This document shows positions 1 through 64,000 of a stretch of DNA of 64,000 bases, in pieces; the stretch's first letter is position 1; each line of letters opens with the position of its first letter. Source of the DNA: a virus. The notes beneath the pieces were generated by a model. It was not told the DNA's origin. It saw only the letters and a list, made by a program, of their open reading frames with translations, and ran no database searches. Both the position numbers and the translations under genes were made by a program. The stretch lies in IMG/VR virus record IMGVR_UViG_3300042402_002579, positions 1 to 64,000 of that record. One strand, given 5' to 3'.

Positions 1-48
1 TGCTTCATACGCAGTCTATCGCTGGTTCGAGTCCAGCTATTACCACCA
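1..48 (+). tRNA. tRNA-Met(CAT), 3' part
   Basis: Only the 3' portion is in the window. The loop TTCATAC with its 3' stem gives anticodon CAT. The T arm GCTGG/CCAGC closes around TTCGAGT, followed by acceptor strand TATTACC, discriminator A and an encoded CCA. Elongator Met and a CAT-anticodon Ile tRNA cannot be told apart without the 5' half. Confidence 0.8.
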
Positions 49-53
49 GATGT

Positions 54-127
54 TGGGGGTTAGTTAAATGGTATAACCGCGGATTTTGATTCCGCTATTA
101 AAGGTTCGATTCCTTTACCCTCTGCCA
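54..127 (+). tRNA. tRNA-Gln(TTG)
   Basis: Anticodon arm GCGGA/TCCGC encloses loop TTTTGAT, giving anticodon TTG. The T arm is AAAGG TTCGATT CCTTT and CCA is encoded. The acceptor begins with a weak T:T first pair and then G-C/G-T pairs, in keeping with the weak first pair usual in tRNA-Gln. It lies six bases after the preceding tRNA. Confidence 0.92.
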
Positions 128-132
128 TATAT

Positions 133-207
133 CGGTCCGTAGCTCAGTGGAAGAGTTCTGGTCTTCGAAACCAGCTGTCGGGAGTTCGAATCTCTCCGGA
201 CCGGCCA
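133..207 (+). tRNA. tRNA-Arg(TCG)
   Basis: Acceptor CGGTCCG pairs perfectly with CGGACCG, followed by discriminator G and encoded CCA. Anticodon arm CTGGT/ACCAG encloses CTTCGAA. Position 33 is T, so the anticodon is TCG (Arg, CGN codons). The T loop is canonical TTCGAAT. Confidence 0.9.
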
Positions 208-223
208 TAACAAGGAGATAGTA

Positions 224-430
224 ATGAAAGCAATGACATTTATAAATGAAAGAAACGGTGAGCAGGTAGTATGTGACGATATCCGTGCCGTTCAGGTCAT
301 AGACGGCATAGACTATCTCATAGTACACAAACAAGATAATCCTCGCCCTTTTATGATGCGCAAGGATGCTCTTAAAAAAGTCAACGGTGTTGGTAGTGTA
401 ATGGCTGCACGGCTGTCTGTGAAACAGTAA
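224..430 (+). CDS. Small hypothetical protein (68 aa)
   Basis: This is a short acidic/basic mixed protein that I do not recognise. It starts 10 bases after a good Shine-Dalgarno (AAGGAG), which supports translation from this ATG. No signal peptide, membrane segment or metal motif is visible. It sits between the Arg and Phe tRNA genes, in a block where small genes alternate with tRNA genes. The last 15 or so codons overlap a sequence that folds as a His-type tRNA (386-459), so its C-terminus may have been reshaped by tRNA insertion. Expression is likely on the tRNA transcript. Confidence 0.6.
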   Translation: MKAMTFINERNGEQVVCDDIRAVQVIDGIDYLIVHKQDNPRPFMMRKDALKKVNGVGSVMAARLSVKQ

Positions 431-459
431 GAGAGAGTTCGATTCTCCCCTTCACCCCA
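386..459 (+). tRNA. tRNA-His(GTG)-like, overlapping the 3' end of a CDS
   Basis: Anticodon arm GCTGT/ACAGT encloses CTGTGAA, giving anticodon GTG. The D arm is GTGT/GCAC with GG in the loop. Taking the extra G(-1):C73 pair typical of His, the acceptor reads GGTGTTGG against CCTTCACC with two adjacent T:T mismatches, then CCA. The T arm has one mismatch and its loop is one base out of register. It could be a functional but divergent tRNA-His or a decayed one. Confidence 0.6.
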
Positions 460-461
460 AT

Positions 462-537
462 GCCGCTTTAGCTGATGTGGTCATAGCACCGGTTTGAAGC
501 ACCGAGGAACCAGGTTCGATCCCTGGGGGCGGCACCA
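462..537 (+). tRNA. tRNA-Phe(GAA)
   Basis: Acceptor GCCGCTT pairs with GGGCGGC using two G-T pairs, followed by discriminator A and CCA. The D stem is GCT/AGC and the T arm is CCAGG TTCGATC CCTGG. The anticodon loop TTGAAGC, closed by CGGT/ACCG, gives anticodon GAA. The first anticodon-stem pair is a C:A mismatch. Confidence 0.85.
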
Positions 538-556
538 AATTATTTTAAAATAATTG

Positions 557-585
557 TTGACAGGAAGTAGAATAGACTATATAAT
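557..585 (+). promoter_or_regulatory. Sigma70-type promoter of the tRNA-Leu operon
   Basis: A perfect TTGACA (557-562) and a perfect TATAAT (580-585) are separated by 17 bases. The expected start is near 592, about 48 bases before the mature 5' end of tRNA-Leu. This is one of the strongest promoters in the window by consensus. Confidence 0.93.
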
Positions 586-609
586 AGTTACATACTAAGA
601 AGTTAGTAG

Positions 610-624
610 TGTTCTTTAAAAATT
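610..624 (+). promoter_or_regulatory. boxA-like antitermination element
   Basis: TGTTCTTTAAAAATT lies between the promoter at 557-585 and tRNA-Leu. It resembles the boxA region of proteobacterial rRNA operon leaders (TGCTCTTTA core), where NusB/NusE bind and prevent Rho termination. The position in the untranslated leader of a stable-RNA operon fits that role. Function is inferred from sequence similarity only. Confidence 0.55.
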
Positions 625-639
625 AAATGTAAATTATTT

Positions 640-716
640 GCCCCGGTGACGGAATTGGTATACGTGTTGGTCTTAGAAGCCAAATTTTAGGAGTTCGAGT
701 CTCCTCTGGGGCACCA
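640..716 (+). tRNA. tRNA-Leu(TAG)
   Basis: Acceptor GCCCCGG pairs with CTGGGGC, with discriminator A and CCA. The anticodon loop CTTAGAA between TTGGT and GCCAA gives anticodon TAG. The D region has the GACGGAATTGG form usual for Leu. It is the first gene after the promoter/boxA leader. Confidence 0.9.
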
Positions 717-876
717 TTAATTGAAGGCATTGACAGGTATCGTCTAGGGACGCTTAGACTCATGAGGAATAGGGCCATCTTGCTCCTCTGACAAAACTGT
801 GGCAATGGCTTAGGAGGGAAAGCATCCCACTCCAAAATTCGCTAAGTCCCATAGGGCTATAGTGCTTTCAATTAAT
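717..876 (+). ncRNA. Structured RNA of unknown class between tRNA genes
   Basis: The segment is closed by a 14-bp inverted repeat (716-729 with 863-876, one G-T pair). Inside are hairpin GTCTA/TAGAC (742-746/755-759), whose loop GGGAC (747-751) is complementary to GTCCC (846-850); GCCAT (774-778) with ATGGC (805-809); CTCCT (783-787) with AGGAG (812-816), which crosses the previous helix; and GGGA/TCCC (816-819/825-828). There is no open reading frame of note. It is cotranscribed with flanking tRNAs. I could not match it to RNase P, tmRNA, SRP or 6S RNA. T4 carries two stable RNAs of unknown role (C and D) in its tRNA cluster, a possible analogue. Confidence 0.65.
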
Positions 877-882
877 GGTACC

Positions 883-958
883 GGGTCGTTAGCTCAGTTG
901 GTAGAGCGTCTGCCTTACACGCAGAATGTCGGCAGTTCGAGACTGTCACGACCCACCA
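883..958 (+). tRNA. tRNA-Val(TAC)
   Basis: A fully canonical cloverleaf: acceptor GGGTCGT/ACGACCC, D stem GCTC/GAGC, anticodon arm TCTGC CTTACAC GCAGA (anticodon TAC), T arm GGCAG TTCGAGA CTGTC, discriminator A and CCA. Confidence 0.96.
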
Positions 959-966
959 AGCGATAC

Positions 967-1054
967 GGAGCATTGGCCGACTGGTTAAGGCAACAGATTG
1001 CTAATCTGTCATTCAGCAATGGGTGAGTAGGTTCGATTCCTACATGCTCCGCCA
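967..1054 (+). tRNA. tRNA-Ser(GCT)
   Basis: Acceptor GGAGCAT/ATGCTCC, anticodon arm ACAGA TTGCTAA TCTGT (anticodon GCT), a long class II variable arm, T arm with TTCGATT, discriminator G and CCA. The long variable arm fits Ser. Confidence 0.95.
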
Positions 1055-1076
1055 ATTTTTTTAAAAGAGGAAATAT

Positions 1077-1253
1077 ATGAAACCAGGTCCAAATTATAGA
1101 ATGTCGTCGCTGACTAAAACCAGTCTAGCGTTAAATGTATTTAAAAATGCTCACGACAGAGGGCAGTGGAAGCGAGCAATGATTGATGCAGAGTTGTCTG
1201 CTGCTGTGCAACCAAAACGTGAAAAGCGTCCATCGGGTCCACAAGGAAAATAA
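1077..1253 (+). CDS. Small basic hypothetical protein (58 aa)
   Basis: A 58-residue, Lys/Arg-rich protein that I do not recognise. The ATG follows an AGAGGA Shine-Dalgarno by seven bases. It lies between tRNA-Ser and tRNA-Ala in the same direction, three bases before tRNA-Ala, so it is very likely part of the tRNA operon. The C-terminal third is rich in Lys, Arg and Pro and may be disordered or nucleic-acid binding; that is a guess from composition. Confidence 0.6.
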   Translation: MKPGPNYRMSSLTKTSLALNVFKNAHDRGQWKRAMIDAELSAAVQPKREKRPSGPQGK

Positions 1254-1256
1254 ATT

Positions 1257-1332
1257 GGGGGTGTAGCTCATCTGGTAGAGCAGGACCTTTGCAAGGTCAA
1301 GGTAGCGGGTTCAAGTCCTGTCACCTCCACCA
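1257..1332 (+). tRNA. tRNA-Ala(TGC)
   Basis: Acceptor GGGGGTG/CACCTCC (one G-T), D stem GCTC/GAGC, anticodon loop TTTGCAA giving TGC, T arm GCGGG TTCAAGT CCTGT, discriminator A and CCA. One G:A mismatch opens the anticodon stem. Confidence 0.93.
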
Positions 1333-1339
1333 AAGTATT

Positions 1340-1414
1340 GCCGGTTTAGCTCAGTGGTAGAGCAACCGCCTTGTAAGCGGTAGGTCGTCAGTTCAATCCC
1401 GACAACCGGCACCA
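1340..1414 (+). tRNA. tRNA-Thr(TGT)
   Basis: Acceptor GCCGGTT/AACCGGC, D stem GCTC/GAGC, anticodon arm ACCGC CTTGTAA GCGGT (anticodon TGT), T arm GTCAG/CCGAC with one mismatch, discriminator A and CCA. Confidence 0.94.
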
Positions 1415-1430
1415 GTATTACCAAAAAGCA

Positions 1431-1459
1431 TTGACACTTAGCATAAAGAGTGTTATAAT
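1431..1459 (+). promoter_or_regulatory. Sigma70-type promoter upstream of rpoZ
   Basis: Perfect TTGACA (1431-1436), 17-base spacer and perfect TATAAT (1454-1459). The expected start is near 1466, giving a leader of about 270 nt before rpoZ. Confidence 0.92.
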
Positions 1460-1465
1460 AGTTTT

Positions 1466-1736
1466 GTTGTCTAGCAATAGGCAACCGGTGAAGCGAAGGG
1501 TAGATGAGGATAGACACACAGGCGTGAGCTCCATGCTTACTCCGAACTTACAATCCAACTTGAAATTGGAACGTGTTTATGTGATCCGATCCCTAATAGA
1601 ATGTCATTTGTCAATCGGAAATATATGGACCTCTGTGTATTGAACTTTGCACATTGTCAAAGGAAGATTATCTTCCATTGTTCTTTGTCCGGTCTATTGC
1701 TTGACCTTTCGTCGACCCGTTTAAATAGGAAATAAA
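1466..1736 (+). promoter_or_regulatory. Long structured 5' leader of rpoZ
   Basis: This gene-free stretch starts, at the predicted transcript 5' end, with an 8-bp hairpin GTTGTCTA/TAGGCAAC capped by a GCAA (GNRA) tetraloop (1466-1485). Further hairpins include CCAA/TTGG, CCGAT/ATCGG and GGAAGAT/ATCTTCC. No convincing reading frame fills it. It may be an independent RNA, a regulatory leader or simply a stabilising 5' structure. No known riboswitch was recognised. Confidence 0.5.
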
Positions 1737-1982
1737 ATGTCAAGATTTTCGTCAGAAAAAGCAGTTGAGATGATCGGTAACAGATTTGATCTAGTTCTAG
1801 CAGCTTCTCAGAGATCCAGAGAAATAAAAAATGGATCGATTCAAAGAGTCGATGGTAAAGATGCTAGTCCCAATACCACTGCTCTAAGAGAAATTGAAGC
1901 AGGCAAATACACTCTTCAAGAATGGTTAAGCAAAATTCCTCGTAAAAAGAAAGGATACAAAGATGAATATTTCCCTACGTAA
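1737..1982 (+). CDS. rpoZ: RNA polymerase omega subunit (phage-borne)
   Basis: This is an omega subunit: residues 8-24 carry the conserved core AVEMIGNRFDLVLAASQ followed by an Arg-rich helix, and residues 47-57 match the TTALREIEAGKYT block. The protein is 81 aa, close to bacterial omega (about 90 in E. coli) but with a different, Lys-rich C-tail. Omega binds beta' and aids core assembly and ppGpp response in hosts. It follows a sigma70-consensus promoter and a long leader, and its end overlaps the next gene by 20 bases. A phage copy could replace host omega in the polymerase; that is inference. Confidence 0.93.
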   Translation: MSRFSSEKAVEMIGNRFDLVLAASQRSREIKNGSIQRVDGKDASPNTTALREIEAGKYTLQEWLSKIPRKKKGYKDEYFPT

Positions 1983-2535
1983 AGCCAATGTTGTGCAAGC
2001 CAACATCAATGATGCTATCAAAAGCATCAACATCGAAACAACCTTAGAACTCAATGAGTTCCAAGACGTGCAGGCGGCTTTAGTCAAAGCCAACGAAACA
2101 CTGTTTGCCAATGACGGTCGTCGTCAGCGCCTACTGTTGGCTCTGTACAACATTCGTGGGCTAGTAGGAGCAGCCAATGCTCAAAGTGGAGTTGACACTA
2201 AACTGGCCACTGCGGCCTTTATTGATAAACGTGTTGCTCAACTGGATGAGCTGGCCAAACTGTCTCCAGTCACCGATCTTGCAGTGATCACCGGCAAGTT
2301 AGAAAAGATCAAGAACAGCGAAGGCGACAGTCGTCGTAGCCTTTATGGTTACAATGATACTGTTAGTACAACAGTGATTGGTCAAGATCAAATTGATCAA
2401 ATCAAGGCTGAGATTAAAAATCTCAAGAAGCAGAAGCAAAAGATCAATGACGAGATCCTTGAGCTAAACATCAAGACAGAGATCCCGTTAAGTGACGAAG
2501 TAATGGCAACACTGACTGCAGAAAGCCTGATCTAA
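1963..2535 (+). CDS. Hypothetical protein with C-terminal coiled coil (190 aa)
   Basis: I do not recognise this protein. It starts inside the 3' end of rpoZ, which suggests translational coupling. Residues roughly 140-175 are a Lys/Glu/Ile-rich heptad-like stretch likely to form a coiled coil; the N-terminal half is helical and Ala/Leu-rich. There are no Cys clusters, signal peptide or membrane segments. It is followed by a 7-bp hairpin (2548-2568) and then by initiator tRNA, so it belongs to the same tRNA/small-gene operon. It could partner omega, judged only from the overlap. Confidence 0.75.
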   Translation: MNISLRKANVVQANINDAIKSINIETTLELNEFQDVQAALVKANETLFANDGRRQRLLLALYNIRGLVGAANAQSGVDTKLATAAFIDKRVAQLDELAKLSPVTDLAVITGKLEKIKNSEGDSRRSLYGYNDTVSTTVIGQDQIDQIKAEIKNLKKQKQKINDEILELNIKTEIPLSDEVMATLTAESLI

Positions 2536-2547
2536 CAGACCCCGTGG

Positions 2548-2568
2548 CTAACCAACGTTACTGGTTAG
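2548..2568 (+). other. Intergenic hairpin before initiator tRNA
   Basis: CTAACCA (2548-2554) and TGGTTAG (2562-2568) form a perfect 7-bp stem with a 7-base loop, 11 bases before tRNA-fMet. No T tract follows, so it is more likely an RNA-processing or stability element than an intrinsic terminator. Confidence 0.5.
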
Positions 2569-2579
2569 GACCTAATTAT

Positions 2580-2655
2580 CGCGGGATGGAAAAGTTGGCA
2601 TTTCGTCAGTCTCATAAGCTGAAGGTCGTCGGTTCGAATCCGGCTCCCGCAACCA
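2580..2655 (+). tRNA. Initiator tRNA-fMet(CAT)
   Basis: It begins CGCGGGA and ends TCCCGCA-A-CCA, so the first position is an unpaired C1:A72, the hallmark of bacterial initiator tRNA. The anticodon loop CTCATAA gives CAT, and the T arm GTCGG TTCGAAT CCGGC matches bacterial fMet closely. The D arm is unusual and A-rich. The three G-C pairs above the anticodon loop that are typical of initiators are not intact here. Confidence 0.88.
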
Positions 2656-2662
2656 ATACAAT

Positions 2663-2812
2663 ATGAAACTATTTGAAGCAACAATTAGAGTTAATGGTAA
2701 AGAATTTAAGGATCGAGTAGGAGCCAACTCGGCAGAGGAAGCACGTATGTTATTACAACAGCGTCACGGTCCTAGAGCTGTTCCATTTATTCCACACATG
2801 ATTCCAAGTTAA
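2663..2812 (+). CDS. Small hypothetical protein (49 aa)
   Basis: A 49-residue protein starting seven bases after initiator tRNA and ending three bases before tRNA-Pro. It has a plausible beta-alpha pattern (MKLFEATIRVNG, then a helix with EEARMLLQQRHG) reminiscent of small phage proteins with a beta-strand plus helix, but I assign no function. No clear Shine-Dalgarno precedes it, so it may be expressed weakly or by re-initiation. Confidence 0.55.
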   Translation: MKLFEATIRVNGKEFKDRVGANSAEEARMLLQQRHGPRAVPFIPHMIPS

Positions 2813-2815
2813 TTT

Positions 2816-2892
2816 CGGAGTGTGGCGCAGTCTGGTAGCGCACCTGGTTTGGGACCAGGGGGTCCAAGGTTCGAATCCTTGTACTCCGACCA
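2816..2892 (+). tRNA. tRNA-Pro(TGG)
   Basis: Canonical cloverleaf: CGGAGTG/TACTCCG acceptor, GCGC/GCGC D stem, CCTGG TTTGGGA CCAGG anticodon arm (TGG), CAAGG TTCGAAT CCTTG T arm, discriminator A and CCA. Confidence 0.95.
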
Positions 2893-2911
2893 ATTTTTAT
2901 AAAAGGCAACA

Positions 2912-3097
2912 ATGACAAGAGAAGAAGATCAAGCAGCAACAGATGCAGCAGTAGCAGAATTTCTAGCCAACGGTGGAGTTGTACAACAACTAAAACCAAA
3001 TCAGAGTGGAAGAGTCGAGGGCGAATCTTATTCTATGTGGTCAAAGAAAAAACCTTCAACATCGCCTTTGGCCAAAGCGCCAGAAGACGATGAATAA
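2912..3097 (+). CDS. Small hypothetical protein (61 aa)
   Basis: A short protein with an Ala-rich helical N-terminus, the motif AEFLANGGVVQQLKP in the middle, and a charged, probably disordered tail ending in acidic residues. The central motif resembles small conserved proteins of T4-like marine phages; the function is unknown. It lies between tRNA-Pro and tRNA-Gly, with a weak AAAGG ribosome site. Composition and codon use match its neighbours. Confidence 0.6.
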   Translation: MTREEDQAATDAAVAEFLANGGVVQQLKPNQSGRVEGESYSMWSKKKPSTSPLAKAPEDDE

Positions 3098-3111
3098 ATA
3101 GAAACAACAAT

Positions 3112-3185
3112 GCGGGGTTCGTATAGTGGTAATACCTCAGCCTTCCAAGCTGATGCGGAGAGTTCGATTCTCTTACCCCGCTCCA
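3112..3185 (+). tRNA. tRNA-Gly(TCC)
   Basis: Acceptor GCGGGGT/ACCCCGC, short D stem GTA/TAC, anticodon arm TCAGC CTTCCAA GCTGA (anticodon TCC), T arm with TTCGATT, discriminator T and CCA. It ends the tRNA block. Confidence 0.95.
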
Positions 3186-3205
3186 TTTTAGGGTAGTTGC
3201 AAACC

Positions 3206-3769
3206 ATGATATTCATAGAAAAGAAAAATTATCTACCAGCAGAAATATATGACAGAACTTACGGATCTATAAAAGATAATCCTTCTATTCCTTGGACATA
3301 CGGACATGGTATTTCACTACCAGATTTACCTAACGATCATAGCGACTGGGATTTTGCATTTTGTCATCACCTTTTTATTCACGGAGCTTCTACTGGTTCT
3401 TTAGGAGATCGAGGTGTTGAATTTTGTAAAAAGATGTGCGAAGATTTTGATTTAAAATTAAAAGATATTGTACGTATTAGAATGGGGCTAATAACTAAAA
3501 CACCTCATCATGTTAGGTACCATCCCCATACAGATTTTGATTACCCTCACCTTACAGCACTGTACTACTTGACCACTTGTAATGGACCTACGGTAATTTA
3601 TAATAAAAAGCAACCAGACCTAGAAAATCTAGAAGACATGATAGAAATACCCTGCGAAGAAAATAAGCTGGTTATCATTGATGGAAATTATTATCATACC
3701 CCAGTTTCACAAACAGATAAAAAACAACGAATAGTTATTGCTTTTAATTTTACTGTAGAAAATGATTAA
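3206..3769 (+). CDS. 2OG-Fe(II) oxygenase-like protein
   Basis: This is a likely 2-oxoglutarate/Fe(II)-dependent dioxygenase. The iron triad is visible as H108-T-D110 and H164, with R175 placed to bind 2-oxoglutarate, in a double-stranded beta-helix pattern of alternating strands. At 187 aa it is a minimal oxygenase domain, like the prolyl-hydroxylase-type proteins common in marine phages. I start it at the ATG at 3206 and not an in-frame TTG nine bases earlier. It overlaps the next oxygenase-like gene by eight bases. The substrate, protein or small molecule, cannot be inferred. Confidence 0.8.
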   Translation: MIFIEKKNYLPAEIYDRTYGSIKDNPSIPWTYGHGISLPDLPNDHSDWDFAFCHHLFIHGASTGSLGDRGVEFCKKMCEDFDLKLKDIVRIRMGLITKTPHHVRYHPHTDFDYPHLTALYYLTTCNGPTVIYNKKQPDLENLEDMIEIPCEENKLVIIDGNYYHTPVSQTDKKQRIVIAFNFTVEND

Positions 3770-4340
3770 AGTAATCGACTATAACGATACGTTTAGAAAA
3801 TTTGACTTTAGTTCTACGATCAGTAAAGAAGATAATACAACTGCCATAGGCATTATAAAGAATATTATCGCTGATGGGAACTACTTTACAAATAGTCCTA
3901 AATTTCAAACTCGAGAAAACATTTTTGCTCGACAGGAAGCTGTATGGTTAAAGTACCGTATGAGCTTTCTGTTCTCGTTGTTTATGTATCTTGGTCGTGA
4001 AGTCAAAGTGTCTAACATGATGGCCTGGTCATTTATGACCAATCTTGAGGGTGCCGAAGATAGAGAAACACTATGGCACAATCATTGGCATCCACAGAAT
4101 CCCAATGCCAAGATGATGAGCGGCATTTTTTATCTACACATTCCCGAAGACGTAAAAGATCGTGACTACTGCGGAACTGAAATGGCTCCCAATGGTCCTA
4201 AAAATGATGGGAAATTTTTTGTTCGACCCAGTGATTATAATTGGTTATTATATCCTAGCGATCAATGGCATCGCCCAGGCATAGTTCAGAGTGCCGATTA
4301 TAGATTTATTCTAGCAGTTGATATAGAATACTGCCTGTAA
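3762..4340 (+). CDS. Putative 2OG-Fe(II) oxygenase (192 aa)
   Basis: The likely iron ligands are in the motif WHNHWH (H106/H108) and the distal WHRPG (H170), with R181 as the probable 2-oxoglutarate contact, the layout of phage 2OG oxygenases of the TIGR02466-like type. The N-terminal 80 residues are helical. It overlaps the preceding oxygenase, so the two are translationally coupled and may act in series. The first motif is HxH rather than classical HxD, so chemistry could differ or the protein could be inactive. Confidence 0.65.
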   Translation: MIKVIDYNDTFRKFDFSSTISKEDNTTAIGIIKNIIADGNYFTNSPKFQTRENIFARQEAVWLKYRMSFLFSLFMYLGREVKVSNMMAWSFMTNLEGAEDRETLWHNHWHPQNPNAKMMSGIFYLHIPEDVKDRDYCGTEMAPNGPKNDGKFFVRPSDYNWLLYPSDQWHRPGIVQSADYRFILAVDIEYCL

Positions 4341-4347
4341 CTGGATT

Positions 4348-5124
4348 ATGGAAAAATCTTTCAATCGTGTAATAGCCTATGGTTGCAGTTTTACCGCAGG
4401 GGACGAGATCATGGATCACGTGTTCATGGACACGTCTTTTGAAAAATGTAATCGTATAAAACGTCAATATATTATAGATGTAGGAAGAATTGATGCTGGA
4501 GCTAAATTTAGAAAAACATATAACATTCAGAAAGCTGATGCAGAACTAAATCGCAACCACTCGTGGGCAGCTTGTTTGGCCAAACACCTAGATTTGCCTT
4601 TTGAAAATCGAGCAATCAGTGGTTCGGGTATAGATCAAGTGTATTTCACTATATATCATGATCTGTTAAGGTCCAGTATATCTAAAACAGATTTAGTATT
4701 GGTAGGGCTTCCTCCTCAATATAGAATGATTGATTTTAGAAACCCTCATAAGCCACTACCTTTACTACTTGCTCATTTAGATAAAGATAATGTAGAAAAT
4801 AAATTGTTAATTGATATGTTTAATGATGATTTTGCACATTTTCATTATTTCAAAACTGTTGAATTATTGTGCAATTTAAAAATTAACATTCGACTACAGC
4901 CCATGCTTCCAAATATGATTTTGGGGGCATCTTACAAAATAAAACATACAAGCGATTATATCAACAGTGTTTGGGCCAACAGCACGAAGAATATGCTACT
5001 ACCTGAAGAATCTTTAAAACATCCGACAGTAAACGGGGAGAAAATTATGTGCGAATTCGGACATCCCCCGGTTGAGTCGCATGTGTTGTTGGCTGAAAAA
5101 ATTTACAGCCAAGTTGAGTTTTAG
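4348..5124 (+). CDS. SGNH/GDSL-like hydrolase family protein
   Basis: Residues 11-16 (YGCSFT) match SGNH block I, with Ser14 as the nucleophile candidate; the motif RAISGSGIDQ matches the glycine block II, and a C-terminal FGHPP segment may supply the catalytic His. Family members are esterases, lipases or acyltransferases acting on lipids or glycans. The protein is 258 aa with no obvious signal peptide, so it probably acts in the cytoplasm. It follows two oxygenase genes by eight bases. Two other SGNH-like genes (15645, 23576) occur in the window. Confidence 0.7.
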   Translation: MEKSFNRVIAYGCSFTAGDEIMDHVFMDTSFEKCNRIKRQYIIDVGRIDAGAKFRKTYNIQKADAELNRNHSWAACLAKHLDLPFENRAISGSGIDQVYFTIYHDLLRSSISKTDLVLVGLPPQYRMIDFRNPHKPLPLLLAHLDKDNVENKLLIDMFNDDFAHFHYFKTVELLCNLKINIRLQPMLPNMILGASYKIKHTSDYINSVWANSTKNMLLPEESLKHPTVNGEKIMCEFGHPPVESHVLLAEKIYSQVEF

Positions 5125-5327
5125 GTGTTTTGTGGAGGCCTTGCAGTCAACAATCGAGGATTTCCAACATATTCAGCTGGGCTTGGTGTTTTGCTATATT
5201 CAGGCGCATTTGCTTTAATCCAAACGTCAACAGCGATTATGTGCGGCATTATATCTCCGCCCTGTTGCCATACAAACAATCCTTGGGATAAGTTTTCTAA
5301 AAGTTCTTTGATAGATTCTTCAGTCAT
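5121..5327 (-). CDS. Small hypothetical protein (68 aa)
   Basis: A convergent small gene whose stop overlaps that of the SGNH gene by four bases. A clear TTGGAG Shine-Dalgarno sits about six bases before its ATG, which supports translation on this strand rather than the opposite one. The protein is a short helical N-terminus followed by a Pro-rich tail. I do not recognise it and no motif suggests a role. Confidence 0.55.
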   Translation of the reverse strand: MTEESIKELLENLSQGLFVWQQGGDIMPHIIAVDVWIKANAPEYSKTPSPAEYVGNPRLLTARPPQNT

Positions 5328-5370
5328 GTTTTCTCCAATATCAAGTAGACTAATTACTATGTATTTAACA

Positions 5371-5378
5371 AATAAATA
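5371..5378 (+). promoter_or_regulatory. T4-late-type promoter octamer AATAAATA
   Basis: AATAAATA lies five bases before the ATG at 5384. With T4 late geometry the transcript would start at or next to the start codon. Confidence 0.6.
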
Positions 5379-5383
5379 GTTTT

Positions 5384-6325
5384 ATGAACAATGTTAAAAA
5401 AAAACTGTTTACATTTGGCGGTTGCGATATTCTTGATATAGCCCATGATCAATTATTAGCTTCGGAGTTTGATTTAGTTCCGTATAATCCAAAATTGGGC
5501 GATGCAAAAATTGATTCTTTAAATTTTGAATTATCACCAGTTCCCAGCAAAGGCACAAGCCTTATGTCATTGTATACTGCACCGGGACCAGCTGCGCATA
5601 GATTGTTAGACACGTTAATGCATAGTCCTAAACGTGAAACAGCTCTCAACAAAGAATTATACAGTGAGATATGTAAATTTCCATATTTTAAGTTTTGGAA
5701 AGAAAATGCCGGACCAAATGACTATCTGTTACTTGGGTTCAGTGCTGAGCTATATACAAAATACTATACAACTAGTGAATGTTTTACCTTAATTCACACA
5801 GACGGCTTACTCAAAATTCAAGACGCTAGTCATTGTTTACATTGGTTATACAAAGAGTATATACAGAAGGAGCAGCATCTTCTGTCCTTTGATGAACAAG
5901 TTTCATTGAATTGTACCAGTGATTTAACTGTTGATTTTGCACGAGACATTTATGAAATTTTTCAGGATAGGGTATTTGTAGTAAAGACGCACTTTGGCAG
6001 TTTAATTAAGTCTGATAACAATCTAAAAGAATTAAATGTAACGCCAGCAAACTTAGTATATTATAAGCAGACAAAAGTTATGGATTCTCCGTTTATGACA
6101 TATGCTGAGAGATGCGCAGGAATAATACTTAATCAATTCGTACGTCGGTATCCAACTGAATTAAAACCTATAAAATTATCTGACAAACATATATTTTTAG
6201 ATCCTGGTCATAAATGGGGAATCAGTCCGTGGCACATAGCCGACGATTCTAGAAGTAAAATAGCAAATTTAATATTAATGGAACTGTGGAAAAAAAGTTT
6301 CAAAGACAACAAACTCAAAAACTAA
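5384..6325 (+). CDS. DUF6270-like / SGNH-related protein
   Basis: The N-terminus (residues 8-25, a strand followed by GGCD and a helix) and the later pattern of buried strands resemble DUF6270, a family of bacterial surface-polysaccharide-locus proteins thought to be SGNH-like. The match is from memory and moderate. The 313-aa protein has no signal peptide or membrane span. A late-type octamer lies five bases upstream of its ATG. It is followed, one base later, by an unknown gene in the same direction. A glycan or lipid acyl-group role would fit its neighbours. Confidence 0.5.
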   Translation: MNNVKKKLFTFGGCDILDIAHDQLLASEFDLVPYNPKLGDAKIDSLNFELSPVPSKGTSLMSLYTAPGPAAHRLLDTLMHSPKRETALNKELYSEICKFPYFKFWKENAGPNDYLLLGFSAELYTKYYTTSECFTLIHTDGLLKIQDASHCLHWLYKEYIQKEQHLLSFDEQVSLNCTSDLTVDFARDIYEIFQDRVFVVKTHFGSLIKSDNNLKELNVTPANLVYYKQTKVMDSPFMTYAERCAGIILNQFVRRYPTELKPIKLSDKHIFLDPGHKWGISPWHIADDSRSKIANLILMELWKKSFKDNKLKN

Positions 6326-6326
6326 A

Positions 6327-7040
6327 ATGATCACAGTATATTGGACAGTACCACAACACTACGATTTTATAGGACTAAGACAACCAGCGCCTTATCCTTT
6401 GCTGTCTAATTTTATAAAGAACAAAAATATGTTGGTGCCTGGATTAGAATACAATCGGTGCCCGGCATTTAGACAAAGTCTAGATAACACATTTGTAGGA
6501 ACAAGTTCTGTTGCAGTGTCTTTTGGTTATAAATTTAATCAAATACACTGTGATCAAGATTCACAGGCCGCTGTAGAAAAATTTGTTCAAATACGATCTC
6601 TACAAGAAAGAGCATTTCTACTTAATTCGAAACATCTTTTTTTTACAGAAGAAGATTCTTTAGAAGTCACGCTTACTGGTGCCTATCTTGAAGATGACGA
6701 TTTTAACAACAATATTACTGTGATCCCAGGAACCTATGATATCGGTAAATGGTTTAGACCAGTAGAGTGTTCATTCTACATAAAACAAGGAGACCGAACA
6801 CTCACTGTTCAGGAACACACTCCTATCTACTATCTACGATTTCATACACAACAAAAAATACAGTTCAAGCGGTTTATATGTACTCCAGAAATACAGGCCT
6901 ATGCCAATACCATTTTAAATTCACGTAATTTTAACGATGGCAAAATTAAATCTATGAATTGGTTTTATGATATTTTTTCTAAGCAGAAAAATTTAAAAAA
7001 ATTGTTAGTTAAAAAAATAAAAGATAACATTATAGATTAA
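6327..7040 (+). CDS. Hypothetical protein (237 aa)
   Basis: I do not recognise this protein. It is mixed alpha/beta with a strongly basic Lys/Ile-rich C-terminus (about the last 40 residues) that might touch nucleic acid or membrane. There is no conserved Cys/His set, nucleotide-binding loop or signal peptide. It starts immediately after the stop of the DUF6270-like gene and has no visible promoter of its own, so the two are probably one transcript. Confidence 0.7.
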   Translation: MITVYWTVPQHYDFIGLRQPAPYPLLSNFIKNKNMLVPGLEYNRCPAFRQSLDNTFVGTSSVAVSFGYKFNQIHCDQDSQAAVEKFVQIRSLQERAFLLNSKHLFFTEEDSLEVTLTGAYLEDDDFNNNITVIPGTYDIGKWFRPVECSFYIKQGDRTLTVQEHTPIYYLRFHTQQKIQFKRFICTPEIQAYANTILNSRNFNDGKIKSMNWFYDIFSKQKNLKKLLVKKIKDNIID

Positions 7041-7058
7041 TTTTGGAAACACGTATAA

Positions 7059-7277
7059 ATGGCTAAAGAAGATGTAATTGAATTAACAGGGATCGTTGAC
7101 GAAGTTTTGCCGGGCAATATGTTTAAAGTAAAAGTAGACAACTTGCCTAATGTACTGCTGTGTTATACCAGCGGCAGATTAAAACAACACAAGATTCGTA
7201 TTATTTTGGGAGATCGGGTCAAGGTCGAAGTTAGTCCCTACGACATGACCAAAGGTAGAGTTTCCTATAGATTATAG
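7059..7277 (+). CDS. infA: Translation initiation factor IF-1
   Basis: The 72-aa product aligns end to end with bacterial IF-1: [11 protein letters not shown] at the start, the OB-fold strands, HKIRI at residues 44-48 and the C-terminal block [19 protein letters not shown]-1 blocks the ribosomal A site during initiation and works with IF-2 and IF-3. A TATAAAT-like sequence touches the ATG, so it may use the late promoter class. Phage IF-1 is rare, and here it coexists with a phage initiator tRNA (2580-2655). All conserved positions I can recall are present, so it is probably functional. Confidence 0.95.
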
Positions 7278-7294
7278 AAACAGTACTTGAATAA

Positions 7295-7540
7295 TTATTG
7301 ATTATTTTTTTCTTTGGCTTCTTTTATCATTTCTTTGTAATCTTGATTTGGGTGATTTACAAGATGAGAATGATAGATGTCAATTATAGTTTTAGGTGCA
7401 ACACCATCAAACAATCTAGGAATGAATCCATGAAGTATACTGGCTATTCCTGACCAAATTAGTCTAAGGCCAGCAATCAAGGCCCATTTTAAATGACCTA
7501 GATAAGTCACATTGCTTTTGGTTAAATGATCATCAAACAT
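7295..7540 (-). CDS. DUF6356-like small membrane-associated protein
   Basis: An 81-aa protein resembling DUF6356: an N-terminal MFxxHL block, a hydrophobic helix around residues 15-45 (GHLKWALIAGLRLIWSG and following) that could sit in or on the membrane, and a charged C-terminus. The role of the family is unknown. It overlaps the 3' end of the adenylate-forming enzyme gene by eight bases and is cotranscribed with it, so it may be an accessory of that enzyme. It runs convergent with infA. Confidence 0.6.
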   Translation of the reverse strand: MFDDHLTKSNVTYLGHLKWALIAGLRLIWSGIASILHGFIPRLFDGVAPKTIIDIYHSHLVNHPNQDYKEMIKEAKEKNNQ

Positions 7541-8987
7541 GATTTCTAAAATGGTCTCTTAGGAGTTCTTGGTCTAGTTTTATACCTGACATAAAGTGGT
7601 TTTTGTTTAAAACAGCAGTTTTATTTATTTTTAAATTGGTAAATCTTTCTCTGAAAAAATTAGAATATTCTAATTCTAGATTGTCATCTTTTCGATACCA
7701 GAAGGCCAAATATATGGAATTTTTTACAGGATCCACTATTAGGTTTGCGTGTTCATTCATGTCGTTGAGTTTTTTGAGCATGCTTAGGTCAAATATTGTC
7801 CCGTCTATTTTTGTTATATCATTCCGACCTATGTGTTCATAAAATTTACTTCTCTTCTTAAATCTATCATTGGGAACAACATCAGTATTATATACAGGCA
7901 TTATCACGTGCAACATTAGATTTGAATCTAACCTTATTCCATAAAAATCATCTACTTTTTTAAACCAGTCAGCACTTCGACCTATTGTTCCTTTTTCTAT
8001 GTGAGCAAGAAACACAGGTCCGCTGGTCTCATTGGATCCAAATATACTAGTAACTGATTTGAATATTCCTTCTACAATTCCTACTTTGGCATAATCTTGT
8101 ATATAGGACAGTGTTTGTATATTTAATTTTGGCCAAACAACTTTTCTTTCTTTACTAATATGTATAAAATCATCAATCATGTTTGGGTAAGGAAATATTA
8201 TGAATTCGAGAGTATCGGCAAACTTTTCTAAGGCTTCCATAAAATTGATCGTTTCATGAGGCTTATTATGTGGATCCATAGGGACCTCAAGGAATAGATT
8301 TTCTGTTACCGCAGGACTGGCAAATACTGGTAGTAGATATACAGCCAAACTACTGCCGTGATTTAGATTTCTTGTATGCAGACACTGTCCAAAAAATCTT
8401 GTAGAATTTCTAATAGAAACTTTGTATAAAAATTCATGACTGTGTTCGATTATTTTAGGCGTTCCGGTAGTTCCGCTGCTGGTACAACGCATAAGAATAT
8501 CTGACGGTTTAGGAAATATATTTTTGGCAGTTTCAAAATCTTCCATATTGTCTATAGTGCGGTCTAGGTCAGTATGGATTGAGTATGTTCTTTTTGAGCA
8601 GTTGGAAAAAAATTTAAATTTGCCTGGTATATCTTTACTTGTTATGTTCATAGAATCATGTAAAAATATATCAATAGGAGCTAAAAGTTTTGTTTTAGGA
8701 TCATGAAACTCAGTATCAGTAAAACTATCTATTCTGGTGTAGTCTACAATTACTATTTTTAAAGACAATTCTGCTGCTGCAAATATAATTGCAAAATAAA
8801 CGTGATTCATGGCCTGCATTCCGACCAATATAGATTCACCCGATTTTGCTGAACATTTGTATTTTAAAATATATTTCCATTCGTCGATTGAAGAAACTAA
8901 CTGAGATTTGTCAAATCGAATATTGGCTCGTAGTGTGTTTCCAATAAAGTTGTCGCTGATCATGTGTCTAGATATGACATTTTTCAT
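7533..8987 (-). CDS. Adenylate-forming (ANL/AMP-binding) enzyme
   Basis: Residues 168-178 form the phosphate-binding loop CTSSGTTGTPK of the ANL superfamily. FGSNETSGP at 316-324 is the A5-type motif, GRND follows as the hinge region, and SGIKLDQ near residue 470 contains the likely catalytic Lys. Such enzymes adenylate a carboxylic acid and pass it to CoA or a carrier thiol. At 484 aa it is close to full length. No carrier protein is obvious nearby; the downstream partner is a DUF6356-like protein. An octamer AATAAATA on this strand (9020-9027) may be its promoter. Confidence 0.85.
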   Translation of the reverse strand: MKNVISRHMISDNFIGNTLRANIRFDKSQLVSSIDEWKYILKYKCSAKSGESILVGMQAMNHVYFAIIFAAAELSLKIVIVDYTRIDSFTDTEFHDPKTKLLAPIDIFLHDSMNITSKDIPGKFKFFSNCSKRTYSIHTDLDRTIDNMEDFETAKNIFPKPSDILMRCTSSGTTGTPKIIEHSHEFLYKVSIRNSTRFFGQCLHTRNLNHGSSLAVYLLPVFASPAVTENLFLEVPMDPHNKPHETINFMEALEKFADTLEFIIFPYPNMIDDFIHISKERKVVWPKLNIQTLSYIQDYAKVGIVEGIFKSVTSIFGSNETSGPVFLAHIEKGTIGRSADWFKKVDDFYGIRLDSNLMLHVIMPVYNTDVVPNDRFKKRSKFYEHIGRNDITKIDGTIFDLSMLKKLNDMNEHANLIVDPVKNSIYLAFWYRKDDNLELEYSNFFRERFTNLKINKTAVLNKNHFMSGIKLDQELLRDHFRNHV

Positions 8988-9029
8988 TTAAAAGTATTCC
9001 GATGTAATATAGTATCAAGTATTTATTAC

Positions 9030-9058
9030 TTGACTAATCACTCGTTTGATGTTATAAT
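9030..9058 (+). promoter_or_regulatory. Sigma70-type promoter
   Basis: TTGACT (9030-9035), 17-base spacer and TATAAT (9053-9058), 28 bases before the ATG at 9087. The -35 overlaps a 6-bp inverted repeat CAAGTA/TACTTG (9016-9032), which also covers a minus-strand AATAAATA octamer, so the divergent promoters may interfere with each other. Confidence 0.85.
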
Positions 9059-9086
9059 TATAACATAAAACAACGAAAGGTACTCA

Positions 9087-9260
9087 ATGGCTGGCAAAGC
9101 AAAATCGGTATATCTAACGATAACCAAAAAAAATTCATTCAAAACAGAATTTACCAAGATGTTTTTTGATGCTAAATCATTTAACGATTATGTAAAAACT
9201 GATGAATTCAAGGCCAAGTGGCCAGTTGAAGAGTACAATATTGTGAAAGAAGTATACTGA
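9087..9260 (+). CDS. Small hypothetical protein (57 aa)
   Basis: A Lys-rich 57-residue protein beginning after a GAAAGG ribosome site and driven by the promoter at 9030-9058. It has a strand followed by two helices (residues 19-45). I do not recognise it. Its TGA overlaps the ATG of the next gene (TGATG), so the pair is translationally coupled. Small size, strong promoter and position suggest an early gene, which is inference. Confidence 0.65.
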   Translation: MAGKAKSVYLTITKKNSFKTEFTKMFFDAKSFNDYVKTDEFKAKWPVEEYNIVKEVY

Positions 9261-9427
9261 TGAAAATTAAGTTTGATAAAGATACAATGCCCGATGAACT
9301 GTACAACGCTCTGTTACAGCATTTTGTAAATGAAGCAGTTGGATTAGGTCTAGAAGTAAACAAATTTACCCAATTTAATAACTGGGTAGTCGAATGTGAG
9401 GTCGCAGCCGAAGCCTCCGTTCATTAA
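9260..9427 (+). CDS. Small hypothetical protein (55 aa)
   Basis: A 55-residue acidic helical protein with no motif I recognise, coupled to the preceding gene by TGATG. Its stop codon lies in the loop of a hairpin that masks the ribosome site of the following metallophosphoesterase (9412-9439). Ribosomes finishing this gene would therefore open that hairpin, so the gene probably also works as a translational switch for its neighbour. Confidence 0.65.
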   Translation: MKIKFDKDTMPDELYNALLQHFVNEAVGLGLEVNKFTQFNNWVVECEVAAEASVH

Positions 9428-9439
9428 CGAAAGGAGGCT
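9412..9439 (+). promoter_or_regulatory. Hairpin masking the metallophosphoesterase ribosome site
   Basis: AGCCTCC (9412-9418) is perfectly complementary to GGAGGCT (9433-9439), which contains the Shine-Dalgarno of the gene starting at 9443. GTT (9419-9421) and AAC (9426-9428) can extend the stem. The stop codon of the upstream gene (9425-9427) is in the hairpin, implying translational coupling. Confidence 0.65.
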
Positions 9440-9442
9440 ATT

Positions 9443-10048
9443 ATGCCTAGTGTTTTTTTAGTTAGCGACACACACTTTGGACATACCGGAGTATGTCGTT
9501 TTACCCGTAACGATGGTGTTACTAAGTTACGTCCGTGGGATAGTCCTGAGGAAATGGACGAAGCCATGATCAAGGCCTGGAACGAACGAGTCAAACCTAC
9601 AGACAAGGTCTATCACTTAGGTGACGTGGTTATCAACCGTAAATCGTTAAAAACTCTTGCTCGCTTAAACGGTGACAAAGTGTTAATCCGTGGCAACCAC
9701 GATATCTTCCGTGATGACGAGTATCGCGAATACTTTCGTGAATTGCGAGCTTATCACGTTATGAACGGTATGATTCTTAGCCATATTCCGTTACACAGTG
9801 ACAGCTTGGGTCGTTTTGGTGTTAACATTCACGGACACACTCATGCAAATCGTGTGAAGCGGGCTCGTGGAGTTGATGCTAGAACTGGGGAAGTTTTATA
9901 CAGCGATGAGAACGATGTTCGTTACCATTGCGTTTGCGTGGAACAGACTCCGGACTTTGCTCCCATCTTGTTTGAAGATGTCATCAAGAACATCGAAGCA
10001 GAAGGCGGCAGTATCGGATTTAGAAACGGTAACGGACCTACAATGTAG
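9443..10048 (+). CDS. Calcineurin-like metallophosphoesterase
   Basis: All five metal-binding blocks are visible: D9-T-H11, G60-D61, G84-N-H-D87, H114 in the SHIPLH segment, and HGHTH at 130-134. Family members cleave phosphomono- or diesters, including cyclic nucleotides and nucleic acid ends; phage versions are often single-domain, as here (201 aa). It is the last gene before an intrinsic terminator at 10066-10092. Its Shine-Dalgarno is sequestered in a hairpin that depends on translation of the preceding gene. The substrate is unknown. Confidence 0.9.
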   Translation: MPSVFLVSDTHFGHTGVCRFTRNDGVTKLRPWDSPEEMDEAMIKAWNERVKPTDKVYHLGDVVINRKSLKTLARLNGDKVLIRGNHDIFRDDEYREYFRELRAYHVMNGMILSHIPLHSDSLGRFGVNIHGHTHANRVKRARGVDARTGEVLYSDENDVRYHCVCVEQTPDFAPILFEDVIKNIEAEGGSIGFRNGNGPTM

Positions 10049-10065
10049 TATAAACTGCGTAGTTA

Positions 10066-10092
10066 ATAGGACTCTTTGGAGTCCTATTTTTT
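10066..10092 (+). terminator. Intrinsic terminator
   Basis: A perfect 9-bp stem ATAGGACTC/GAGTCCTAT with loop TTTG is followed by a run of T. It closes the 9087-10048 operon, just before a late-type octamer and the fibre gene at 10141. Confidence 0.93.
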
Positions 10093-10099
10093 TGACTGG

Positions 10100-10107
10100 C
10101 ATAAATA
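10100..10107 (+). promoter_or_regulatory. T4-late-type promoter octamer CATAAATA
   Basis: CATAAATA is 33 bases before the ATG of the fibre gene at 10141. Unlike the enzyme genes, a real leader with an AGGAG ribosome site (10128-10132) follows. Confidence 0.65.
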
Positions 10108-10140
10108 ATACAATAGAAGATAGATCCAGGAGTTTAAAAT

Positions 10141-11700
10141 ATGCCTTTACAAATTCGCAGAGGAACCACCGCAGAAAGAATAACCATCAGGCCTGTCGTT
10201 GGTGAGCTAATCTACGACACAGATATCAAATCTGTATACGTTGGCGATAGTACTGACGGCGGCGTCACCGGAACATTAGGTGGAGTAGGAATTACAGTAT
10301 TTGGCGTTGAACAGGCACAAGACGCTGCGGCAGCTGCTCTTGCAGCTGGAACTCATAGCGGTATCAGTTTCACCTATGACGATGTTCTTAACAAAATAGA
10401 TGCAGTAGTAGGTGGCGGCACTGTTAATCTGGATATAAAAGGATCAGTTTTTAGCGATGACACTTCGGTTATACTGATTGACGGTGTGTTAGCTGCAATA
10501 AATCTAGATCAAACTATAAAAAGCAATGTCATACCTGCTGTTGACGTTACCTACGATCTAGGATCAGCCAGTAAAAGATTTAGAGATCTTTATCTAAGCG
10601 GCTCCAGTATTAAACTAGGCAATGCCACAATTACAGCTACAGGAACTGCTGTCAATTTACCCTTAGGATCTACTATAGGTGGATCTATAATCAGTTCAGG
10701 TGATGGCGTTATTAACGGATCTAATTACAATGTCAACATAATAGGCGATGACAGTAGCGTTATTGTCAATACCAGTAATAACGAAGTCACTGGAACATTT
10801 ACTGGCGACATTACCGGTTCCGTTTTTATGTCCGATAGTTCCGTGATAGTAGATTCCGTTGACGGAGTAGTTTATGCTACCACAATTGGACCTCACTACG
10901 GAAATGTATTTGGAAATGTGATCGGAGCCACCCAGGGTTTACATACCGGTAATGTAATCGGTAACGTAGTTGGCGATATCACTGGAACATTAACAGGCAA
11001 TCTAGTTGGTTCTATGTTTGGTTCTGTATTCAACGAAAGTAGTTCTATTATGGTTGATACAGACAATGATAGAATTATAGCTTCACAAGTTATAACTCCA
11101 ACAATAAGAAGCAGCACTAATGCATTGACCTTTAACTCTTCAGATACTACTACTGGATTGGAAGTAAATTTTTATGTAAGCCCTCTTAGTATGGATCTCT
11201 GGGGAATATCCAATGGTCCTCAGCAGGGCCCGGCGATTCAATTCAAAGCAAGTAGAGGTACATTTGCTGCTCCAACTGCCCTTCAATCACTAGACCTAAT
11301 AGGCGGAACACTAAGTTTTGGACATAACGGCACTGACTATAAATTAGCCAGTATAGTTGGTTCTTTCGTTGATCCTAACGGTTCTCTTACTGCGGGTGTG
11401 GTTCCGACTAAGATTTCTCTAACAACCTTCCCAACCAACGATCCGCTAAATCCAAAAAATCTAACGATGAATAGAAACGGGTATGTTTCTATTGGTTATG
11501 CCATTACCGATGATGCCGCTGCACATCTTGATATTAATGGTGCAATGAAATTAGCCCCATTGAGCACTGCACCAACTAGCCCAGTTTCAGGTATGTTAGC
11601 AGTTGCAGACGGAACTGGTTGGAACCCAACTTCGACAGGTAAACATACACTGGTTTGCTATCTAACTTCTGCCTGGGTTCAGGTTGCTGTAGCACCTTAA
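10141..11700 (+). CDS. Phage fibre / tropism-type virion protein (519 aa)
   Basis: The N-terminus (LQIRRGTTAERITIRPVVGE) matches the short N-terminal domain found in phage tropism-determinant and fibre proteins. The middle has repeated segments of the type DDSSVIVDxxxxxIxG and the block DLGSASKRFRDLYLSG, also present in the fibre gene at 55796. Thr/Ser/Gly/Val-rich composition and the low charge fit a beta-rich trimeric fibre. It has a late-type promoter with a normal leader. It is probably an adhesion fibre or accessory virion protein; its exact place on the particle is unknown. Confidence 0.8.
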   Translation: MPLQIRRGTTAERITIRPVVGELIYDTDIKSVYVGDSTDGGVTGTLGGVGITVFGVEQAQDAAAAALAAGTHSGISFTYDDVLNKIDAVVGGGTVNLDIKGSVFSDDTSVILIDGVLAAINLDQTIKSNVIPAVDVTYDLGSASKRFRDLYLSGSSIKLGNATITATGTAVNLPLGSTIGGSIISSGDGVINGSNYNVNIIGDDSSVIVNTSNNEVTGTFTGDITGSVFMSDSSVIVDSVDGVVYATTIGPHYGNVFGNVIGATQGLHTGNVIGNVVGDITGTLTGNLVGSMFGSVFNESSSIMVDTDNDRIIASQVITPTIRSSTNALTFNSSDTTTGLEVNFYVSPLSMDLWGISNGPQQGPAIQFKASRGTFAAPTALQSLDLIGGTLSFGHNGTDYKLASIVGSFVDPNGSLTAGVVPTKISLTTFPTNDPLNPKNLTMNRNGYVSIGYAITDDAAAHLDINGAMKLAPLSTAPTSPVSGMLAVADGTGWNPTSTGKHTLVCYLTSAWVQVAVAP

Positions 11701-12407
11701 ATTGTAGTAAGTACTCGATCAATAAACTCTGCAGGATAGCTGTTTCTAAAACTATTCCAGCAGAGTTTTTCCATAAGCGGCAACGGATGCGGATCGTTCC
11801 AACTTATTCCTAATTCTTCTACATACTTCTTCATCTCTCCCTGCCTAGTGCTGTATATGTGACTGGCATGATCTGCTATACTGATTGGCCCTTCGTGTTT
11901 AGCGTATGTGAAAAAGTAATTGATACTTTTAAGTTTGCCGTCTACTACAAAGTAACTGCTAGGATGCATACTGTACTTGTATAACCCTAACGAATGATGT
12001 GCTTTTATAATTGCTAACATTTGCTCCTGCCAATCTGGAAGTACATCGTTGTAATTTTCTTGATTGCACCCAGCTTGTTCCCAAAAATCAGGTCCATTAA
12101 CTTCTAAATAAATTTTTTGTTTTTCTAAATCTATATTCTTTATTACTGGAACTAGATTCGGATACCTATTTCTCATTTGGGTAAGATAGTTTACTTCACG
12201 TAACCATTTTTCCTGCATAAGCTCAGGGGCGACTATTTGATTTTGTCCCTTATGATAATTGCCCTCTGTTGTGTAGTGTTGTACAAACACTTTTTTATCA
12301 GCACTCATCAAACTGGTGTAAATAAGATTGTTCCGACACAGACCGTGTCCTGGAACATTGTTATAATAGTATTCGTACTCCATACAATTAATTATCAAAG
12401 ATCTCAT
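11697..12407 (-). CDS. Kinase-like-fold protein, probably lacking key residues
   Basis: The 236-aa protein has an order of elements recalling small-molecule or LPS kinases: a strand with VFVQHY, a helix with a Glu, a hinge-like IYLEVNG, then a helix and a HPSSYFVVDGKLKSIN block where kinases have the catalytic and metal-binding loops. The expected catalytic Asp and DFG are not clear, so it may be a pseudokinase or the resemblance may be superficial. The stop overlaps the fibre gene by four bases. An ATG at 12383 is an alternative start. A shorter relative is at 19152. Confidence 0.5.
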   Translation of the reverse strand: MRSLIINCMEYEYYYNNVPGHGLCRNNLIYTSLMSADKKVFVQHYTTEGNYHKGQNQIVAPELMQEKWLREVNYLTQMRNRYPNLVPVIKNIDLEKQKIYLEVNGPDFWEQAGCNQENYNDVLPDWQEQMLAIIKAHHSLGLYKYSMHPSSYFVVDGKLKSINYFFTYAKHEGPISIADHASHIYSTRQGEMKKYVEELGISWNDPHPLPLMEKLCWNSFRNSYPAEFIDRVLTTI

Positions 12408-12413
12408 ACAATA

Positions 12414-13460
12414 ATGATATATCCGAATAACATTTTTTCAGTACAGTTAGACCTAACCGATAAGTGTCAGGCCGCCTGCCCAATGTGCCCGAGAAATGAT
12501 CATGGGGGTATAGATATGCCTTACATTAAAAATATTGAGATGACTTTAGAAAATGTTAAACAATGGTTGACTTCAGAATGGATTAATACCATTAATTGTT
12601 TTTATGCTTGCGGAAACTATGGTGATCCCTTGATGGCAAAAGATTGTCTAGCAATTTTTGAACATCTTATGACTTATAGCAAATCAGATTGCCGATTCAA
12701 AATATACACTAATGGTAGTCTTAGATCAAACGATTTTTGGATTAAAGCTGCAAATTTGTTTAACACTAATAATTCCATCATATTTGCAATTGATGGTTTT
12801 AAAGGAGAACATGAACTTTATAGAAAAAATACCAACTGGGATAAAATTATTTCAAATGCAAAAATTTTTATAGAGCATGGAGGAAATGCTGAGGCAGATG
12901 TATTATTATTCAAACATAATGAAGACAGAATTTATGAATTAAAGTCTTTCTTATTAAGTATAGGTTTTAGTAAAGTAAACATTAAATACACAGAAAGATT
13001 TCTTGACAAGGAAAAATTTCCAGTAAAAAATAAATCCGGAGACATTGAGTATTATCTAGAGCCACCAACTTCTCAAAAAATAATTAAACACGATGTTACT
13101 ATTTTTAAAAATCTAACTGATATAATACAAAATTTTGATATAGTTCCTATGTGTCACGAAGAACTTTATATCAACGCAAACGGTGATGTTTTTCCTTGCT
13201 GTGCAGTTTCGACATGGTTAGATCATTCAGTTAATACCAATCCTGTCACGTTTGACGAGTTTACAAATTTACATCAGTTTGAGTCTGCCAATCTTGTTAT
13301 CAAAGACATCGGATACATTAATCTCAAAAATACAGATATAGCAACAGAATTGGCAAAGTCAAATTGGGAAAACATAACAAATCATCATACCACTGGCAAT
13401 AAAAGTTTAGTGTGTGCATCAAATTGTAGTCCGGGTTTTTTTGATAATTTTAAAAGCTAG
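12414..13460 (+). CDS. Radical SAM enzyme, SPASM-like (348 aa)
   Basis: C18-x3-C22-x2-C25 near the N-terminus (DKCQAACPMC) binds the [4Fe-4S] cluster that cleaves S-adenosylmethionine. A C-terminal set of Cys (VPMC, FPCC, then CASNC) resembles a SPASM-type auxiliary-cluster domain, found in enzymes that modify peptides or sugars. It is closely related to the gene at 32810 and more distantly to that at 22466. I start at the ATG at 12414; longer in-frame starts would read through the opposite-strand gene. Substrate unknown. Confidence 0.85.
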   Translation: MIYPNNIFSVQLDLTDKCQAACPMCPRNDHGGIDMPYIKNIEMTLENVKQWLTSEWINTINCFYACGNYGDPLMAKDCLAIFEHLMTYSKSDCRFKIYTNGSLRSNDFWIKAANLFNTNNSIIFAIDGFKGEHELYRKNTNWDKIISNAKIFIEHGGNAEADVLLFKHNEDRIYELKSFLLSIGFSKVNIKYTERFLDKEKFPVKNKSGDIEYYLEPPTSQKIIKHDVTIFKNLTDIIQNFDIVPMCHEELYINANGDVFPCCAVSTWLDHSVNTNPVTFDEFTNLHQFESANLVIKDIGYINLKNTDIATELAKSNWENITNHHTTGNKSLVCASNCSPGFFDNFKS

Positions 13461-13469
13461 TGTATAAGG

Positions 13470-13477
13470 TTTAAATA
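13470..13477 (+). promoter_or_regulatory. T4-late-type promoter octamer TTTAAATA
   Basis: TTTAAATA is followed by CTGTT and then the ATG at 13483, a spacing of five bases. Confidence 0.6.
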
Positions 13478-13482
13478 CTGTT

Positions 13483-14286
13483 ATGATAATTGGCATAAAC
13501 AACGTTCCATATTATGATATGGAACAATATTTAGACATGGCAGCATTTGAAAAAATGCAACCTGAGATCTTACAAGGGTTTTCACTATCACGAGATTGTG
13601 CCAAAGAAGGTACCTGGATGACTCCGGGTTTTACCTTTGAACAAATGAGTTACATTCCCCATTGGAAACCTATATACCAAGCAATGCAAGAATTTATGTC
13701 GATGCCAGCTACTGATCCTATTAAAGCAGCAGGTCTTGAACTAATGCCTAAAGACTTCAAAGACTTTAAACAACGTAACTTGTTTACTCGATACATTAAA
13801 ATGGCTATGGGTGCCTATGATCCATACATTTATTATTACCTATGGGAAGAAGGTTCCTGGGATGATCGTACTGCTCCACGCAAGCTGACTCCGGAAGCAG
13901 AATATTTTCCCACAGTAGTTAAGTGGGTTGAAAGTCTAGTAGGTACAGTGTTCAAAGACATCGGCCGTGTCATATTCTTCCATTGTGAAGCAGATGGTAT
14001 TCCATTCGAACATCGAGACCTAGATGCTAAGAACGGAATGAATCAGTCATTCCCCCATCGAAATGAATTTATACACATCCGTCCTAATACTAAAAAAGCA
14101 TTTTACATTTGGGATCCTGAAAAGAAAAACAAAGTGTATCTTAACACAAGAGCAGCCTGGTGGAATGATCAAGATTGGCACGGCGGCGAAAGAATTATGG
14201 AACAAAGTTATAGCCTTAGAATTGACGGAAAGTTTACAGAAGAGTTTCGTAAAAAATTAGGAATTGAACACATTGAAACCTATTGA
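13483..14286 (+). CDS. 2OG-Fe(II) oxygenase / AspH-like protein (267 aa)
   Basis: H177-R-D179 and H233 can form the iron triad and R246 lies where 2-oxoglutarate is usually bound, inside a strand-rich C-terminal half (residues 160-250). The N-terminal 150 residues are a helical extension without motifs. It opens a run of three overlapping oxygenase-like genes (13483, 14264, 14896), overlapping the next by 23 bases. A late-type octamer sits five bases before the ATG. The substrate is unknown. Confidence 0.65.
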   Translation: MIIGINNVPYYDMEQYLDMAAFEKMQPEILQGFSLSRDCAKEGTWMTPGFTFEQMSYIPHWKPIYQAMQEFMSMPATDPIKAAGLELMPKDFKDFKQRNLFTRYIKMAMGAYDPYIYYYLWEEGSWDDRTAPRKLTPEAEYFPTVVKWVESLVGTVFKDIGRVIFFHCEADGIPFEHRDLDAKNGMNQSFPHRNEFIHIRPNTKKAFYIWDPEKKNKVYLNTRAAWWNDQDWHGGERIMEQSYSLRIDGKFTEEFRKKLGIEHIETY

Positions 14287-14899
14287 AGAGTTATATCATA
14301 AATTACAAGTATATGCAGATTTAGAAGAGGCCCGCGAATACTATACTATTATCAAAACAAACTTTGCAGATCAACGCTGGAGTGTTTACAAACATGCAGA
14401 ACGTCTTACTAAAGAAGCATGGTACGGATTTGAAGATGTAGATTACGCTGTTGCTCCCGGCGGTTGGGCATTGCAAACACATCTAGAAACTGACGATGTT
14501 TGTGCTCCGTGGATTGTTGATACATATAATCCAGTACACCGAGCCCATAATCCAATGATATTTGGTTTTGCTGAAAAATTATTAAAGAAAATTCCAATAG
14601 CCAAGTGGTTAAGCATTAGCGAAACTCCGGCCGGAGGAGGCATTGTATCTCATCAAGATAGTCATTGGCACATACACTTGCCATTGTATAGTCCAGAGAA
14701 AAGTTTCCTTACATGGGATAATGAAAATAAAGAACCCGTGCATTGGAAACATTTTCCATCAGACGGCAGTATCTATGCCTGGAATACAACTGAACAACAT
14801 ACTGTGCTTAACAAGAGTGATGATCTAAGAGTGCATTTATTTTTTAAAGTAGAAATTAAAGATGTTCCAGAGCTGTTAAAAATTTCAGGAAAAATATGA
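14264..14899 (+). CDS. 2OG-Fe(II) oxygenase-like protein (211 aa)
   Basis: H130-Q-D132, H179 and R189 fit the HxD...H...R pattern, with the beta-strand pairs HWHIHLPLY and VHLFFKV around them, as in aspartyl/asparaginyl hydroxylase-type domains. No ATG is available near the start; TTG at 14264 (or 14276) is the best choice and lies inside the preceding gene, so translation is probably coupled. It overlaps the next gene by four bases. Confidence 0.65.
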   Translation: MNTLKPIEELYHKLQVYADLEEAREYYTIIKTNFADQRWSVYKHAERLTKEAWYGFEDVDYAVAPGGWALQTHLETDDVCAPWIVDTYNPVHRAHNPMIFGFAEKLLKKIPIAKWLSISETPAGGGIVSHQDSHWHIHLPLYSPEKSFLTWDNENKEPVHWKHFPSDGSIYAWNTTEQHTVLNKSDDLRVHLFFKVEIKDVPELLKISGKI

Positions 14900-15672
14900 G
14901 CAACCCACCTCCAGTGATGTATAAGGATCAACCAGGTTTTGATTATTGTCTAGAAGTTTTCAAGGCCTGGAATGAGCATCAAAGTCTAGACTTTGACACA
15001 GCACGTATATCCATGATGCGTAATAATCATAATACAACTACAGCAGAAGACTTTCTTAGTAACAAAGAGTTTAAAGAATTAATAGGCTACATAGTAGACA
15101 ATCCAACATGGCACCTGTTCTGGGAAGGCGGCAGCGCATTAGCAAACGTCAATCCAGAGTTTCCTAACTACGATAAGATAATGGCACTTACTGTAGATAA
15201 GATTAAAGCTAAACGTGGAGACTTTCTAATTGACAATATGTTTATTAGACGTGCTGTTAATAGTTTGCCGTTGCACACAGATCATGTTTACAACTGGCCA
15301 GACAGGGTACCTTCATTTACTTACGTTATTCCATTAGCAGTAGAACGTAACGGTTCATTTAGTGATGATTGGAGTGGAGTCAGTACTGTGATGTTCGAAC
15401 AATATCAATATCGCAGAGCCTACGGCGCAGACGTATTTGATGTAGAATTAAAAACAGGCGATCCGTTCCCTCAAGAAGATTATGCCAATGTTAGTCAGCA
15501 CACAAGTGAAGAATTATTTGGTCTTAGTTTAGAAACAGTATTCCCTTGGAAACAAGGATCTATGATTACTATGGACGCTTATAGATTGCATTGCAGTAAT
15601 AATTGGAGTCAATATGGCATCGATGCTAAATGGGGGTTAATTATTCAAAGTGCCAAGTTATTAAACACGTAA
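14896..15672 (+). CDS. 2OG-Fe(II) oxygenase-like protein (258 aa)
   Basis: H127-T-D129 in LPLHTDH and a distal H232 in YRLHCSNNW give the iron triad; a basic residue near 245 may replace the usual 2-oxoglutarate Arg. It is third in a row of overlapping oxygenase-like genes and ends convergent with an SGNH gene, overlapping it by 28 bases. The family is inferred from the HxD...H spacing and beta-rich context rather than from a specific match. Confidence 0.6.
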   Translation: MSNPPPVMYKDQPGFDYCLEVFKAWNEHQSLDFDTARISMMRNNHNTTTAEDFLSNKEFKELIGYIVDNPTWHLFWEGGSALANVNPEFPNYDKIMALTVDKIKAKRGDFLIDNMFIRRAVNSLPLHTDHVYNWPDRVPSFTYVIPLAVERNGSFSDDWSGVSTVMFEQYQYRRAYGADVFDVELKTGDPFPQEDYANVSQHTSEELFGLSLETVFPWKQGSMITMDAYRLHCSNNWSQYGIDAKWGLIIQSAKLLNT

Positions 15673-16397
15673 TGAGCAAAATTTTCTTGAGCTATTTTAT
15701 CAAAATGGCCAAATGGTTGACGCTTATAGTTTCTATCTAGACAAAATTGGTAATACGACCCGTAGCCTTGATTTTGGTCATTGTCAATTTTTAAAATTTT
15801 TTTACCAACTATATCTAACATATTTTTGTAGTTTGATGATATTAGATTGTTTGAACCTAAAATTTGTATATATTCACTAGCATAATTTTTACACACACTG
15901 TCTACATAAAACATTTGATTTAAAATTTTCTCATTATTATTATTTTCAATTTGTAAAAATTCTTCAACATATATATTGTTAATAGGCAATTGATTTTTAA
16001 ATCTTGAATCTTGATACCATTGCATTCCTAATTGAAGATATAAATCCTTATCTCTTGCAAACACAAAAGAATCTTTAGGGTAATAGATTTCTGTTCTATC
16101 AGAGTGTGTCCAACCAAAAATTACAAGACTATTGGGGTGTTCTAATAATTTATTTGGAAGTAGTCTTAAACTTCGGTCGTTACTGCCACCACTCATTGCA
16201 AAATTGTAAACGGGGATATTTAATAATTTACCTAGAACTGAAGAAAATGCATATTCTTTGTATATGTTATCAATTTCTTCAATTGATATTTGAGAAAGAT
16301 AGTATTGATCAATTAATTTGTCAACTCCTGGAATTGATTCAGCCCCGGCAAAATGACTATCACCAAACACTATTATTGAACTAATTTTTTTGGTCAT
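15645..16397 (-). CDS. SGNH/GDSL-like hydrolase family protein (250 aa)
   Basis: GDSH at 12-15 is a block I motif with Ser14, and NFAMSGGSNDRSLR near residue 70 resembles blocks II/III. It lacks a signal peptide. The ATG at 16397 overlaps the TGA of the upstream oxygenase-like gene (ATGA); a TTG four codons earlier is less likely. With the neighbouring oxygenase and unknown genes it forms a minus-strand operon starting at 19124. Confidence 0.65.
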   Translation of the reverse strand: MTKKISSIIVFGDSHFAGAESIPGVDKLIDQYYLSQISIEEIDNIYKEYAFSSVLGKLLNIPVYNFAMSGGSNDRSLRLLPNKLLEHPNSLVIFGWTHSDRTEIYYPKDSFVFARDKDLYLQLGMQWYQDSRFKNQLPINNIYVEEFLQIENNNNEKILNQMFYVDSVCKNYASEYIQILGSNNLISSNYKNMLDIVGKKILKIDNDQNQGYGSYYQFCLDRNYKRQPFGHFDKIAQENFAHYVFNNLAL

Positions 16398-16933
16398 TGA
16401 GATCCCCAATAGTTAAACATATATTTGTCAGTTAATCCACCGTTCATTCCACAGTGCCAGTCATCATATGTCGGCCACTGATAAACTGAACCACGAGCAG
16501 GACGATACACAGCACTTTCCCCCACAATACTAATGTGTCCGTGTTGCGGTTCTTGTATATAACAAGTATACCGCACCAAGTTCCCCTGCTTTCTAAATTC
16601 ATCAATATTCTGGTGCGCATCATAATGCCAAGGAGCCATACGGCCTGGACGTATTTTACTAATCCAGGCCATTAGTGGTGTTGCTTGTACAATGTTTTGA
16701 AATGTATCAATAACATCTTTACCAAAATCTTCTTTAAAATAATTGGTCCACTCGATCATAGAATCGTTATGTGAGTATCCTGCCTGTTGCCACATTTTAT
16801 CTAATGTTGCAAACTCTGGAGTGTTAGGGAAACACCCGTAGTTATACTGCATAGTGACACCGTTACAAGACTTGCACTTGTCAACTACTACATCCCAGTC
16901 GATTAGATTGCCTGTATTAGTTATTAAGTTCAT
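16394..16933 (-). CDS. 2OG-Fe(II) oxygenase-like protein (179 aa)
   Basis: H103-Y-D105 and H160 (YDDWHCG) can form the iron triad in a compact domain; the usual Arg is replaced by a Lys around 170. The N-terminal third is helical with three Cys. It overlaps the 167-aa gene upstream by 17 bases and the SGNH gene downstream by four, so all three should be translated together. Confidence 0.6.
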   Translation of the reverse strand: MNLITNTGNLIDWDVVVDKCKSCNGVTMQYNYGCFPNTPEFATLDKMWQQAGYSHNDSMIEWTNYFKEDFGKDVIDTFQNIVQATPLMAWISKIRPGRMAPWHYDAHQNIDEFRKQGNLVRYTCYIQEPQHGHISIVGESAVYRPARGSVYQWPTYDDWHCGMNGGLTDKYMFNYWGSQ

Positions 16934-17420
16934 AATTAAATTTTTTTGTTTTCCGTAATATACTGTTAAAAACTATCACAGGTAACTTGTGAGTAAATGC
17001 TATACTTAATATGTTCCATCCATGTGGTTTGTGTTCATAGTGTTTTATCCTTGTTCCAGGACGCACCCACCACGGAGTATAGTCGTCGTGATAATTTTCA
17101 TCACTGCGTTCAGGACTTGGTTGTTGGTGCGGAGAATGAAATGCCTGTTGCCCAATAACTGGGCAACCTATTTCTTTATAAATTTTTAAGTTAATTACGT
17201 AACATTGAGTATGCAATTCGTAATAGGCATTTATGTTTTCTCTATCTAATATATGTCCCATAATAAAAAAATTATGTTTACTAATTTCTTCAACAAATTT
17301 ATCTCTATCTAAAAACTCGTGACCTTTTCGGTATACTATAGCATAGTCGTATTCTTCCACAACTAATTGTAGCTGACTATCTTCGGTTGAGTCGTTAACT
17401 AAAATGTCAATTGTCTTCAT
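16917..17420 (-). CDS. Hypothetical protein (167 aa)
   Basis: I do not recognise a named family. The N-terminal half shows alternating strands and helices with an IMGHILDR...YYELHTQCYVINL stretch that resembles a Rossmann/GT-A-like core seen in marine-phage proteins of unknown role. There is no DxD or P-loop. It overlaps the 360-aa gene by 14 bases and the oxygenase-like gene by 17, pointing to a shared pathway with them. Confidence 0.65.
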   Translation of the reverse strand: MKTIDILVNDSTEDSQLQLVVEEYDYAIVYRKGHEFLDRDKFVEEISKHNFFIMGHILDRENINAYYELHTQCYVINLKIYKEIGCPVIGQQAFHSPHQQPSPERSDENYHDDYTPWWVRPGTRIKHYEHKPHGWNILSIAFTHKLPVIVFNSILRKTKKFNYELNN

Positions 17421-18489
17421 GCCAGGTAGGTAATTTTAGTTGAGTATTGACATTAAATTCGTTAATGTGTCCTGCAAATTTTGAATCTTGATAATATATA
17501 GCTGCTGCTCTAGAAATAAACCCAACATGACAATTATAATCTTTTAGCTCAGTTAATATGCGTTGTTCTGCACGTATTCGAGATTGCAAACTATAGAAAC
17601 AACTAGTTAGGTAGTAACTAAAGATGTTGCTAAAATTAATGAATGTATTTGGTACAGGTTTAACTAATTCTGTAATATCTAATTTTTCTAACAAGTTGAT
17701 GTGAACAAATTCAAAACGTACGGTATTAACAATCTTAATCCAATTGTCTGGCTCAACTACAGAATACATACTGGCAAATCCGTAATCCCATTCTTTATCA
17801 ATAAATTTAAACTTGCTTCGGCCTAGACGTCTAATAAATTCTTCATAATCACCGCCATTGTATTTTAACACAACTTCTCGCATACAGTCCAATGCTAGGT
17901 AACTATAATCGTAAAATCTAACAACGGTAGTTTCGTCATACCCGTATTTGTTCAAGTAGTTAACCCAATTAAGTCCTGCTGCTGGAGTTACCAGTTGATG
18001 GATAATCGGCAAATCTAGCGTTTGCACTTGTTCATTATTAACCGGATAAAAAAACGAACCATGCCCAAGACTAAATTTTTTGTTTTGCCATTCTAGTCCC
18101 TGTTCAAATGAATCTTCAGATCGACCGTCCAAATAAAATATATTTTGAGCCAACTCTATCTTATCTGCTTTATGTAAAACAATATCACCTACTAGATCTC
18201 TTAAGTTTATTATTTGAAAATGATCAGTTGGTTCAATAACAACCACTCCGGCATCTAACACATCAATACCAGTCGGTACTATTATTGCCGTTTTAAAAAA
18301 TGCACGAGCAAATTCTAACATTTCGTTTAGATTTTTACTTGCTATAACAAAATATTTTTCACTAAACTTAAATAGAGTCTGATCACTAACGTTCTTAACC
18401 AGCTGCCTTGCAGAAGGAATACACTGATCTATTTCATCTAATATACAAACTACTACATCACTGTCTGTTTGGTTTCCGTACTGTATCAA
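17407..18489 (-). CDS. Hypothetical protein (360 aa)
   Basis: An alpha/beta protein I cannot assign. Residues 10-100 alternate hydrophobic strands and helices (VVVCILDEID, YFVIASKN, TAIIVPTGIDVLDAG) like a nucleotide- or sugar-binding Rossmann fold. A strand LAQNIFYLDGRSED and a C-terminal helical part follow. No catalytic motif is convincing. It shares overlaps with the AspH-like gene upstream (four bases) and the 167-aa gene downstream, so it is part of the same minus-strand operon. Confidence 0.65.
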   Translation of the reverse strand: MIQYGNQTDSDVVVCILDEIDQCIPSARQLVKNVSDQTLFKFSEKYFVIASKNLNEMLEFARAFFKTAIIVPTGIDVLDAGVVVIEPTDHFQIINLRDLVGDIVLHKADKIELAQNIFYLDGRSEDSFEQGLEWQNKKFSLGHGSFFYPVNNEQVQTLDLPIIHQLVTPAAGLNWVNYLNKYGYDETTVVRFYDYSYLALDCMREVVLKYNGGDYEEFIRRLGRSKFKFIDKEWDYGFASMYSVVEPDNWIKIVNTVRFEFVHINLLEKLDITELVKPVPNTFINFSNIFSYYLTSCFYSLQSRIRAEQRILTELKDYNCHVGFISRAAAIYYQDSKFAGHINEFNVNTQLKLPTWHEDN

Positions 18490-19124
18490 CTTCTACTCCT
18501 GGCTATTAAATCACAAAATTCATTTTTTCGATTGCCAACTTTAAAATGTGCAATCATATGTATCCTGTCTTGCTCACTGTTATTAACTACTTCGTGATCT
18601 TTACTGACGTTAAGCAGTATGCTCATTCCGGGCTTCCAGGGAACGGTCAACCCGTTAACTGTCATTACACACGTATCGGGATGGATCACAGCAAGGTTTA
18701 AGGCAAAGTCATGCTCGAACGGATCAAAACCTTCTAAGTCTTTAGGCTCACAATCTCTATGCATATTAATTCTGCCGCCAGCGGCTAATTTCATGAAGCG
18801 TATACGTTTATATGTTTCTGCTGGAAATGCTTTCCAAAATTCTGTAATAGTAGGAGCAAGTGTTGTAAGTTCAGTCCAATGATACCCGTCATCGGTATTT
18901 TGATAAAATTCGTATCCGTTTGTTTTACCTATGCCTAATCCATGCAAACAACAACTAGACCACCCACTATGTTCTTCTGAGCCCCTATGGTCAACATAAT
19001 ACGGTTCGATTAGTTTGACTTCTTCTGCCCAAGTACTAGTATTAAATGGAACCTTGAGTTCTAGCCAATCAACATGGTTAGGATTGGCAAACAGTTGACG
19101 GACTAATGTTTCATTATTGTTCAC
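18486..19124 (-). CDS. Aspartyl/asparaginyl beta-hydroxylase-like oxygenase
   Basis: The pattern is typical of the AspH family: H122-R-D124 in GGRINMHRDCEP, a strand pair with NLAVIHPDT, W163 before PGMSILLNVSKDHEVVNN (H177), and R187 in QDRIHMIAHF. Members hydroxylate Asp/Asn or related groups on proteins or peptides. The start codon is GTG, four bases after a perfect TATAAATA on this strand (19129-19136), so the mRNA is predicted to be leaderless. It leads a five-gene operon reading to 15645. Confidence 0.82.
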   Translation of the reverse strand: MNNNETLVRQLFANPNHVDWLELKVPFNTSTWAEEVKLIEPYYVDHRGSEEHSGWSSCCLHGLGIGKTNGYEFYQNTDDGYHWTELTTLAPTITEFWKAFPAETYKRIRFMKLAAGGRINMHRDCEPKDLEGFDPFEHDFALNLAVIHPDTCVMTVNGLTVPWKPGMSILLNVSKDHEVVNNSEQDRIHMIAHFKVGNRKNEFCDLIARSRS

Positions 19125-19128
19125 AAGA

Positions 19129-19136
19129 TATTTATA
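19129..19136 (-). promoter_or_regulatory. T4-late-type promoter TATAAATA (exact consensus)
   Basis: TATAAATA on the minus strand, then TCTT, then the GTG start at 19124. It is exactly the T4 late consensus, four bases from the start codon, and lies back to back with the plus-strand octamer at 19140. Confidence 0.75.
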
Positions 19137-19139
19137 GCG

Positions 19140-19147
19140 AGTAAATA
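19140..19147 (+). promoter_or_regulatory. T4-late-type promoter octamer AGTAAATA
   Basis: AGTAAATA, then CTCA, then ATG at 19152. It is part of a small palindrome GAGTA-AA-TACTC (19139-19150) and only three bases from the divergent octamer at 19129-19136. Confidence 0.6.
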
Positions 19148-19151
19148 CTCA

Positions 19152-19724
19152 ATGGAAATTATTGATCAGGGCATATTCATTTTAGAAATCAATGGCAACA
19201 TTGCCACAATGAATTTCAACACAGAAAATCCAAAATATTCTGCTGAACTTGTAAAATCTAGTTTTGAGAGAGAATGTAGAAATTTACTGAGATTGATCAA
19301 ATACAGATGGGCTCCGGAGATAGTTGAAATTAATCCGCATACTCGCTGTATCTCTTTTAAGTGGTATAATAATACCTGCGAAAATACTTTGCCAGCAGAC
19401 TGGAAAATTCAACTAGAAAAAATCACTATAGACTTAGATACTGAACAACTTTATAAACCTAACTTTTATCCCAAGTGTTTTTATGTTGACGATGCAGGAA
19501 CAATACATTCATTTGTATTCTATAGTACCAGTGACTATGCTGAACAACCTATCAGTATGGAATTTTATAAACCTATCCTTAACGATGATAGACTAGAATT
19601 AGTTAACAAATTGGCAACCGACGGCAAACTAGATATGGGTATTTTAATAGAACATGCATTTAATGATTATATTGAATGGCCTGATAATGCATTAAAGGAA
19701 ATTTTTAATAATGTCTACAGATAA
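19152..19724 (+). CDS. Kinase-like-fold protein (190 aa)
   Basis: Possibly a shorter relative of the protein at 11697: an N-terminal beta pair, ECRNLLRLIKYRWAPEIVEI as a helix and strand, a hinge-like stretch, and a C-terminal helical half containing YPKCFYVDDAGTIHSFVFY where a catalytic loop would be. The usual Asp-x-x-x-x-Asn is absent, so it may be non-catalytic. The assignment is weak. It overlaps the next gene, a radical SAM enzyme, by 14 bases and probably works with it. Confidence 0.4.
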   Translation: MEIIDQGIFILEINGNIATMNFNTENPKYSAELVKSSFERECRNLLRLIKYRWAPEIVEINPHTRCISFKWYNNTCENTLPADWKIQLEKITIDLDTEQLYKPNFYPKCFYVDDAGTIHSFVFYSTSDYAEQPISMEFYKPILNDDRLELVNKLATDGKLDMGILIEHAFNDYIEWPDNALKEIFNNVYR

Positions 19725-20967
19725 GTTTTGTCCGTTGCCTTTTATACATATTAGTTCTACAAATGACAGTAATTATAGAATTTGTTGTAGCACAGATGAG
19801 CAGGTTATCTTAAAAGACGACGGGACTCCGTATAACATTCAAAGAGATAGTGTTGTGGAGGTTTGGAATAGTGATTATTATAAAAAAATAAGATCAGATT
19901 TATTAAATGGAGTCGAAACTCCAGCTTGTGGGTTTTGTTGGCGGCAGGAAGCCAATGGTGTTTTTAGCAAAAGACAACAGTCAATAGAAGAATTAAAAAA
20001 CTACTATACCAGAGGCGTTACTGAGCCTGTTCCAACTATGCTCGATCTAAAAGTAGGAACACTGTGCAATTTAAAATGTATTACTTGTTTTCCCGGAGCG
20101 AGCAGTCAGCATCAGGCAGAGTCGGATAATTGGAAAAAACACGGAGAAGAAGTTCCAATGTTGATCAAACTTTTTGACGAAAGCATAAAAAAGTTTAATC
20201 TTGATGTTAGAAATTACAATCCTAAAACTGTTGATGTTGAAAGCTACATTCAAAATATAGACCCTAGTTTGAAAGCAGCAAAAGGCATAAGTCTTGTAGG
20301 GGGAGAACCTTTACTTAATCCGTTTGCAAAATCAATAATTAAACATTGTGTAGAAAAAGGTTATGCAAAAAACACAATGATGACCATGATTACAAACTTG
20401 TCGACATTAGACAGCGAAATATTAGATAATCTATCAAAATATCAACATCCATCCCTTATGGTCAGCTATGATCACATCGATGCTGACAAATTTAAATTTA
20501 TTAGATTCCCTGCAGATTACCTAGAATTTTATAACAATTTTAGGACATTGTTAACGTATACCAATATCCATGTTAAGTTAAGCACAACAATTAGCATTTT
20601 TAATGTATTTGACCTGCCTGAAATACTAACACACTTTGAGCAGTTGAGCCAAGAATACAAAAAAAGATTTATAGTTAATGCACAGTTTGTTGTTGTTCCA
20701 GATTATTTTAGTATTAAATATCTTCCACAACAGCATAAAGATACAATCTTAAAAAAAATAACTGCATTTGTAAAAGATAACGAAAATTTTAAATTGTTTA
20801 ATGAAAATCCAGACATGTTGCAAGTGATTAACTCGATAGGAAACTTTATGAATTCTAGTCTAGAAAATTACGATACAGTAGTTGCAGAACAACAACGTGT
20901 ATTAGCCTTATACGACAGAACTAGAAATACTGATTTTGCCAGCTTGTTCCCGCAACTTGTTCAGTAA
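19711..20967 (+). CDS. Radical SAM enzyme with N-terminal twitch-type cluster domain
   Basis: The order is unusual: an N-terminal Cys set (C7, C25-C26, C73, C76) that looks like a SPASM/twitch auxiliary-cluster domain, then the radical SAM motif C119-x3-C123-x2-C126 and a GGEPLLNP glycine-rich segment. This matches the N-twitch radical SAM family known from marine bacteria and phages. Paralogues are at 28707 and 30011. Its last 60 bases overlap, convergently, the B12-type radical SAM gene. Substrate unknown; auxiliary clusters usually bind peptide or sugar substrates. Confidence 0.87.
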   Translation: MSTDKFCPLPFIHISSTNDSNYRICCSTDEQVILKDDGTPYNIQRDSVVEVWNSDYYKKIRSDLLNGVETPACGFCWRQEANGVFSKRQQSIEELKNYYTRGVTEPVPTMLDLKVGTLCNLKCITCFPGASSQHQAESDNWKKHGEEVPMLIKLFDESIKKFNLDVRNYNPKTVDVESYIQNIDPSLKAAKGISLVGGEPLLNPFAKSIIKHCVEKGYAKNTMMTMITNLSTLDSEILDNLSKYQHPSLMVSYDHIDADKFKFIRFPADYLEFYNNFRTLLTYTNIHVKLSTTISIFNVFDLPEILTHFEQLSQEYKKRFIVNAQFVVVPDYFSIKYLPQQHKDTILKKITAFVKDNENFKLFNENPDMLQVINSIGNFMNSSLENYDTVVAEQQRVLALYDRTRNTDFASLFPQLVQ

Positions 20968-22473
20968 ATTAGGCTGATACAGTTTTGTAATAAAGTTATA
21001 AACAGTTTCTGTTCTACTGCTGGAAGGCCACATTTTTTCTAGATAACTATAGTCCCAAATAACGCGGCGTATTGTCCAATAAGGTTGTATTTCTTTATTG
21101 TAGTAAAACATCAACTCGTTGGCAATATCTTTGTTAACAATATCTCCTCCAACACGAGTCCAAGTTAGATCATCAGGAACTGTGTATCCATACTTTTCAA
21201 AATTAGATTCAATGTCAGATAAAAATAGATATTGGTCAACATCACTGTTTGCTCTCAGACTAAGTGGCCAAAATGTTAATAAGTCGATATACTTATAACC
21301 TTCATTCTTATACCACCGAAATGCATCTTCGAGGTCTTGTTTAGTATCTTTTGGCAATCCTATAACAATGCCAGCAGTTACATACAAGTCGTCGCCCCAA
21401 CATTCTTTGCCAATGCGCATGCCTTCAATTTTTTTAGCAAGACTGCCGCCCTTCTTGATTGTCTTGGCTGTTTCTTCGCTCCAGGTTTCTAATCCGTAGT
21501 AACATTCAATAACACCTATATCTTTGATTAATTGTGCTTGTTCTGGATTTCTGCTAATTAAGTCCAATCGAAGGTAGGCCCAGAATTTAGGTTTAAACGG
21601 TAAAGTCTGTATTACTTCGTTAATTAACTCTAGTTTTTCAGTATAGTCGTTGAACGTGTCGTCTGTAATTAAGTATTTGTAGACGCCCCACTTGGTCCAG
21701 TTGTCCATAAGTTCTTTACGAATGACTTCTTTGTACTTTACATATTCTTTTGTGCTTTGGTTACGATGTGGGTAACTACAGAAACTGCAATTAAAGATAC
21801 AGCCTCGACTAAACTCAATTGTTAAGACTTCCTCGGAGTGAATACCGTCAATGTCTAAATATTCTGTAATTGCTTCATTGAATACAAAAGATCCGATCTG
21901 AGCCTTGGTATCGTAGTTAACAATTTTGTTGAATAGGCGTCTAGGGCCTTTACCACTTAAACTGTGGACGTAATCAATGACTTGATTTTCACTGTAACCT
22001 ATAAACACATTATCTAGGCAGGGTTCAGTAATGTATTCGTAGCTTTTGCCTCCGCCTGCAATTACTTTTACTTTAGGATTTTTTGATTTTATATAATCAA
22101 CATAATCGGTTATGCCACTGCCACTAAACTGATATGCTAGACCTTCTCTATACCAGTCGTGTGCATCTTTATTAAAATCATCCCATATCTCAGGTTCTTT
22201 AAGAGTGCGTGTACCGACTGAATATCGGCTGTTTGGTCTGGCGTCATGTCTGTACGGAAACCAAGTGGTACTAAATCCAACAAACAATGTATCTTCACCA
22301 ACTGCTGTATTGATAATTTCTTTATACACATCCATAGATAATGCACTGGTAAAATCAACTACTAATACAGTATACTCGTGTTTGCGTAATTCGCTTGCTA
22401 ATCGATAGGCACCGTACCCTCGACTAAACCAATCTACTCCTGGGGTGTCGGAAAATAACACTACGTTATACAT
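20908..22473 (-). CDS. B12-binding-domain radical SAM enzyme (521 aa)
   Basis: Residues 1-170 form a Rossmann-like domain of the cobalamin-binding type with the segment RGYGAYRLA, but without the DxHxxG lower-ligand motif, as in many class B radical SAM methylases and BchE-like enzymes. The cluster motif is C225-x3-C229-x2-C232, followed by the usual core (LITDDTFND, YYGLETWSEET, GLPKDT). A paralogue is at 24323. It overlaps the upstream radical SAM gene by eight bases and the convergent one by 60. Methylation or oxygen-independent ring chemistry is possible. Confidence 0.85.
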   Translation of the reverse strand: MYNVVLFSDTPGVDWFSRGYGAYRLASELRKHEYTVLVVDFTSALSMDVYKEIINTAVGEDTLFVGFSTTWFPYRHDARPNSRYSVGTRTLKEPEIWDDFNKDAHDWYREGLAYQFSGSGITDYVDYIKSKNPKVKVIAGGGKSYEYITEPCLDNVFIGYSENQVIDYVHSLSGKGPRRLFNKIVNYDTKAQIGSFVFNEAITEYLDIDGIHSEEVLTIEFSRGCIFNCSFCSYPHRNQSTKEYVKYKEVIRKELMDNWTKWGVYKYLITDDTFNDYTEKLELINEVIQTLPFKPKFWAYLRLDLISRNPEQAQLIKDIGVIECYYGLETWSEETAKTIKKGGSLAKKIEGMRIGKECWGDDLYVTAGIVIGLPKDTKQDLEDAFRWYKNEGYKYIDLLTFWPLSLRANSDVDQYLFLSDIESNFEKYGYTVPDDLTWTRVGGDIVNKDIANELMFYYNKEIQPYWTIRRVIWDYSYLEKMWPSSSRTETVYNFITKLYQPNLLNKLREQAGKISISSSVV

Positions 22474-23536
22474 TTTCTATTTCCTTGACCACACACGGAT
22501 CAAATATTCTTGCGCTAGAATTACTACAAAATAAACCACACGCGGCAATTCTGCCATCTTTGTATGTTTTGTCCCAACCTTCTGACAGCTGGGTTAAGAA
22601 CTCACTGGTTATCACATCGTTCCAATCTGTCTTTAACAGATTAACTTTATCCTTGCCGTGCTCATTCCATAGTTTCATAAATTTATCTGGCAAGGGTTTA
22701 AACTTATACAAGTGTACACTAGTTGCTGTATAAACGCAAGGAAAGAAAAATCCTTCCGCCGAAACATAACACATTTTTTTCTGTTGTGCTTCGCAGGCAA
22801 TAGGACTTCCTTCTGTTATAGTTAATGCTTCTTTAATACGACTGACCCTATCTCTTTGAAATATTAAGGGATGAATGTACTGTTTTTGAGTTGGATGTTC
22901 TATTTTAATTCCGTTACTGCCCTGATTGGTAAGTTCGAACAAATCATCAACTAAAAACTTGTTACTGCGTTTAAAAATAAAATGTTCAAAGCCTAGACTT
23001 TTAGCCAATGCTTCTGCTTCTTCTACTTGATGTTCATTATGTTTGAACACTATGTATTGCCAGTCAGCCCTACCGCCTGCATCTCGATAAGCTGTTACGT
23101 TAGCTATCACTTTATCCCATTTTACGTTAACACGGTAAATGTGATTGGTATCTGCTAGTCCATCAATAGCAAACTTGACTGTTCCGTTATGACCAAAAAT
23201 TCCAGCAAGCTCTGTCCAAAATTTAGGACTTTTCATACCGCCATTTGTGCTAACTGTAATATATACGTGGGGTGCCTTACGTCTGATAATACGGCACACT
23301 TCTAAAAAGTTTGGTGCTGTACACGGATCGCCGACCATTCCGCTAAAGTAGATATTCTTTAAATTATCATAAACTTGTTGAGGTATGCGATCTTCATAGA
23401 ATTCATTTGGTAACCAAGTTTGAGGGAACCAGGAATAATCTCCAGGAGTAAATTCTCTAGTACATTGCGGGCAGGCCGCATTACATATAGAGCTATGTTC
23501 GATATCAATCTCATCAATCAAGTTATAGAATGCCAT
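22466..23536 (-). CDS. Radical SAM enzyme, SPASM-like (356 aa)
   Basis: The cluster motif is C18-x3-C22-x2-C25 (ICNAACPQC). C-terminal Cys (CEAQQKKMC, FFPC, then ACGLFCSNS) suggest an auxiliary cluster. The middle keeps the core pattern with a STNGG strand and FAIDGLAD. It is related to 12414 and 32810 but longer at the N-terminal loop. A late-type octamer is five bases from the ATG. It heads a two-gene operon with the B12-type enzyme, suggesting consecutive steps. Confidence 0.85.
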   Translation of the reverse strand: MAFYNLIDEIDIEHSSICNAACPQCTREFTPGDYSWFPQTWLPNEFYEDRIPQQVYDNLKNIYFSGMVGDPCTAPNFLEVCRIIRRKAPHVYITVSTNGGMKSPKFWTELAGIFGHNGTVKFAIDGLADTNHIYRVNVKWDKVIANVTAYRDAGGRADWQYIVFKHNEHQVEEAEALAKSLGFEHFIFKRSNKFLVDDLFELTNQGSNGIKIEHPTQKQYIHPLIFQRDRVSRIKEALTITEGSPIACEAQQKKMCYVSAEGFFFPCVYTATSVHLYKFKPLPDKFMKLWNEHGKDKVNLLKTDWNDVITSEFLTQLSEGWDKTYKDGRIAACGLFCSNSSARIFDPCVVKEIENV

Positions 23537-23541
23537 AGAAA

Positions 23542-23549
23542 TATTTAAC
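23542..23549 (-). promoter_or_regulatory. T4-late-type promoter octamer GTTAAATA
   Basis: On the minus strand GTTAAATA, TTTCT, ATG (23536): spacing of five bases. Confidence 0.6.
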
Positions 23550-23575
23550 TAAGTATTCAACGAGGAATAAATTTT

Positions 23576-24346
23576 ATGGGTACTCATTTGGTAAAGTTGT
23601 ATCAAAATAAGATATACGGGTCAGGTTACACAGACCCAGAGTTCAGTCTTATTGGTGCCGATAGCAAAAATCATTTCGAAGAGCATCTCAAAACACAACC
23701 TGCTGATTGGGAATATCGCACTAAACGTGTACTATATAATCGTAACAGTTTAGGACATCGTTGCAAAGATCTAAACACACTAAATGATGATTTTATATTA
23801 TTCATTGGTTGCAGTTTAACAGAAGGCGTAGGTGTAGCATTGGAAGATACATTTACGTATAAACTAGCACAAGACCTAGCATTAGATTATTACAATCTAG
23901 GACTTGCAGGAAGTGGAGCAGACTTGTTATCCGAAAATCTCAGTATGTGGTTTGCCAACATTAAAAAGATTCCTAAGCTAGTTGTGATACAATGGCCTGC
24001 ACCTAACAGACACTATCAACGATTTGCTGACGGGTTGACTCCTGTAGGTGCCTGGATAGACGTTCGTAACGATGTAGTTAGTGATGAAGTAAAACAAGCA
24101 ACAAAGTACGACTTTGTAAATGATGAAGTAATTAAGAATTTTGTTACCGCCTGTGATGCAGGATACTTTGAACATTTTTCTAAAGTACTGCGCACAACTA
24201 CTTTGAACTTCTTAGACTGCTTGGGGGTAAAATATATCGAATTTACTGACGAAGACATTCCTAAACTAGATGTTGGACGAGACTTAATACATCCAGGAAT
24301 TAAAAGTAATGCCGAACTAGTATCAGTTATTAGGTCTATAATTTAA
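23576..24346 (+). CDS. SGNH/GDSL-like hydrolase family protein (256 aa)
   Basis: GCSLTEG at 78-84 is block I (Ser80), GLAGSGAD near 112 is block II, and DLIHPG near the C-terminus supplies a Asp-x-x-His catalytic pair. The N-terminal 70 residues are an extension seen in some phage and polysaccharide-locus SGNH proteins. It has no signal peptide. Divergent from the radical SAM operon and convergent with the second B12 radical SAM gene (24-base overlap). Confidence 0.75.
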   Translation: MGTHLVKLYQNKIYGSGYTDPEFSLIGADSKNHFEEHLKTQPADWEYRTKRVLYNRNSLGHRCKDLNTLNDDFILFIGCSLTEGVGVALEDTFTYKLAQDLALDYYNLGLAGSGADLLSENLSMWFANIKKIPKLVVIQWPAPNRHYQRFADGLTPVGAWIDVRNDVVSDEVKQATKYDFVNDEVIKNFVTACDAGYFEHFSKVLRTTTLNFLDCLGVKYIEFTDEDIPKLDVGRDLIHPGIKSNAELVSVIRSII

Positions 24347-25822
24347 TTTTTTTTCAAAGTAGTTTCTAAAATATTCATCTCTGTTAGTATTTGCTTCAGG
24401 AGTATAATTATTTACAGCTGATATGTCCAATAGTTGTTCTATTGGTAATTTAAAATCTCTATGTAAATTTCCAAAGTTCCACATAATTTCTTTAAATTTG
24501 TGATAGTGATTTTGGTAGATATCTCCTACATGATCATACGCATCGAAAATATCCATATGTTCATTCTTCCACTTAAGAGGAGGCATGTCGGCGTGTAACG
24601 ATTGACGCCTTAATTCTTCGGGTAGTTCAACTTCTCTATCAGTTATAGTATATCCTCGAGTATGCCAGTCTTTAGATAGTGTAGATAAGTTTTCAGTCTC
24701 ACCACTTGGTATGGTTAACGGATAGTATATGAGACTCTCTCCGGTCCAGTTGTTTAGTAACCACTGTTTTGTGTTTTCTAATGTTGCTAAAGTTTCGTGT
24801 GGTAATCCTGCAATAAATGATGCGCTGGCTCTAAACGGTCCGTGTGCTTTGAAATACTCTTTGGCTTTTAAAATTCCAGCAAGTAGTTTTTTAGTTTCCA
24901 TACCCTTACCGATGCTTTTAGCACTGGCATGATTTAGACTCTCAAGGCCGTAATGATGTCCAAAAACTCTCATACGTGCAATGTGTTCCCAGTCTTGAGG
25001 TCTACTTACCATTAAGTCTGCCCTAATAAAAGCTGCAAACCACGGTGTAAATTCTAATTGGTCAACGACATCTGCAAACTTAATAATTTTTTCAGTTCTG
25101 TCGTTAAATGTTTCATCTGCCAAATAGTAATTTTTAATTCCCCATTTGTCATAGTTACGCTTCATGTCTATTTCAAAATCTAAAGCATCGCGAGTGTAAT
25201 CGCCTTTGACTCCTAAAATAGGAAAGTTACAAAAATCGCATTTAAATTTGCAACCCCTTCCGATTTCAATTGTTAGCATTTCATATTCGCTAATAAAATC
25301 TCGGTCTTCATAACTTTGTGTAAGACTCTTCATTGGAAACGCAGGGTATGTTGTGTTAGACTTAATAAGTCGTTTGCCACTTCTTGCTTGTTCATCTAAA
25401 TCTGTTCTAGGACGTGAGCCATTACCAGTTATGTATTTGGCAAGTTCTGTCATAGCGTTATCACCAAAACTGTCAATGTACCAATCAATGTATCGTTTAT
25501 CTACATTAGTACGTAGTACCTCTTGACTACCTAAAACTATTGTTATATTAGGCCACTGTTCTTTAAGCCATTTAGTTAAATTGTCAACTTCTGGTTTCCA
25601 AGCATTAGCAAAACAACTAAATCCAAAAAATTCAGTGTCGTTAGTTACCCGAGATTTAATTAATTCTTGTAGTTCTTCGTATTTCCAAAATAGTGTAAAA
25701 TCCACAACTTCGCAGTCCCATCCTTGTTCTCTTAGAACCTGTGCAATACGATGGGCACCAGTTCCTCTAAAATTATTAGAATCGTTAATAGAAAAAATTA
25801 ACCCATGAAATTTTTTGGACAT
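24323..25822 (-). CDS. B12-binding-domain radical SAM enzyme (499 aa)
   Basis: A paralogue of the 20908 gene: N-terminal Rossmann-like domain with RGTGAHRIA (19-27), then C191-x3-C195-x2-C198 (GRGCKFKCDFC) and the same ADETFND, YGLESLNHAS and GLPHETL blocks. No DxHxxG motif. I place the start at ATG 25822 instead of a GTG eight codons earlier, since an ATG with the conserved N-terminus is available. The two B12-type enzymes in one cassette suggest related reactions on different positions. Confidence 0.84.
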   Translation of the reverse strand: MSKKFHGLIFSINDSNNFRGTGAHRIAQVLREQGWDCEVVDFTLFWKYEELQELIKSRVTNDTEFFGFSCFANAWKPEVDNLTKWLKEQWPNITIVLGSQEVLRTNVDKRYIDWYIDSFGDNAMTELAKYITGNGSRPRTDLDEQARSGKRLIKSNTTYPAFPMKSLTQSYEDRDFISEYEMLTIEIGRGCKFKCDFCNFPILGVKGDYTRDALDFEIDMKRNYDKWGIKNYYLADETFNDRTEKIIKFADVVDQLEFTPWFAAFIRADLMVSRPQDWEHIARMRVFGHHYGLESLNHASAKSIGKGMETKKLLAGILKAKEYFKAHGPFRASASFIAGLPHETLATLENTKQWLLNNWTGESLIYYPLTIPSGETENLSTLSKDWHTRGYTITDREVELPEELRRQSLHADMPPLKWKNEHMDIFDAYDHVGDIYQNHYHKFKEIMWNFGNLHRDFKLPIEQLLDISAVNNYTPEANTNRDEYFRNYFEKKLNYRPNN

Positions 25823-25860
25823 ATAGTAATTATGTAAATATTCCACTAGGGAGATAGTTT

Positions 25861-26454
25861 ATGAAGTGTGTTATAACAGGTCACACAACTGGTCTGGGCA
25901 AAGCCATCTACAATGCGTTCAAAGATGCCGAGTGGGAAGTAATTGGAGTAAGTCGCCAAACCGGGTATGATTTAACCACTGACATCGACCGCGTAGCTGA
26001 ACTAGTTAACAGTGCTGATTTGTTTATCAACAATGCTAACATTGGTCGTGCCCAGATTAATTTATTAAATGCTGTTAATAAAAATGTCAAACAGATTGTG
26101 TTAGGTAGTGTAGCAGGTGAGTTTAATCAGCAACTTCGATCAGATTATAGTCAACATAAAGCAGATTTAGCACAACGATGCCGTGAAATAAGTTTACTAC
26201 CTGACACTAAAATTCTTCACATACAAATTTCAATGTTAGAAGATGCGGTTAATGGAGATGTGTTAATCAAGTACCAAGAAGTATTAGATGTTATAGACTT
26301 CTGGATGGCCAATCCAAGATTTACAAATATTGCTTTTGAGTTTAAACTAACACCGTTTACTTTAGAAAGAGCCAAGGTAGCATTTAACATATCCCCCGAA
26401 AACTTAGATCACATTGTGGCAAGAATGTGCGATGAAACAAAGTCAGGACTATGA
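25861..26454 (+). CDS. Short-chain dehydrogenase/reductase
   Basis: TGHTTGLGKAI at 6-16 is the NAD(P) glycine motif, NNA at 57-59 follows, and S83, Y96-x3-K100 give the catalytic triad of the SDR family. At 197 aa it is short and lacks much of the usual C-terminal substrate loop. An AGGGAG ribosome site precedes it. It overlaps the next gene by four bases in a three-gene run ending with a desaturase, so it may reduce or oxidise a lipid or sugar intermediate. Confidence 0.85.
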   Translation: MKCVITGHTTGLGKAIYNAFKDAEWEVIGVSRQTGYDLTTDIDRVAELVNSADLFINNANIGRAQINLLNAVNKNVKQIVLGSVAGEFNQQLRSDYSQHKADLAQRCREISLLPDTKILHIQISMLEDAVNGDVLIKYQEVLDVIDFWMANPRFTNIAFEFKLTPFTLERAKVAFNISPENLDHIVARMCDETKSGL

Positions 26455-27068
26455 GATATAACTTAGCAAACACACACATTAAAATTTACTACGAGTCTTG
26501 CCCGGAGTTTGAAGAAGTACGCAACGAAGTACTCGCTGAGGGAAATTGGCTAGGTGAAAATTACACTAAAGAAAAACTGGTTATAGAAAAGCATAAAGGG
26601 TTTGGCGTAGTCTATCAAACAAGCACAGGCAAGCCTATGGTAATGGGTGGAGTGTACCACGATGAGCGATATCCTGCCAACATAGCAAATATTGTACATA
26701 GAGGATTTACGTTTCCAGAATTTAGAATGACTGCTCGAGATATGACAGACGGATTTAGAGTTACCTACAGTTTAATAAAAGCACTAGAAGTAGTAAATAC
26801 CTTTGACGGCTATATTCTTACAATGCAGAACAGAGATAAGAAAGCTAGTAAAGGTTGGTGGGATAAAGTATTTGTTAAACACATGCTGATCGCAAGTGAA
26901 GGCAATTATGTTAACGGAAGCGGGTATATACAGACCGCACCGTGGAATGTACAAAAGTGTTGGCAAAACTTTGTTTATCATGAAAAAGTTCCAGGAGTCA
27001 TCACTGAACAATGGAACCCGAAGTTAATTACACACAAGGAATGGCTTGAACTAGAGCCTGGGTTATGA
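26451..27068 (+). CDS. Hypothetical protein (205 aa), possibly GNAT-like
   Basis: Not confidently recognised. The strand order around VYQTSTGKPMVMGGVYHDE and the later IQTAPWNVQKCWQNFVYHE loosely recall an N-acyltransferase fold, but the acetyl-CoA P-loop (R/QxxGxG/A) is absent. It is locked between the SDR and desaturase genes by ATGA overlaps, so it shares their expression and probably their pathway. Confidence 0.65.
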   Translation: MRYNLANTHIKIYYESCPEFEEVRNEVLAEGNWLGENYTKEKLVIEKHKGFGVVYQTSTGKPMVMGGVYHDERYPANIANIVHRGFTFPEFRMTARDMTDGFRVTYSLIKALEVVNTFDGYILTMQNRDKKASKGWWDKVFVKHMLIASEGNYVNGSGYIQTAPWNVQKCWQNFVYHEKVPGVITEQWNPKLITHKEWLELEPGL

Positions 27069-27841
27069 ACTTAAATTTAAAAATTAGACTTGCACAAATT
27101 GTTGGACACATTGCCAGTATTGCGGCAGTGTGGTATGTTATACAAACAGGGGAATATCATCTATTACTGATCACGCTAGCAGTATGGTTTTTTATTGGGC
27201 CAGTAAGTCAGGTACTAACATTACATAGATTGCTAAGTCATCGTAGTTTTAAAGTAAGTAAATGGATGGAAAGTTTACTTTCACTTATTAGTGTTATATC
27301 AACTGTGGGTCCTACTATGTCTTGGGTCAGCACACATAGGATACATCACGCTAAGACAGACACTGACGAAGATCCGCATAGTCCAAATATTAACAGAAAG
27401 TTTTCTGTACTAAGAGGATTTCAAGTATGGATTGGCTACGGTTGGAAAATGCACAAATTAACTCCGTTTCTTGTTAAAGATCTAATACGTCATCCTATAC
27501 ATAAGTTTATCTTTGATAATTATTTCAAAATTATCTTTGCTTACTTGCTATTGCTATTGGCGATGGATCCGATCCTAGTATTGTTTGCCTATGCACTTCC
27601 TATGAGTGGCACAGTTTTACTAGTTGGCACAGTTAATGTCTTAGGTCATGTACACGGATATAGGACTCACGAAACACGTGACCTTAGTACCAACAGTTGG
27701 CTTGCTAACATCTTTAGTATGGGTGATGGATGGCATAACAATCATCATGCTAGCCCACAAAACTATCGAGCAGGTGAACAGTGGTGGGAATGGGATCTAA
27801 TGGCTAGGATTATTAACTTGATCCGGATTGATCTTCGTTAA
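27065..27841 (+). CDS. Fatty acid desaturase (acyl-CoA Delta9 type)
   Basis: Three His boxes typical of membrane diiron desaturases: HRLLSH at 54-59, HRIHH at 91-95 and HNNHH at 224-228, plus H195. Four hydrophobic segments (about 15-50, 70-90, 155-178, 180-195) match the membrane topology of the family. Members introduce a cis double bond into acyl chains using O2. At 258 aa it is a compact bacterial-type enzyme. It ends convergent with a radical SAM gene, overlapping by 45 bases. Likely adjusts membrane lipids of the host. Confidence 0.92.
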   Translation: MNLNLKIRLAQIVGHIASIAAVWYVIQTGEYHLLLITLAVWFFIGPVSQVLTLHRLLSHRSFKVSKWMESLLSLISVISTVGPTMSWVSTHRIHHAKTDTDEDPHSPNINRKFSVLRGFQVWIGYGWKMHKLTPFLVKDLIRHPIHKFIFDNYFKIIFAYLLLLLAMDPILVLFAYALPMSGTVLLVGTVNVLGHVHGYRTHETRDLSTNSWLANIFSMGDGWHNNHHASPQNYRAGEQWWEWDLMARIINLIRIDLR

Positions 27842-28714
27842 CGGAATGTCTGCTGCACAAGTACACCAATCTCTAGTACACTCAATAGACTGCTGCGGTA
27901 CTGAAAAAGTATCTTGATAGATATTGCCAAGACTACCACCGACTCTGCAAGTGGCTCTGTGTACATCTCCGTCCCAGTTGATCATTAGACTTTCTATACC
28001 TGCGTTACACTGCCAACCTTTAAATTGATTTAGGTGTTGTTTAATTACATCGTTGGCATGAATAATTTGTTCGTCGTCTATACGACAATTTGGTGTAACT
28101 GTGGCATCTTTGTTTAGAATCCATTCTAAATCTCTACCTTCATACTTTAAATCGTCAAATACATTATGGTCGCCTTCGGTCCAACGTATTCTACGAATTG
28201 CATATTTGATGCCAAGCTCGTCAAACTTTTTAACAACTGTTTTTACGTTATGCATATGTTTGTGATGTGCCATAACATTCACAAAGAAATCTCGATCAGT
28301 CTCATCGTAAAATTTCATAATGGTATCAAATATTCTAGTCCACTCTTGTTCAAAGTGTAGACTAAAAACAAGATGATTAAAAAACATTTCATTTTGTAAA
28401 TACCATCTATATCCTCTAGTTCCGTTAGTTGTTAGATTAACCCAGAATATATCTTTGCGTTTAAAATATTCTAATAGAGATTCTATATCTGGATGTATAC
28501 AAGGTTCGCCTCCTGTAAGACTGATACGTAAAGGCTTGCCTATTTCGCAGAGACGATCCACTGCTCTTTCTAGAATGTTTATATCGGTATGAGGACTAAA
28601 ATTATCGTGTATAGCACTAGGGCAATAGGTACAGTCGTAATTACATCGTTTACCCAAGTTCCATTCTATTTTAAGTTGATCTTGATGCGGCCAAACGCTG
28701 GTTACTTTATACAT
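27797..28714 (-). CDS. Radical SAM enzyme (305 aa)
   Basis: C24-x3-C28-x2-C31 (KRCNYDCTYC) is followed by SLTGGEPCIHPD, the glycine-rich SAM-binding loop, and a TTNGT strand. Four to seven Cys in the last 90 residues (CNAGIES, ATCRV, CTRDWCTC) suggest one auxiliary cluster. It pairs with the gene at 34443, which has the same layout. It overlaps the N-twitch radical SAM gene upstream by eight bases and the desaturase at its 3' end by 45. QueE-like activity was considered but length and extra Cys argue against it. Confidence 0.85.
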   Translation of the reverse strand: MYKVTSVWPHQDQLKIEWNLGKRCNYDCTYCPSAIHDNFSPHTDINILERAVDRLCEIGKPLRISLTGGEPCIHPDIESLLEYFKRKDIFWVNLTTNGTRGYRWYLQNEMFFNHLVFSLHFEQEWTRIFDTIMKFYDETDRDFFVNVMAHHKHMHNVKTVVKKFDELGIKYAIRRIRWTEGDHNVFDDLKYEGRDLEWILNKDATVTPNCRIDDEQIIHANDVIKQHLNQFKGWQCNAGIESLMINWDGDVHRATCRVGGSLGNIYQDTFSVPQQSIECTRDWCTCAADIPLTKINPDQVNNPSH

Positions 28715-29972
28715 ATTTTTTAAATTCCGGAGTTACTGCTGTAAAACTCTGTGTTCTAGTTGAATCTAGTCTTCTATTGAACTCAACACAATCTTCCCAA
28801 CGATGGCTTTGATCTCTAGCGGTAAGATAGTTTATGTTATCTTGTATTTGATCCAGTGTATATTTTAACAACTGAGGATATTGCTTTACCAGTTTAAAAT
28901 TTGGAACTTGAGATTTTATATTTTCTAATCTTTCTAGAGCAAGATCTAACAAAGGTCTAGGCAACACTTGAGCAGACAATTCTCGAGGAAATTCAACTCT
29001 ATGAGAATGGAACACGATACCTAAGTCATTTAAAAAATATTCAATAATTTTATCTAATACTAACACATTGCTAACCTGCACAGTGACAGCTCCAACAATT
29101 CGACTGATATTAGGTATAGACTGTATCTGTTTAATGTTGTTTATCAGTTCGAGCCAACTAGCATTACCGCGAATATATTCGTAACTGCTGTCAATGCCAT
29201 CAATACTTACATTAACAGCAACACTTTTAAACTTAGGCCAATACTCCCAAACTGTACGATTGCTCTTTCCTAACATACTCAAGTTGGTTGCATATTTAAT
29301 TTCTATATTAGAACCATAGGGAGCAAGCATATCTAATATGCGATAATGCTGCGGGTCCATCAATGGCTCACCGCCAGCAAATTCTACACGACGAAAGTAA
29401 GGTAACAATTTTTCTAAACTGGACCACCACTCAGGATTATCTTGAAACTTATCAAGAAAAGGTTTATTCTTTAAATTATTTTCTTCAACTAAATGAAATA
29501 TAATGTTGTTGTCTTTTTTATAAAATTCTTCCACTTGATCCCAATCGTTCCAACTGGTGCTGTCTCCGGGATGACACATACGACATTTTAAGTTACAGAG
29601 ATTATTAAGTTTGAGTTCGATTGTGGGAATTTCAAAAGGCATAGAATAGTCTTCTTGTAGTTTATTCAATGCGTCGGGGTATAGATTTATTCTTGCTTCT
29701 GGAATTCTGGCTTCAACGTGTCGCTGTCGTAGACTGACCACTCCTTGATCTTCGAGATTAAAACAAGGTTCACACTCTGCAGGTCTTTCGTCATTTAATA
29801 CCTGCTTACGAATACGCTTCATCGTGTCGTTATTCCAAATTTCTTCTAGAGATTCTTTATCAACAAAGCCAACTGGATGACTACGACAACAGGCCTTAAT
29901 GGCACCATCTTCTCTGGTAGCTAACCCTGTAAAAGGGTGCATACAAAATGTTTTACTTTTTTTAAGGACCAT
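28707..29972 (-). CDS. Radical SAM enzyme with N-terminal twitch-type cluster domain
   Basis: N-terminal Cys (C10, C28-C29, C67, C70) form the twitch-like domain; the radical SAM motif is C126-x3-C130-x2-C133, followed by AGGEPLMDPQH. It is a paralogue of 19711 and 30011. It is transcribed divergently from 30011, and the two start regions are mirror images of each other. Only four bases (TTTC) separate the late octamer from the ATG. Confidence 0.88.
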   Translation of the reverse strand: MVLKKSKTFCMHPFTGLATREDGAIKACCRSHPVGFVDKESLEEIWNNDTMKRIRKQVLNDERPAECEPCFNLEDQGVVSLRQRHVEARIPEARINLYPDALNKLQEDYSMPFEIPTIELKLNNLCNLKCRMCHPGDSTSWNDWDQVEEFYKKDNNIIFHLVEENNLKNKPFLDKFQDNPEWWSSLEKLLPYFRRVEFAGGEPLMDPQHYRILDMLAPYGSNIEIKYATNLSMLGKSNRTVWEYWPKFKSVAVNVSIDGIDSSYEYIRGNASWLELINNIKQIQSIPNISRIVGAVTVQVSNVLVLDKIIEYFLNDLGIVFHSHRVEFPRELSAQVLPRPLLDLALERLENIKSQVPNFKLVKQYPQLLKYTLDQIQDNINYLTARDQSHRWEDCVEFNRRLDSTRTQSFTAVTPEFKKYV

Positions 29973-29976
29973 GAAA

Positions 29977-29984
29977 TATTTAAC
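29977..29984 (-). promoter_or_regulatory. T4-late-type promoter octamer GTTAAATA
   Basis: Minus strand GTTAAATA, TTTC, ATG (29972). The 13 bases from TAAATA to the ATG are identical to those of the divergent gene at 30011. Confidence 0.65.
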
Positions 29985-29998
29985 CTATAAAGTGTACA

Positions 29999-30006
29999 TA
30001 TAAATA
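29999..30006 (+). promoter_or_regulatory. T4-late-type promoter TATAAATA (exact consensus)
   Basis: TATAAATA, TTTC, ATG at 30011. Exact T4 late consensus, four bases before the start codon. Confidence 0.75.
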
Positions 30007-30010
30007 TTTC

Positions 30011-31435
30011 ATGCCCAACAAAAACAAAATATTCTGGCTGCAATCAGAAGAAACTCAGCTAGGAAAATGGCAGAAGCAAATAGTCGACGTATCCGGAAGC
30101 CCTAGTTTTTGTGTACTACCTTGGATCCATATGGCTACTCGTCCAAACGGAGATATGCGAGTATGTTGTGTGGCCAATGCTAGCGGAGCAAGTGACGGCG
30201 ACTACACAGTTGGTCTTGTTAAGAAAGAAAACGGACAACCTGCTAACTTTGGAAAAGATCTTCCTAGCCAGGCATTTAATAATGATTATATGCGTAGCAT
30301 TAGACAAACCATGCTGGAAGGAAAAGCTCCGGCAAGTTGTAAGAAATGTTACGAAGAAGAAAGCTCAGGTGTAGTTAGTAAGCGCATTTGGGAAACTGGT
30401 ACATGGGATAAAAAAGGCATTGACATACCTGCACTCATTGCGCAAACAACTGAAGAAGGGCATATTCCTTACAAATTACAATACATAGATTTACGTCTAG
30501 GACACACTTGCAATTTAAAATGTATAATGTGCAGTCCTCATGACAGTAGTAAGTGGGTTGAGGATCATAAAAAAGTATATCCACTATTTCAAAGTCCGCT
30601 AATTAAAAAACAATTAAGCTGGAAACAGAATAGTTTTAACAATCATTGGCACGAAAACCCAGCGTTCTGGGAAGAGATCTACGAACAAATTCCCAACATC
30701 AAACAGGTATATTTTGCTGGTGGCGAACCACTGATGATTAAAGAGCATAAGATATTCCTACAGGAAATTATAAATCGAGGTTATGCTAACAAAATAGAAC
30801 TTCGTTATAACAGCAATGGAATTTTGATTGACGAAACTATCGTCGAAATATGGAAACAGTTTCGCAAAGTCAAATACGGACTCAGCATAGACGGAATGGG
30901 CGACAGATTGCATTACATTCGCTTTCCAACTGATTGGAATACCATTGTGAAAAATTTGCACATACTAGATAATGCTCCGGATAATATTGAAACTACTATT
31001 GCCTGTGCTGTACAGATATTGAATATCAAGCACATTCCAGACTTTATCAAATGGAAGCTGACTCAGGGATTTAAGAAGATCAATCTGAATGAAAACATTG
31101 TTGGCGAAACACATAGTGGGGGCATATTCAGCGCACACCTAGTATGGATTCCAACCTGGCTAAGTTTAAAGGTATTGCCCAAAGAAGATAAAAAAGAAGT
31201 ACGAAGACTGTTTGAAGAATTAAAAATATGGCTGTGGGAAAATCACACTCAAGACGCTGACTTTTGGGAAGTGAACTCTTATGGTTGGAAACGCTGGGAA
31301 GGACTTTTAAATTGGATGGACAGTGAGGATCACACTAATTTACTACCTGACTTCCAAGAATATATTACAACAATGGACACACAACGTAAGACAGACTTTA
31401 AACAGACGTTTCCTGAATTAGCTCATTTGCTTTAA
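30011..31435 (+). CDS. Radical SAM enzyme with N-terminal twitch-type cluster domain (474 aa)
   Basis: The largest of the three N-twitch paralogues. C34, C52-C53, C110 and C113 precede the radical SAM motif C167-x3-C171-x2-C174, and AGGEPLMIKEH follows. A 30-residue N-terminal extension and a Trp-rich C-terminal region distinguish it. The mRNA is predicted to be leaderless from an exact TATAAATA. Its 3' end overlaps the PP-loop ATPase gene by 38 bases on the other strand. Confidence 0.88.
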   Translation: MPNKNKIFWLQSEETQLGKWQKQIVDVSGSPSFCVLPWIHMATRPNGDMRVCCVANASGASDGDYTVGLVKKENGQPANFGKDLPSQAFNNDYMRSIRQTMLEGKAPASCKKCYEEESSGVVSKRIWETGTWDKKGIDIPALIAQTTEEGHIPYKLQYIDLRLGHTCNLKCIMCSPHDSSKWVEDHKKVYPLFQSPLIKKQLSWKQNSFNNHWHENPAFWEEIYEQIPNIKQVYFAGGEPLMIKEHKIFLQEIINRGYANKIELRYNSNGILIDETIVEIWKQFRKVKYGLSIDGMGDRLHYIRFPTDWNTIVKNLHILDNAPDNIETTIACAVQILNIKHIPDFIKWKLTQGFKKINLNENIVGETHSGGIFSAHLVWIPTWLSLKVLPKEDKKEVRRLFEELKIWLWENHTQDADFWEVNSYGWKRWEGLLNWMDSEDHTNLLPDFQEYITTMDTQRKTDFKQTFPELAHLL

Positions 31436-32141
31436 GAGCCCACTCTCGTTCTTTACACCAAAAACATTCATTACAAACAGGAACATATTGTCCTTGTTTG
31501 TAGTTTTGATAATTTATTTCAGTGAACTTTCCCTCACAACTTCTTGTAATGTTAAACAGGTCGATAAGATTTAACTCCACATAAGTTTTTACTATCTCGG
31601 ATTTGTCAACAAATCTAAAAGGATGAAATGCCCAACGCCCCATATGTTGCATTGCTTCGAGATGTCCGTTGTTTTCATTCTTTTCAATACTGCGTTCAAG
31701 CATACCGTTAAAATTTTCTACTCGAGGATTTCGGGTCACTCCGTTGTAGTAGGCATCGATGTTGTGTTTATTGCAGATAAATTCTGCATAAGCCCGTTGT
31801 TGTATGTTGTCACCACTTACTAGTTTACCGTATTCATCTGTTAAACAAGGACCAATATTTCCGTATTCTAGTTCCGGTGCAATAAAGTTTATATGTCTCT
31901 CAAATGTAATATTTGAAAATTTCTTAGTCATCCAATTATAGATTCTTTCAGAATCGTACTGTTGCCAAGGTTTGGTTTTCCAGCATCTTATGTGACTGAT
32001 AACGTGAATCTTGATGTGTTCTGCTTTTTGAATCGTAATGTTATTACATAACAAATAACAAAGCAATGCGCTATCAGCACCACCACTCATACTAATAGCG
32101 ACACTGTTCCATTTTGCATCAAAGGGTATATTTAGACTCAT
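31398..32141 (-). CDS. PP-loop ATPase, QueC-like
   Basis: SGGADS at 19-24 is the ATP-pyrophosphatase P-loop. The distal segment with ITRSCEG and VCNECFWCKERE has the Cys spacing of the zinc site of QueC (7-cyano-7-deazaguanine synthase) and its relatives. Such enzymes adenylate a carboxylate or amide to make an amide or nitrile. At 247 aa the length fits. The ATG at 32141 is preferred to one ten codons earlier because a late octamer lies five bases upstream of it. A QueD-like gene is present at 43147. Confidence 0.78.
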   Translation of the reverse strand: MSLNIPFDAKWNSVAISMSGGADSALLCYLLCNNITIQKAEHIKIHVISHIRCWKTKPWQQYDSERIYNWMTKKFSNITFERHINFIAPELEYGNIGPCLTDEYGKLVSGDNIQQRAYAEFICNKHNIDAYYNGVTRNPRVENFNGMLERSIEKNENNGHLEAMQHMGRWAFHPFRFVDKSEIVKTYVELNLIDLFNITRSCEGKFTEINYQNYKQGQYVPVCNECFWCKEREWALKANELIQETSV

Positions 32142-32146
32142 AAATA
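32139..32146 (+). promoter_or_regulatory. T4-late-type promoter octamer CATAAATA overlapping the divergent start codon
   Basis: CATAAATA on the plus strand, six bases before ATG 32153. Its first three bases are the complement of the ATG of the opposite gene (32141). Confidence 0.65.
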
Positions 32147-32154
32147 TATTTAAT
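32147..32154 (-). promoter_or_regulatory. T4-late-type promoter octamer ATTAAATA overlapping the divergent start codon
   Basis: ATTAAATA on the minus strand, five bases before ATG 32141. Its first bases cover the start codon of the plus-strand gene at 32153. Confidence 0.65.
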
Positions 32155-32833
32155 GTTAAAACTTTTGCCAAATAAATTTTCTATAGAACCCATAATAGAT
32201 CAAGTTTCTTTGCTGGGTTCTTTTAAAAGGTTAGATCTCAACGATTCCACGGGAGAGTTTTTTAATGATCCGTGGGAAGTAAAACCAGAATTTAAAAGAA
32301 CACCCCTAGGTGATGTTCTCGATTCTTTAGGAGCTATCGGTCAGGCAAGATTGCTGTGTTTAGAATCAAGAGAAACTTATACTGCTCATTGCGATCCAGA
32401 TGACAGAATCCATCTTGCAATAGTTACCAATCCTTACTCATTCTTAGTTAATATATCTGATAATCAAATGTATCATTTACCAGCAGACGGACAACTATGG
32501 CATATGAATACTGACTTTGTCCATGTTGCTGTAAACTGGGGCCCAAGAACACGTATTCATTTAAATGTAAGAGTGCTATTACCTAAATATACTGACAAAC
32601 AAAAAGGACTACGCATAAAGGTAGTTAGCGGAGACTACGATTGGAAACAGTTAGCATATACTCCAATTATGGGCACTGTTAACAAGTATATTAAGAACGG
32701 TTATATTACTGGCTTCAAAGGAATCAGTGAAAAAGAAATACTCGTAAATACTGATTTTCCGTCAATATTCGACGAAGCATTCATTCAGATTAAAAATGCC
32801 GGGATTACTTTAGAGATCGTACAGTTGACTTGA
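32153..32833 (+). CDS. AspH-type 2OG-Fe(II) oxygenase (226 aa)
   Basis: H79-C-D81, H124 in NTDFVHVAVNWG and R134 in RTRIHLNVRV match the iron and 2-oxoglutarate residues of aspartyl/asparaginyl hydroxylase-like enzymes, with the family Trp (W116) ahead of the distal His. The C-terminal 80 residues are an extra domain without motif. It starts within the interlocked divergent promoter at 32139-32155 and ends overlapping a radical SAM gene by 24 bases. Confidence 0.78.
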   Translation: MLKLLPNKFSIEPIIDQVSLLGSFKRLDLNDSTGEFFNDPWEVKPEFKRTPLGDVLDSLGAIGQARLLCLESRETYTAHCDPDDRIHLAIVTNPYSFLVNISDNQMYHLPADGQLWHMNTDFVHVAVNWGPRTRIHLNVRVLLPKYTDKQKGLRIKVVSGDYDWKQLAYTPIMGTVNKYIKNGYITGFKGISEKEILVNTDFPSIFDEAFIQIKNAGITLEIVQLT

Positions 32834-33859
32834 ACAAGATTTAACACAGGTCATACACTTGTTCTCACCTTGCCAATAACTTTCTAACTCTTTCCATAGT
32901 CCATCTTGCCCTAACATTTCTTCAATGTTGTTAATGTGCAAATTGGGCACTCCGATAGCTTGCATCATTTCCTTAGAATTATTTACTGTTATGTTGCGTA
33001 GTGTATGCAACAATAGTTTTTCTTCTAACGGTTGTTCTAACCAGTCACTACCAATGTAACAACAAGGCAACACATTGCCGTGAGGATCAACATAAATTTC
33101 TTGTTTAGTTACACATTGCGGTTTAATAATTGATTCCGATACTATTTTTTTAAAAAATTTATTATCTAAAAAATTCTCTAAGGGTATTTTTACTTCTTGT
33201 TTAAAACGTGAAGTTTCTGCAGGATATAAATCATATTCGTATTCATCTGATCGATCGAATACAGGAAATGCTGTCATATTGTAAAAGCGTTTAGTGCTTT
33301 TGAAGTTTACACTATGTACACCAATATCCAGTAAAAACTTTTCTAGTTCATCCACTTCGTGTTCATTATGTTTAAACACTAAACTGTCTACCCTAGCAAG
33401 CCCGCCCGCACTAACATAGGCTTTGATATTTTCTATGATCTTATCAAAGTCTGTATTGCGTCTGTATAATTCGTGTTTTCCTTTGAATCCATCTACAGCA
33501 AAAACAACTTCTCCATTCTTTCCCATCACAGTGGCAAGGTCCTTCCACCAAGTAGTTTTACGCAAACTACCATTGGTGTGAATTGCTAATCGTGCATTGG
33601 GACTTGAATTTCGAACGTGTTCGTATATGTCAAAACAGTCTGTAGCAAATACAGGATCTCCATAATTACCACAACTGTAAAAATTATTTACACCTGATAA
33701 AAAAGAAACAGGGAACCATTGTTTAAAGTTTGCAAATGTGATCTCTGTATTTTTAATAAAGGGACGTTCACTCCCACCGCTATGATTACGAGCACACATA
33801 GGACAGGCGGCCTGGCATTTATCAGTTAACTCAATATGTATAGCAGAGATAGGATACAT
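32810..33859 (-). CDS. Radical SAM enzyme, SPASM-like (349 aa)
   Basis: C15-x3-C19-x2-C22 in DKCQAACPMC, C-terminal VLPCC and CMTCVKSC for an auxiliary cluster. It shares long stretches with the gene at 12414 (same ELTDKCQAACPMC-type start and FAVDGFKGKHELYR block), so the two are recent paralogues about 20 kb apart. Its start touches the stop of the methyltransferase gene, giving a three-gene operon from 35417. Confidence 0.86.
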   Translation of the reverse strand: MYPISAIHIELTDKCQAACPMCARNHSGGSERPFIKNTEITFANFKQWFPVSFLSGVNNFYSCGNYGDPVFATDCFDIYEHVRNSSPNARLAIHTNGSLRKTTWWKDLATVMGKNGEVVFAVDGFKGKHELYRRNTDFDKIIENIKAYVSAGGLARVDSLVFKHNEHEVDELEKFLLDIGVHSVNFKSTKRFYNMTAFPVFDRSDEYEYDLYPAETSRFKQEVKIPLENFLDNKFFKKIVSESIIKPQCVTKQEIYVDPHGNVLPCCYIGSDWLEQPLEEKLLLHTLRNITVNNSKEMMQAIGVPNLHINNIEEMLGQDGLWKELESYWQGENKCMTCVKSCSSQLYDL

Positions 33860-34452
33860 TATTTTTTACCAATAATCATAAATCTTTTATACAAAGGTAA
33901 ATCTAATTCTCCAGCATAGCATATCTTTTCTAACTGAGATTGAGATTTAAATTCTTCTAAATCTTGAGCAATTCTTATGTGTTCTGGTATCTGGTAGTTG
34001 TTAGATTGTAAAACAATTAGACTATCCATTCTAAGACCTCCTAGCCATAGATCATAATCGTCTTGAGATACGTGTTCAAAACTGGTGTTAATCACAACGT
34101 CTGCGTCGGACCTAATACTACACATATCAGCAGTTACGGCACAGAATCGACCTGCTATTTCTTCTATCTTGTTCATATTAACAGCAATAGACTCGCAGCT
34201 AGAATCAATATCGACACTACGAATGTTTATTATAGGTAGGTCACTTTGAAATAGCATACTAGCTAACACTCCTACCCACCCACCGTGAATGTCTATGGTA
34301 ACAAACTTGTTGACATTATTGCGTAGATTTGTAATCAGCCACTCTTTGCTTTTAAGTTGGCCACTCCAAAATGCATCCATAGTACGCATAGGATCAGGAC
34401 TTTGACGGATGGCCTGCATCCAGTGGTGTAGGTGTTCGGTATCTATTTGCAT
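33859..34452 (-). CDS. SAM-dependent methyltransferase-like protein (197 aa)
   Basis: A class I methyltransferase pattern: strand and loop FVTIDIHGGWVG (motif I position), RSVDIDSSCE (motif II), and ADVVINTSFEH (motif IV region). The glycine motif is degenerate (DIHGGWVG) but fits the fold. I start at ATG 34452, whose first bases overlap the TAG of the upstream radical SAM gene, rather than 11 codons earlier. Flanking radical SAM genes on both sides suggest the same pathway. Confidence 0.72.
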   Translation of the reverse strand: MQIDTEHLHHWMQAIRQSPDPMRTMDAFWSGQLKSKEWLITNLRNNVNKFVTIDIHGGWVGVLASMLFQSDLPIINIRSVDIDSSCESIAVNMNKIEEIAGRFCAVTADMCSIRSDADVVINTSFEHVSQDDYDLWLGGLRMDSLIVLQSNNYQIPEHIRIAQDLEEFKSQSQLEKICYAGELDLPLYKRFMIIGKK

Positions 34453-35417
34453 TTTGGTATTTTGCTGTCTGCCGAACTCACGCAACTAGGAGTAATACAG
34501 CGAGTAGGTTCCTTGAATAATTCAAAGCTGTCTAATGTGCCTAATGGAACATCGTGACAACTGTAACTGCGTTTGACTTCATTGCCTCTTATTATAACAC
34601 TTTGATATCCAGCATTGCAAGACCAGTTAGTGAATTTATTGAAACCAAATGCATTAAATCTTTCAGCCTGATCAAATAAGTGTTCAGTACCGTCTGCTTC
34701 GTACAGAGCAATTTGATAAGCATCTTCACCGTTAGCACGTTGCGGAAATCCCGTCTGCATCTTGTTTATCATATCTTCAGTATAGCCCGCAACAACTGCA
34801 CTCGCCGTTGGATTGCTTTGCGGCTTCAATGTAACATTAATGCCTCGTTCGTGGAAACGTTCCATTCGGTCATACAGTTCATAAAACTTTTCTGGCACCA
34901 TTACTTGATTGATTGTAACGTGTACCAGTTCATATTGTAACTGTAGGCACTTATCGCCAAACTCTTGTTCCTTGGCAAACTCGTCGTGGAAACTGGCAGT
35001 AATACTCCTACGCTGTAATAATGCAGTATTGGCACACCAAGTGTTCCACCATTTGCTACCTGGACTCAGATTGGTTGTCATATGAATACTTTGGTAAGGA
35101 CTTTCGGTTTCGTCCAGGTGTTTTATTAATTCTGGTAACTGTTTGTATGCAGTAGGTTCACCGCCGCTGAACGACCAATGGAACTGGTTAAATCCGTTGG
35201 CTCGTGCTTGACGCTTAATTTCGTTTACTGTAGATTTATATACTTCAAGTGATTGGTGATCCAATTTGTCACTGCGAGCATAAGGCCAACAGTAGCTACA
35301 ATTATAATTACAAAATCTGCCTAGAATCCAACTGGTAGAAAATAATGGATTGGCTAGCATAGTACGTTGTCCAAAACGCACAATGTGTTCGAATGGAATT
35401 GATTTAAAATTTTGCAT
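34443..35417 (-). CDS. Radical SAM enzyme (324 aa)
   Basis: C36-x3-C40-x2-C43 (RFCNYNCSYCW), SFSGGEPTAYKQL, and TTNLS define the core; C-terminal CNAGYQS, YSCHD and CITPSCVSS resemble the auxiliary Cys set of the 27797 protein. It leads the operon with the methyltransferase and the SPASM-like enzyme. A GTTAAATA octamer lies 12 bases before the ATG, a longer spacing than for its neighbours. Confidence 0.86.
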   Translation of the reverse strand: MQNFKSIPFEHIVRFGQRTMLANPLFSTSWILGRFCNYNCSYCWPYARSDKLDHQSLEVYKSTVNEIKRQARANGFNQFHWSFSGGEPTAYKQLPELIKHLDETESPYQSIHMTTNLSPGSKWWNTWCANTALLQRRSITASFHDEFAKEQEFGDKCLQLQYELVHVTINQVMVPEKFYELYDRMERFHERGINVTLKPQSNPTASAVVAGYTEDMINKMQTGFPQRANGEDAYQIALYEADGTEHLFDQAERFNAFGFNKFTNWSCNAGYQSVIIRGNEVKRSYSCHDVPLGTLDSFELFKEPTRCITPSCVSSADSKIPKCK

Positions 35418-35429
35418 AATAACGGTAAG

Positions 35430-35437
35430 TATTTAAC
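35430..35437 (-). promoter_or_regulatory. T4-late-type promoter octamer GTTAAATA
   Basis: Minus-strand GTTAAATA with 12 bases to the ATG at 35417, enough for a very short leader. Confidence 0.5.
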
Positions 35438-35448
35438 TGCTAGATCAG

Positions 35449-35476
35449 TTGACATAACTAGATTAGATAGTATAAT
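35449..35476 (+). promoter_or_regulatory. Sigma70-type promoter of the tRNA-like RNA
   Basis: Perfect TTGACA (35449-35454), 16-base spacer, perfect TATAAT (35471-35476). The expected start is about 35483, exactly the first base of the acceptor stem of the RNA. Confidence 0.9.
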
Positions 35477-35482
35477 ATACAT

Positions 35483-35593
35483 ATGGTCGTGAGTGGAATA
35501 GGCAGACCTCCCGCTAGTCCTATAGACTAGAGTGGGGACGGGGCAAAGTCGTAGACAGCGCCTTTGTAGGTTCGAAACCTACCGACCATACCA
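35483..35593 (+). ncRNA. tRNA-Leu-like RNA with expanded anticodon arm
   Basis: The ends are tRNA: ATGGTCG pairs with CGACCAT, discriminator A, encoded CCA, T arm GTAGG TTCGAAA CCTAC, and a Leu-type D region (GTGGAATAGGCAGAC). The length is 111 nt. Where the anticodon loop should be, CCC/GGG enclose a 21-base insert forming CTAGTC/GACTAG, and the variable region has a CAAAG/CTTTG hairpin. No usable 7-base anticodon loop is visible. The transcript 5' end would coincide with the acceptor stem, so RNase P may not be needed. Confidence 0.7.
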
Positions 35594-35656
35594 GTTTTAA
35601 GCACCTGCAAGCAAGGGGGCTTATAAGTATTAGAACATAACTATAAGGAAACAATT

Positions 35657-35848
35657 ATGTCAACAACAGTAGAACAACTAAAAGCAGACTTTGAAGCATT
35701 CTTGGCAGAGGATGCAAAATTCACAGCTGGCAACGGTGCAGCAGGAACTCGTGCTCGCAAAGCTCTTCAAGAAGTTGCCAAGGGTGTTAAAGCTCGTCGC
35801 AACGAAATCACAGAAGAAAAGAACGCTCGCAAAGAAGCCAAGGTCTAA
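35657..35848 (+). CDS. Histone H1-like DNA-binding protein (63 aa)
   Basis: The protein matches small bacterial H1/Hc1-like proteins: helix LKADFEAFLAED, then GNGAAGTRARKALQEVAKGVKARR, where the AAGTRARKAL block is characteristic, and a Lys/Arg/Glu-rich tail. Such proteins bind DNA or compact nucleoids. An AAGGAA ribosome site precedes the ATG. It lies just after the tRNA-like RNA and may share its promoter. It could package phage DNA or act on the host nucleoid; the family role is poorly known. Confidence 0.7.
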   Translation: MSTTVEQLKADFEAFLAEDAKFTAGNGAAGTRARKALQEVAKGVKARRNEITEEKNARKEAKV

Positions 35849-35850
35849 AT

Positions 35851-36363
35851 ATGGACGACAAGGACAGTATCACACTTGATGATATTGAAATTGATCTAAG
35901 CAACTATGGTGCTGCCCAATCCAGCACCATGATTGATACAATCACAATCACTGGTTTATCAGATCAATATTCTAGTATGAATACTATAACACTGCCCAGT
36001 AGTAACACCTTTACTTACGGAAGTGGTGCAACGGTAGGCGGCATCACTACTATTGGTAATATTAACAGTAATAGTACTTGGGCTACTGGAAATAGCGGAT
36101 ATACTATAAGCAACGGTAACTGGAACACTCCTAATACTGTTAGTATCAATAACACTGGCATTGATATGGCAGAGGGCACTGATATTAAAATTGATGGACA
36201 GAGTCTAAAAGAGTTCATGAAAAAAATGGAACAGAGATTGGCCATCCTAGTGCCTGATCCAAAGAAACTTGAAAAGTTTGAAGCACTTAAAAAAGCCTAC
36301 GAGCATTATAAGACTATGGAAAGTCTTTGTTTTGATGAACCAATCGAAGAACCTGAGCAGTAA
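35851..36363 (+). CDS. Virion-type protein with Ser/Thr/Asn-rich N-terminus (170 aa)
   Basis: Residues 1-105 are low-charge Ser/Thr/Asn/Gly-rich, like fibre segments; residues 110-160 (DIKIDGQSLKEFMKKMEQRLAIL and following) form a helix/coiled coil of a type found in structural genes of T4-like marine phages. It begins two bases after the H1-like gene. It is probably a minor virion protein; no enzymatic motif is present. Confidence 0.65.
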   Translation: MDDKDSITLDDIEIDLSNYGAAQSSTMIDTITITGLSDQYSSMNTITLPSSNTFTYGSGATVGGITTIGNINSNSTWATGNSGYTISNGNWNTPNTVSINNTGIDMAEGTDIKIDGQSLKEFMKKMEQRLAILVPDPKKLEKFEALKKAYEHYKTMESLCFDEPIEEPEQ

Positions 36364-36366
36364 ATA
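36359..36366 (+). promoter_or_regulatory. T4-late-type promoter octamer AGTAAATA
   Basis: AGTAAATA overlaps the stop codon of the previous gene and is three bases before ATG 36370, the shortest spacing seen. Confidence 0.5.
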
Positions 36367-36369
36367 AAC

Positions 36370-37035
36370 ATGAATGTTAAACTTTTATCCTATAGTCAAC
36401 CAACAGAGGAATTTAGAGATCTGGGCCTCACAGATGCGCAGGAACTCATTGCGTATTGCGCCCGTGTCAGCAATCCCTCCAATCAGCTCAACACAGACAC
36501 ATCCGAAAAACTCATACGATATCTTGTTAAACACGCCCACTGGAGCCCACTTGAAATGGTCTCCGCCTGCGTTGAAATTACCACAACCAGAGACATTGCC
36601 CGACAGATCCTTAGACACAGAAGTTTTAGTTTCCAAGAATTTTCTCAACGCTATGCTGACCCAACGAAAGATCTCAATTTCGTTACAAGAGAAGCCAGAC
36701 TACAAGACTCCAAAAACAGACAGAACAGTGTCGAAGTGGAAGATCAACTACTACAAAATGAATGGTACCGAGCTCAACAACGAGTCATCTATGCCGCTAA
36801 ACGAGAATACGAGTGGGCCATTGCTAATGGCATTGCCAAAGAACAGGCTAGAGCTGTACTGCCAGAAGGGCTTATTGAAAGTCGATTATATATGAATGGT
36901 ACTCTACGTAGCTGGATTCATTTTATTGAATTGCGCAGTGCTAACGGTACACAAAAAGAACATCAACTGATTGCAATGGCCTGCGCCAAGGCCATTGCTG
37001 CTATATTTCCAATGGGTGAAAGCCTAGTTCAATGA
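36370..37035 (+). CDS. thyX: Flavin-dependent thymidylate synthase
   Basis: RHRSFSFQEFSQR at 82-94 is the ThyX motif RHRxxSxxxxSxR that binds FAD and dUMP. The enzyme methylates dUMP to dTMP using methylene-tetrahydrofolate and FADH2. At 221 aa the length is normal, and the C-terminal region holds the QxxR-type segment (ARAVLPEGLIESRLYMNGTL, split here). Common in large phages, it supplies dTTP for replication. It overlaps the next gene by four bases. Confidence 0.95.
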   Translation: MNVKLLSYSQPTEEFRDLGLTDAQELIAYCARVSNPSNQLNTDTSEKLIRYLVKHAHWSPLEMVSACVEITTTRDIARQILRHRSFSFQEFSQRYADPTKDLNFVTREARLQDSKNRQNSVEVEDQLLQNEWYRAQQRVIYAAKREYEWAIANGIAKEQARAVLPEGLIESRLYMNGTLRSWIHFIELRSANGTQKEHQLIAMACAKAIAAIFPMGESLVQ

Positions 37036-37415
37036 AAGAAAAAATTGATCAGTTTTGCAGAAACTACGAAATACAAATTGTAGATGATCAAAAACGTAGG
37101 GCCAGATACCATCCTCCTAAGTATTTTACAGATCCCTTGCGAGCAGACGTCATAAGTAGAGACTTTGTAGAATATGAAACAGAAAAAGTATTTACAGTTC
37201 AAATACCCGAAAGCCGTTTTCGAGCTCTTGTAGAAATGGAACAGAGATTTTTTGGCAATCACACTCACGGATATAGCGATGCTGATATGTTTTCCATGCT
37301 TATGGAAAAAGAACGTGAGGAAAGTTGTTATCGCCAATCAACTCCTGCTGTCCAAAAAGCCTACGAGCAGTATTCAATTATGTTAAATTTGGCAGGATAT
37401 CAAAGTAAGTTTTGA
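37032..37415 (+). CDS. Hypothetical protein (127 aa)
   Basis: A charged, mostly helical protein that I do not recognise. It is coupled to thyX by an ATGA overlap. No metal-binding or nucleotide-binding motif is evident. A short inverted repeat GATTC-AAAAAA-GAATC follows its stop, just before a sigma70-type promoter. Confidence 0.7.
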   Translation: MKEKIDQFCRNYEIQIVDDQKRRARYHPPKYFTDPLRADVISRDFVEYETEKVFTVQIPESRFRALVEMEQRFFGNHTHGYSDADMFSMLMEKEREESCYRQSTPAVQKAYEQYSIMLNLAGYQSKF

Positions 37416-37432
37416 TTCAAAAAAGAATCCTC

Positions 37433-37461
37433 TTGACATATTTCTAGAAAGATTGTATAAT
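37433..37461 (+). promoter_or_regulatory. Sigma70-type promoter
   Basis: TTGACA (37433-37438), 17-base spacer, TATAAT (37456-37461), eight bases before ATG 37469. The transcript would begin at or almost at the start codon, so this message would also lack a leader. Confidence 0.88.
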
Positions 37462-37468
37462 TACTATT

Positions 37469-38305
37469 ATGGCACAACACACAAACTACTGGAGTTGCAC
37501 TCCCTTTGCTGATTGGATTCGCGGCACACCTAAGAAGGGTGCGTTGACCTCAGACGGATGGGCCGAATGGGAAGATGAAGCCAAACGCTATCATCCTGTC
37601 CGTTATTGGTTAGCTGAAGAAGGCCTGAGCTACATCCAAGATTTTGTTACCTGGCCCGTTAGAAAGATCTATGACGTTAAGTATTACATCAATAATCGTT
37701 GGGTTAGTCGTACTCACTCTCTTACCGCTCATACTCGTGACATCAAGCCTGGTGCTTGGTGCGATGTTGGCAATCGGTTCCTGCCATGCCTATTTAATGA
37801 GTTGGTGGATTTCGTCGAAATCGAATCCGCTTGGTCGCACATCGCTTGGGGAGATAAAGAAGCTCGTGCTAAGTATAACCCTCCCTTTTGGGCTAGCGGT
37901 TGGTTCCGTTGGCGTACTTGGCGTTGTCCTCAAGCAGGTATTGATCATTTAGATTGGGCTATGACTCTGACTAACACTGACTGGTGTGAACCAGACGATC
38001 CTGAATACGGAAAGCCAACTGGACAGGCTCTTCGTGCGAAAGAGATCAAAGAACTTTATCTATGGTGGACTGTGACCTATCGTAATCGCCCGGATCCTTA
38101 TGAGGTCAGCGGTTGGAACGAGTATTGTGAAAAGGCTCGAGAACTTAACAATGGAAGATTGTTTGGTAGTAAGAGTACCCCTGAGCTTAAAAAACTAAGC
38201 AACAAGTCACACAAGCTACTTCAAAAGATCGAAGCGGCATACGAAAAAGAAGATGAAGCTATGATGATTCGTCTTATCAAAGCTCGAGACAGTCTATGGA
38301 CTTAA
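37469..38305 (+). CDS. Conserved-type phage hypothetical protein (278 aa)
   Basis: A Trp-rich protein (about 20 Trp) with a central NPPFWASGWFRWRTWRCPQAG segment. I recall similar proteins in large marine phages but no function. It starts right at a consensus promoter and is probably early or middle expressed. Two following genes overlap it and each other by 10 and 26 bases, forming one operon. Confidence 0.75.
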   Translation: MAQHTNYWSCTPFADWIRGTPKKGALTSDGWAEWEDEAKRYHPVRYWLAEEGLSYIQDFVTWPVRKIYDVKYYINNRWVSRTHSLTAHTRDIKPGAWCDVGNRFLPCLFNELVDFVEIESAWSHIAWGDKEARAKYNPPFWASGWFRWRTWRCPQAGIDHLDWAMTLTNTDWCEPDDPEYGKPTGQALRAKEIKELYLWWTVTYRNRPDPYEVSGWNEYCEKARELNNGRLFGSKSTPELKKLSNKSHKLLQKIEAAYEKEDEAMMIRLIKARDSLWT

Positions 38306-38631
38306 ATCCTCAACCGCCTGCAGAAGGAATCTTAAAACGCAGTGACTGGGGTGATGCAATTACCTATCAAGTGGTCTGTGAATGCCAAGATGCCAATCAC
38401 GATCACAATGTTTGGGTCGAGGCAGATGACGCTCGAGTCACTGTTACAACCTATACCACACAAAAATCAGAATGGTGGAAGCTCAATCGTTGGCAGACTA
38501 TTTGGACTTTGTTAACTCGAGGCTATGTCAAATACGAAGCCAGCATTATTATGACTGAGCAACAGGCTGTTAACTACGCAGAAACTCTAAAGAAAGCAGT
38601 AGAAGATGTCAAAAATTTCAAGAAGCCCTGA
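38296..38631 (+). CDS. Hypothetical protein (111 aa)
   Basis: A small alpha/beta protein with CECQDANHDHNVWVEADD near residue 30, which could bind a metal, and a C-terminal helix. It resembles small conserved proteins of T4-like cyanophages; no function is known to me. It overlaps both neighbours, implying coupled translation. Confidence 0.68.
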   Translation: MDLNPQPPAEGILKRSDWGDAITYQVVCECQDANHDHNVWVEADDARVTVTTYTTQKSEWWKLNRWQTIWTLLTRGYVKYEASIIMTEQQAVNYAETLKKAVEDVKNFKKP

Positions 38632-39172
38632 ACGACATACCTTCCAAAAAGAAAAATACATAGAACGAATGGAAGAAAATGGTGAGGTCGTGAACGAAGA
38701 CTATCTAGCTATGTATGACTCTTATGCGGAACAGCACAACGCCAAGTTTCAAGATCCAGCAAGCCGTATTGAAAATATGGAATACGACCTCTTGACCACT
38801 AGTTGGATTCTAGAGAAAGTTCGCGAAAGCGATGTTTATGCACAGAATCTCTATGCCTCAATGTGCAATAGAGATTTTATCAAACACGATGTTATGCCAA
38901 TTCTAAAAAATCAACGCTGGCATTGCAGTTGGAGATATGCTGGCGGCATCATTGCTGATATGCAGAAGAAAGGCGATTACATTGATTGGTACTGTAGCGG
39001 TATTAGAAATGAATCGTTGACCGCAGAAGAACTTGAAAAACTACCACTAGATCAACAGTCTCGGGCAAAAGAATTAGCTGCTTATGTTGGCGAAGGTGTA
39101 GTCACTGACGAGATCCGTAAGGATCTATTTCGTCTGGGCTGGGTGGTCCAAGACGATGATATGGACGATTAA
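38606..39172 (+). CDS. Hypothetical protein (188 aa)
   Basis: An acidic, largely helical protein ending in an Asp-rich tail. The segment RWHCSWRYAGGIIADMQ is the only hydrophobic core element that stands out, and is similar to proteins of marine phages without assigned role. It overlaps the preceding gene by 26 bases and is the last of the operon begun at 37469. Confidence 0.7.
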   Translation: MSKISRSPERHTFQKEKYIERMEENGEVVNEDYLAMYDSYAEQHNAKFQDPASRIENMEYDLLTTSWILEKVRESDVYAQNLYASMCNRDFIKHDVMPILKNQRWHCSWRYAGGIIADMQKKGDYIDWYCSGIRNESLTAEELEKLPLDQQSRAKELAAYVGEGVVTDEIRKDLFRLGWVVQDDDMDD

Positions 39173-39196
39173 CATAAAGGAGGATGAAAGTCCAAA

Positions 39197-39391
39197 ATGA
39201 ACTGGGAACTCTATGAAGTATGGGCCGAGGACGAAGACGGCCACGAAGAGTTGATTGAAACAACTAAAAGCCGTAGTCAGGCTTTCAAATTGGCGCAAGA
39301 TACTCTTTTGGAAGGATATGTTGCTGGTATCGTTTATTTTGAAAACGAAGAAGGCGAGTTAGAAAAGGTAAAACGATTTGAAAACGCTTGA
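39197..39391 (+). CDS. Small acidic hypothetical protein (64 aa)
   Basis: A 64-residue beta-alpha-beta-like acidic protein preceded by a strong AAGGAGG ribosome site. No family is recognised. Its 3' end overlaps the -35 region of the promoter at 39388-39416. Confidence 0.65.
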   Translation: MNWELYEVWAEDEDGHEELIETTKSRSQAFKLAQDTLLEGYVAGIVYFENEEGELEKVKRFENA

Positions 39392-39416
39392 CAATCTTGG
39401 TAAATGGTGTTATACT
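39388..39416 (+). promoter_or_regulatory. Sigma70-type promoter
   Basis: TTGACA (39388-39393), 17-base spacer, TATACT (39411-39416). It drives the 389-aa gene at 39448 and overlaps the stop of the previous gene. Confidence 0.85.
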
Positions 39417-39447
39417 ATAAGTATTGTTTAACACACTGGAGTGAAAA

Positions 39448-40617
39448 ATGGCTACTAAAGCAACACACTTGGCAGCAGCTCGAGCAACAAAAGGTCGAGA
39501 TTTAAGCCCAAAATGGGACGGACACGAAACCTGGGACACCAATCAGTTCTTGCGTCAGTTCCATAGTGCAATGGCCTGGTATCGCCTAGAAAGTTCTGCC
39601 AAAGAACTTAAACCCAAAGTTATTGATTGGATGGGCCGACAGGGCTGTACCAAAGAAGATATTTCTGCTTTTAAGAAAACCAAAGACAATCGTTGCGGCA
39701 TGACAATGGGTGCGGTGGCGGCTTGTTTGATTAAGGGTATGCCTGCCGTTCGTGCAGACTTTAATGAGGGTCGAGATACCACAGTATGGTTGCGAGCAGA
39801 GATTGTCAAAGTAATTGAACAAGGCAAAGACGACAAAGACGACAGCGACGAAGTTGTTGAAGTTAAAAAAGACGTCTATGTTCCTAGCATTCAAGAACGT
39901 GTTCGCGATGCTAGTATGTTGATGACCGAAGAAATCGAAACTGCTATCGAAGCATTTCAAACAGATCCGGAAGCATTTGATCCAAAGTCTTTTAAAGTTC
40001 TTAATCTGTTAAAAGCTAAACAGGCCAAGGCAGCACACACTCGTATTATTAAAACATTTTACGAACGTGATTTAGCAGAGCTTATTGAAGCAGCAACAAC
40101 CAAAGACGAACAACTTAAAGAAGCATATAGTCATCTGAGTAAAGTTCAATTAAGAAAAATCACAGCGTTCTATCAAGAAGTTGTCAGTGCCTGTGAAATG
40201 TTAGCACAAGAAGCCAAGGTCAATCGCAAGCCCAAAGCCAAAAAAGCTGTGCCTGCTGAGAAGATTGTAGCCAAACTCAAGTACAAAAAAGCAGATGAGC
40301 CACTAAAGTTGGTATCTATTAATCCTGCAGATATTCTAGGTGCTAAAGAATTGTGGACTTACAACACAAAGTCACGTAAATTAGGCAAATACGTTGCTGA
40401 AGAATTCCAAGATCTCGGAGTTAAAGGCACAACTATTACAGGATTTAGTGAAGCAAAATCCGTACAAAAAACACTACGTAAGCCAGCTGATCAAATTAAA
40501 GAATTTAAAGCCGCAGGTAAAGTGGTTCTACGCAAGTTTCTAGAAGAAATCAATGCTGTCGATACCCGTATGAATGGGCGTATCAACGAAGATATAATTC
40601 TGTTAAAAATTGCCTGA
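39448..40617 (+). CDS. Conserved-type phage hypothetical protein (389 aa)
   Basis: Residues 10-125 form a domain with several Trp and the block NRCGMTMGAVAACLIKG; a charged linker follows, and residues 270-389 (WTYNTKSRKLGKYV, then GTTITGF) look like a separate basic domain that could bind nucleic acid. I recall relatives in marine T4-like phages with no assigned function. It has its own consensus promoter and a GGAG ribosome site, so it is likely early and abundant. Confidence 0.72.
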   Translation: MATKATHLAAARATKGRDLSPKWDGHETWDTNQFLRQFHSAMAWYRLESSAKELKPKVIDWMGRQGCTKEDISAFKKTKDNRCGMTMGAVAACLIKGMPAVRADFNEGRDTTVWLRAEIVKVIEQGKDDKDDSDEVVEVKKDVYVPSIQERVRDASMLMTEEIETAIEAFQTDPEAFDPKSFKVLNLLKAKQAKAAHTRIIKTFYERDLAELIEAATTKDEQLKEAYSHLSKVQLRKITAFYQEVVSACEMLAQEAKVNRKPKAKKAVPAEKIVAKLKYKKADEPLKLVSINPADILGAKELWTYNTKSRKLGKYVAEEFQDLGVKGTTITGFSEAKSVQKTLRKPADQIKEFKAAGKVVLRKFLEEINAVDTRMNGRINEDIILLKIA

Positions 40618-40634
40618 TATTTAATTTAGGGTTT

Positions 40635-40642
40635 GATAAATA
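40635..40642 (+). promoter_or_regulatory. T4-late-type promoter octamer GATAAATA
   Basis: GATAAATA, CTGGT, ATG at 40648: five-base spacing. Confidence 0.6.
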
Positions 40643-40647
40643 CTGGT

Positions 40648-41517
40648 ATGAACAATACCAATATCGATCAAACTCTATCGGAATTAAATAGGGTTCTTAA
40701 ATATCTAGTTGATGCGGCACAGCAACCGGTTTCTCAACAAAGAACTCAATTTTTAGAATTTCAGGCAGACTCAGGCAAAGAGAATTTTGGCAAGGGCGTT
40801 ATCTGGAGCGGTAACGGAATCACCAAACAATTTGTCTTGAATCGCGATCCTGACAGATTTTTCTCTTCTGAAAACATTGACCTAGACAAAAATCATCACT
40901 TTTCTATTGGAAACAATCTAGTACTTTCCAGCAAAGAACTAGGATCTTCAGTAGTCAAAAGCAATTTGCAAACTGTTGGTCGTCTCAAAGAACTAGATGT
41001 TGACGGTTCAGTTAGTATTAATCAATATCTTTTTTACAATGCTATCACTGATAGACTAGGCCTAGGCATCGAAGAACCTAATTCTGCATTTAGTGTAGCA
41101 GAAGATGGAGTTGAAGTAATGTTAGGTACGAGAAATCATTCTCGAGGCATTGTTGGAACCTATGCTAGCAATCACTTTGACATAGTTGCTGGTAATACTA
41201 CGTGGATTAGTGTGTCGCCAAGCGGTAATATAACTCTAGGCAATACTGATCACTCACCCATTCAACTGTCGGTAAACGGAAATTTAGCAATTAAAGTTGC
41301 TTTACCAGACCCTAATGTTGACCTGCACGTAAATGGTCCAATTAGATTCCACGGCCATTTACACTTTTACGCTAAAGAAATACCCGTATCAGGTTCTTAT
41401 AATTCGGGCGATATCGTATGGAATACAGCACCCACTGTAGGTAACCCCGTTGGCTGGGTCTGCACTAGCTCTGGTAATCCGGGTCGTTGGAATCCGTTTG
41501 GACAGATCACAATATAA
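40648..41517 (+). CDS. Fibre-type virion protein, tandem copy 1 (289 aa)
   Basis: Strand-rich, with the C-terminal blocks DLHVNGPIRFHGHLHFY and NSGDIVWNTAPTVGNPVGWVCTSSGNPGRW, typical of terminal domains in phage fibres and collar proteins. It aligns along its whole length with the next gene, so the pair arose by tandem duplication. I start at ATG 40648, five bases after a late-type octamer, rather than at an upstream in-frame TTG that overlaps that octamer. Confidence 0.78.
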   Translation: MNNTNIDQTLSELNRVLKYLVDAAQQPVSQQRTQFLEFQADSGKENFGKGVIWSGNGITKQFVLNRDPDRFFSSENIDLDKNHHFSIGNNLVLSSKELGSSVVKSNLQTVGRLKELDVDGSVSINQYLFYNAITDRLGLGIEEPNSAFSVAEDGVEVMLGTRNHSRGIVGTYASNHFDIVAGNTTWISVSPSGNITLGNTDHSPIQLSVNGNLAIKVALPDPNVDLHVNGPIRFHGHLHFYAKEIPVSGSYNSGDIVWNTAPTVGNPVGWVCTSSGNPGRWNPFGQITI

Positions 41518-41525
41518 TTAAAACT

Positions 41526-42398
41526 ATGACCGATAATTTAGATCAAACTATAGACACAATAACACAAGGCCTAAAAGATCTTGTTGGTAACAACGACTCC
41601 GGTGGGCATTTACCAAATGCCCCTTACATAATATTTCAAGACGATCCTAATAATATTTCTAATAAAGGAATAGTATGGAGAGGCAAAGGTTGGGGCAAGC
41701 AACTGGTCTATAACAAAATTACTGATAGAATCTTTTGTTCTGAAAGTATAGAGCTTGGCGTTAACAAACAGTTTTTAATCGACGGAGTGTCTGTATTATC
41801 AAATACAGAATTAGGAAACACTGTTGTAAAAAGCAGTCTAACAGAACTAGGCATACTTAAAGGACTGGTTGTTGATGGTTCAATTAGTGTCGATCAACAC
41901 CTGCATTATAGTGCGGCCAGCAATAGACTGGGATTAGGTACCCAAGAGCCCAATGCTGCATTTAGTGTGTTTGAAAACGATGTTGAAGTAATATTAGGTA
42001 CACAAAATAATACCAAAGGCATTATCGGAACCTACAGCAACAATGATTTAGACATTGTTACTGGAAATGTTTCTAGAATAACCCTCGAAGCAGGCGGTGA
42101 CATCCGACTAGGCAGCAAGGGAGCTGGTCCGGTTAGAGTAACAATAAACGGAAAATTATCTGTTGGAGCAAGCAGTCACGATGACCGAGCAAGTCTTCAC
42201 GTAGCCGGTGCAATAAGATTCAATGATAAGTTACATCAATATGCCGCTGGAGTGCCTCAAAATGGCCGGTATGATCAAGGAGACATCATATGGAATTCTC
42301 TCCCTAGACCCGGAAGCAACGTAGGATGGATTTGTGTTATAGCAGGGAATCCAGGATTATGGAGTCCCTTTGGAGATATAAAAAATCCAATAACATAA
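41526..42398 (+). CDS. Fibre-type virion protein, tandem copy 2 (290 aa)
   Basis: A paralogue of the preceding gene: shared blocks include GIVWxGxGxxKQ, DGSISVDQHL, EPNAAFSV and the C-terminal GDIIWNSLPRPGSNVGWICV. The copies have diverged mainly in loop regions, as expected for receptor-facing fibre parts. It starts at ATG 41526 (an upstream in-frame ATG lies inside copy 1). Its stop overlaps the next start as TAATG. Confidence 0.78.
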   Translation: MTDNLDQTIDTITQGLKDLVGNNDSGGHLPNAPYIIFQDDPNNISNKGIVWRGKGWGKQLVYNKITDRIFCSESIELGVNKQFLIDGVSVLSNTELGNTVVKSSLTELGILKGLVVDGSISVDQHLHYSAASNRLGLGTQEPNAAFSVFENDVEVILGTQNNTKGIIGTYSNNDLDIVTGNVSRITLEAGGDIRLGSKGAGPVRVTINGKLSVGASSHDDRASLHVAGAIRFNDKLHQYAAGVPQNGRYDQGDIIWNSLPRPGSNVGWICVIAGNPGLWSPFGDIKNPIT

Positions 42399-43033
42399 TG
42401 AACGAAGCTCTGGTGTTAGGAAACGGTGAAAGCCGATATTCTGTAGATTTAAATTCGTTAAAAGATAATTTTGTGTTAATCGGCTGCAATGCAGTTCAAA
42501 GAGATATCACCGTTGATCATTTGATATGCTGTGACCAAAGAATGATTGTGGAATCTTTAAACAATCAATCAACAAAAGATTCTTTAATCTATGTACGTGC
42601 AATGTATTATAGACAGTATAGAAAATTACAAAAAGAAAAAAATGTAAGACTGCTTCCTGAAGTACCCACAACTGGTCAAAATAAAAGAGATGATCCCACT
42701 CATTGGGGTAGCGGACCGTATGCTGTATTACTGGCCAGCACTCTTGGATTTCAAAATATCACAATGTTAGGGTTTGACCTGTACGGAAATAAAGAAAAAG
42801 TAAATAACCTATATAAAAACACCCCAAATTATTCAAAAGGGGATACTAGAGCTGTAGATTACAGTTTCTGGCTATATCAAATTCAACAGATTTTTTTAAC
42901 CTACCCCGAGACAAATTATAAAATAGTAAATATCGCCGATTGGGCAATGCCGGCCGAATGGAAAAGAAACAACATAACTTTTGAAAATATTGAGTCATTC
43001 AGAACCGCTAACAATCAGTTGACAGTTTTGTAA
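42398..43033 (+). CDS. DUF115/MptE-like or sialyltransferase-like protein
   Basis: LVLGNGESRYSVDLNSL at the N-terminus and GSGPYAVLLASTLGFQNITMLGFDLYG in the middle match the DUF115-type Rossmann fold, which includes a pterin pyrophosphokinase and bacterial glycan-modifying enzymes related to GT42. The 211-aa protein has no signal peptide. It follows the fibre pair by a TAATG overlap; a role in glycan decoration of fibres or host surface is conceivable. Confidence 0.6.
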   Translation: MNEALVLGNGESRYSVDLNSLKDNFVLIGCNAVQRDITVDHLICCDQRMIVESLNNQSTKDSLIYVRAMYYRQYRKLQKEKNVRLLPEVPTTGQNKRDDPTHWGSGPYAVLLASTLGFQNITMLGFDLYGNKEKVNNLYKNTPNYSKGDTRAVDYSFWLYQIQQIFLTYPETNYKIVNIADWAMPAEWKRNNITFENIESFRTANNQLTVL

Positions 43034-43047
43034 ATACTGTGTATAAT
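43019..43047 (+). promoter_or_regulatory. Sigma70-type promoter with an embedded late octamer
   Basis: TTGACA (43019-43024), 17-base spacer, TATAAT (43042-43047). The spacer contains TGTAAATA (43030-43037), a late-type octamer, so the same site may serve two polymerase forms. Confidence 0.88.
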
Positions 43048-43146
43048 TAATCTATACACACAGGCACAGCGGACTTCTACGTCATTCATCCCGCTTTATA
43101 AACTCTGCATGTCGTCAAACTTGCTACCTTACAAAGGAGACTAGAG
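43048..43146 (+). promoter_or_regulatory. Leader of the QueD-like gene
   Basis: About 95 nt of untranslated leader ending in a good AAAGGAGA ribosome site. It can form AGCGG/CCGCT (43068-43072/43091-43095). A preQ1 or pterin-sensing element was looked for because of the gene product, but no known riboswitch consensus was recognised. Confidence 0.4.
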
Positions 43147-43671
43147 ATGGCAAAATATCTTTCAACAAAAACTTACGGCAACGACCGCGGACTTTCATGC
43201 TGTTTTAGACAGTGGAGAAGCACACATAGTCACTGCTCATTACTACACGGATACTCGATTGGTATCAAACTGATCTTTGAATCAGAAACCTTAGATGATC
43301 GCAACTGGGTCATGGACTTTGGTGGACTCAAAGCATTTAAGGAATGGTCAGAATATATATTTGATCATACTCTAGTAATTGCTCAAGACGATCCTCATCG
43401 TGCTATGTTTGAGAAAATGGCTCAATTAGGATTACAAGATCAAGGCGGTGTCTGTGATATCAGGATTGTAGAAGGTGTAGGCTGTGAAAAGTTTGCAGAG
43501 CTTGTCTACAAAGAAATGGATACTATCTTACACGTTTTTAAAACAGGCAATACTTATTACTGTCCTAATGGGCAGACATTCGAAGCACGTTATCCTGTAG
43601 GACAAGGTGTAAGACTTAAGAGTGCAGAAGTATTTGAACATCTGGGTAACTCCGCAATATACGAAGCCTAA
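43147..43671 (+). CDS. 6-pyruvoyl-tetrahydropterin synthase / QueD-like protein
   Basis: The protein belongs to the T-fold PTPS/QueD family: a cysteine followed by the LHGxS segment (C30, H34), the MDFGGLK strand, and FDHTLVIAQDDP. The usual HGH zinc pair reads HGY here (H34-G-Y36), a variant known from a proteobacterial subfamily with a CFRQW start. Family members make carboxy-tetrahydropterin for 7-deazaguanine or pterins. A QueC-like gene lies at 31398. It has a strong sigma70-type promoter, so it is probably expressed early. Confidence 0.82.
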   Translation: MAKYLSTKTYGNDRGLSCCFRQWRSTHSHCSLLHGYSIGIKLIFESETLDDRNWVMDFGGLKAFKEWSEYIFDHTLVIAQDDPHRAMFEKMAQLGLQDQGGVCDIRIVEGVGCEKFAELVYKEMDTILHVFKTGNTYYCPNGQTFEARYPVGQGVRLKSAEVFEHLGNSAIYEA

Positions 43672-43674
43672 CAC

Positions 43675-43706
43675 AATGTACGCATAAATAATAATATGCG
43701 TACATT
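43675..43706 (+). repeat. 12-bp perfect inverted repeat over the kdsA promoter and start codon
   Basis: AATGTACGCATA (43675-43686) and TATGCGTACATT (43695-43706) are exact reverse complements around an 8-base loop. The left arm and loop contain the late octamer CATAAATA (43683-43690) and the right arm contains the ATG (43696). It could be an operator, or a hairpin hiding the start codon in read-through RNA. Confidence 0.8.
43683..43690 (+). promoter_or_regulatory. T4-late-type promoter octamer CATAAATA
   Basis: CATAAATA, ATAAT, ATG at 43696; five-base spacing, inside a perfect inverted repeat. Confidence 0.62.
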
Positions 43707-44517
43707 TAACATTCATAATATCGAAATAGGAAACAACAAGCCTTTAGTATTAATTGCTGGGCCTTGTCAAATTGAAAGTCTAGATCATACACTCGAAACT
43801 GCACACAGTATAAAAGAAACCTGTGATAGTTTAGGAATTAAGTTTATCTATAAAAGCAGTTTTGATAAAGCTAATCGAAGCAGTATATCGACTCGACGAG
43901 GTATCGGAATCGATGAAGGTTTGAAAATTCTCAATACTATTAAACATCGTTTTGGAGTGCCAGTTTTGACTGACATTCACGAAAGCTATCAGGCAGAGTT
44001 GTGTGCCGCAGCTGGTATAGATGTCTTGCAGATCCCTGCATTTCTCTGCAGACAGACTGACCTGTTGTTGGCAGCAGGTGCTACAGACTGTGCTATCAAT
44101 GTGAAAAAAGGGCAGTTCCTTGCTCCTCACGATATGAAGAATGTTGCCGCAAAAATTGCTTCAACTGGTAACGAACGCATTATGCTATGCGAAAGAGGAT
44201 ATACTCATGGATATAATAATCTTGTTGTGGATATGCGCAGTCTACCCATTATGGCAAGCACCGGCTATCCAGTGGTCTTTGATGCCACTCATAGTGTTCA
44301 ACAGCCTGGCGGAATGGGAGAAAGATCTGGCGGAGATAGGACCATGGTCCCGTACCTGGCGAGAGCTGCTATAGCCACAGGATCAGTAGCTGCGGTCTTT
44401 GTAGAATGTCACGAAGATCCAGACAATGCACCTAGTGATGGTCCTAACATGATAGCACTCAAGGATCTATCATCACTTATTCATAAGTTATTACAAATAG
44501 ATGCTATTGTAAAATGA
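43696..44517 (+). CDS. kdsA: KDO-8-phosphate synthase
   Basis: Full-length KdsA: AGPCQIES at 21-28, [11 protein letters not shown] at 53-63, [22 protein letters not shown] and [12 protein letters not shown] are all present. The enzyme condenses arabinose-5-phosphate and phosphoenolpyruvate to 3-deoxy-D-manno-octulosonate-8-phosphate, precursor of the LPS inner core. A phage copy could sustain or alter LPS synthesis. It overlaps a glycosyltransferase gene by four bases, which supports a glycan role. Confidence 0.95.
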
Positions 44518-45302
44518 TACTAAATCAAACCAAAGAACAAAGAAAAGCGGCAAAAGCACAACGTAGATTAGAAAAAATGCCCAGTACTGATGGCATTTTT
44601 CAAGATAAATTAACCGTTCTCTGCGTGAGGTTTGGCACTAAGTATGGTAGAGAATATGTTGAACGTCTTCGAAATATGGCAGCACGACATATTAAAGTAC
44701 CCTACGAATTTGTCTGTCTCACTGATGACGTTAATCCCATTCAAGGTGTTCGCAATATAGTTCAGCCCTTGGCCGGATACCATAGACTATGGTGGCATAA
44801 AGTTCATATGTTTGATTCAGGTCTACCGTTGTCTGGAAGAATTTTATATTTTGATCTAGACATTATTATATGTGCAGATGTAGAAGACCTCGTTCAAAGT
44901 GCCGGCAATAAATTTTTAGGGATTCGAGACTTCAACAGAAAATTTCATCCAGGGTGGAATATATTAAACAGTTCTGTAATGAGTTGGGTACACGGTCAAC
45001 ATTCTTATATTTTTGAAGAATTTAAAAGAGATCCTGTTCAGGCACAGAAATTATTAGGGGATCAAGATTGGATTTGGAGAGTGGCCAAACAAAAAATAAC
45101 GTTTTGGCCCGATAATGTGATTCAAAGTTACAAATGGGAAATACGTGATCGCAGTGATCTTATAGTAGATCGAGGCAAGCGTAAATTCAAAACCATATCA
45201 AATAACACCAGCATAGATGCAAATTGCTGCGTGGTAGTGTTTCATGGGGATCCAAAACCCGAAGATATTCAGGACAAATTTGTAGTTGACAACTGGCGTT
45301 AA
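44514..45302 (+). CDS. Glycosyltransferase (GT-A, GT8-like)
   Basis: A GT-A fold: [11 protein letters not shown] at the N-terminus, [15 protein letters not shown] (DxD at D114/D116) for nucleotide-sugar and metal, and FHGDPKPED near the C-terminus, a common end block of this family. It is coupled to kdsA by an ATGA-type overlap. No signal peptide or membrane span, so it probably acts on cytoplasmic glycan or protein acceptors. Confidence 0.8.
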
Positions 45303-45314
45303 AGATAGTATACT
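45286..45314 (+). promoter_or_regulatory. Sigma70-type promoter of the UV endonuclease gene
   Basis: TTGACA (45286-45291), 17-base spacer, TATACT (45309-45314), six bases before ATG 45321. The -35 lies inside the end of the glycosyltransferase gene. The transcript would start at or near the ATG. Confidence 0.85.
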
Positions 45315-45320
45315 TTAACT

Positions 45321-46358
45321 ATGATAAAACGTATAGGCTTTGCCTGCAAATGGATTGATGGTCCTAGCCAAATTGATGGCATTAAACAAACGGACAACTG
45401 CAAACAGTATAATACCGGCAGCACCACTGTTGCCTGGTTAAATAGACAGACAACCGAAGTTGCAGAACAAAAACTATATGACCTAATGGTAGGCAATATT
45501 GAAGCAGTCCGCAAACTAGTTGAACGTGTAGGAACACTTGATGAAAATCTTAGAATGGTACGACTCAGTAGCGATATCCTTCCTGTTTATACTGAGCCAA
45601 CTTGGGGCAGGTATTGGCGGAGTGCCGATGTACGAGCCTATTGCGAAAGAGCATTTGGAGCCGTGGGAGCTTTGGCTCGCGAGAGGGGTGTTAGGCTCAG
45701 TATGCATCCTGGTCAGTTTACTGTGCTTGCAAGTATTAACGAAGGTATTGTAGGACGTAGTATTGAAGAGTTTGAGTACCACACTGATATGGCTCGGTGG
45801 ATGGGCTATGGACAAACGTTCCAGGACTTTAAAATTAACGTGCATATTTCAGGTAAGCAAGGTCCGGACGGTATTAAGAGAGCAATGCAACGTCTTAGTC
45901 CCGAAGCACGAAACTGCATTACAATTGAAAACGACGAAATGACTTGGGGTATTGATGCTAGTCTTGAGCTAGTAGATACCTGCGCATTAGTCTTAGACAT
46001 TCACCACCATTGGATTAACTCAGGAGAATATATTGACCCGAATGATGACCGTGTTAAAAGGATTATTGATAGCTGGCGTGGTGTTAGGCCTGTTATACAT
46101 TATAGTGTTTCACGGGAAGACGTTGTTGTTAACCATGCCACAGACACCCTTCCCGCCCTTGATGCGCTGATCGAAAGCGGGCATAAAAAACAAAAACTCA
46201 GAGCACATTCAAACTTCTACTGGAATACAGCAGCAAATGAATGGGCACTGAGCTTTAGAGACCAATTTGATATAATGTGCGAAAGCAAGGCCAAGAACTT
46301 GGCCAGCTTTGCACTCTACGAACAAAGTATTAAGCAGCCGGCTTTGTTTTTGGCTTAG
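45321..46358 (+). CDS. UV damage endonuclease (UVDE/UvsE)
   Basis: The 345-aa protein has the UVDE TIM-barrel pattern: RMVRLSSDILPVY, LSMHPGQFTVLAS, INVHISGKQGPDG, ITIENDEMTWG, VLDIHHHW and LRAHSNFYW, with the His/Glu/Asp metal ligands in place. The enzyme nicks DNA 5' to UV photoproducts and other lesions. It has its own sigma70-type promoter directly at the start codon. The last 29 bases overlap a convergent gene. Confidence 0.93.
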   Translation: MIKRIGFACKWIDGPSQIDGIKQTDNCKQYNTGSTTVAWLNRQTTEVAEQKLYDLMVGNIEAVRKLVERVGTLDENLRMVRLSSDILPVYTEPTWGRYWRSADVRAYCERAFGAVGALARERGVRLSMHPGQFTVLASINEGIVGRSIEEFEYHTDMARWMGYGQTFQDFKINVHISGKQGPDGIKRAMQRLSPEARNCITIENDEMTWGIDASLELVDTCALVLDIHHHWINSGEYIDPNDDRVKRIIDSWRGVRPVIHYSVSREDVVVNHATDTLPALDALIESGHKKQKLRAHSNFYWNTAANEWALSFRDQFDIMCESKAKNLASFALYEQSIKQPALFLA

Positions 46359-46626
46359 GCGGCGCTTTTGGTTTAGGCGCTGCTTTTGGCTGTGTAGTCT
46401 TGGGAGCAGCAGGTTTCTTAGCGAACTGTTGCTTTTTAGGTGCAGGCTTTTTAACAGGTTGTTTTGCAGCCGCTTGTTCAACTACAGCCGCTGGAACAAC
46501 TACTTCTGGAACAACTGCTGGTGCAGGTGCTGCCTCTACAACTGGTGCTGCCTCAACTTTATATGGGGCTTCCGCAGTTTGTTCTGCTGGCTTACCGCCA
46601 AATAGTTTCTTTAATAAACCGATCAT
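46330..46626 (-). CDS. Ala/Pro/Lys-rich low-complexity protein (98 aa)
   Basis: It starts with an amphipathic MIGLLKKLFGG helix and continues as an Ala/Val/Pro stretch, then a Lys/Pro/Ala-rich tail, resembling histone H1-like or TonB-like linkers by composition only. A strong AAGGAG ribosome site precedes ATG 46626, and a GCTAAATA octamer lies at 46647-46654. It may bind DNA or the membrane. The 3' end overlaps the UV endonuclease gene by 29 bases. Confidence 0.6.
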   Translation of the reverse strand: MIGLLKKLFGGKPAEQTAEAPYKVEAAPVVEAAPAPAVVPEVVVPAAVVEQAAAKQPVKKPAPKKQQFAKKPAAPKTTQPKAAPKPKAPPKPKTKPAA

Positions 46627-46654
46627 ATTAAATCTCCTTAGGAATTTATTTAGC

Positions 46655-46662
46655 GGTAAATA
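46655..46662 (+). promoter_or_regulatory. T4-late-type promoter octamer GGTAAATA
   Basis: GGTAAATA, CATAT, ATG at 46668. It adjoins a divergent octamer GCTAAATA (46647-46654) serving the opposite gene. Confidence 0.6.
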
Positions 46663-46667
46663 CATAT

Positions 46668-47225
46668 ATGGAATTTAAATTCATTCAAAAGTTTATAATC
46701 GAAGGCAAAAAAGACAAACTCATACAGTTGACATTGCCCTACGACCGTGATGAGCTGGCTCCGATAAAAAGTAAAGAAACTATAGATTATCACTACGGAA
46801 CGCTGTACAAGGCCTATGTTGATCGATATAACAAGGGCGAGGGTGATGCTGATTTTAACGAAGCTGGAGCCTTTTTACACAATATCTATTTTGGTCAACT
46901 ACAAAAACCAGAAGGATCAAATAGACCCTATGATGCTAGTTTAATGTTCATAGAAAGACACTTTGAAACTTTTGATCTTTTTAAAGAGCAAGTTGAGAAA
47001 ATTGCAATGGGTATACAAGGTAGCGGATGGGTGTATCTAGCTCGAGATGGCAAAATCAAAACCATTGTCAACCACGAAATCAAGAATGATATTGTACTAT
47101 TAATTGATTGGTGGGAACACGCATGGGTTCTAGACTATCAGGCTGATAAAAAAAGCTATCTAAAAAACATATGGAAACTAATCGATTGGAGGGTAATTAA
47201 TGGCGTACTCGGACAAAGTAATTGA
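46668..47225 (+). CDS. Iron/manganese superoxide dismutase
   Basis: The four metal ligands are in place: H42 (YHYGTLYKAY), H71 (FLHNIYF), D147 and H151 (DWWEHAWVLDYQ). The length (185 aa) is near that of bacterial FeSOD (193). It converts superoxide to peroxide and O2. It overlaps iscU by 26 bases and is thus translated with the Fe-S genes, consistent with protecting Fe-S enzymes. Iron versus manganese cannot be settled by eye. Confidence 0.88.
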   Translation: MEFKFIQKFIIEGKKDKLIQLTLPYDRDELAPIKSKETIDYHYGTLYKAYVDRYNKGEGDADFNEAGAFLHNIYFGQLQKPEGSNRPYDASLMFIERHFETFDLFKEQVEKIAMGIQGSGWVYLARDGKIKTIVNHEIKNDIVLLIDWWEHAWVLDYQADKKSYLKNIWKLIDWRVINGVLGQSN

Positions 47226-47580
47226 CCATTACGAAAACCCTCGAAATGTGGGTTCGTTTGAAAAAGGCGATGTAGATGTAGGCACAGGCATGGTAGGTGC
47301 CCCTGCTTGCGGCGATGTAATGAAACTACAGATAAAGGTGGATCATGATACAGGTATTATTACAGATGCAAAATTTAAAACGTATGGCTGCGGATCGGCT
47401 ATCGCGAGTTCGAGCCTTGTCACAGAATGGGTCAAAGGAAAAACCCTCGACCAAGCCGGAGCAATCAAAAACAGCGAAATCGCCGAAGAACTAGCTCTAC
47501 CACCTGTTAAGATCCATTGTTCAATTCTAGCAGAAGATGCAATTAAAGCCGCAGTAGAAGACTATAGGAAGCGACACTAA
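47200..47580 (+). CDS. iscU: Iron-sulfur cluster scaffold protein IscU
   Basis: C37 (APACGD), C64 (YGCGSAIAS) and C107 (IHCSIL) are the cluster ligands, with the chaperone-binding LPPVK at 100-104 conserved. At 126 aa it is a full-length IscU. It assembles [2Fe-2S] clusters from sulfur supplied by IscS. No IscS or HscA/HscB is in this window, so host proteins may be used. It overlaps the dismutase and abuts iscA. Confidence 0.96.
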   Translation: MAYSDKVIDHYENPRNVGSFEKGDVDVGTGMVGAPACGDVMKLQIKVDHDTGIITDAKFKTYGCGSAIASSSLVTEWVKGKTLDQAGAIKNSEIAEELALPPVKIHCSILAEDAIKAAVEDYRKRH

Positions 47581-47900
47581 TGGTTCAGCTTACTGACTCA
47601 GCTGCAACGAAGATTCAAAATATGCTGACTCGCCGTGGTTCAGGCGTTGGTATCCGTCTTGGTGTTAAAACTACTGGCTGCTCTGGGCTTGCCTACGTGT
47701 TAGAATACGTTGACGCACCCCAAACCGGTGATGAACATTTTGAATGTGCTGGTTGTCAAATATTTGTTGATCCTAAGAGTTGTGCTTACTTGCAAGGATT
47801 AACTGTAGACTATGTGCGTAAAGGTCTACAGGAAGGTTTTGATTTCATTAATCCCAACGAACGAGATCGGTGCGGCTGCGGGGAAAGTTTCAGAGTCTAG
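47580..47900 (+). CDS. iscA: A-type iron-sulfur carrier (IscA/ErpA-like)
   Basis: C34 (TTGCSGLAY) and C98-G-C100 (CGCGESF) are the three conserved Cys of A-type carriers, which pass clusters to client enzymes. At 106 aa it is full length. Extra Cys at 56, 59 and 68 are unusual. It shares one base with the stop of iscU. Its 3' end overlaps the zinc-ribbon gene by four bases. Confidence 0.93.
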   Translation: MVQLTDSAATKIQNMLTRRGSGVGIRLGVKTTGCSGLAYVLEYVDAPQTGDEHFECAGCQIFVDPKSCAYLQGLTVDYVRKGLQEGFDFINPNERDRCGCGESFRV

Positions 47901-48184
47901 TATTTGCTCACAGGTAAATCTGTGTCAGCAGGCATATCCCAAATCTTTTTCTGTTCAACACCCTTACGTTGAGCAAATCGTTTGGCGTCACACGAACCAC
48001 ACACGTGAAAATAGTTGTTACTGAGTCTTTTTCGATCAATTGATCGTAGATCTCTGTTGAACTTTTGATCGCAGTTGTCACAGAGAAACTCAACCACAGT
48101 TTTTTCTCTAGTAAATGTGTGAACAAGTCCTAGTTTGCTGTATCTTTGATATTGATTTAACTGTTTTTGTGTTCTTAGAAACAT
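47897..48184 (-). CDS. Zinc-ribbon protein (95 aa)
   Basis: CDNC at residues 35-38 and CGSC further on form a four-Cys zinc site around a basic segment, as in small phage zinc-ribbon or HNH-like proteins of marine T4-like phages. No HNH catalytic residues are clear. A late octamer (TGTAAATA, 48189-48196) is four bases before the ATG. Possible nucleic-acid binding; function unknown. Confidence 0.65.
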   Translation of the reverse strand: MFLRTQKQLNQYQRYSKLGLVHTFTREKTVVEFLCDNCDQKFNRDLRSIDRKRLSNNYFHVCGSCDAKRFAQRKGVEQKKIWDMPADTDLPVSKY

Positions 48185-48188
48185 CTAG

Positions 48189-48196
48189 TATTTACA
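48189..48196 (-). promoter_or_regulatory. T4-late-type promoter octamer TGTAAATA
   Basis: Minus strand TGTAAATA, CTAG, ATG (48184): four-base spacing. Confidence 0.6.
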
Positions 48197-48216
48197 TTAG
48201 GCTTATAAAATTTTGA

Positions 48217-48224
48217 GCTAAATA
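48217..48224 (+). promoter_or_regulatory. T4-late-type promoter octamer GCTAAATA
   Basis: GCTAAATA lies 30 bases before ATG 48255 of the giant fibre gene, leaving room for a normal leader and a TAGGAT ribosome site. Confidence 0.55.
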
Positions 48225-48254
48225 TTGTAGAAACTTTATTTCTTAGGATATACT

Positions 48255-51200
48255 ATGGCAAGAAAACCCGTTGACATCGGTGCGTTAGGCAATGACGGCA
48301 CCGGAGATAGCATCCGCGATGCTTTTAGAAAGGTAAATGACAACTTCCAAGAACTCTACGGTAGTCTAGGTCTCGGAGAAAGACTGTCTTTTCGTGGGTT
48401 AGACGAAACTCCAGATTCATATGAAGGACAGGAAAATTCTGTTCTTGCAGTAAATGCCAATCAATCTGCTATGGTGTTTAAGCGCATACAGGGCGGCTCC
48501 GGTATAACCATTACCAATACTGCTACACAAATTAATATTGCTTCTCAGTTTGCTTCAATTTCCGGTGATCCTGACCCACAGTTAGGAGGAAATCTTTCAG
48601 CGCAATTTGGTGGACAACAGTTTAGAATTCTAGATCTAGCCACCCCAACAGCATCTAGCGAAGCTGCAAACAAAAGCTATACAGATACCAAAATATCTCT
48701 AGCTGGTATAGATGCCATTGACCCAGCTGGAAATGTAGCTACTTCTGCTTTTGGAACTATGACAGGTCCTTTAATTCTATCAAGGGATCCACAGACCAGC
48801 GACGACGAAACATACGGCGGATTAATTGCTGCCACCAAAAGATATGTCGATGCTTCTGCATTTGGCAGTGTGGCAAATTTATACGTGGCAAAATCTGGTG
48901 AAGATGCAAGGGTAGGAGTCAGCGACGAACTGCAAGGTCGTGCATTGGCCTATGCATATCTCACTGTAGAAGCCGCATTGAAACGTGCTGAAGAATTAAT
49001 AAACGACAGCAGGCTGGAAATTGGTCCGTACAGAAAAGTATTAACCTACGATGATGGTCAAGAAGATTGTACATTGTCAAAAATTGAACCGTCTCCTTTG
49101 TCTGGAATAGATTTTGCAGGCGATACCTATGTCAGTATCAGCAGTTCTGAGATAAATTTTGGTGGTACATTATATCTACCCGGAGATATTATTTCTATAT
49201 CTGGCGGTATTGGATCAGCAGCAAGATTTGAAGTACTCAGTGTTGATGCCTTTGAGGGCAGCAGCGGTAGAGGCACAGTGTTAACTTATAAAACTCTCAG
49301 TGCTGGCAAGTATAGTTCATTACCGGGAAGTCTTGGAGCCAGTTTTAGAACTGTGACTACCACAGCTACCAACAGCACTGGCGGATCAACCATAGGCACT
49401 GGAGCAACATTTAAAGTTACATTTAATGTAAACAGCGTGGAAATAACAGACGGGGGTTCAGGATACACTCTGGTCAGTGTGAGATTTACAGGGGGTGGCG
49501 GAACCGGCGCATTCGGTACTGCTACTGTAGTCGGTGGTGCTATTGACACCATAACAATTACTGACCGAGGAACAGGATTTTACAGTGCTATACCTACCTG
49601 TGTAGTAGATTTACCTAGATTTTTTATCTTCACTAATGGCTTGCGAACTGACTTCACTGGTAATGTATTAACCAATGATCCTACAGCAATTCGAGGCAGA
49701 GATATTAGAGAAGGACTGTATCTTTTTGGAGAAACGTCAGGAGCATTGGCACAGATTCTAGCACACTCGGGTGAACTTGATATGTCTTCACCCGGTTCGC
49801 CCAATGACGAACTTTTTGACGTAGACATTGTGTATGGCAGTTTTATACCAGGTGAAAAAATATCATATGGCGATATTTCTAGAAACACACAGATTTCAGT
49901 GTTTATTGAATCCGGTATATATGAAGAAAATTTACCTTTAAAAATACCACAAAACGTGGCCGTAATAGGAGACGAATTTAGAAGAACCATAATTCGACCC
50001 AAGCCCGGAGTCAGTACCAGTCCCTGGGCGTTTACCAACTTTAGACGAGATCGTGTCATAGACGGCTTGCAAACTTCTGTACAACTTTTTGGTCATCATT
50101 ACCTCGAAGACCCTACACAGCCAGTTTATCCTTATCAAAACAACAAAGGTAGTTTTACTTCAGCAGCCCAGCTGTTGTCACTTAATAAAATTTTTATTCA
50201 AAACGAAGTCATAGGTTGGATTGAATATCAGATTGACAATAACATTGCCCCGTTTACGTCTGCTTTTGTGTATAATGCCAACACCTGCAAGCGGGATGTA
50301 GGGCTAATTGTTGATGCATTAACGTTTGATTTAAAGTATGGAGGCTATGACCGAACCGTTTCTGCCGCATTAAAATATAGAAGTAACCCTAGTGGACTGA
50401 TAGCAATTACCACACAGCTTGATGAAACCAAAGCGGCTATTAATAGAATCGATTTCCTAGCTCAACGAATCATACAAAACATAGATATCACAGGAACATT
50501 CACAACTTCTACACAGATTGCCGATGCAGCCTATCAAGCAGAAACAGGCAGCGGCGGAATAGCAATCAACATCACGGCAATTACTCTATCTAATCCAGTT
50601 CGACTGACTGTGTCAAGCGTTCATACCTATGCTGACAAAGAAAAAATTGTAATCACAGGAATCAACGCACTAAGCACGGCTCAACTAAATGGCAATACCT
50701 ATTATGTCAAACGAGTCAGCGGAGCTGGCAACGGCAATAAGATAGATCTGTATTCTGATTTTGATCTTACAACTTCAGTAGACGGCACTGCATTTACTCC
50801 TTATATAAACGGTTCAGGGGGAACAGTGACTCCTCAGGGAGGAACTATTGGCATATTGATAGATGTTATGATTGACATCTTAGAAGATGATACTGCTGCT
50901 AACTATCCAAAAGACAACAGAGATCTTGATGTGTTTCTGTGCAATGATGCGGTAATTGGCAGAGCAATGACCCTACAAGGCCACGGCGGGTTTGGTGTAG
51001 TGCTTGATCCGCAAGGACAGATATTGGCCAAATCTCCCTACTTTCAAGAAGGTGCAGTTTTTAGTCGCAGCACTGGCTATCAGAAATTCACAGGCGGAAT
51101 GTTTGTAGATGGCTTCACTGGAAATTTACAGTTTAGAATTACCAGCAAAACTTCAAATACTAGAATCAACGTATCCGGACTATTGCGAGCTCCCCAACTG

Positions 51201-54200
51201 CCCTGCAGTTTTATTGTTAGCGATGTTGTCTATAGAATAAATTACCTAAGACAGTTTATCTATAATCCAGCAGGATCAACTGCACAATTTGAATTAGATG
51301 AAACTACTCCTTATACTGCTGCGGTTGGCACAGTGGTATGCACATTTTCTGGGGCACCTAGTACTGCTACTATAACTTCAGCAGGCCATGCTCTTCAGGC
51401 TGGTGCAACCTTAAGATTTACTTCTTCAAATACTTTACCTGGAGGACTAGATCCAGACTTGGATTATTATGTTCTACAGGCTGGAAAAACAGCAAACACA
51501 TTTAGAATATCTGATCAACCAGACGGATCACCGTTGAGTTTTACAACCAACGGATCTGGAACCGTGCGTTACGAAAGAATTTACGAAGTTATCATGCCTG
51601 GCAATCGTTCAATGCTGAGTAACGACTTTACACAGGTTTGTGACATGGGCTACGGGCTGGTTGCCACCAACGGCGGTCTTACTGAAGCTGTTTCCATGTT
51701 TACCTATTACTGTCATATTTCTTATTATTCCATTAACGGAGCACAGATAAGAAGCGTAGGTGGATCCAGCGCACACGGTAATTTTGCTCTAGTTGCAGAA
51801 GGAGCAGACCCCTTAGAAGTTCCAACTCCTGTTTCAATCTATCATGATCTAGGACAGGTACTTACTGTGGTTGCTACTCCGTCAACAAATGCCAATACCG
51901 CAGGCGGCTCAACGTTGACTGTGACGTGGAGTGATCATCTACCATTACCAGGTACTGAATTAGAAATCAATCACAACGGCAGTATTCAGCGTTACAGCGT
52001 TTCTACTGTGACTTCAGTGAATGCTGGAACAAAACTTGCAAGATTAAATATTGCCACGTCTGGTGGTCTGCAACAGAGCGTGGCCAACGGTACAAAAGTT
52101 ATTGTTCGAGCTAATTCATATGTGGTACTAACCGGCGATGTGGTTGACGTTGCTACTAGACCTAGTACTGCTTTGAGACTAATAGACAGCAGCGATGTCT
52201 ATCGTGTATTGGATTTTGCAGAATATGGCCCAAGTTATGACCTAGAAATATTCACAGTAACTGGGATGACTATAGCTGCTGAATGCGTAATTACCACTAG
52301 CATAAATCATCGTCAGCAGGTTGGTTACCAAGTGGTGTTTTTTAGATCCGTTGTTGGAGACACAGTACCTACACCAATTGATGCCAATCTTGATCCTGAT
52401 CTGTCCACCATATACTATGTTACAGAAGTTGTTGGCGACACACAGTTTAAGATTTCAGCAGTAGACGGTGGTACTCCCGTAAACACTTCAGCCAGTGTGG
52501 CCACTCTATCTGGTACAGTAATCATGCGTCCATATGGACTGGCATTGACTCAGCTGAGAGAAAACTACAACTATGTTGAGCTAGGTGTGTATAGTGTACA
52601 ACCTTTCTTGCTGCCAAGCCCCCCGACTTGTACAATCACTCCAGGCAGTCCTGGCGAAGTAAATCTAAGTACTCATGGATTCCTTCCAGGCACACAGATT
52701 AAATTCCAAACTTCAAATACTTTGCCTAGCGGATTGACTGCAGATACCTACTATTGGGTGGTAACTAAAGATCTCAGTGCCGGTACTTTTAAAATTTCAA
52801 CTGTTGCTCCGATCGACAGCACAATGATCGGTATAGGAGGCACACTCAGCGGCAATAGTATTTCGGGATTAAATGCTACCAATAATATAACTGTGGGATC
52901 TCGACTGGTTCCAAGAGCTAACATTACTTCAGTAACTGGAGTCAGCACTGGAACTACGGCCACATTGACTTTTGCACAGCAGATTCGTCCCCCATATCTT
53001 GTTGGACAAAGTATCACAGTCAGCGGATTTAGTGGCGGAGATGTCAGCCTCAATGGTACAAAAACTGTAATTTCCTGTACAACTACCACAGTGACATATG
53101 CCAACGCTGTGGTAATAGCTTCAGCCAGTGGTGGTACTATTGCTGTAGTTGCTACAGGTAGTCTAGGCACAGATCCAGTAGTAGCTACTATTGTTAACAC
53201 TACTACAATAACTATAACATCTACTAGTCCGTCAAATGGTTCAGTGGTGTTTGACATTGAAGGGCTTGAACATAACATTACTACTGCAGGGACAGGAACA
53301 CTGCAAGTTGGAAAAGTAATTGGTGGACAAACCAGTACTACACTTGCAATTTCAGATCTTCCAGGAACCGATATTACCAGAATCAATAACGGTATTGCTT
53401 CAGGAGACTTTTATCTATTTTTACATGAAGGAACAACATACTCTGTAACACAGTTACAAACTAAAGCTCAATTGGGATTGCCCTATGGTCTAATAACTGT
53501 GTCCCCAGCTTTCGATATCAGTGCTGTTTCGTTTAATTCAAGTGTCACTTACAAGGCAGGTATACCAGTTTATTCTCCGTATGCTGTAGGTACCCTTACC
53601 ATTAGAATTGCGTTGACACGAGTAACTTCACATGACCTGTTAGAGATAGGTACTGGCAGTTATGCAGATACCAACTATCCAAATGAAATCTACGGACCAC
53701 CAGTTAATTCTATCAATAATGTTCCAGTCTCGTCAACTACACAGGACAACGACGGAAATACCATACTGCGAGCACAAACACAAGAACGGGGATCTGGTAG
53801 GGTGTTCTTTGTTACCACTGACCAATTTGGTAATTTTAATGTAGGCCCATTTTTCAAAGTGGATCAGGGAACAGGAACTGTAACTTTTGCTGCATCGCTA
53901 TCACTGAGTCAACTTGACGGCCTGGGATTCAAACGTGGAACCACTATCAGTGAATTCTCCAACGAGGACAGCATGAGTGATCCTCAGCAAGACACTGTGC
54001 CTACAGAAGCTGCTGTAGTTGGCTATATTGAGCGTAGATTGGGAACATTTGCTGCATCTGGAAATGCAGTACCTGAAGCTAGTAGAATCCCAGTGAACGG
54101 CGGGTTTATGGCGCTGAGTGGTGCGTTAAACTGGTTAGGTCCAAATCCCATGGACATGAACAACTATCGTACTATAAATCTAGCTGACCCAACAGGGCCT

Positions 54201-55796
54201 CAAGATGCTGTAAATTTACGTAGTTTGACCTTGGATAACTTTGTTGATTTTGATCTAGTAAATGCACGTGGTGGTGATCTACTTGTGTTTACTGGAGTAG
54301 GTGCAGGAGTTGAAAATGCAGAAGTTTCTTCACTGGGAGATATTATTCTAGGACTGGACAGTACTGCACATACTGTGAGCTTGACTGTACAAAATGATAA
54401 AATAGTGAACTCGCAGATAAATTCTGCAGCAGCTATTGAGCAATCAAAACTGGCTTTGGAAAATGCCTATGTTACTAAAACATCTAGCTATGCGGTTACT
54501 GCGACAGGAACTGGCTCTACTGCAACACTGACCTTTGGTGCAGTGTTTACTGCTGCTCCTTTTGTTGCTGGCAACAAGATCACAGTAAGTGGGTTGTCTA
54601 TAGCTGGATATAATGGTACACATACTGTTGTTACCTGTAGTGCTACAACATTGACCTATAGCAGCACTGCTAGTGGATCTGCATCCGGTGGTACAGTTAG
54701 CCCAGTAAAAGGTATAGCTGTATTTGATTCTGATCAATTTACCACAGTTGACGGGTTTGCCAGTTTAAAAGCCAACGGAGTAGCTGTTGGAAAAATTGCA
54801 GAGATTTCAGCAAAAAGTGCTTTAGCAAATAACACCGCTGGAGTTGCTAGTGTGTCTGCTGTAGCGTTTACTACTATTGTGGATGAAGGCGACGCAATTA
54901 AAAAGAATCAATTTACCACTCAGGGATTCTTGCGTAGAAAAGAACTTTCTACTACCAACACCGAAGACATTGATTACGAAGTTGTAGCAGGAGTTGACAA
55001 TGCAGGTACTGCTAGTAGTGTAGTGTTGCGAGATAGCAGCGGAAACATAACAGTCAACAGACTTCGTCTAATGGATAATCCTGGTTCAACACCAACTGTT
55101 GCCAAGACTGTAATGGAAATGGACGTTGCTGGAAGCTATACTAAAATCTATGGTTATCTAGGAAATACTGCCAGCCCCGGAGCGGTGTATATTGGTGACG
55201 GTGTAGCCAGCATCAGCAAGAAAACATTGTTCTACAATGAGAACCATATTTTCTATACACAAAACGGATTGAGCAAGTCACCGATTCAAACCGGAAGTGT
55301 AACTGCAGAAGGCACAGTAACTACTACTGGATTGATAGCAGGCGGTGGCGGTGGCACAGCTACAGTATCTGGTATATGGACTCTTAACGTTGGAGCAAGA
55401 TTCCAGGCAACATACTCAGCTGACTTGGCTGAGTATTATGAAGGTGATCTTGAATACGCTGTTGGTACTGTGCTGGTGTTTGGAGGAGACAAAGAAGTTA
55501 CTGTTTCAAACAGTCAGGCAGATTATCGTGTTGCTGGAATTGTGAGTGACAACGCTGGTTATGTAATGAACGGTGCTTGTCCTGGACTTAAAAACTTGAT
55601 AGCATTACAGGGTCGTGTACCTTGTCGTGTAGTTGGTAAGATAGCAAAAGGAGATTTAATGGTAACATCTAACATTGCTGGTGTTGCGATTTCTGCAAAA
55701 GGATCGGCACAAACAGGAACTGTTATTGGTAAAGCTCTTGAAAGTTATGATTCAGATCATATAGGCACCATTGAGATTGCCGTGGGGAGAGCATAA
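48255..55796 (+). CDS. Giant fibre/virion protein (2513 aa)
   Basis: The N-terminus VDIGALGNDGTGDSIRDAFRKVNDNFQELY is a virion-attachment domain shared with the proteins at 55796 and 57508. A long beta-rich body follows, with a beta-helix-like part (ESGIYEENLPLKIPQNVAVIGD), two copies of a NTLPxGLDxDxDYYV-type module and two of a TATLTFxxxxxxP-VxGxxITVSG module. The C-terminal 140 residues (ADLAEYYEGDLEYAVGTV, ALQGRVPC) are a fibre end domain common in marine phages. It likely forms a long tail fibre and needs no signal peptide. Confidence 0.85.
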   Translation: MARKPVDIGALGNDGTGDSIRDAFRKVNDNFQELYGSLGLGERLSFRGLDETPDSYEGQENSVLAVNANQSAMVFKRIQGGSGITITNTATQINIASQFASISGDPDPQLGGNLSAQFGGQQFRILDLATPTASSEAANKSYTDTKISLAGIDAIDPAGNVATSAFGTMTGPLILSRDPQTSDDETYGGLIAATKRYVDASAFGSVANLYVAKSGEDARVGVSDELQGRALAYAYLTVEAALKRAEELINDSRLEIGPYRKVLTYDDGQEDCTLSKIEPSPLSGIDFAGDTYVSISSSEINFGGTLYLPGDIISISGGIGSAARFEVLSVDAFEGSSGRGTVLTYKTLSAGKYSSLPGSLGASFRTVTTTATNSTGGSTIGTGATFKVTFNVNSVEITDGGSGYTLVSVRFTGGGGTGAFGTATVVGGAIDTITITDRGTGFYSAIPTCVVDLPRFFIFTNGLRTDFTGNVLTNDPTAIRGRDIREGLYLFGETSGALAQILAHSGELDMSSPGSPNDELFDVDIVYGSFIPGEKISYGDISRNTQISVFIESGIYEENLPLKIPQNVAVIGDEFRRTIIRPKPGVSTSPWAFTNFRRDRVIDGLQTSVQLFGHHYLEDPTQPVYPYQNNKGSFTSAAQLLSLNKIFIQNEVIGWIEYQIDNNIAPFTSAFVYNANTCKRDVGLIVDALTFDLKYGGYDRTVSAALKYRSNPSGLIAITTQLDETKAAINRIDFLAQRIIQNIDITGTFTTSTQIADAAYQAETGSGGIAINITAITLSNPVRLTVSSVHTYADKEKIVITGINALSTAQLNGNTYYVKRVSGAGNGNKIDLYSDFDLTTSVDGTAFTPYINGSGGTVTPQGGTIGILIDVMIDILEDDTAANYPKDNRDLDVFLCNDAVIGRAMTLQGHGGFGVVLDPQGQILAKSPYFQEGAVFSRSTGYQKFTGGMFVDGFTGNLQFRITSKTSNTRINVSGLLRAPQLPCSFIVSDVVYRINYLRQFIYNPAGSTAQFELDETTPYTAAVGTVVCTFSGAPSTATITSAGHALQAGATLRFTSSNTLPGGLDPDLDYYVLQAGKTANTFRISDQPDGSPLSFTTNGSGTVRYERIYEVIMPGNRSMLSNDFTQVCDMGYGLVATNGGLTEAVSMFTYYCHISYYSINGAQIRSVGGSSAHGNFALVAEGADPLEVPTPVSIYHDLGQVLTVVATPSTNANTAGGSTLTVTWSDHLPLPGTELEINHNGSIQRYSVSTVTSVNAGTKLARLNIATSGGLQQSVANGTKVIVRANSYVVLTGDVVDVATRPSTALRLIDSSDVYRVLDFAEYGPSYDLEIFTVTGMTIAAECVITTSINHRQQVGYQVVFFRSVVGDTVPTPIDANLDPDLSTIYYVTEVVGDTQFKISAVDGGTPVNTSASVATLSGTVIMRPYGLALTQLRENYNYVELGVYSVQPFLLPSPPTCTITPGSPGEVNLSTHGFLPGTQIKFQTSNTLPSGLTADTYYWVVTKDLSAGTFKISTVAPIDSTMIGIGGTLSGNSISGLNATNNITVGSRLVPRANITSVTGVSTGTTATLTFAQQIRPPYLVGQSITVSGFSGGDVSLNGTKTVISCTTTTVTYANAVVIASASGGTIAVVATGSLGTDPVVATIVNTTTITITSTSPSNGSVVFDIEGLEHNITTAGTGTLQVGKVIGGQTSTTLAISDLPGTDITRINNGIASGDFYLFLHEGTTYSVTQLQTKAQLGLPYGLITVSPAFDISAVSFNSSVTYKAGIPVYSPYAVGTLTIRIALTRVTSHDLLEIGTGSYADTNYPNEIYGPPVNSINNVPVSSTTQDNDGNTILRAQTQERGSGRVFFVTTDQFGNFNVGPFFKVDQGTGTVTFAASLSLSQLDGLGFKRGTTISEFSNEDSMSDPQQDTVPTEAAVVGYIERRLGTFAASGNAVPEASRIPVNGGFMALSGALNWLGPNPMDMNNYRTINLADPTGPQDAVNLRSLTLDNFVDFDLVNARGGDLLVFTGVGAGVENAEVSSLGDIILGLDSTAHTVSLTVQNDKIVNSQINSAAAIEQSKLALENAYVTKTSSYAVTATGTGSTATLTFGAVFTAAPFVAGNKITVSGLSIAGYNGTHTVVTCSATTLTYSSTASGSASGGTVSPVKGIAVFDSDQFTTVDGFASLKANGVAVGKIAEISAKSALANNTAGVASVSAVAFTTIVDEGDAIKKNQFTTQGFLRRKELSTTNTEDIDYEVVAGVDNAGTASSVVLRDSSGNITVNRLRLMDNPGSTPTVAKTVMEMDVAGSYTKIYGYLGNTASPGAVYIGDGVASISKKTLFYNENHIFYTQNGLSKSPIQTGSVTAEGTVTTTGLIAGGGGGTATVSGIWTLNVGARFQATYSADLAEYYEGDLEYAVGTVLVFGGDKEVTVSNSQADYRVAGIVSDNAGYVMNGACPGLKNLIALQGRVPCRVVGKIAKGDLMVTSNIAGVAISAKGSAQTGTVIGKALESYDSDHIGTIEIAVGRA

Positions 55797-57496
55797 TGTC
55801 ACAACAAAATATACAACCAGGATCTGCTCCTTTACTTTGGAGTACGGTAGATGAAGCATTTAATAGAATTAATTCTAATTTTACCGAACTCTATCTTACC
55901 ATAAGTGCCGGTAGTTCTGGCGCAGTGGATCTAACAAATTTAACTTCCAGTCTTGTGCCAGCCACTTCAGGGACCTACGATCTTGGATCTAGCACAAGAA
56001 GATGGAAAGATCTATATCTCAACGGTACCAGTATTGATCTAGGAGGAGCACCGATTACTAGTACAGATGGCGTTACAGTTAATTTGCCAGTAGGATCTAC
56101 TGTGGGAAATATACTGATAAGAAATCCTTCTGAAAGTAATTTTTCTTTTGTTGCTGTTGCTGGACAATCAAATATACAGGCCAGTGGCTTTTCCGATACA
56201 TTAACTGTGGCTTCTGGAAATGTTGGCATATCACTAGCAACAACGCCCGGAACAAACACATTGAGTATTTCCAATGCTGGGGTTACTTCTCTGACAGGAA
56301 CAGTTGGTCAAATTGGAGTTAGCGGCGGTACTGGTGCAGTTACACTGACCAATCTTGGAGTTATTTCTCTAGCAGGCACTGCTGGACAGATTGGTGTTAG
56401 TACTAGTACTGGTGCAGTTACACTGACCAATCTTGGAGTTACACGAGTGGTTTCGGGTAATGCAGGTATAACGGTAAACGCAACTGGTCCAAGTGGAACT
56501 GGTGTAATTACCATTACATCAAATGCAATTCAACCAACTTTTAAAACTGTTGCCACTGCTGCTGTAGGGCAATCGTCATTTAACGCTGTATCCACAGCTG
56601 ATACTCTAACCATTAACGGCGCAGGAACAGTTACAGTAACTACTAATCCTGGCACTAAAACACTGACTCTTACAGGCAGTTCTACGTTTGATTTGCGAGG
56701 ATCAGTGTTTGCAGATGATTCAACCTTGTTGGTAGACGCTACTGATGGTGTGCTTAGAGGAACACTGATTGGTACAGTGGTTGGTGAGTTAAAAGGTTCA
56801 GTGTTCGGGGATGACAGTTCAACATTAGTGGATGCTGTAAACGGATATATCTATGGTAATGTTTCAGCTACAACATTAAGAACCAGTGAAGCTAGAATAT
56901 CACTAGGCAGTGGAGCAGGCAGTGCTACGGCCGGTACAGCTATTGCAATCGGTCAAGATTCTGGAAATTCTAATCAGTCTAGTACAGGACTTGGTATAGG
57001 ATTTAGGGCAGCTCAAACTGATCAGGGAACAAATGCTATTGCCATTGGCACTCAAGCTGGTCGAACTACTCAAGGGGCAAATGCTATTGCTATTGGTAGA
57101 CAAGCCGGCGAAACCAGTCAACACGCTAACTCAATTATTTTAAATGCCACTGGTACAGCTTTGAACAGTGATGGCACAGGTAGATTCTTTGTTGACCCTG
57201 TCAGGACCAGTAGCGCCGGTGCTCCGTTAATATATAATTCAACCACCAAAGAAATTACCTACAGCAACGTATTAGAATTTATCAACAGCACTATCAGCAC
57301 CAGCGACTCTAGCGGATTGATAGTGGATGTACAGACTACATTCAATACCGATGTAACTTTTGACAACGACATAACTGTAAAAGAACGATTAACAGTTAAA
57401 GGCAGCAGAGTTATTACGTTAAGTGAAATAAAGTCTATTGTAGCAGCAAGCTCGAGCTTTGCTGATTTCCAGACAAGAATGGCAGCAGCGACATAA
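55796..57496 (+). CDS. Fibre protein with YadA-like head repeats (566 aa)
   Basis: It starts as TAATG on the previous stop. The N-terminal WSTVDEAFNRINSNFTELY is the same attachment domain as its neighbours. The block DLGSSTRRWKDLYLNG and DDSSTLVDAVNGYIYG repeats are shared with the 10141 gene. Around residues 375-440 the repeats NAIAIGTQAGRTTQG and NAIAIGRQAGETSQ match the left-handed head repeats of YadA-type trimeric adhesins. It is probably a receptor-binding fibre. Confidence 0.82.
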   Translation: MSQQNIQPGSAPLLWSTVDEAFNRINSNFTELYLTISAGSSGAVDLTNLTSSLVPATSGTYDLGSSTRRWKDLYLNGTSIDLGGAPITSTDGVTVNLPVGSTVGNILIRNPSESNFSFVAVAGQSNIQASGFSDTLTVASGNVGISLATTPGTNTLSISNAGVTSLTGTVGQIGVSGGTGAVTLTNLGVISLAGTAGQIGVSTSTGAVTLTNLGVTRVVSGNAGITVNATGPSGTGVITITSNAIQPTFKTVATAAVGQSSFNAVSTADTLTINGAGTVTVTTNPGTKTLTLTGSSTFDLRGSVFADDSTLLVDATDGVLRGTLIGTVVGELKGSVFGDDSSTLVDAVNGYIYGNVSATTLRTSEARISLGSGAGSATAGTAIAIGQDSGNSNQSSTGLGIGFRAAQTDQGTNAIAIGTQAGRTTQGANAIAIGRQAGETSQHANSIILNATGTALNSDGTGRFFVDPVRTSSAGAPLIYNSTTKEITYSNVLEFINSTISTSDSSGLIVDVQTTFNTDVTFDNDITVKERLTVKGSRVITLSEIKSIVAASSSFADFQTRMAAAT

Positions 57497-57507
57497 CGGA
57501 GCGATAA

Positions 57508-60500
57508 ATGACTAAACAAATTATAAACGTAGGCATAACAGCTAACGATAAAAAGGGAGATAGCCTACGAGCTGCGTTCCAAAAAGTAAATGCTAACTTT
57601 ACAGAACTGTATACTGTATTAGGAATAAATGCAGACGGCACGTTAAACCTAGGAGCATTTGAGTTTACGGGCAGTGTGATGAGCACTACTGATAGTTCAG
57701 CAATTACTATCGATCAAGCAACTACCATAACCAGCAACTTGACTGTGGGTGGGGACATATTACCCAGCACAAACTTAGGTGGCAATATTGGTAGCCCAAC
57801 GCAACAGTGGCGTAGTTTGTATGTCAGCACCAACACCATATTCATTAACAACATTCCATTAAGTATTACTGATCAAGGTCAACTGATTATTGACGGAGAT
57901 GTGGTTACAGGCGGCAATGCTAACACTGGTGATATCACATTTGCGAACAACACAATCATTGCGGACCCAGGCGCAGTTTTCCAACTTGAATCCAAAGACG
58001 ACAACGATGTTGTTCGAGCCTACTTTAGACTAGATCCAAGCAATGGCCTAGCAGAAATTGGAATTGATGGTGGTGGCGATTTTAAATTTGAATTTGTTGA
58101 TGACACCACAAGACTACGACTACCTCCAGGCGGTGACATTGTAGACAGCACAGGTGCTAGTGTATTAGGTGGCGGCGGATTATCTATCACAGACTTTGGC
58201 CTAGGCTTTACTGACTCATTAGATGCTGGAAAAATCACCACCAGCAAACTGTACAATGAAAATCCCAATCCGGGACTCAACAACCTGTATGTACTGGAAG
58301 TCACCAATGGCGGTGTTGTGGTATTGCCAGATCAAAGTATCATCAACGGTGCTACACTAAAAACCGTAGCAGGCAACTATGCTGGTATCACAGCAGGCCC
58401 GCAAGGTGCTGATGAAGATTCATGGATGTGGGTTGACAACAATGGCGCTACTATTGCTACAAAATACAGCACAGATGCTCACACTTGGACATTCAATAAC
58501 GATGGCGACTTAACTGCTCCTGGAGATATTGTTGTTGGCGGCATTAATGGTGGTCATCTTATCGTAGACGGTAACGACGGTGATAACACTAGTGTGCGTT
58601 GGTATAATATGCCCAGTAATCAAGACCACAGCATCATCAGAACCTATACTGGTAATCCAGATGATGAAACAGAACTAAACCGAGGTCGAATTCAACTAGC
58701 CTGGCAAGACAGTGATCGCAGTGGCCTAAGAATTATATCATATGATCGCAGTAATGATAGCAATGATGAAGAAGATGTTGTTACACACAGATGGACCTTC
58801 AAAGGCGACGGCGGATTACAATTCCCAGACGACACAGTTCAGACCACAGCCTACACCGGCGGTAGTGGAAGTAGTACAGTAGTCCGTCAAGACACAGCAC
58901 CCACAGCAGCCAATGGCACCTTATGGTTCAACACACTAGAAGGCAGACTCTACATCAAGTACAGCGATGTTTGGGTAGACGCGGCTCCACTAGTTCAACC
59001 ACCACCAGACACTGATATTGATGTTAATTCTATTACATTCCCAGATGCGTCAGTATTAACTTCTGTGGCGGACCTAACTCCAGATAGATTAGTCAGCGGC
59101 GTTCATGAACTGGTGCTTGGCACAGATGGTGTTCTAACACTGCCAAATGATATGACCATAGACGCATCGGTGAGTTTTGGAATTGTAACAATTGGTGGCG
59201 ACAATACTGAGATTAGCATTGACAACGGTGGAGCACCTCCGGGATTCCGTATTACAACTGATAAGACCGGAGAAAGTTATCAATGGTTTTTTGGTGAAGA
59301 TGGAAATCTAACACTACCAGGAGATTCAAATGGAACGATTGGAGAAAATGAAACTGGGTTAGCAATAACCAGCGAACAAGAGTTTGCTATTTTTGCTAAC
59401 TCAGTTGAGAGCTTTAAGCTCTGGAGATTTGGCACAGATGGTGCATTAACATTGCCTACCGGTGGACATATTGGTCCGAGTGGCGGTAAAGGACTAGGTA
59501 CTACGTATGGCGGCGCAAATGATCATTTAGTAAGTTTAACCAGTTATTATGATAGTGGTCTATATTCCAGTTGTGTTACTGCTTACGCTGATGGTACATT
59601 AAACATCACTGCTTATAATGATGGCGGCCCAAATCCGGCTAAAATCTGGACATTTGACAATACTGGTACTCTGACACTCCCAGATAACAGTGGTATTAAA
59701 TCCGCTACCAACATCGACATCACCATAGACACTCCGGACAGCAGCACATTCAATTGGCAGTTCGGTGCAGATGGTGCATTAACATTGCCTGGTGGTAGTA
59801 CCCGTATTGGCACATTGCTGGGATCAGATGCTATTATAGCCAACGAGGACACAGTATTTGCTGTTGTAACACAAGGAACAAATGGTGCGGGCGTACTGAT
59901 ATGGATAGAAGATTCAGAAAATTTTAGTACCAGTAATCTAGCGGCTGTATATACCAATCCAGAAGGTTCGGGAACTGTTAGGATAGCAACAGGTGCCAAT
60001 GGCAGCCCTGGACCCAAGTTCTGGACATTTGGCACAGACGGTAATTTAACATTGCCAGGCGACATCCTCAGTGAAAACGGTATTAATATTGACATCAACT
60101 TGAGTGACTCAACATTACGCAGATGGCAGTTTGGTGAGGATGGTGATCTAACATTCCCAGATAATACTGTACAGACAACGGCTTATACTGGCAATACCAC
60201 TGCGACTACTCCAACAACAACTGGTATCCCTAATGGGTTCACCCTGTCTACTGGCAATAATACTAACCTCACTCCAGGCAACTATTTCAACATACTTGTT
60301 GGGTTTGATGGCAAAAATGTTACGCTAGGAGTTCAGGTTAGCAGTGAATATAATATTACTATTTTTGGTATTACAAATGCGTCGCCAGCTACTTTTATTA
60401 TTGGTGACAATGCTGTAATAAATGGCGATCTTATTGGTGGTGCTACACCTGCTGATGACTTGACTATTACTGTAGACAGTCTAGAGACTGTTGCTATAGA

Positions 60501-60759
60501 CCTAACTAAAACTATCAACAAACTAACAGACGGCAATTATGCTTTAGCAGACGGTGTTGAAGGTCAAATCATGTATCTAGTTAGAAGTCCCGAAACTATC
60601 TCTGAGAATGTGTTTGTAGATGTACTAAATGGTGATGGTGATAATCCACTGCGTCCATTTATGACTAATGGTGGATTTGCCGATATTGATAATACTGGAA
60701 TCTGTACCTTAATCTTTACAGACGGTACTTGGAAACAAACTGGCGGACTGTGGGATTAA
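57508..60759 (+). CDS. Fibre protein with W-x-F-x-x-D-G-x-L repeats (1083 aa)
   Basis: The N-terminal INVGITANDKKGDSLRAAFQKVNANFTELY attachment domain is shared with the two preceding genes. The body contains at least six copies of a strand motif of the form W-x-F-x-x-D-G-x-L-T-x-P followed by Asp/Gly turns, spaced irregularly (about 40-110 residues), ending with a separate C-terminal domain (about 180 aa). A GGAG ribosome site precedes the ATG. Confidence 0.8.
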   Translation: MTKQIINVGITANDKKGDSLRAAFQKVNANFTELYTVLGINADGTLNLGAFEFTGSVMSTTDSSAITIDQATTITSNLTVGGDILPSTNLGGNIGSPTQQWRSLYVSTNTIFINNIPLSITDQGQLIIDGDVVTGGNANTGDITFANNTIIADPGAVFQLESKDDNDVVRAYFRLDPSNGLAEIGIDGGGDFKFEFVDDTTRLRLPPGGDIVDSTGASVLGGGGLSITDFGLGFTDSLDAGKITTSKLYNENPNPGLNNLYVLEVTNGGVVVLPDQSIINGATLKTVAGNYAGITAGPQGADEDSWMWVDNNGATIATKYSTDAHTWTFNNDGDLTAPGDIVVGGINGGHLIVDGNDGDNTSVRWYNMPSNQDHSIIRTYTGNPDDETELNRGRIQLAWQDSDRSGLRIISYDRSNDSNDEEDVVTHRWTFKGDGGLQFPDDTVQTTAYTGGSGSSTVVRQDTAPTAANGTLWFNTLEGRLYIKYSDVWVDAAPLVQPPPDTDIDVNSITFPDASVLTSVADLTPDRLVSGVHELVLGTDGVLTLPNDMTIDASVSFGIVTIGGDNTEISIDNGGAPPGFRITTDKTGESYQWFFGEDGNLTLPGDSNGTIGENETGLAITSEQEFAIFANSVESFKLWRFGTDGALTLPTGGHIGPSGGKGLGTTYGGANDHLVSLTSYYDSGLYSSCVTAYADGTLNITAYNDGGPNPAKIWTFDNTGTLTLPDNSGIKSATNIDITIDTPDSSTFNWQFGADGALTLPGGSTRIGTLLGSDAIIANEDTVFAVVTQGTNGAGVLIWIEDSENFSTSNLAAVYTNPEGSGTVRIATGANGSPGPKFWTFGTDGNLTLPGDILSENGINIDINLSDSTLRRWQFGEDGDLTFPDNTVQTTAYTGNTTATTPTTTGIPNGFTLSTGNNTNLTPGNYFNILVGFDGKNVTLGVQVSSEYNITIFGITNASPATFIIGDNAVINGDLIGGATPADDLTITVDSLETVAIDLTKTINKLTDGNYALADGVEGQIMYLVRSPETISENVFVDVLNGDGDNPLRPFMTNGGFADIDNTGICTLIFTDGTWKQTGGLWD

Positions 60760-60764
60760 AAACC

Positions 60765-60772
60765 GATAAATA
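60765..60772 (+). promoter_or_regulatory. T4-late-type promoter octamer GATAAATA
   Basis: GATAAATA lies 16 bases before ATG 60789; an ATAGGA ribosome site sits between. Confidence 0.6.
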
Positions 60773-60788
60773 TGAATAGGACACAAAA

Positions 60789-60995
60789 ATGGCAATAACA
60801 TTTCCAACAGAGCCCACACTAGGGCAAGAATTCGTAGGTGACAACTCTGTGACCTATCAATGGACCGGCAGCATTTGGAGCACACTAGTTCCTTGGCTAG
60901 CAGGTAGAGCACAGTATGTAGCAGAGGGCGGGTTTGCTGATCAAACCTACAACGATAACTTAGACAACACCATCGACGGTGGCAACGGAGCATAA
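60789..60995 (+). CDS. Small virion-type protein (68 aa)
   Basis: A 68-residue protein with a YQWTGSIWSTL motif, typical of short beta-structured fibre segments (the type TYxWTGxxW occurs in many phage fibre ends), and an Asn/Asp/Gly-rich tail. It ends three bases before the next fibre gene. It could be a linker or a capping subunit of the fibre made by that gene. Confidence 0.65.
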   Translation: MAITFPTEPTLGQEFVGDNSVTYQWTGSIWSTLVPWLAGRAQYVAEGGFADQTYNDNLDNTIDGGNGA

Positions 60996-60998
60996 ACA

Positions 60999-63900
60999 AT
61001 GACAACAAGAATCAAACTACGCCGTGACACTGCGGCAAACTGGACACAAGAAAATCCCGTACTAGCCGCCGGCGAACCAGGATTAGAAACAGATACTGGC
61101 AAGGTCAAGTATGGTAATGGTACCAGTACTTGGGCACAGTTGAGTTATGGTGGAGGCGATGGTGCTACTCTTACTGCTGAAGGCAATGTTGTAGTCACAG
61201 CAGGAAGCACAGAGCATTGGATCGCCACACAGCGTAGCCAAGAAGGGGACACTAAACCCCGTGCTCTGCGTTATGACAGCCTGGGTAATCTTTACTCATT
61301 GACTCAAACTGATGAAGATGATGACAACTACCCCATAGCAGTTCTTACCAAATACACAGCCGCTGGTGCCATAGCATGGCAAAAATCATTCAGTGAGTAT
61401 TATCCAATAGCATTGGCCATAGACAGTTCGGATCGTGCTTACATTACTCTTAACGCAGGCGATGAAAGTTCTGATGTTATCGTGATGCAGTTTGAATCCA
61501 CGGGCACTTTGGGTTGGAAGAAAGAATATGTCATTGGACAGATTTCGTCCTTCCTAGGCTACATTGAAGAAAAGAGCACTACCACATTGGCCTTGGCCTT
61601 TTCAGTGGGTGAAGGTGGTCCAGGACCTAGCGCAGTATTAATAATGGAAATCAGCATCACTGATGGCTCAGTGCTGTTGAAAAAATCCTTACAGTTGCCC
61701 GTAACAGACCTTGTGATTGTTACAGGTATCGATGTTGACCCTGATGAGAATGTTTTTGTCACTGGTTATTACAACGACACCAATGCCGGTGTTAACAAGA
61801 TGTTCATTGAAAAACTAGACGAGGATCTAGAGCCTGTATGGAGCAAGAGTCTAGAAGCCCCTGACAACTATGATATGACAGGCGGTGACTGTGCCAGTGA
61901 CGCACTGGGCAATATCTATGCGGTAGGTGCCTATGAAGTTAAAACTACAAACAGTGATATCAATAACACTCCAGAAGCGTCTGCTGGTATATTGACCAAA
62001 CTGAACTCAAGTGGTGTGGTACAGTGGACACGCAGACTTGGTCCGGGACCTTGCGGCAGTTGGATCGCAGGCCTAACAGCCACTGCCACAGGTGATGTTT
62101 ATCTATCATCAGTGACATTTGCCAAGAAAACAGGTGCCCTACCTGATGTTTCAGAACAAGGACGCGAAAATCTTGGACAGAACAAGATGATCGTGGTTCG
62201 CTATGACACACAGGGTGCGGTGGTTTGGCAACGCTATGTTGATGTGGCTCACTTAGAAGAAGAGGAACCCGATGGTCAAGAATTCACCCGCGGTCAGGCC
62301 ATAGCAGTATTTGGTGACAAGTTTGCCGTAGACGGATACGGATACAGTTGGAATACCACACCGTTTAGAGTCAGCAATTCAGCAGACGACGAATTCGATT
62401 ACTTTGTGGTACAGTTGCCCACAGCAGGCACTGACTTGACCATTGGTGATTTAAGTTTTACAGAAAGCCGAGTGCCAGGACGATTTGTCACCCACACTAC
62501 CAGCGACAGTCCGTTGACCCACGAAAACTGGGATGGGACTATTACCGCAACAAATTCCACACTGGTACCAGACGCTGACACCACTGTGGCCAACAACATT
62601 GTCAAGAGTGAAACTTACGCTTATACATTTGGTGCTGACGGTACGCTGACCATACCCAACGATGGTGACCTTAAACTGACACAGACGCAGGTAGGTTGGT
62701 TTATTGGTCTAGACAGTCGCGATTCTAATAATCACATCGAAGGCGATTGCGTTGCAGTTGACTCACAGGGCTACAGTTATATAGGTGGCGACGAAGATGA
62801 CGACGACCATGCATTCGTAATGAAGATCAGTCCTGAAGGCGATAGACTATGGAGTGTTAGAGTTTTTGAAGATGACAATGGCGACAATGGTGAGTTAACC
62901 AGCCTCAAAATTCATCCCGTCACAGGCAACATCATGGGGTTGGGTTATGTTTTTGACACCTATACTTACAGCATATTGTTTACTTTAGATCAAGATACTG
63001 GTCGTCTTTTAAATGTTACAGAATTCAAAGACAGTGACGGCGATGTTGAACTAAACACCATTGCCTGGACCAGCGACGGAGCCTATGTGATAGGTGGTAG
63101 AAAAATGGGCGAGTTCAGTGCTGAGTTTCCTGTAGTCCCACAAACAGGCAGCGGTGTAGGCACTATTGTGATTTTAAGAAGTGCTGTTCCAGAAGTTGAG
63201 TATATCAATGACGACTGGCAGATTGGCGGAACTGGTATTTCACCGTTCCAAAGTGTTAACTTTTCGGAACGCTACACTGGATTGACTGGTACAACACGAG
63301 AAGGTTCAGGTGCTGTGTTTAGTATTACTATTGGCGGCACCGGCCCTTATACCTACGAAAGTGTCACAGCGACAACTGCTGGCACTGACTATCGCCCTGG
63401 ACACAAGATCAAGGTGTTGGGCACTGACCTTGAAGGATTGACCCCAACCAATGATGCCGTAATTCAAGTCACTGAGGTCGACGGATCGGGCGGAATCGTT
63501 ACTGCCACTATAACTGGAACTTATGGCAACGCACAAGAAGCACCTTATACCTATACAGGCAAAACAGGCACTAACTTTGAAGTAGGTTCTGGATTAACCT
63601 TTACAATACAAGGACCGTTCTTTGACAACGATTACAGCAATCAAGACGGTACTCGTACAATTACTGCCAACGGTAGTAACTATGTCAACGGTGATTTCGT
63701 TGTCGTTCCCGGAACAAGCCTAGGCGGAACAAGTCCCGCTAACGACCTAACACTTAATCTCTATGTTGACCAAAATGAGCAGTTCATCAATAATGTGTCA
63801 GGTACAAGTCAATCCTTAACTTGGAAGATAGAAACAACCGCACAGGTTGACTTTACTGCCGACGGTAGTTGGTCAGTGACCTACTCACGAGACAATGACT

Positions 63901-64000
63901 GTGTGCTGATTACTCCTACTTGGCAGCGTACATTTGGCACAGCAAAAGATAAGTATGATGAAATAATTACACTAGCAATAGACAGCCAAGACAATATCAT
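60999..64000 (+). CDS. Large fibre/virion protein with beta-propeller-like repeats (partial)
   Basis: The frame is open from ATG 60999 to the window end (1000 codons). It begins with a fibre-type domain (RIKLRRDTAANWTQENPVLAAGEPGLETDTGKVKYGNG), related to the tropism-type N-terminus of the 10141 gene. Residues 60-350 and 560-700 hold repeats such as DALGNIYAVGAYE and DSQGYSYIGGDED followed by strands with trailing Lys and W, as in SBBP-type beta-propellers. One YTFGADGTLTIP copy matches the repeat of the 57508 protein. The 3' end is missing. Confidence 0.82.
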   Translation, partial: MTTRIKLRRDTAANWTQENPVLAAGEPGLETDTGKVKYGNGTSTWAQLSYGGGDGATLTAEGNVVVTAGSTEHWIATQRSQEGDTKPRALRYDSLGNLYSLTQTDEDDDNYPIAVLTKYTAAGAIAWQKSFSEYYPIALAIDSSDRAYITLNAGDESSDVIVMQFESTGTLGWKKEYVIGQISSFLGYIEEKSTTTLALAFSVGEGGPGPSAVLIMEISITDGSVLLKKSLQLPVTDLVIVTGIDVDPDENVFVTGYYNDTNAGVNKMFIEKLDEDLEPVWSKSLEAPDNYDMTGGDCASDALGNIYAVGAYEVKTTNSDINNTPEASAGILTKLNSSGVVQWTRRLGPGPCGSWIAGLTATATGDVYLSSVTFAKKTGALPDVSEQGRENLGQNKMIVVRYDTQGAVVWQRYVDVAHLEEEEPDGQEFTRGQAIAVFGDKFAVDGYGYSWNTTPFRVSNSADDEFDYFVVQLPTAGTDLTIGDLSFTESRVPGRFVTHTTSDSPLTHENWDGTITATNSTLVPDADTTVANNIVKSETYAYTFGADGTLTIPNDGDLKLTQTQVGWFIGLDSRDSNNHIEGDCVAVDSQGYSYIGGDEDDDDHAFVMKISPEGDRLWSVRVFEDDNGDNGELTSLKIHPVTGNIMGLGYVFDTYTYSILFTLDQDTGRLLNVTEFKDSDGDVELNTIAWTSDGAYVIGGRKMGEFSAEFPVVPQTGSGVGTIVILRSAVPEVEYINDDWQIGGTGISPFQSVNFSERYTGLTGTTREGSGAVFSITIGGTGPYTYESVTATTAGTDYRPGHKIKVLGTDLEGLTPTNDAVIQVTEVDGSGGIVTATITGTYGNAQEAPYTYTGKTGTNFEVGSGLTFTIQGPFFDNDYSNQDGTRTITANGSNYVNGDFVVVPGTSLGGTSPANDLTLNLYVDQNEQFINNVSGTSQSLTWKIETTAQVDFTADGSWSVTYSRDNDCVLITPTWQRTFGTAKDKYDEIITLAIDSQDNI

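Follow-up and report, generated by a model that had tools for sequence, protein, structure and literature searches.

The window analysed here is a 64,000-nt stretch of the 65.9-kb virus record IMGVR_UViG_3300042402_002579 (IMG/VR). It belongs to a T4-like jumbo phage and contains a discrete genomic island of ten radical SAM (rSAM) enzymes, interleaved with oxygenases and other enzymes, inserted cleanly at one fixed site. A five-gene core of this island has been retained for long in the phage lineage, and a smaller orthologous locus occurs in chromosomes of predatory bacteria, the Bdellovibrionia. Our leading reading, to which we assign a probability of roughly 0.4, is that the island encodes a late-expressed pathway that would assemble or decorate an unusual glycan destined for the virion or the cell surface. 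The rSAM enzymes are oxygen-sensitive and costly in iron-sulphur and SAM, which makes them expensive for a virus. Their retention while the core diverged and neighbouring genes turned over therefore argues for selection on the product. What was a vague "auxiliary gene" view becomes, with the five core genes, the empty insertion site, and the locus in bacteria, a concrete pathway open to reconstitution.

Position and Boundaries of the Island

The island spans 11697..35417 and comprises 27 genes on mixed strands, with 12 strand switches, 99.4% coding density, and a largest internal gap of 39 bp. It is bounded on one side by a fibre gene (10141-11700), with other tail genes within a few kb, and on the other by a tRNA-like RNA (TRL). 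In one island-less relative, the fibre gene is followed by about 60 bp, the tRNA-like RNA, and then backbone genes as in the window; a 281,658-bp relative carries the island gene set in the same place between the same flanks. This clean single-site insertion, together with the joint travel of the core in relatives, bears out the proposal of an earlier sequence-only reading that the genes belong together in one cluster and are not auxiliary genes scattered independently. The genes at 3206-6325, which that reading had associated with the cluster, fall outside the island, and one relative has a homologue of 3762 in its flanking backbone. The nearest cultured relatives of the window phage are PA5oct and Phosso, and its relatives presumably come mostly from samples of fresh and estuarine water.

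TRL was considered as a component or carrier of the island and rejected. A covariance model and a pattern scan recovered it in phages that lack the island but not in a whole clade that carries it, so it is a backbone feature that serves as a flanking marker. A second copy of its 3' part, sought in the window as an attachment-site repeat, was not found. Two other genes were likewise set aside as island partners. IscU, a candidate co-travelling iron-sulphur supplier, also occurs in island-less records and is thus not linked. KdsA (413 bits in the window phage backbone) is only weakly associated, being present in 11 of 16 records with the island versus 4 of 14 without it in a manual tally of records that are related and in part fragmentary.

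Radical SAM Enzymes

All ten rSAM proteins recognised from the sequence within about 24 kb are intact, keep the CX3CX2C motif, and exceed the curated Pfam cut-off for PF04055. A profile search of the whole record found no further PF04055 protein. Four architectures had been proposed for them, and these fared differently. The three N-twitch assignments (19711, 28707, 30011) are secure, as all three are full-length members of NF033640 above its cut-off of 170 bits, a score reached by none of the other seven. NF033640 names an architecture and not a reaction, and the island holds three diverged copies beside other rSAM types. The SPASM-like class (12414, 22466, 32810) follows from the Cys pattern and weak NCBIfam matches, while the two short proteins (27797, 34443) are MoaA/STM4011-like with C-terminal Cys. 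The B12-type pair (20908, 24323) matches B12/rSAM families below their cut-offs, and neither protein contains a B12-binding domain (PF02310) over the cut-off: 24323 scores 23 bits against 32.1, and none is listed for 20908. A search of viral contigs with the 20908 protein returned no match.

Oxygenases and Other Enzymes

Of six proposed 2OG oxygenases, 14264, 18486, and 32153 exceed the PF05118 cut-off, whereas 13483, 14896, and 16394 show only the HxD...H pattern. A phage oxygenase-like family of the same kind as 16394 gives a weak PF05118 match, and it is plausible from sequence that all six are 2OG-type oxygenases. The desaturase assignment is solid. The PP-loop ATPase retains its motif with a weak profile match, and the SDR is likewise weakly matched. 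The two SGNH proteins are recognisable by eye from GDS and GCS motifs, with no Pfam SGNH detection in the window. The kinase-like label given to 11697 and 19152 finds no match in Pfam or PHROGs for either protein; if 11697 does adopt a kinase fold, it would be degenerate, as the usual catalytic Asp positions are missing from its alignment. The methyltransferase-like protein (MT) has no match to PDB entries by sequence; its AF2 model (pLDDT 89.6) matches the folds of class I methyltransferases and nicotianamine synthase. Rhizobiales homologues of MT (34-40% identical) were discounted as functional evidence, rSAM neighbours being absent from the stretches fetched.

Table 1. Genes of the island and the adjoining tRNA-like RNA (positions in the window).
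Feature	Position	Strand	Evidence and occurrence
kinA, conserved; called kinase-like in the sequence-only reading	11697..12407	-	alignment; 11-14/19 relatives
SPASM-like rSAM	12414..13460	+	PF04055 35 bits
OX1, conserved 2OG-like, HRD...H	13483..14286	+	no Pfam match; 16/19 relatives
AspH-type 2OG oxygenase	14264..14899	+	PF05118 31 bits
2OG-oxygenase-like, HTD	14896..15672	+	motif only
SGNH-like hydrolase (by eye)	15645..16409	-	GDS motif
2OG-oxygenase-like, HYD...H	16394..16933	-	motif only in window; family in most relatives
167-aa protein	16917..17420	-	no match
360-aa protein	17407..18489	-	no match
AspH-type 2OG oxygenase	18486..19124	-	PF05118 55 bits
Protein called kinase-like in the sequence-only reading (by eye only)	19152..19724	+	no Pfam/PHROG match
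N-twitch rSAM	19711..20967	+	NF033640 282 bits
B12-type rSAM	20908..22473	-	PF04055 65 bits; TIGR04072 61 bits, below cut-off
SPASM-like rSAM	22466..23536	-	PF04055 37 bits
SGNH-like hydrolase (by eye)	23576..24346	+	GCS motif; no Pfam match
B12-type rSAM	24323..25846	-	PF04055 46.5 bits; PF02310 weak; TIGR04072 52 bits, below cut-off
SDR-like oxidoreductase	25861..26454	+	weak NCBIfam SDR matches
205-aa protein, possibly acyltransferase (by eye)	26451..27068	+	no Pfam/PHROG match
Fatty-acid-desaturase family protein	27065..27841	+	PF00487 69 bits
RsSH1, core short rSAM	27797..28714	-	PF04055 51 bits; 19/19 relatives
RsTW2, core N-twitch rSAM	28707..29972	-	NF033640 335 bits; PF13186 and PF04055 matches
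RsTW3, core N-twitch rSAM	30011..31435	+	NF033640 405 bits
PP-loop ATPase, TilS/QueC-like	31398..32141	-	SGGAD motif; 15/19 relatives
AspH-type 2OG oxygenase	32153..32833	+	PF05118 24.9 bits, over cut-off
RsSP3, SPASM-like rSAM	32810..33859	-	PF04055 34 bits
MT, core class I methyltransferase-like	33859..34485	-	AF2 model and PDB fold matches; 19/19 full-flank relatives
RsSH2, core short rSAM	34443..35417	-	PF04055 47 bits; orthologues in phages and Bdellovibrionia
TRL, new tRNA-like RNA, island boundary	35483..35593	+	covariation

Conservation in Phages and Bdellovibrionia

The gene set travels together. Among 19 relatives with full flanks, each of five core genes (RsSH1, RsSH2, RsTW2, RsTW3, and MT) is present in 18-19, in largely the same order. 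One oxygenase and the PP-loop ATPase occur in 15-16 of these relatives, and the remaining gene content is variable. About 103 distinct phage copies of the set were seen. In the RsSH2 tree, 35 of 37 phage rows fall into one supported clade with deep divergence, and the core proteins have diverged to about 50-60% identity while the surrounding gene content turned over. In related phage cassettes, UDP-glucose/GDP-mannose dehydrogenases adjoin the core.

RsSH2 is also present in 15 of 144 Bdellovibrionia genomes. There, on long bacterial contigs, it lies with an RsSP gene, RsTW3, and often MT in a locus smaller than the island. This locus is orthologous to the island core (RsSH2 47-52%, RsTW3 47-49%, and MT 31-36% identical) but differs from it in that orthologues of RsSH1 and RsTW2 are not evident in most genomes. 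It often adjoins a protein whose predicted structure matches GT-A glycosyltransferases, a putative identity given the low TM-scores (Foldseek E 6e-5, TM 0.3-0.45). A further apparent bacterial example, labelled "Neomarinimicrobiota", was treated as a misbinned phage because its contig carries a T4-like terminase and a capsid gene.

Other Phages with Multiple Radical SAM Enzymes

The sequence-only reading knew of no such system described in phages, yet the Campylobacter phages CP220 and CPt10 carry 11 and 12 rSAM proteins, with an interchangeable five-rSAM module (Timms et al. 2010, PMC2853527). In our analysis, CP220 and CP21 have 11 PF04055 matches each. Like the window phage, these Firehammervirus members (CP220, CPt10, and CP21) are T4-like and carry a multi-rSAM block, and the island, with its empty and filled sites, is likewise interchangeable. 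In the Campylobacter phages, the five-rSAM block differs wholesale between close relatives and is accompanied by amidinotransferase and nucleotide-sugar-transferase-domain genes, with two proteins of the latter kind in CP220. Their gene set is nonetheless different from that of the island. Among the island rSAMs compared with them, only RsSH2 and RsSP3 had matches, at 22-24% identity, and RsTW2 had none. Neither island-orthologous enzymes nor the five-gene core was found in these phages, and a 2OG or SGNH set is not annotated in the CP220 stretch that was read. Multi-rSAM phage modules are thus already known, and the island suggests that the Campylobacter modules described in 2010 are one instance of a broader pattern.

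The cultured jumbo phage Vibrio phage K566/K567 offers another possible likeness, as its N-twitch-like rSAMs are interleaved with glycosyltransferase-looking genes. It differs in having 6 PF04055 matches and 24% identity to RsTW3, and no orthologue of RsSH2 was found in it.

Proposed Product

We propose that the island encodes a single biosynthetic pathway, of a type that Bdellovibrionia chromosomes carry as well. RsSH1, RsSH2, RsTW2, RsTW3, and MT, usually with a further SPASM-type rSAM, would provide constant chemistry, and changing oxygenases, SGNH hydrolases, desaturases, aminotransferases, nucleotide-sugar dehydrogenases, and glycosyltransferases would make the outcome differ from phage to phage. 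An unusual sugar or glycoconjugate bearing many modifications would be the likeliest product. The enzymes are probably expressed late in infection, with the virion (e.g., tail fibres) or the envelope of the infected cell as the probable site of the glycan. This reading draws on the dehydrogenases beside the core in relatives, the GT-A-like neighbour in Bdellovibrionia, the gene neighbours in K566 and CP220, and the backbone KdsA. Against it, no glycosyltransferase or nucleotide-sugar gene was recognised in the island of the window itself; such genes occur in the cluster of some relatives and partly of Bdellovibrionia, or in the backbone. A surface glycan was one of several substrates listed at the outset, and the evidence leans towards it, short of proof. 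A broader proposal, which we hold only tentatively and with the odds against it, is that this widespread jumbo-phage island produces radical-functionalised glycans (or glycoconjugates) of a new class. Its pathway would be common to Bdellovibrionia, and a constant rSAM core with swappable tailoring would let each phage wear or impose a different surface structure.

Alternative Products

A diffusible small molecule made in the infected cell, for instance for host manipulation or competitor exclusion and diversified by the variable enzymes, is rather unlikely. With rSAM, 2OG, and tailoring enzymes side by side, the island does resemble a biosynthetic gene cluster, and by fold MT comes closest to natural-product O-methyltransferases and nicotianamine synthase. 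The accessory genes of one sister clade (Trp-halogenase, AdoMet decarboxylase, class III aminotransferase, and, by eye, an amidinotransferase) favour such a product, and the first three fit it as well as they fit a glycan. However, the island Pfam and PHROG matches include no NRPS, PKS, other backbone-building enzyme, or exporter, and the Bdellovibrionia locus has only rSAMs, MT, and often the GT-like protein. A slow product would also presumably be of little gain to a lytic phage.

RiPP-maturase-like modification of a peptide or of a phage structural protein, for instance a tail fibre, seems quite unlikely. Peptides are common substrates of SPASM/twitch rSAMs and AspH hydroxylases, weak AlbA/StsB matches were obtained, and the island adjoins a fibre gene, with further tail genes not far away. 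However, the gaps leave no room for a precursor, in agreement with the earlier failure to find one in the cluster, and the adjacent small protein is a backbone ORF, being present also in an island-less phage. Pfam, NCBIfam, and PHROG scans returned no RiPP recognition-type domain, and the bacterial counterparts have no obvious common small ORF by eye. A RiPP cluster was accordingly dropped as first choice, with no precursor gene found in or beside the cluster, although one may lie farther away.

Modification of membrane lipid or host lipid A is improbable. The desaturase, SGNH, and SDR genes, the PagP-annotated gene among the K566 rSAM genes, and the closeness of the B12-type rSAMs to ladderane/hopanoid families all point that way. 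However, these family matches are far under their cut-offs, the desaturase and B12-type rSAMs are accessory and missing in many relatives, and the core has no lipid enzyme.

Modification of phage DNA or of TRL is very improbable. In its favour, tRNA or DNA bases are elsewhere the substrates of enzymes of the rSAM, PP-loop (TilS/QueC-like), and methyltransferase types, genes for ThyX (36370) and PTPS (43147) lie nearby, and of 113 loci with sufficient space, 88 have TRL directly beside RsSH2. However, TRL and the island occur without each other, bacterial carriers keep the core, and no core gene exceeds the cut-off of a known base-modification family.

Promoter-Like Motifs

The motif TAAATAYT is found mostly 10-12 nt upstream of unit starts, and 8 of its 17 matches fall within 35 nt upstream of a start versus 0.28 expected. 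The strict T4 late consensus TATAAATA has only 2 matches, below chance, and the relaxed TAAATAYT is the positioned form. Because these promoter-like motifs resemble T4 late promoters, they suggest that the island enzymes are probably made late in infection. One such motif also bears on the start of the PP-loop ATPase: it begins 12 nt upstream of the ATG at 32141, which makes this codon the preferred start over the TTG at 32171.

The Island and Its Phage Lineage

The cassette is a genomic island, and the coordinates proposed for it in the sequence-only reading are the island's edges. The cassette is absent from the related viral contig L107, where the homologue of fibre gene 10141 is followed after about 60 bp by a tRNA-like RNA and then by a 63-aa histone-like gene, the 35851 homologue, and ThyX; L174, another relative, has the same cassette-free arrangement. 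In the 281,658-bp record G070, the cassette occupies about 230-262 kb between backbone genes of the window, with tail proteins, IscA, IscU, UvsE, KdsA, PTPS, and ThyX on one flank and 10141, 9443, 3762, and 1963 on the opposite flank.

The G070 capsid protein is T4-type (328 bits to Gp23) and 67-72% identical to the capsids of PA5oct, Phosso, and GAP32, while its terminase is 54% identical to that of PA5oct. Because G070 shares the backbone, the window is, on sequence relationship, part of a T4-like jumbo phage genome. The phage records of this lineage all come from metagenomes, and many of them are fragments.

Positions of features in the window
Feature	Position	Strand
Island	11697-35417	
tRNA-like RNA, beside RsSH2	35483-35593	+
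Histone-H1-like protein, 63 aa	35657-35848	+
TAAATAYT, examples	29982-30006, 23547, 19134-19142, 13472	
AMP-binding (adenylate-forming) enzyme	7533-8987	-
KdsA	43696-44517	+
IscU and A-type iron-sulphur carrier	47200-47900	+

Enzyme Content

Pfam PF04055 identifies exactly ten radical SAM (rSAM) domains in the 65,936-bp record containing the window. All ten exceed the curated cut-off and lie within 12.4-35.4 kb of the record, and each protein keeps the CX3CX2C motif, which bears out the ten rSAM enzymes read from the sequence. The four architectures proposed for them stand in part: three proteins are full-length N-twitch by NF033640 (282, 335, and 405 bits; cut-off 170 bits), two resemble B12-type families with scores under the cut-off, three are SPASM-like, and two are short and MoaA/STM4011-like. 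Three of the six claimed 2OG-type oxygenases pass PF05118, and the other three are assigned by HxD...H motifs alone. Among the proposed partner enzymes, the desaturase match is solid (69 bits), the PP-loop and SDR profile matches are weak, and the SGNH assignments are motif-based. The two proteins called kinase-like match no Pfam or PHROG family. Several annotations in the window and its relatives were made by eye and are marked as such. Outside the island, the AMP-binding enzyme scores below the Pfam cut-off; at the island site, L169 has a protein that looks, by eye, like an enzyme of this type.

A Co-Travelling Set

The 30011 protein (RsTW3, N-twitch) retrieved 74 viral loci, and all 50 of the 50 records searched contain rSAM domains (4-23 per record). 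The set travels together, in the repeated order RsSH2 - (RsSP) - MT - (RsSP) - RsTW3 - RsSH1 - RsTW2 - PP-loop - AspH - ... - OX1 - kinA, where RsSH, RsSP, and RsTW are short, SPASM-like, and N-twitch rSAM proteins, MT is methyltransferase-like, OX1 is 2OG-like, and kinA is the 11697 protein called kinase-like. Across 19 loci having about 10 kb on either side, MT, RsSH1, and RsTW2 are each present in 19 and RsSH2 in 18; OX1 (16/19), PP-loop (15/19), and kinA (11-14/19) are less constant. Since RsSP belongs to a paralogous family, its orthologues are assigned with uncertainty. Variable between phages are SGNH, AspH, a PLP-dependent-looking protein (by eye), UDP-glucose/GDP-mannose dehydrogenases, Trp-halogenase, AdoMet decarboxylase, and class III aminotransferase.

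The phage RsSH2 collection comprises about 103 distinct sequences. A tree of 37 of them with 17 bacterial rows places 35 of the phage sequences in a single, fully supported clade; the other two, L078 and L080, cluster with a Rickettsiales MAG sequence.

The highest rSAM count in the survey, 23 domains, occurs in the 242.6-kb viral record L074, where ClpP- and ClpS-like genes (by eye) adjoin the cluster. L281 (GenBank PBPT01000016.1, 335 kb), filed under a Neomarinimicrobiota MAG, has its own rSAM/2OG cluster; it is probably a misbinned jumbo phage, since T4-type terminase and capsid genes are apparently on this contig.

Bacterial Counterpart and Known Phage Systems

Genomes were scanned by MT and then by an RsSH2 profile. 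Near-full-length RsSH2 orthologues (E < ~1e-157) occur in 15 of 144 Bdellovibrionia genomes, with neighbourhoods read on contigs of 936, 494, 243, and 200 kb. Most hold RsSH2, RsSP, and RsTW3 together; several contain MT, several a GT-like protein, and some SGNH, AspH, or PLP-like genes. The predicted structure of MT is a class I methyltransferase. Structural matches for the recurrent partner (model pLDDT 89) are to GT-A glycosyltransferases and sugar nucleotidyltransferases, at low TM-scores.

The kind of system is already known, contrary to the sequence-only reading. Campylobacter phages CP220 and CPt10 encode 11 and 12 rSAM proteins, and their interchangeable module of five rSAM proteins and an amidinotransferase was termed highly unusual (Timms et al. 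2010, PMC2853527). PF04055 matches number 11 in CP220, 11 in CP21, and six in Vibrio phage K566. Among the proteins compared, sequence similarity to the present cassette reaches about 24% at most. The conserved core, oxygenase-rich content, fixed site, and bacterial counterpart of the present lineage, like the lineage itself, appear undescribed in the literature searched.

Gene Packing and Expression

The island packs 27 genes with 12 strand switches at a coding density of 99.4%, and divergent pairs are spaced just 6-39 bp apart. On either strand, the motif TAAATAYT lies mostly 10-12 nt 5' of the codon that opens a transcription unit; 8 of its 17 occurrences fall no more than 35 nt upstream of a start codon (0.28 expected). 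In relatives, a related form precedes RsSH2 (22/46), AspH3 (16/22), PP-loop (8/29), and RsTW3 (17/71), against a background rate of 5%. The resemblance of TAAATAYT to the T4 late promoter core suggests T4-late-type promoters, which would give late expression and nearly leaderless mRNAs with very short leaders.

The tRNA-like RNA has a TTGACA/TATAAT-like promoter directly 5' of it. It is not in Rfam, has no tRNA match there at E<=1, and is not called by ARAGORN in the window. The 7-bp acceptor stem has five pairs doubly compensated across relatives, accompanied by a Leu-like D-arm (by eye), a long variable arm, a normal T-arm, and an encoded CCA; a variable hairpin forms the anticodon arm, and in several relatives it is capped by UUCG. 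This RNA occurs at no fewer than 119 viral loci, adjoining RsSH2 in 88 of 113 with room, and is also found without the island. The neighbouring histone-H1-like protein (by eye) likewise occurs in the island-less phage L107.

Predicted Product

The island product is predicted to be a glycan, because relatives of the window have glycosyltransferase and nucleotide-sugar neighbours, as do the cultured phage K566 and CP220. Some SPASM/twitch-type rSAM enzymes, BtrN and NeoN among them, act on sugars and aminocyclitols. The putative late timing slightly favours the virion over the cell envelope as the target.

The window backbone also encodes a full KDO-8-phosphate synthase, KdsA (413 bits), present at this position in some relatives and absent from others. 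The phage-encoded IscU (185 bits) lies with an A-type iron-sulphur carrier (by eye) and occurs in relatives whether or not they carry the island; in G003/G004, it is split into two pieces with a stop.
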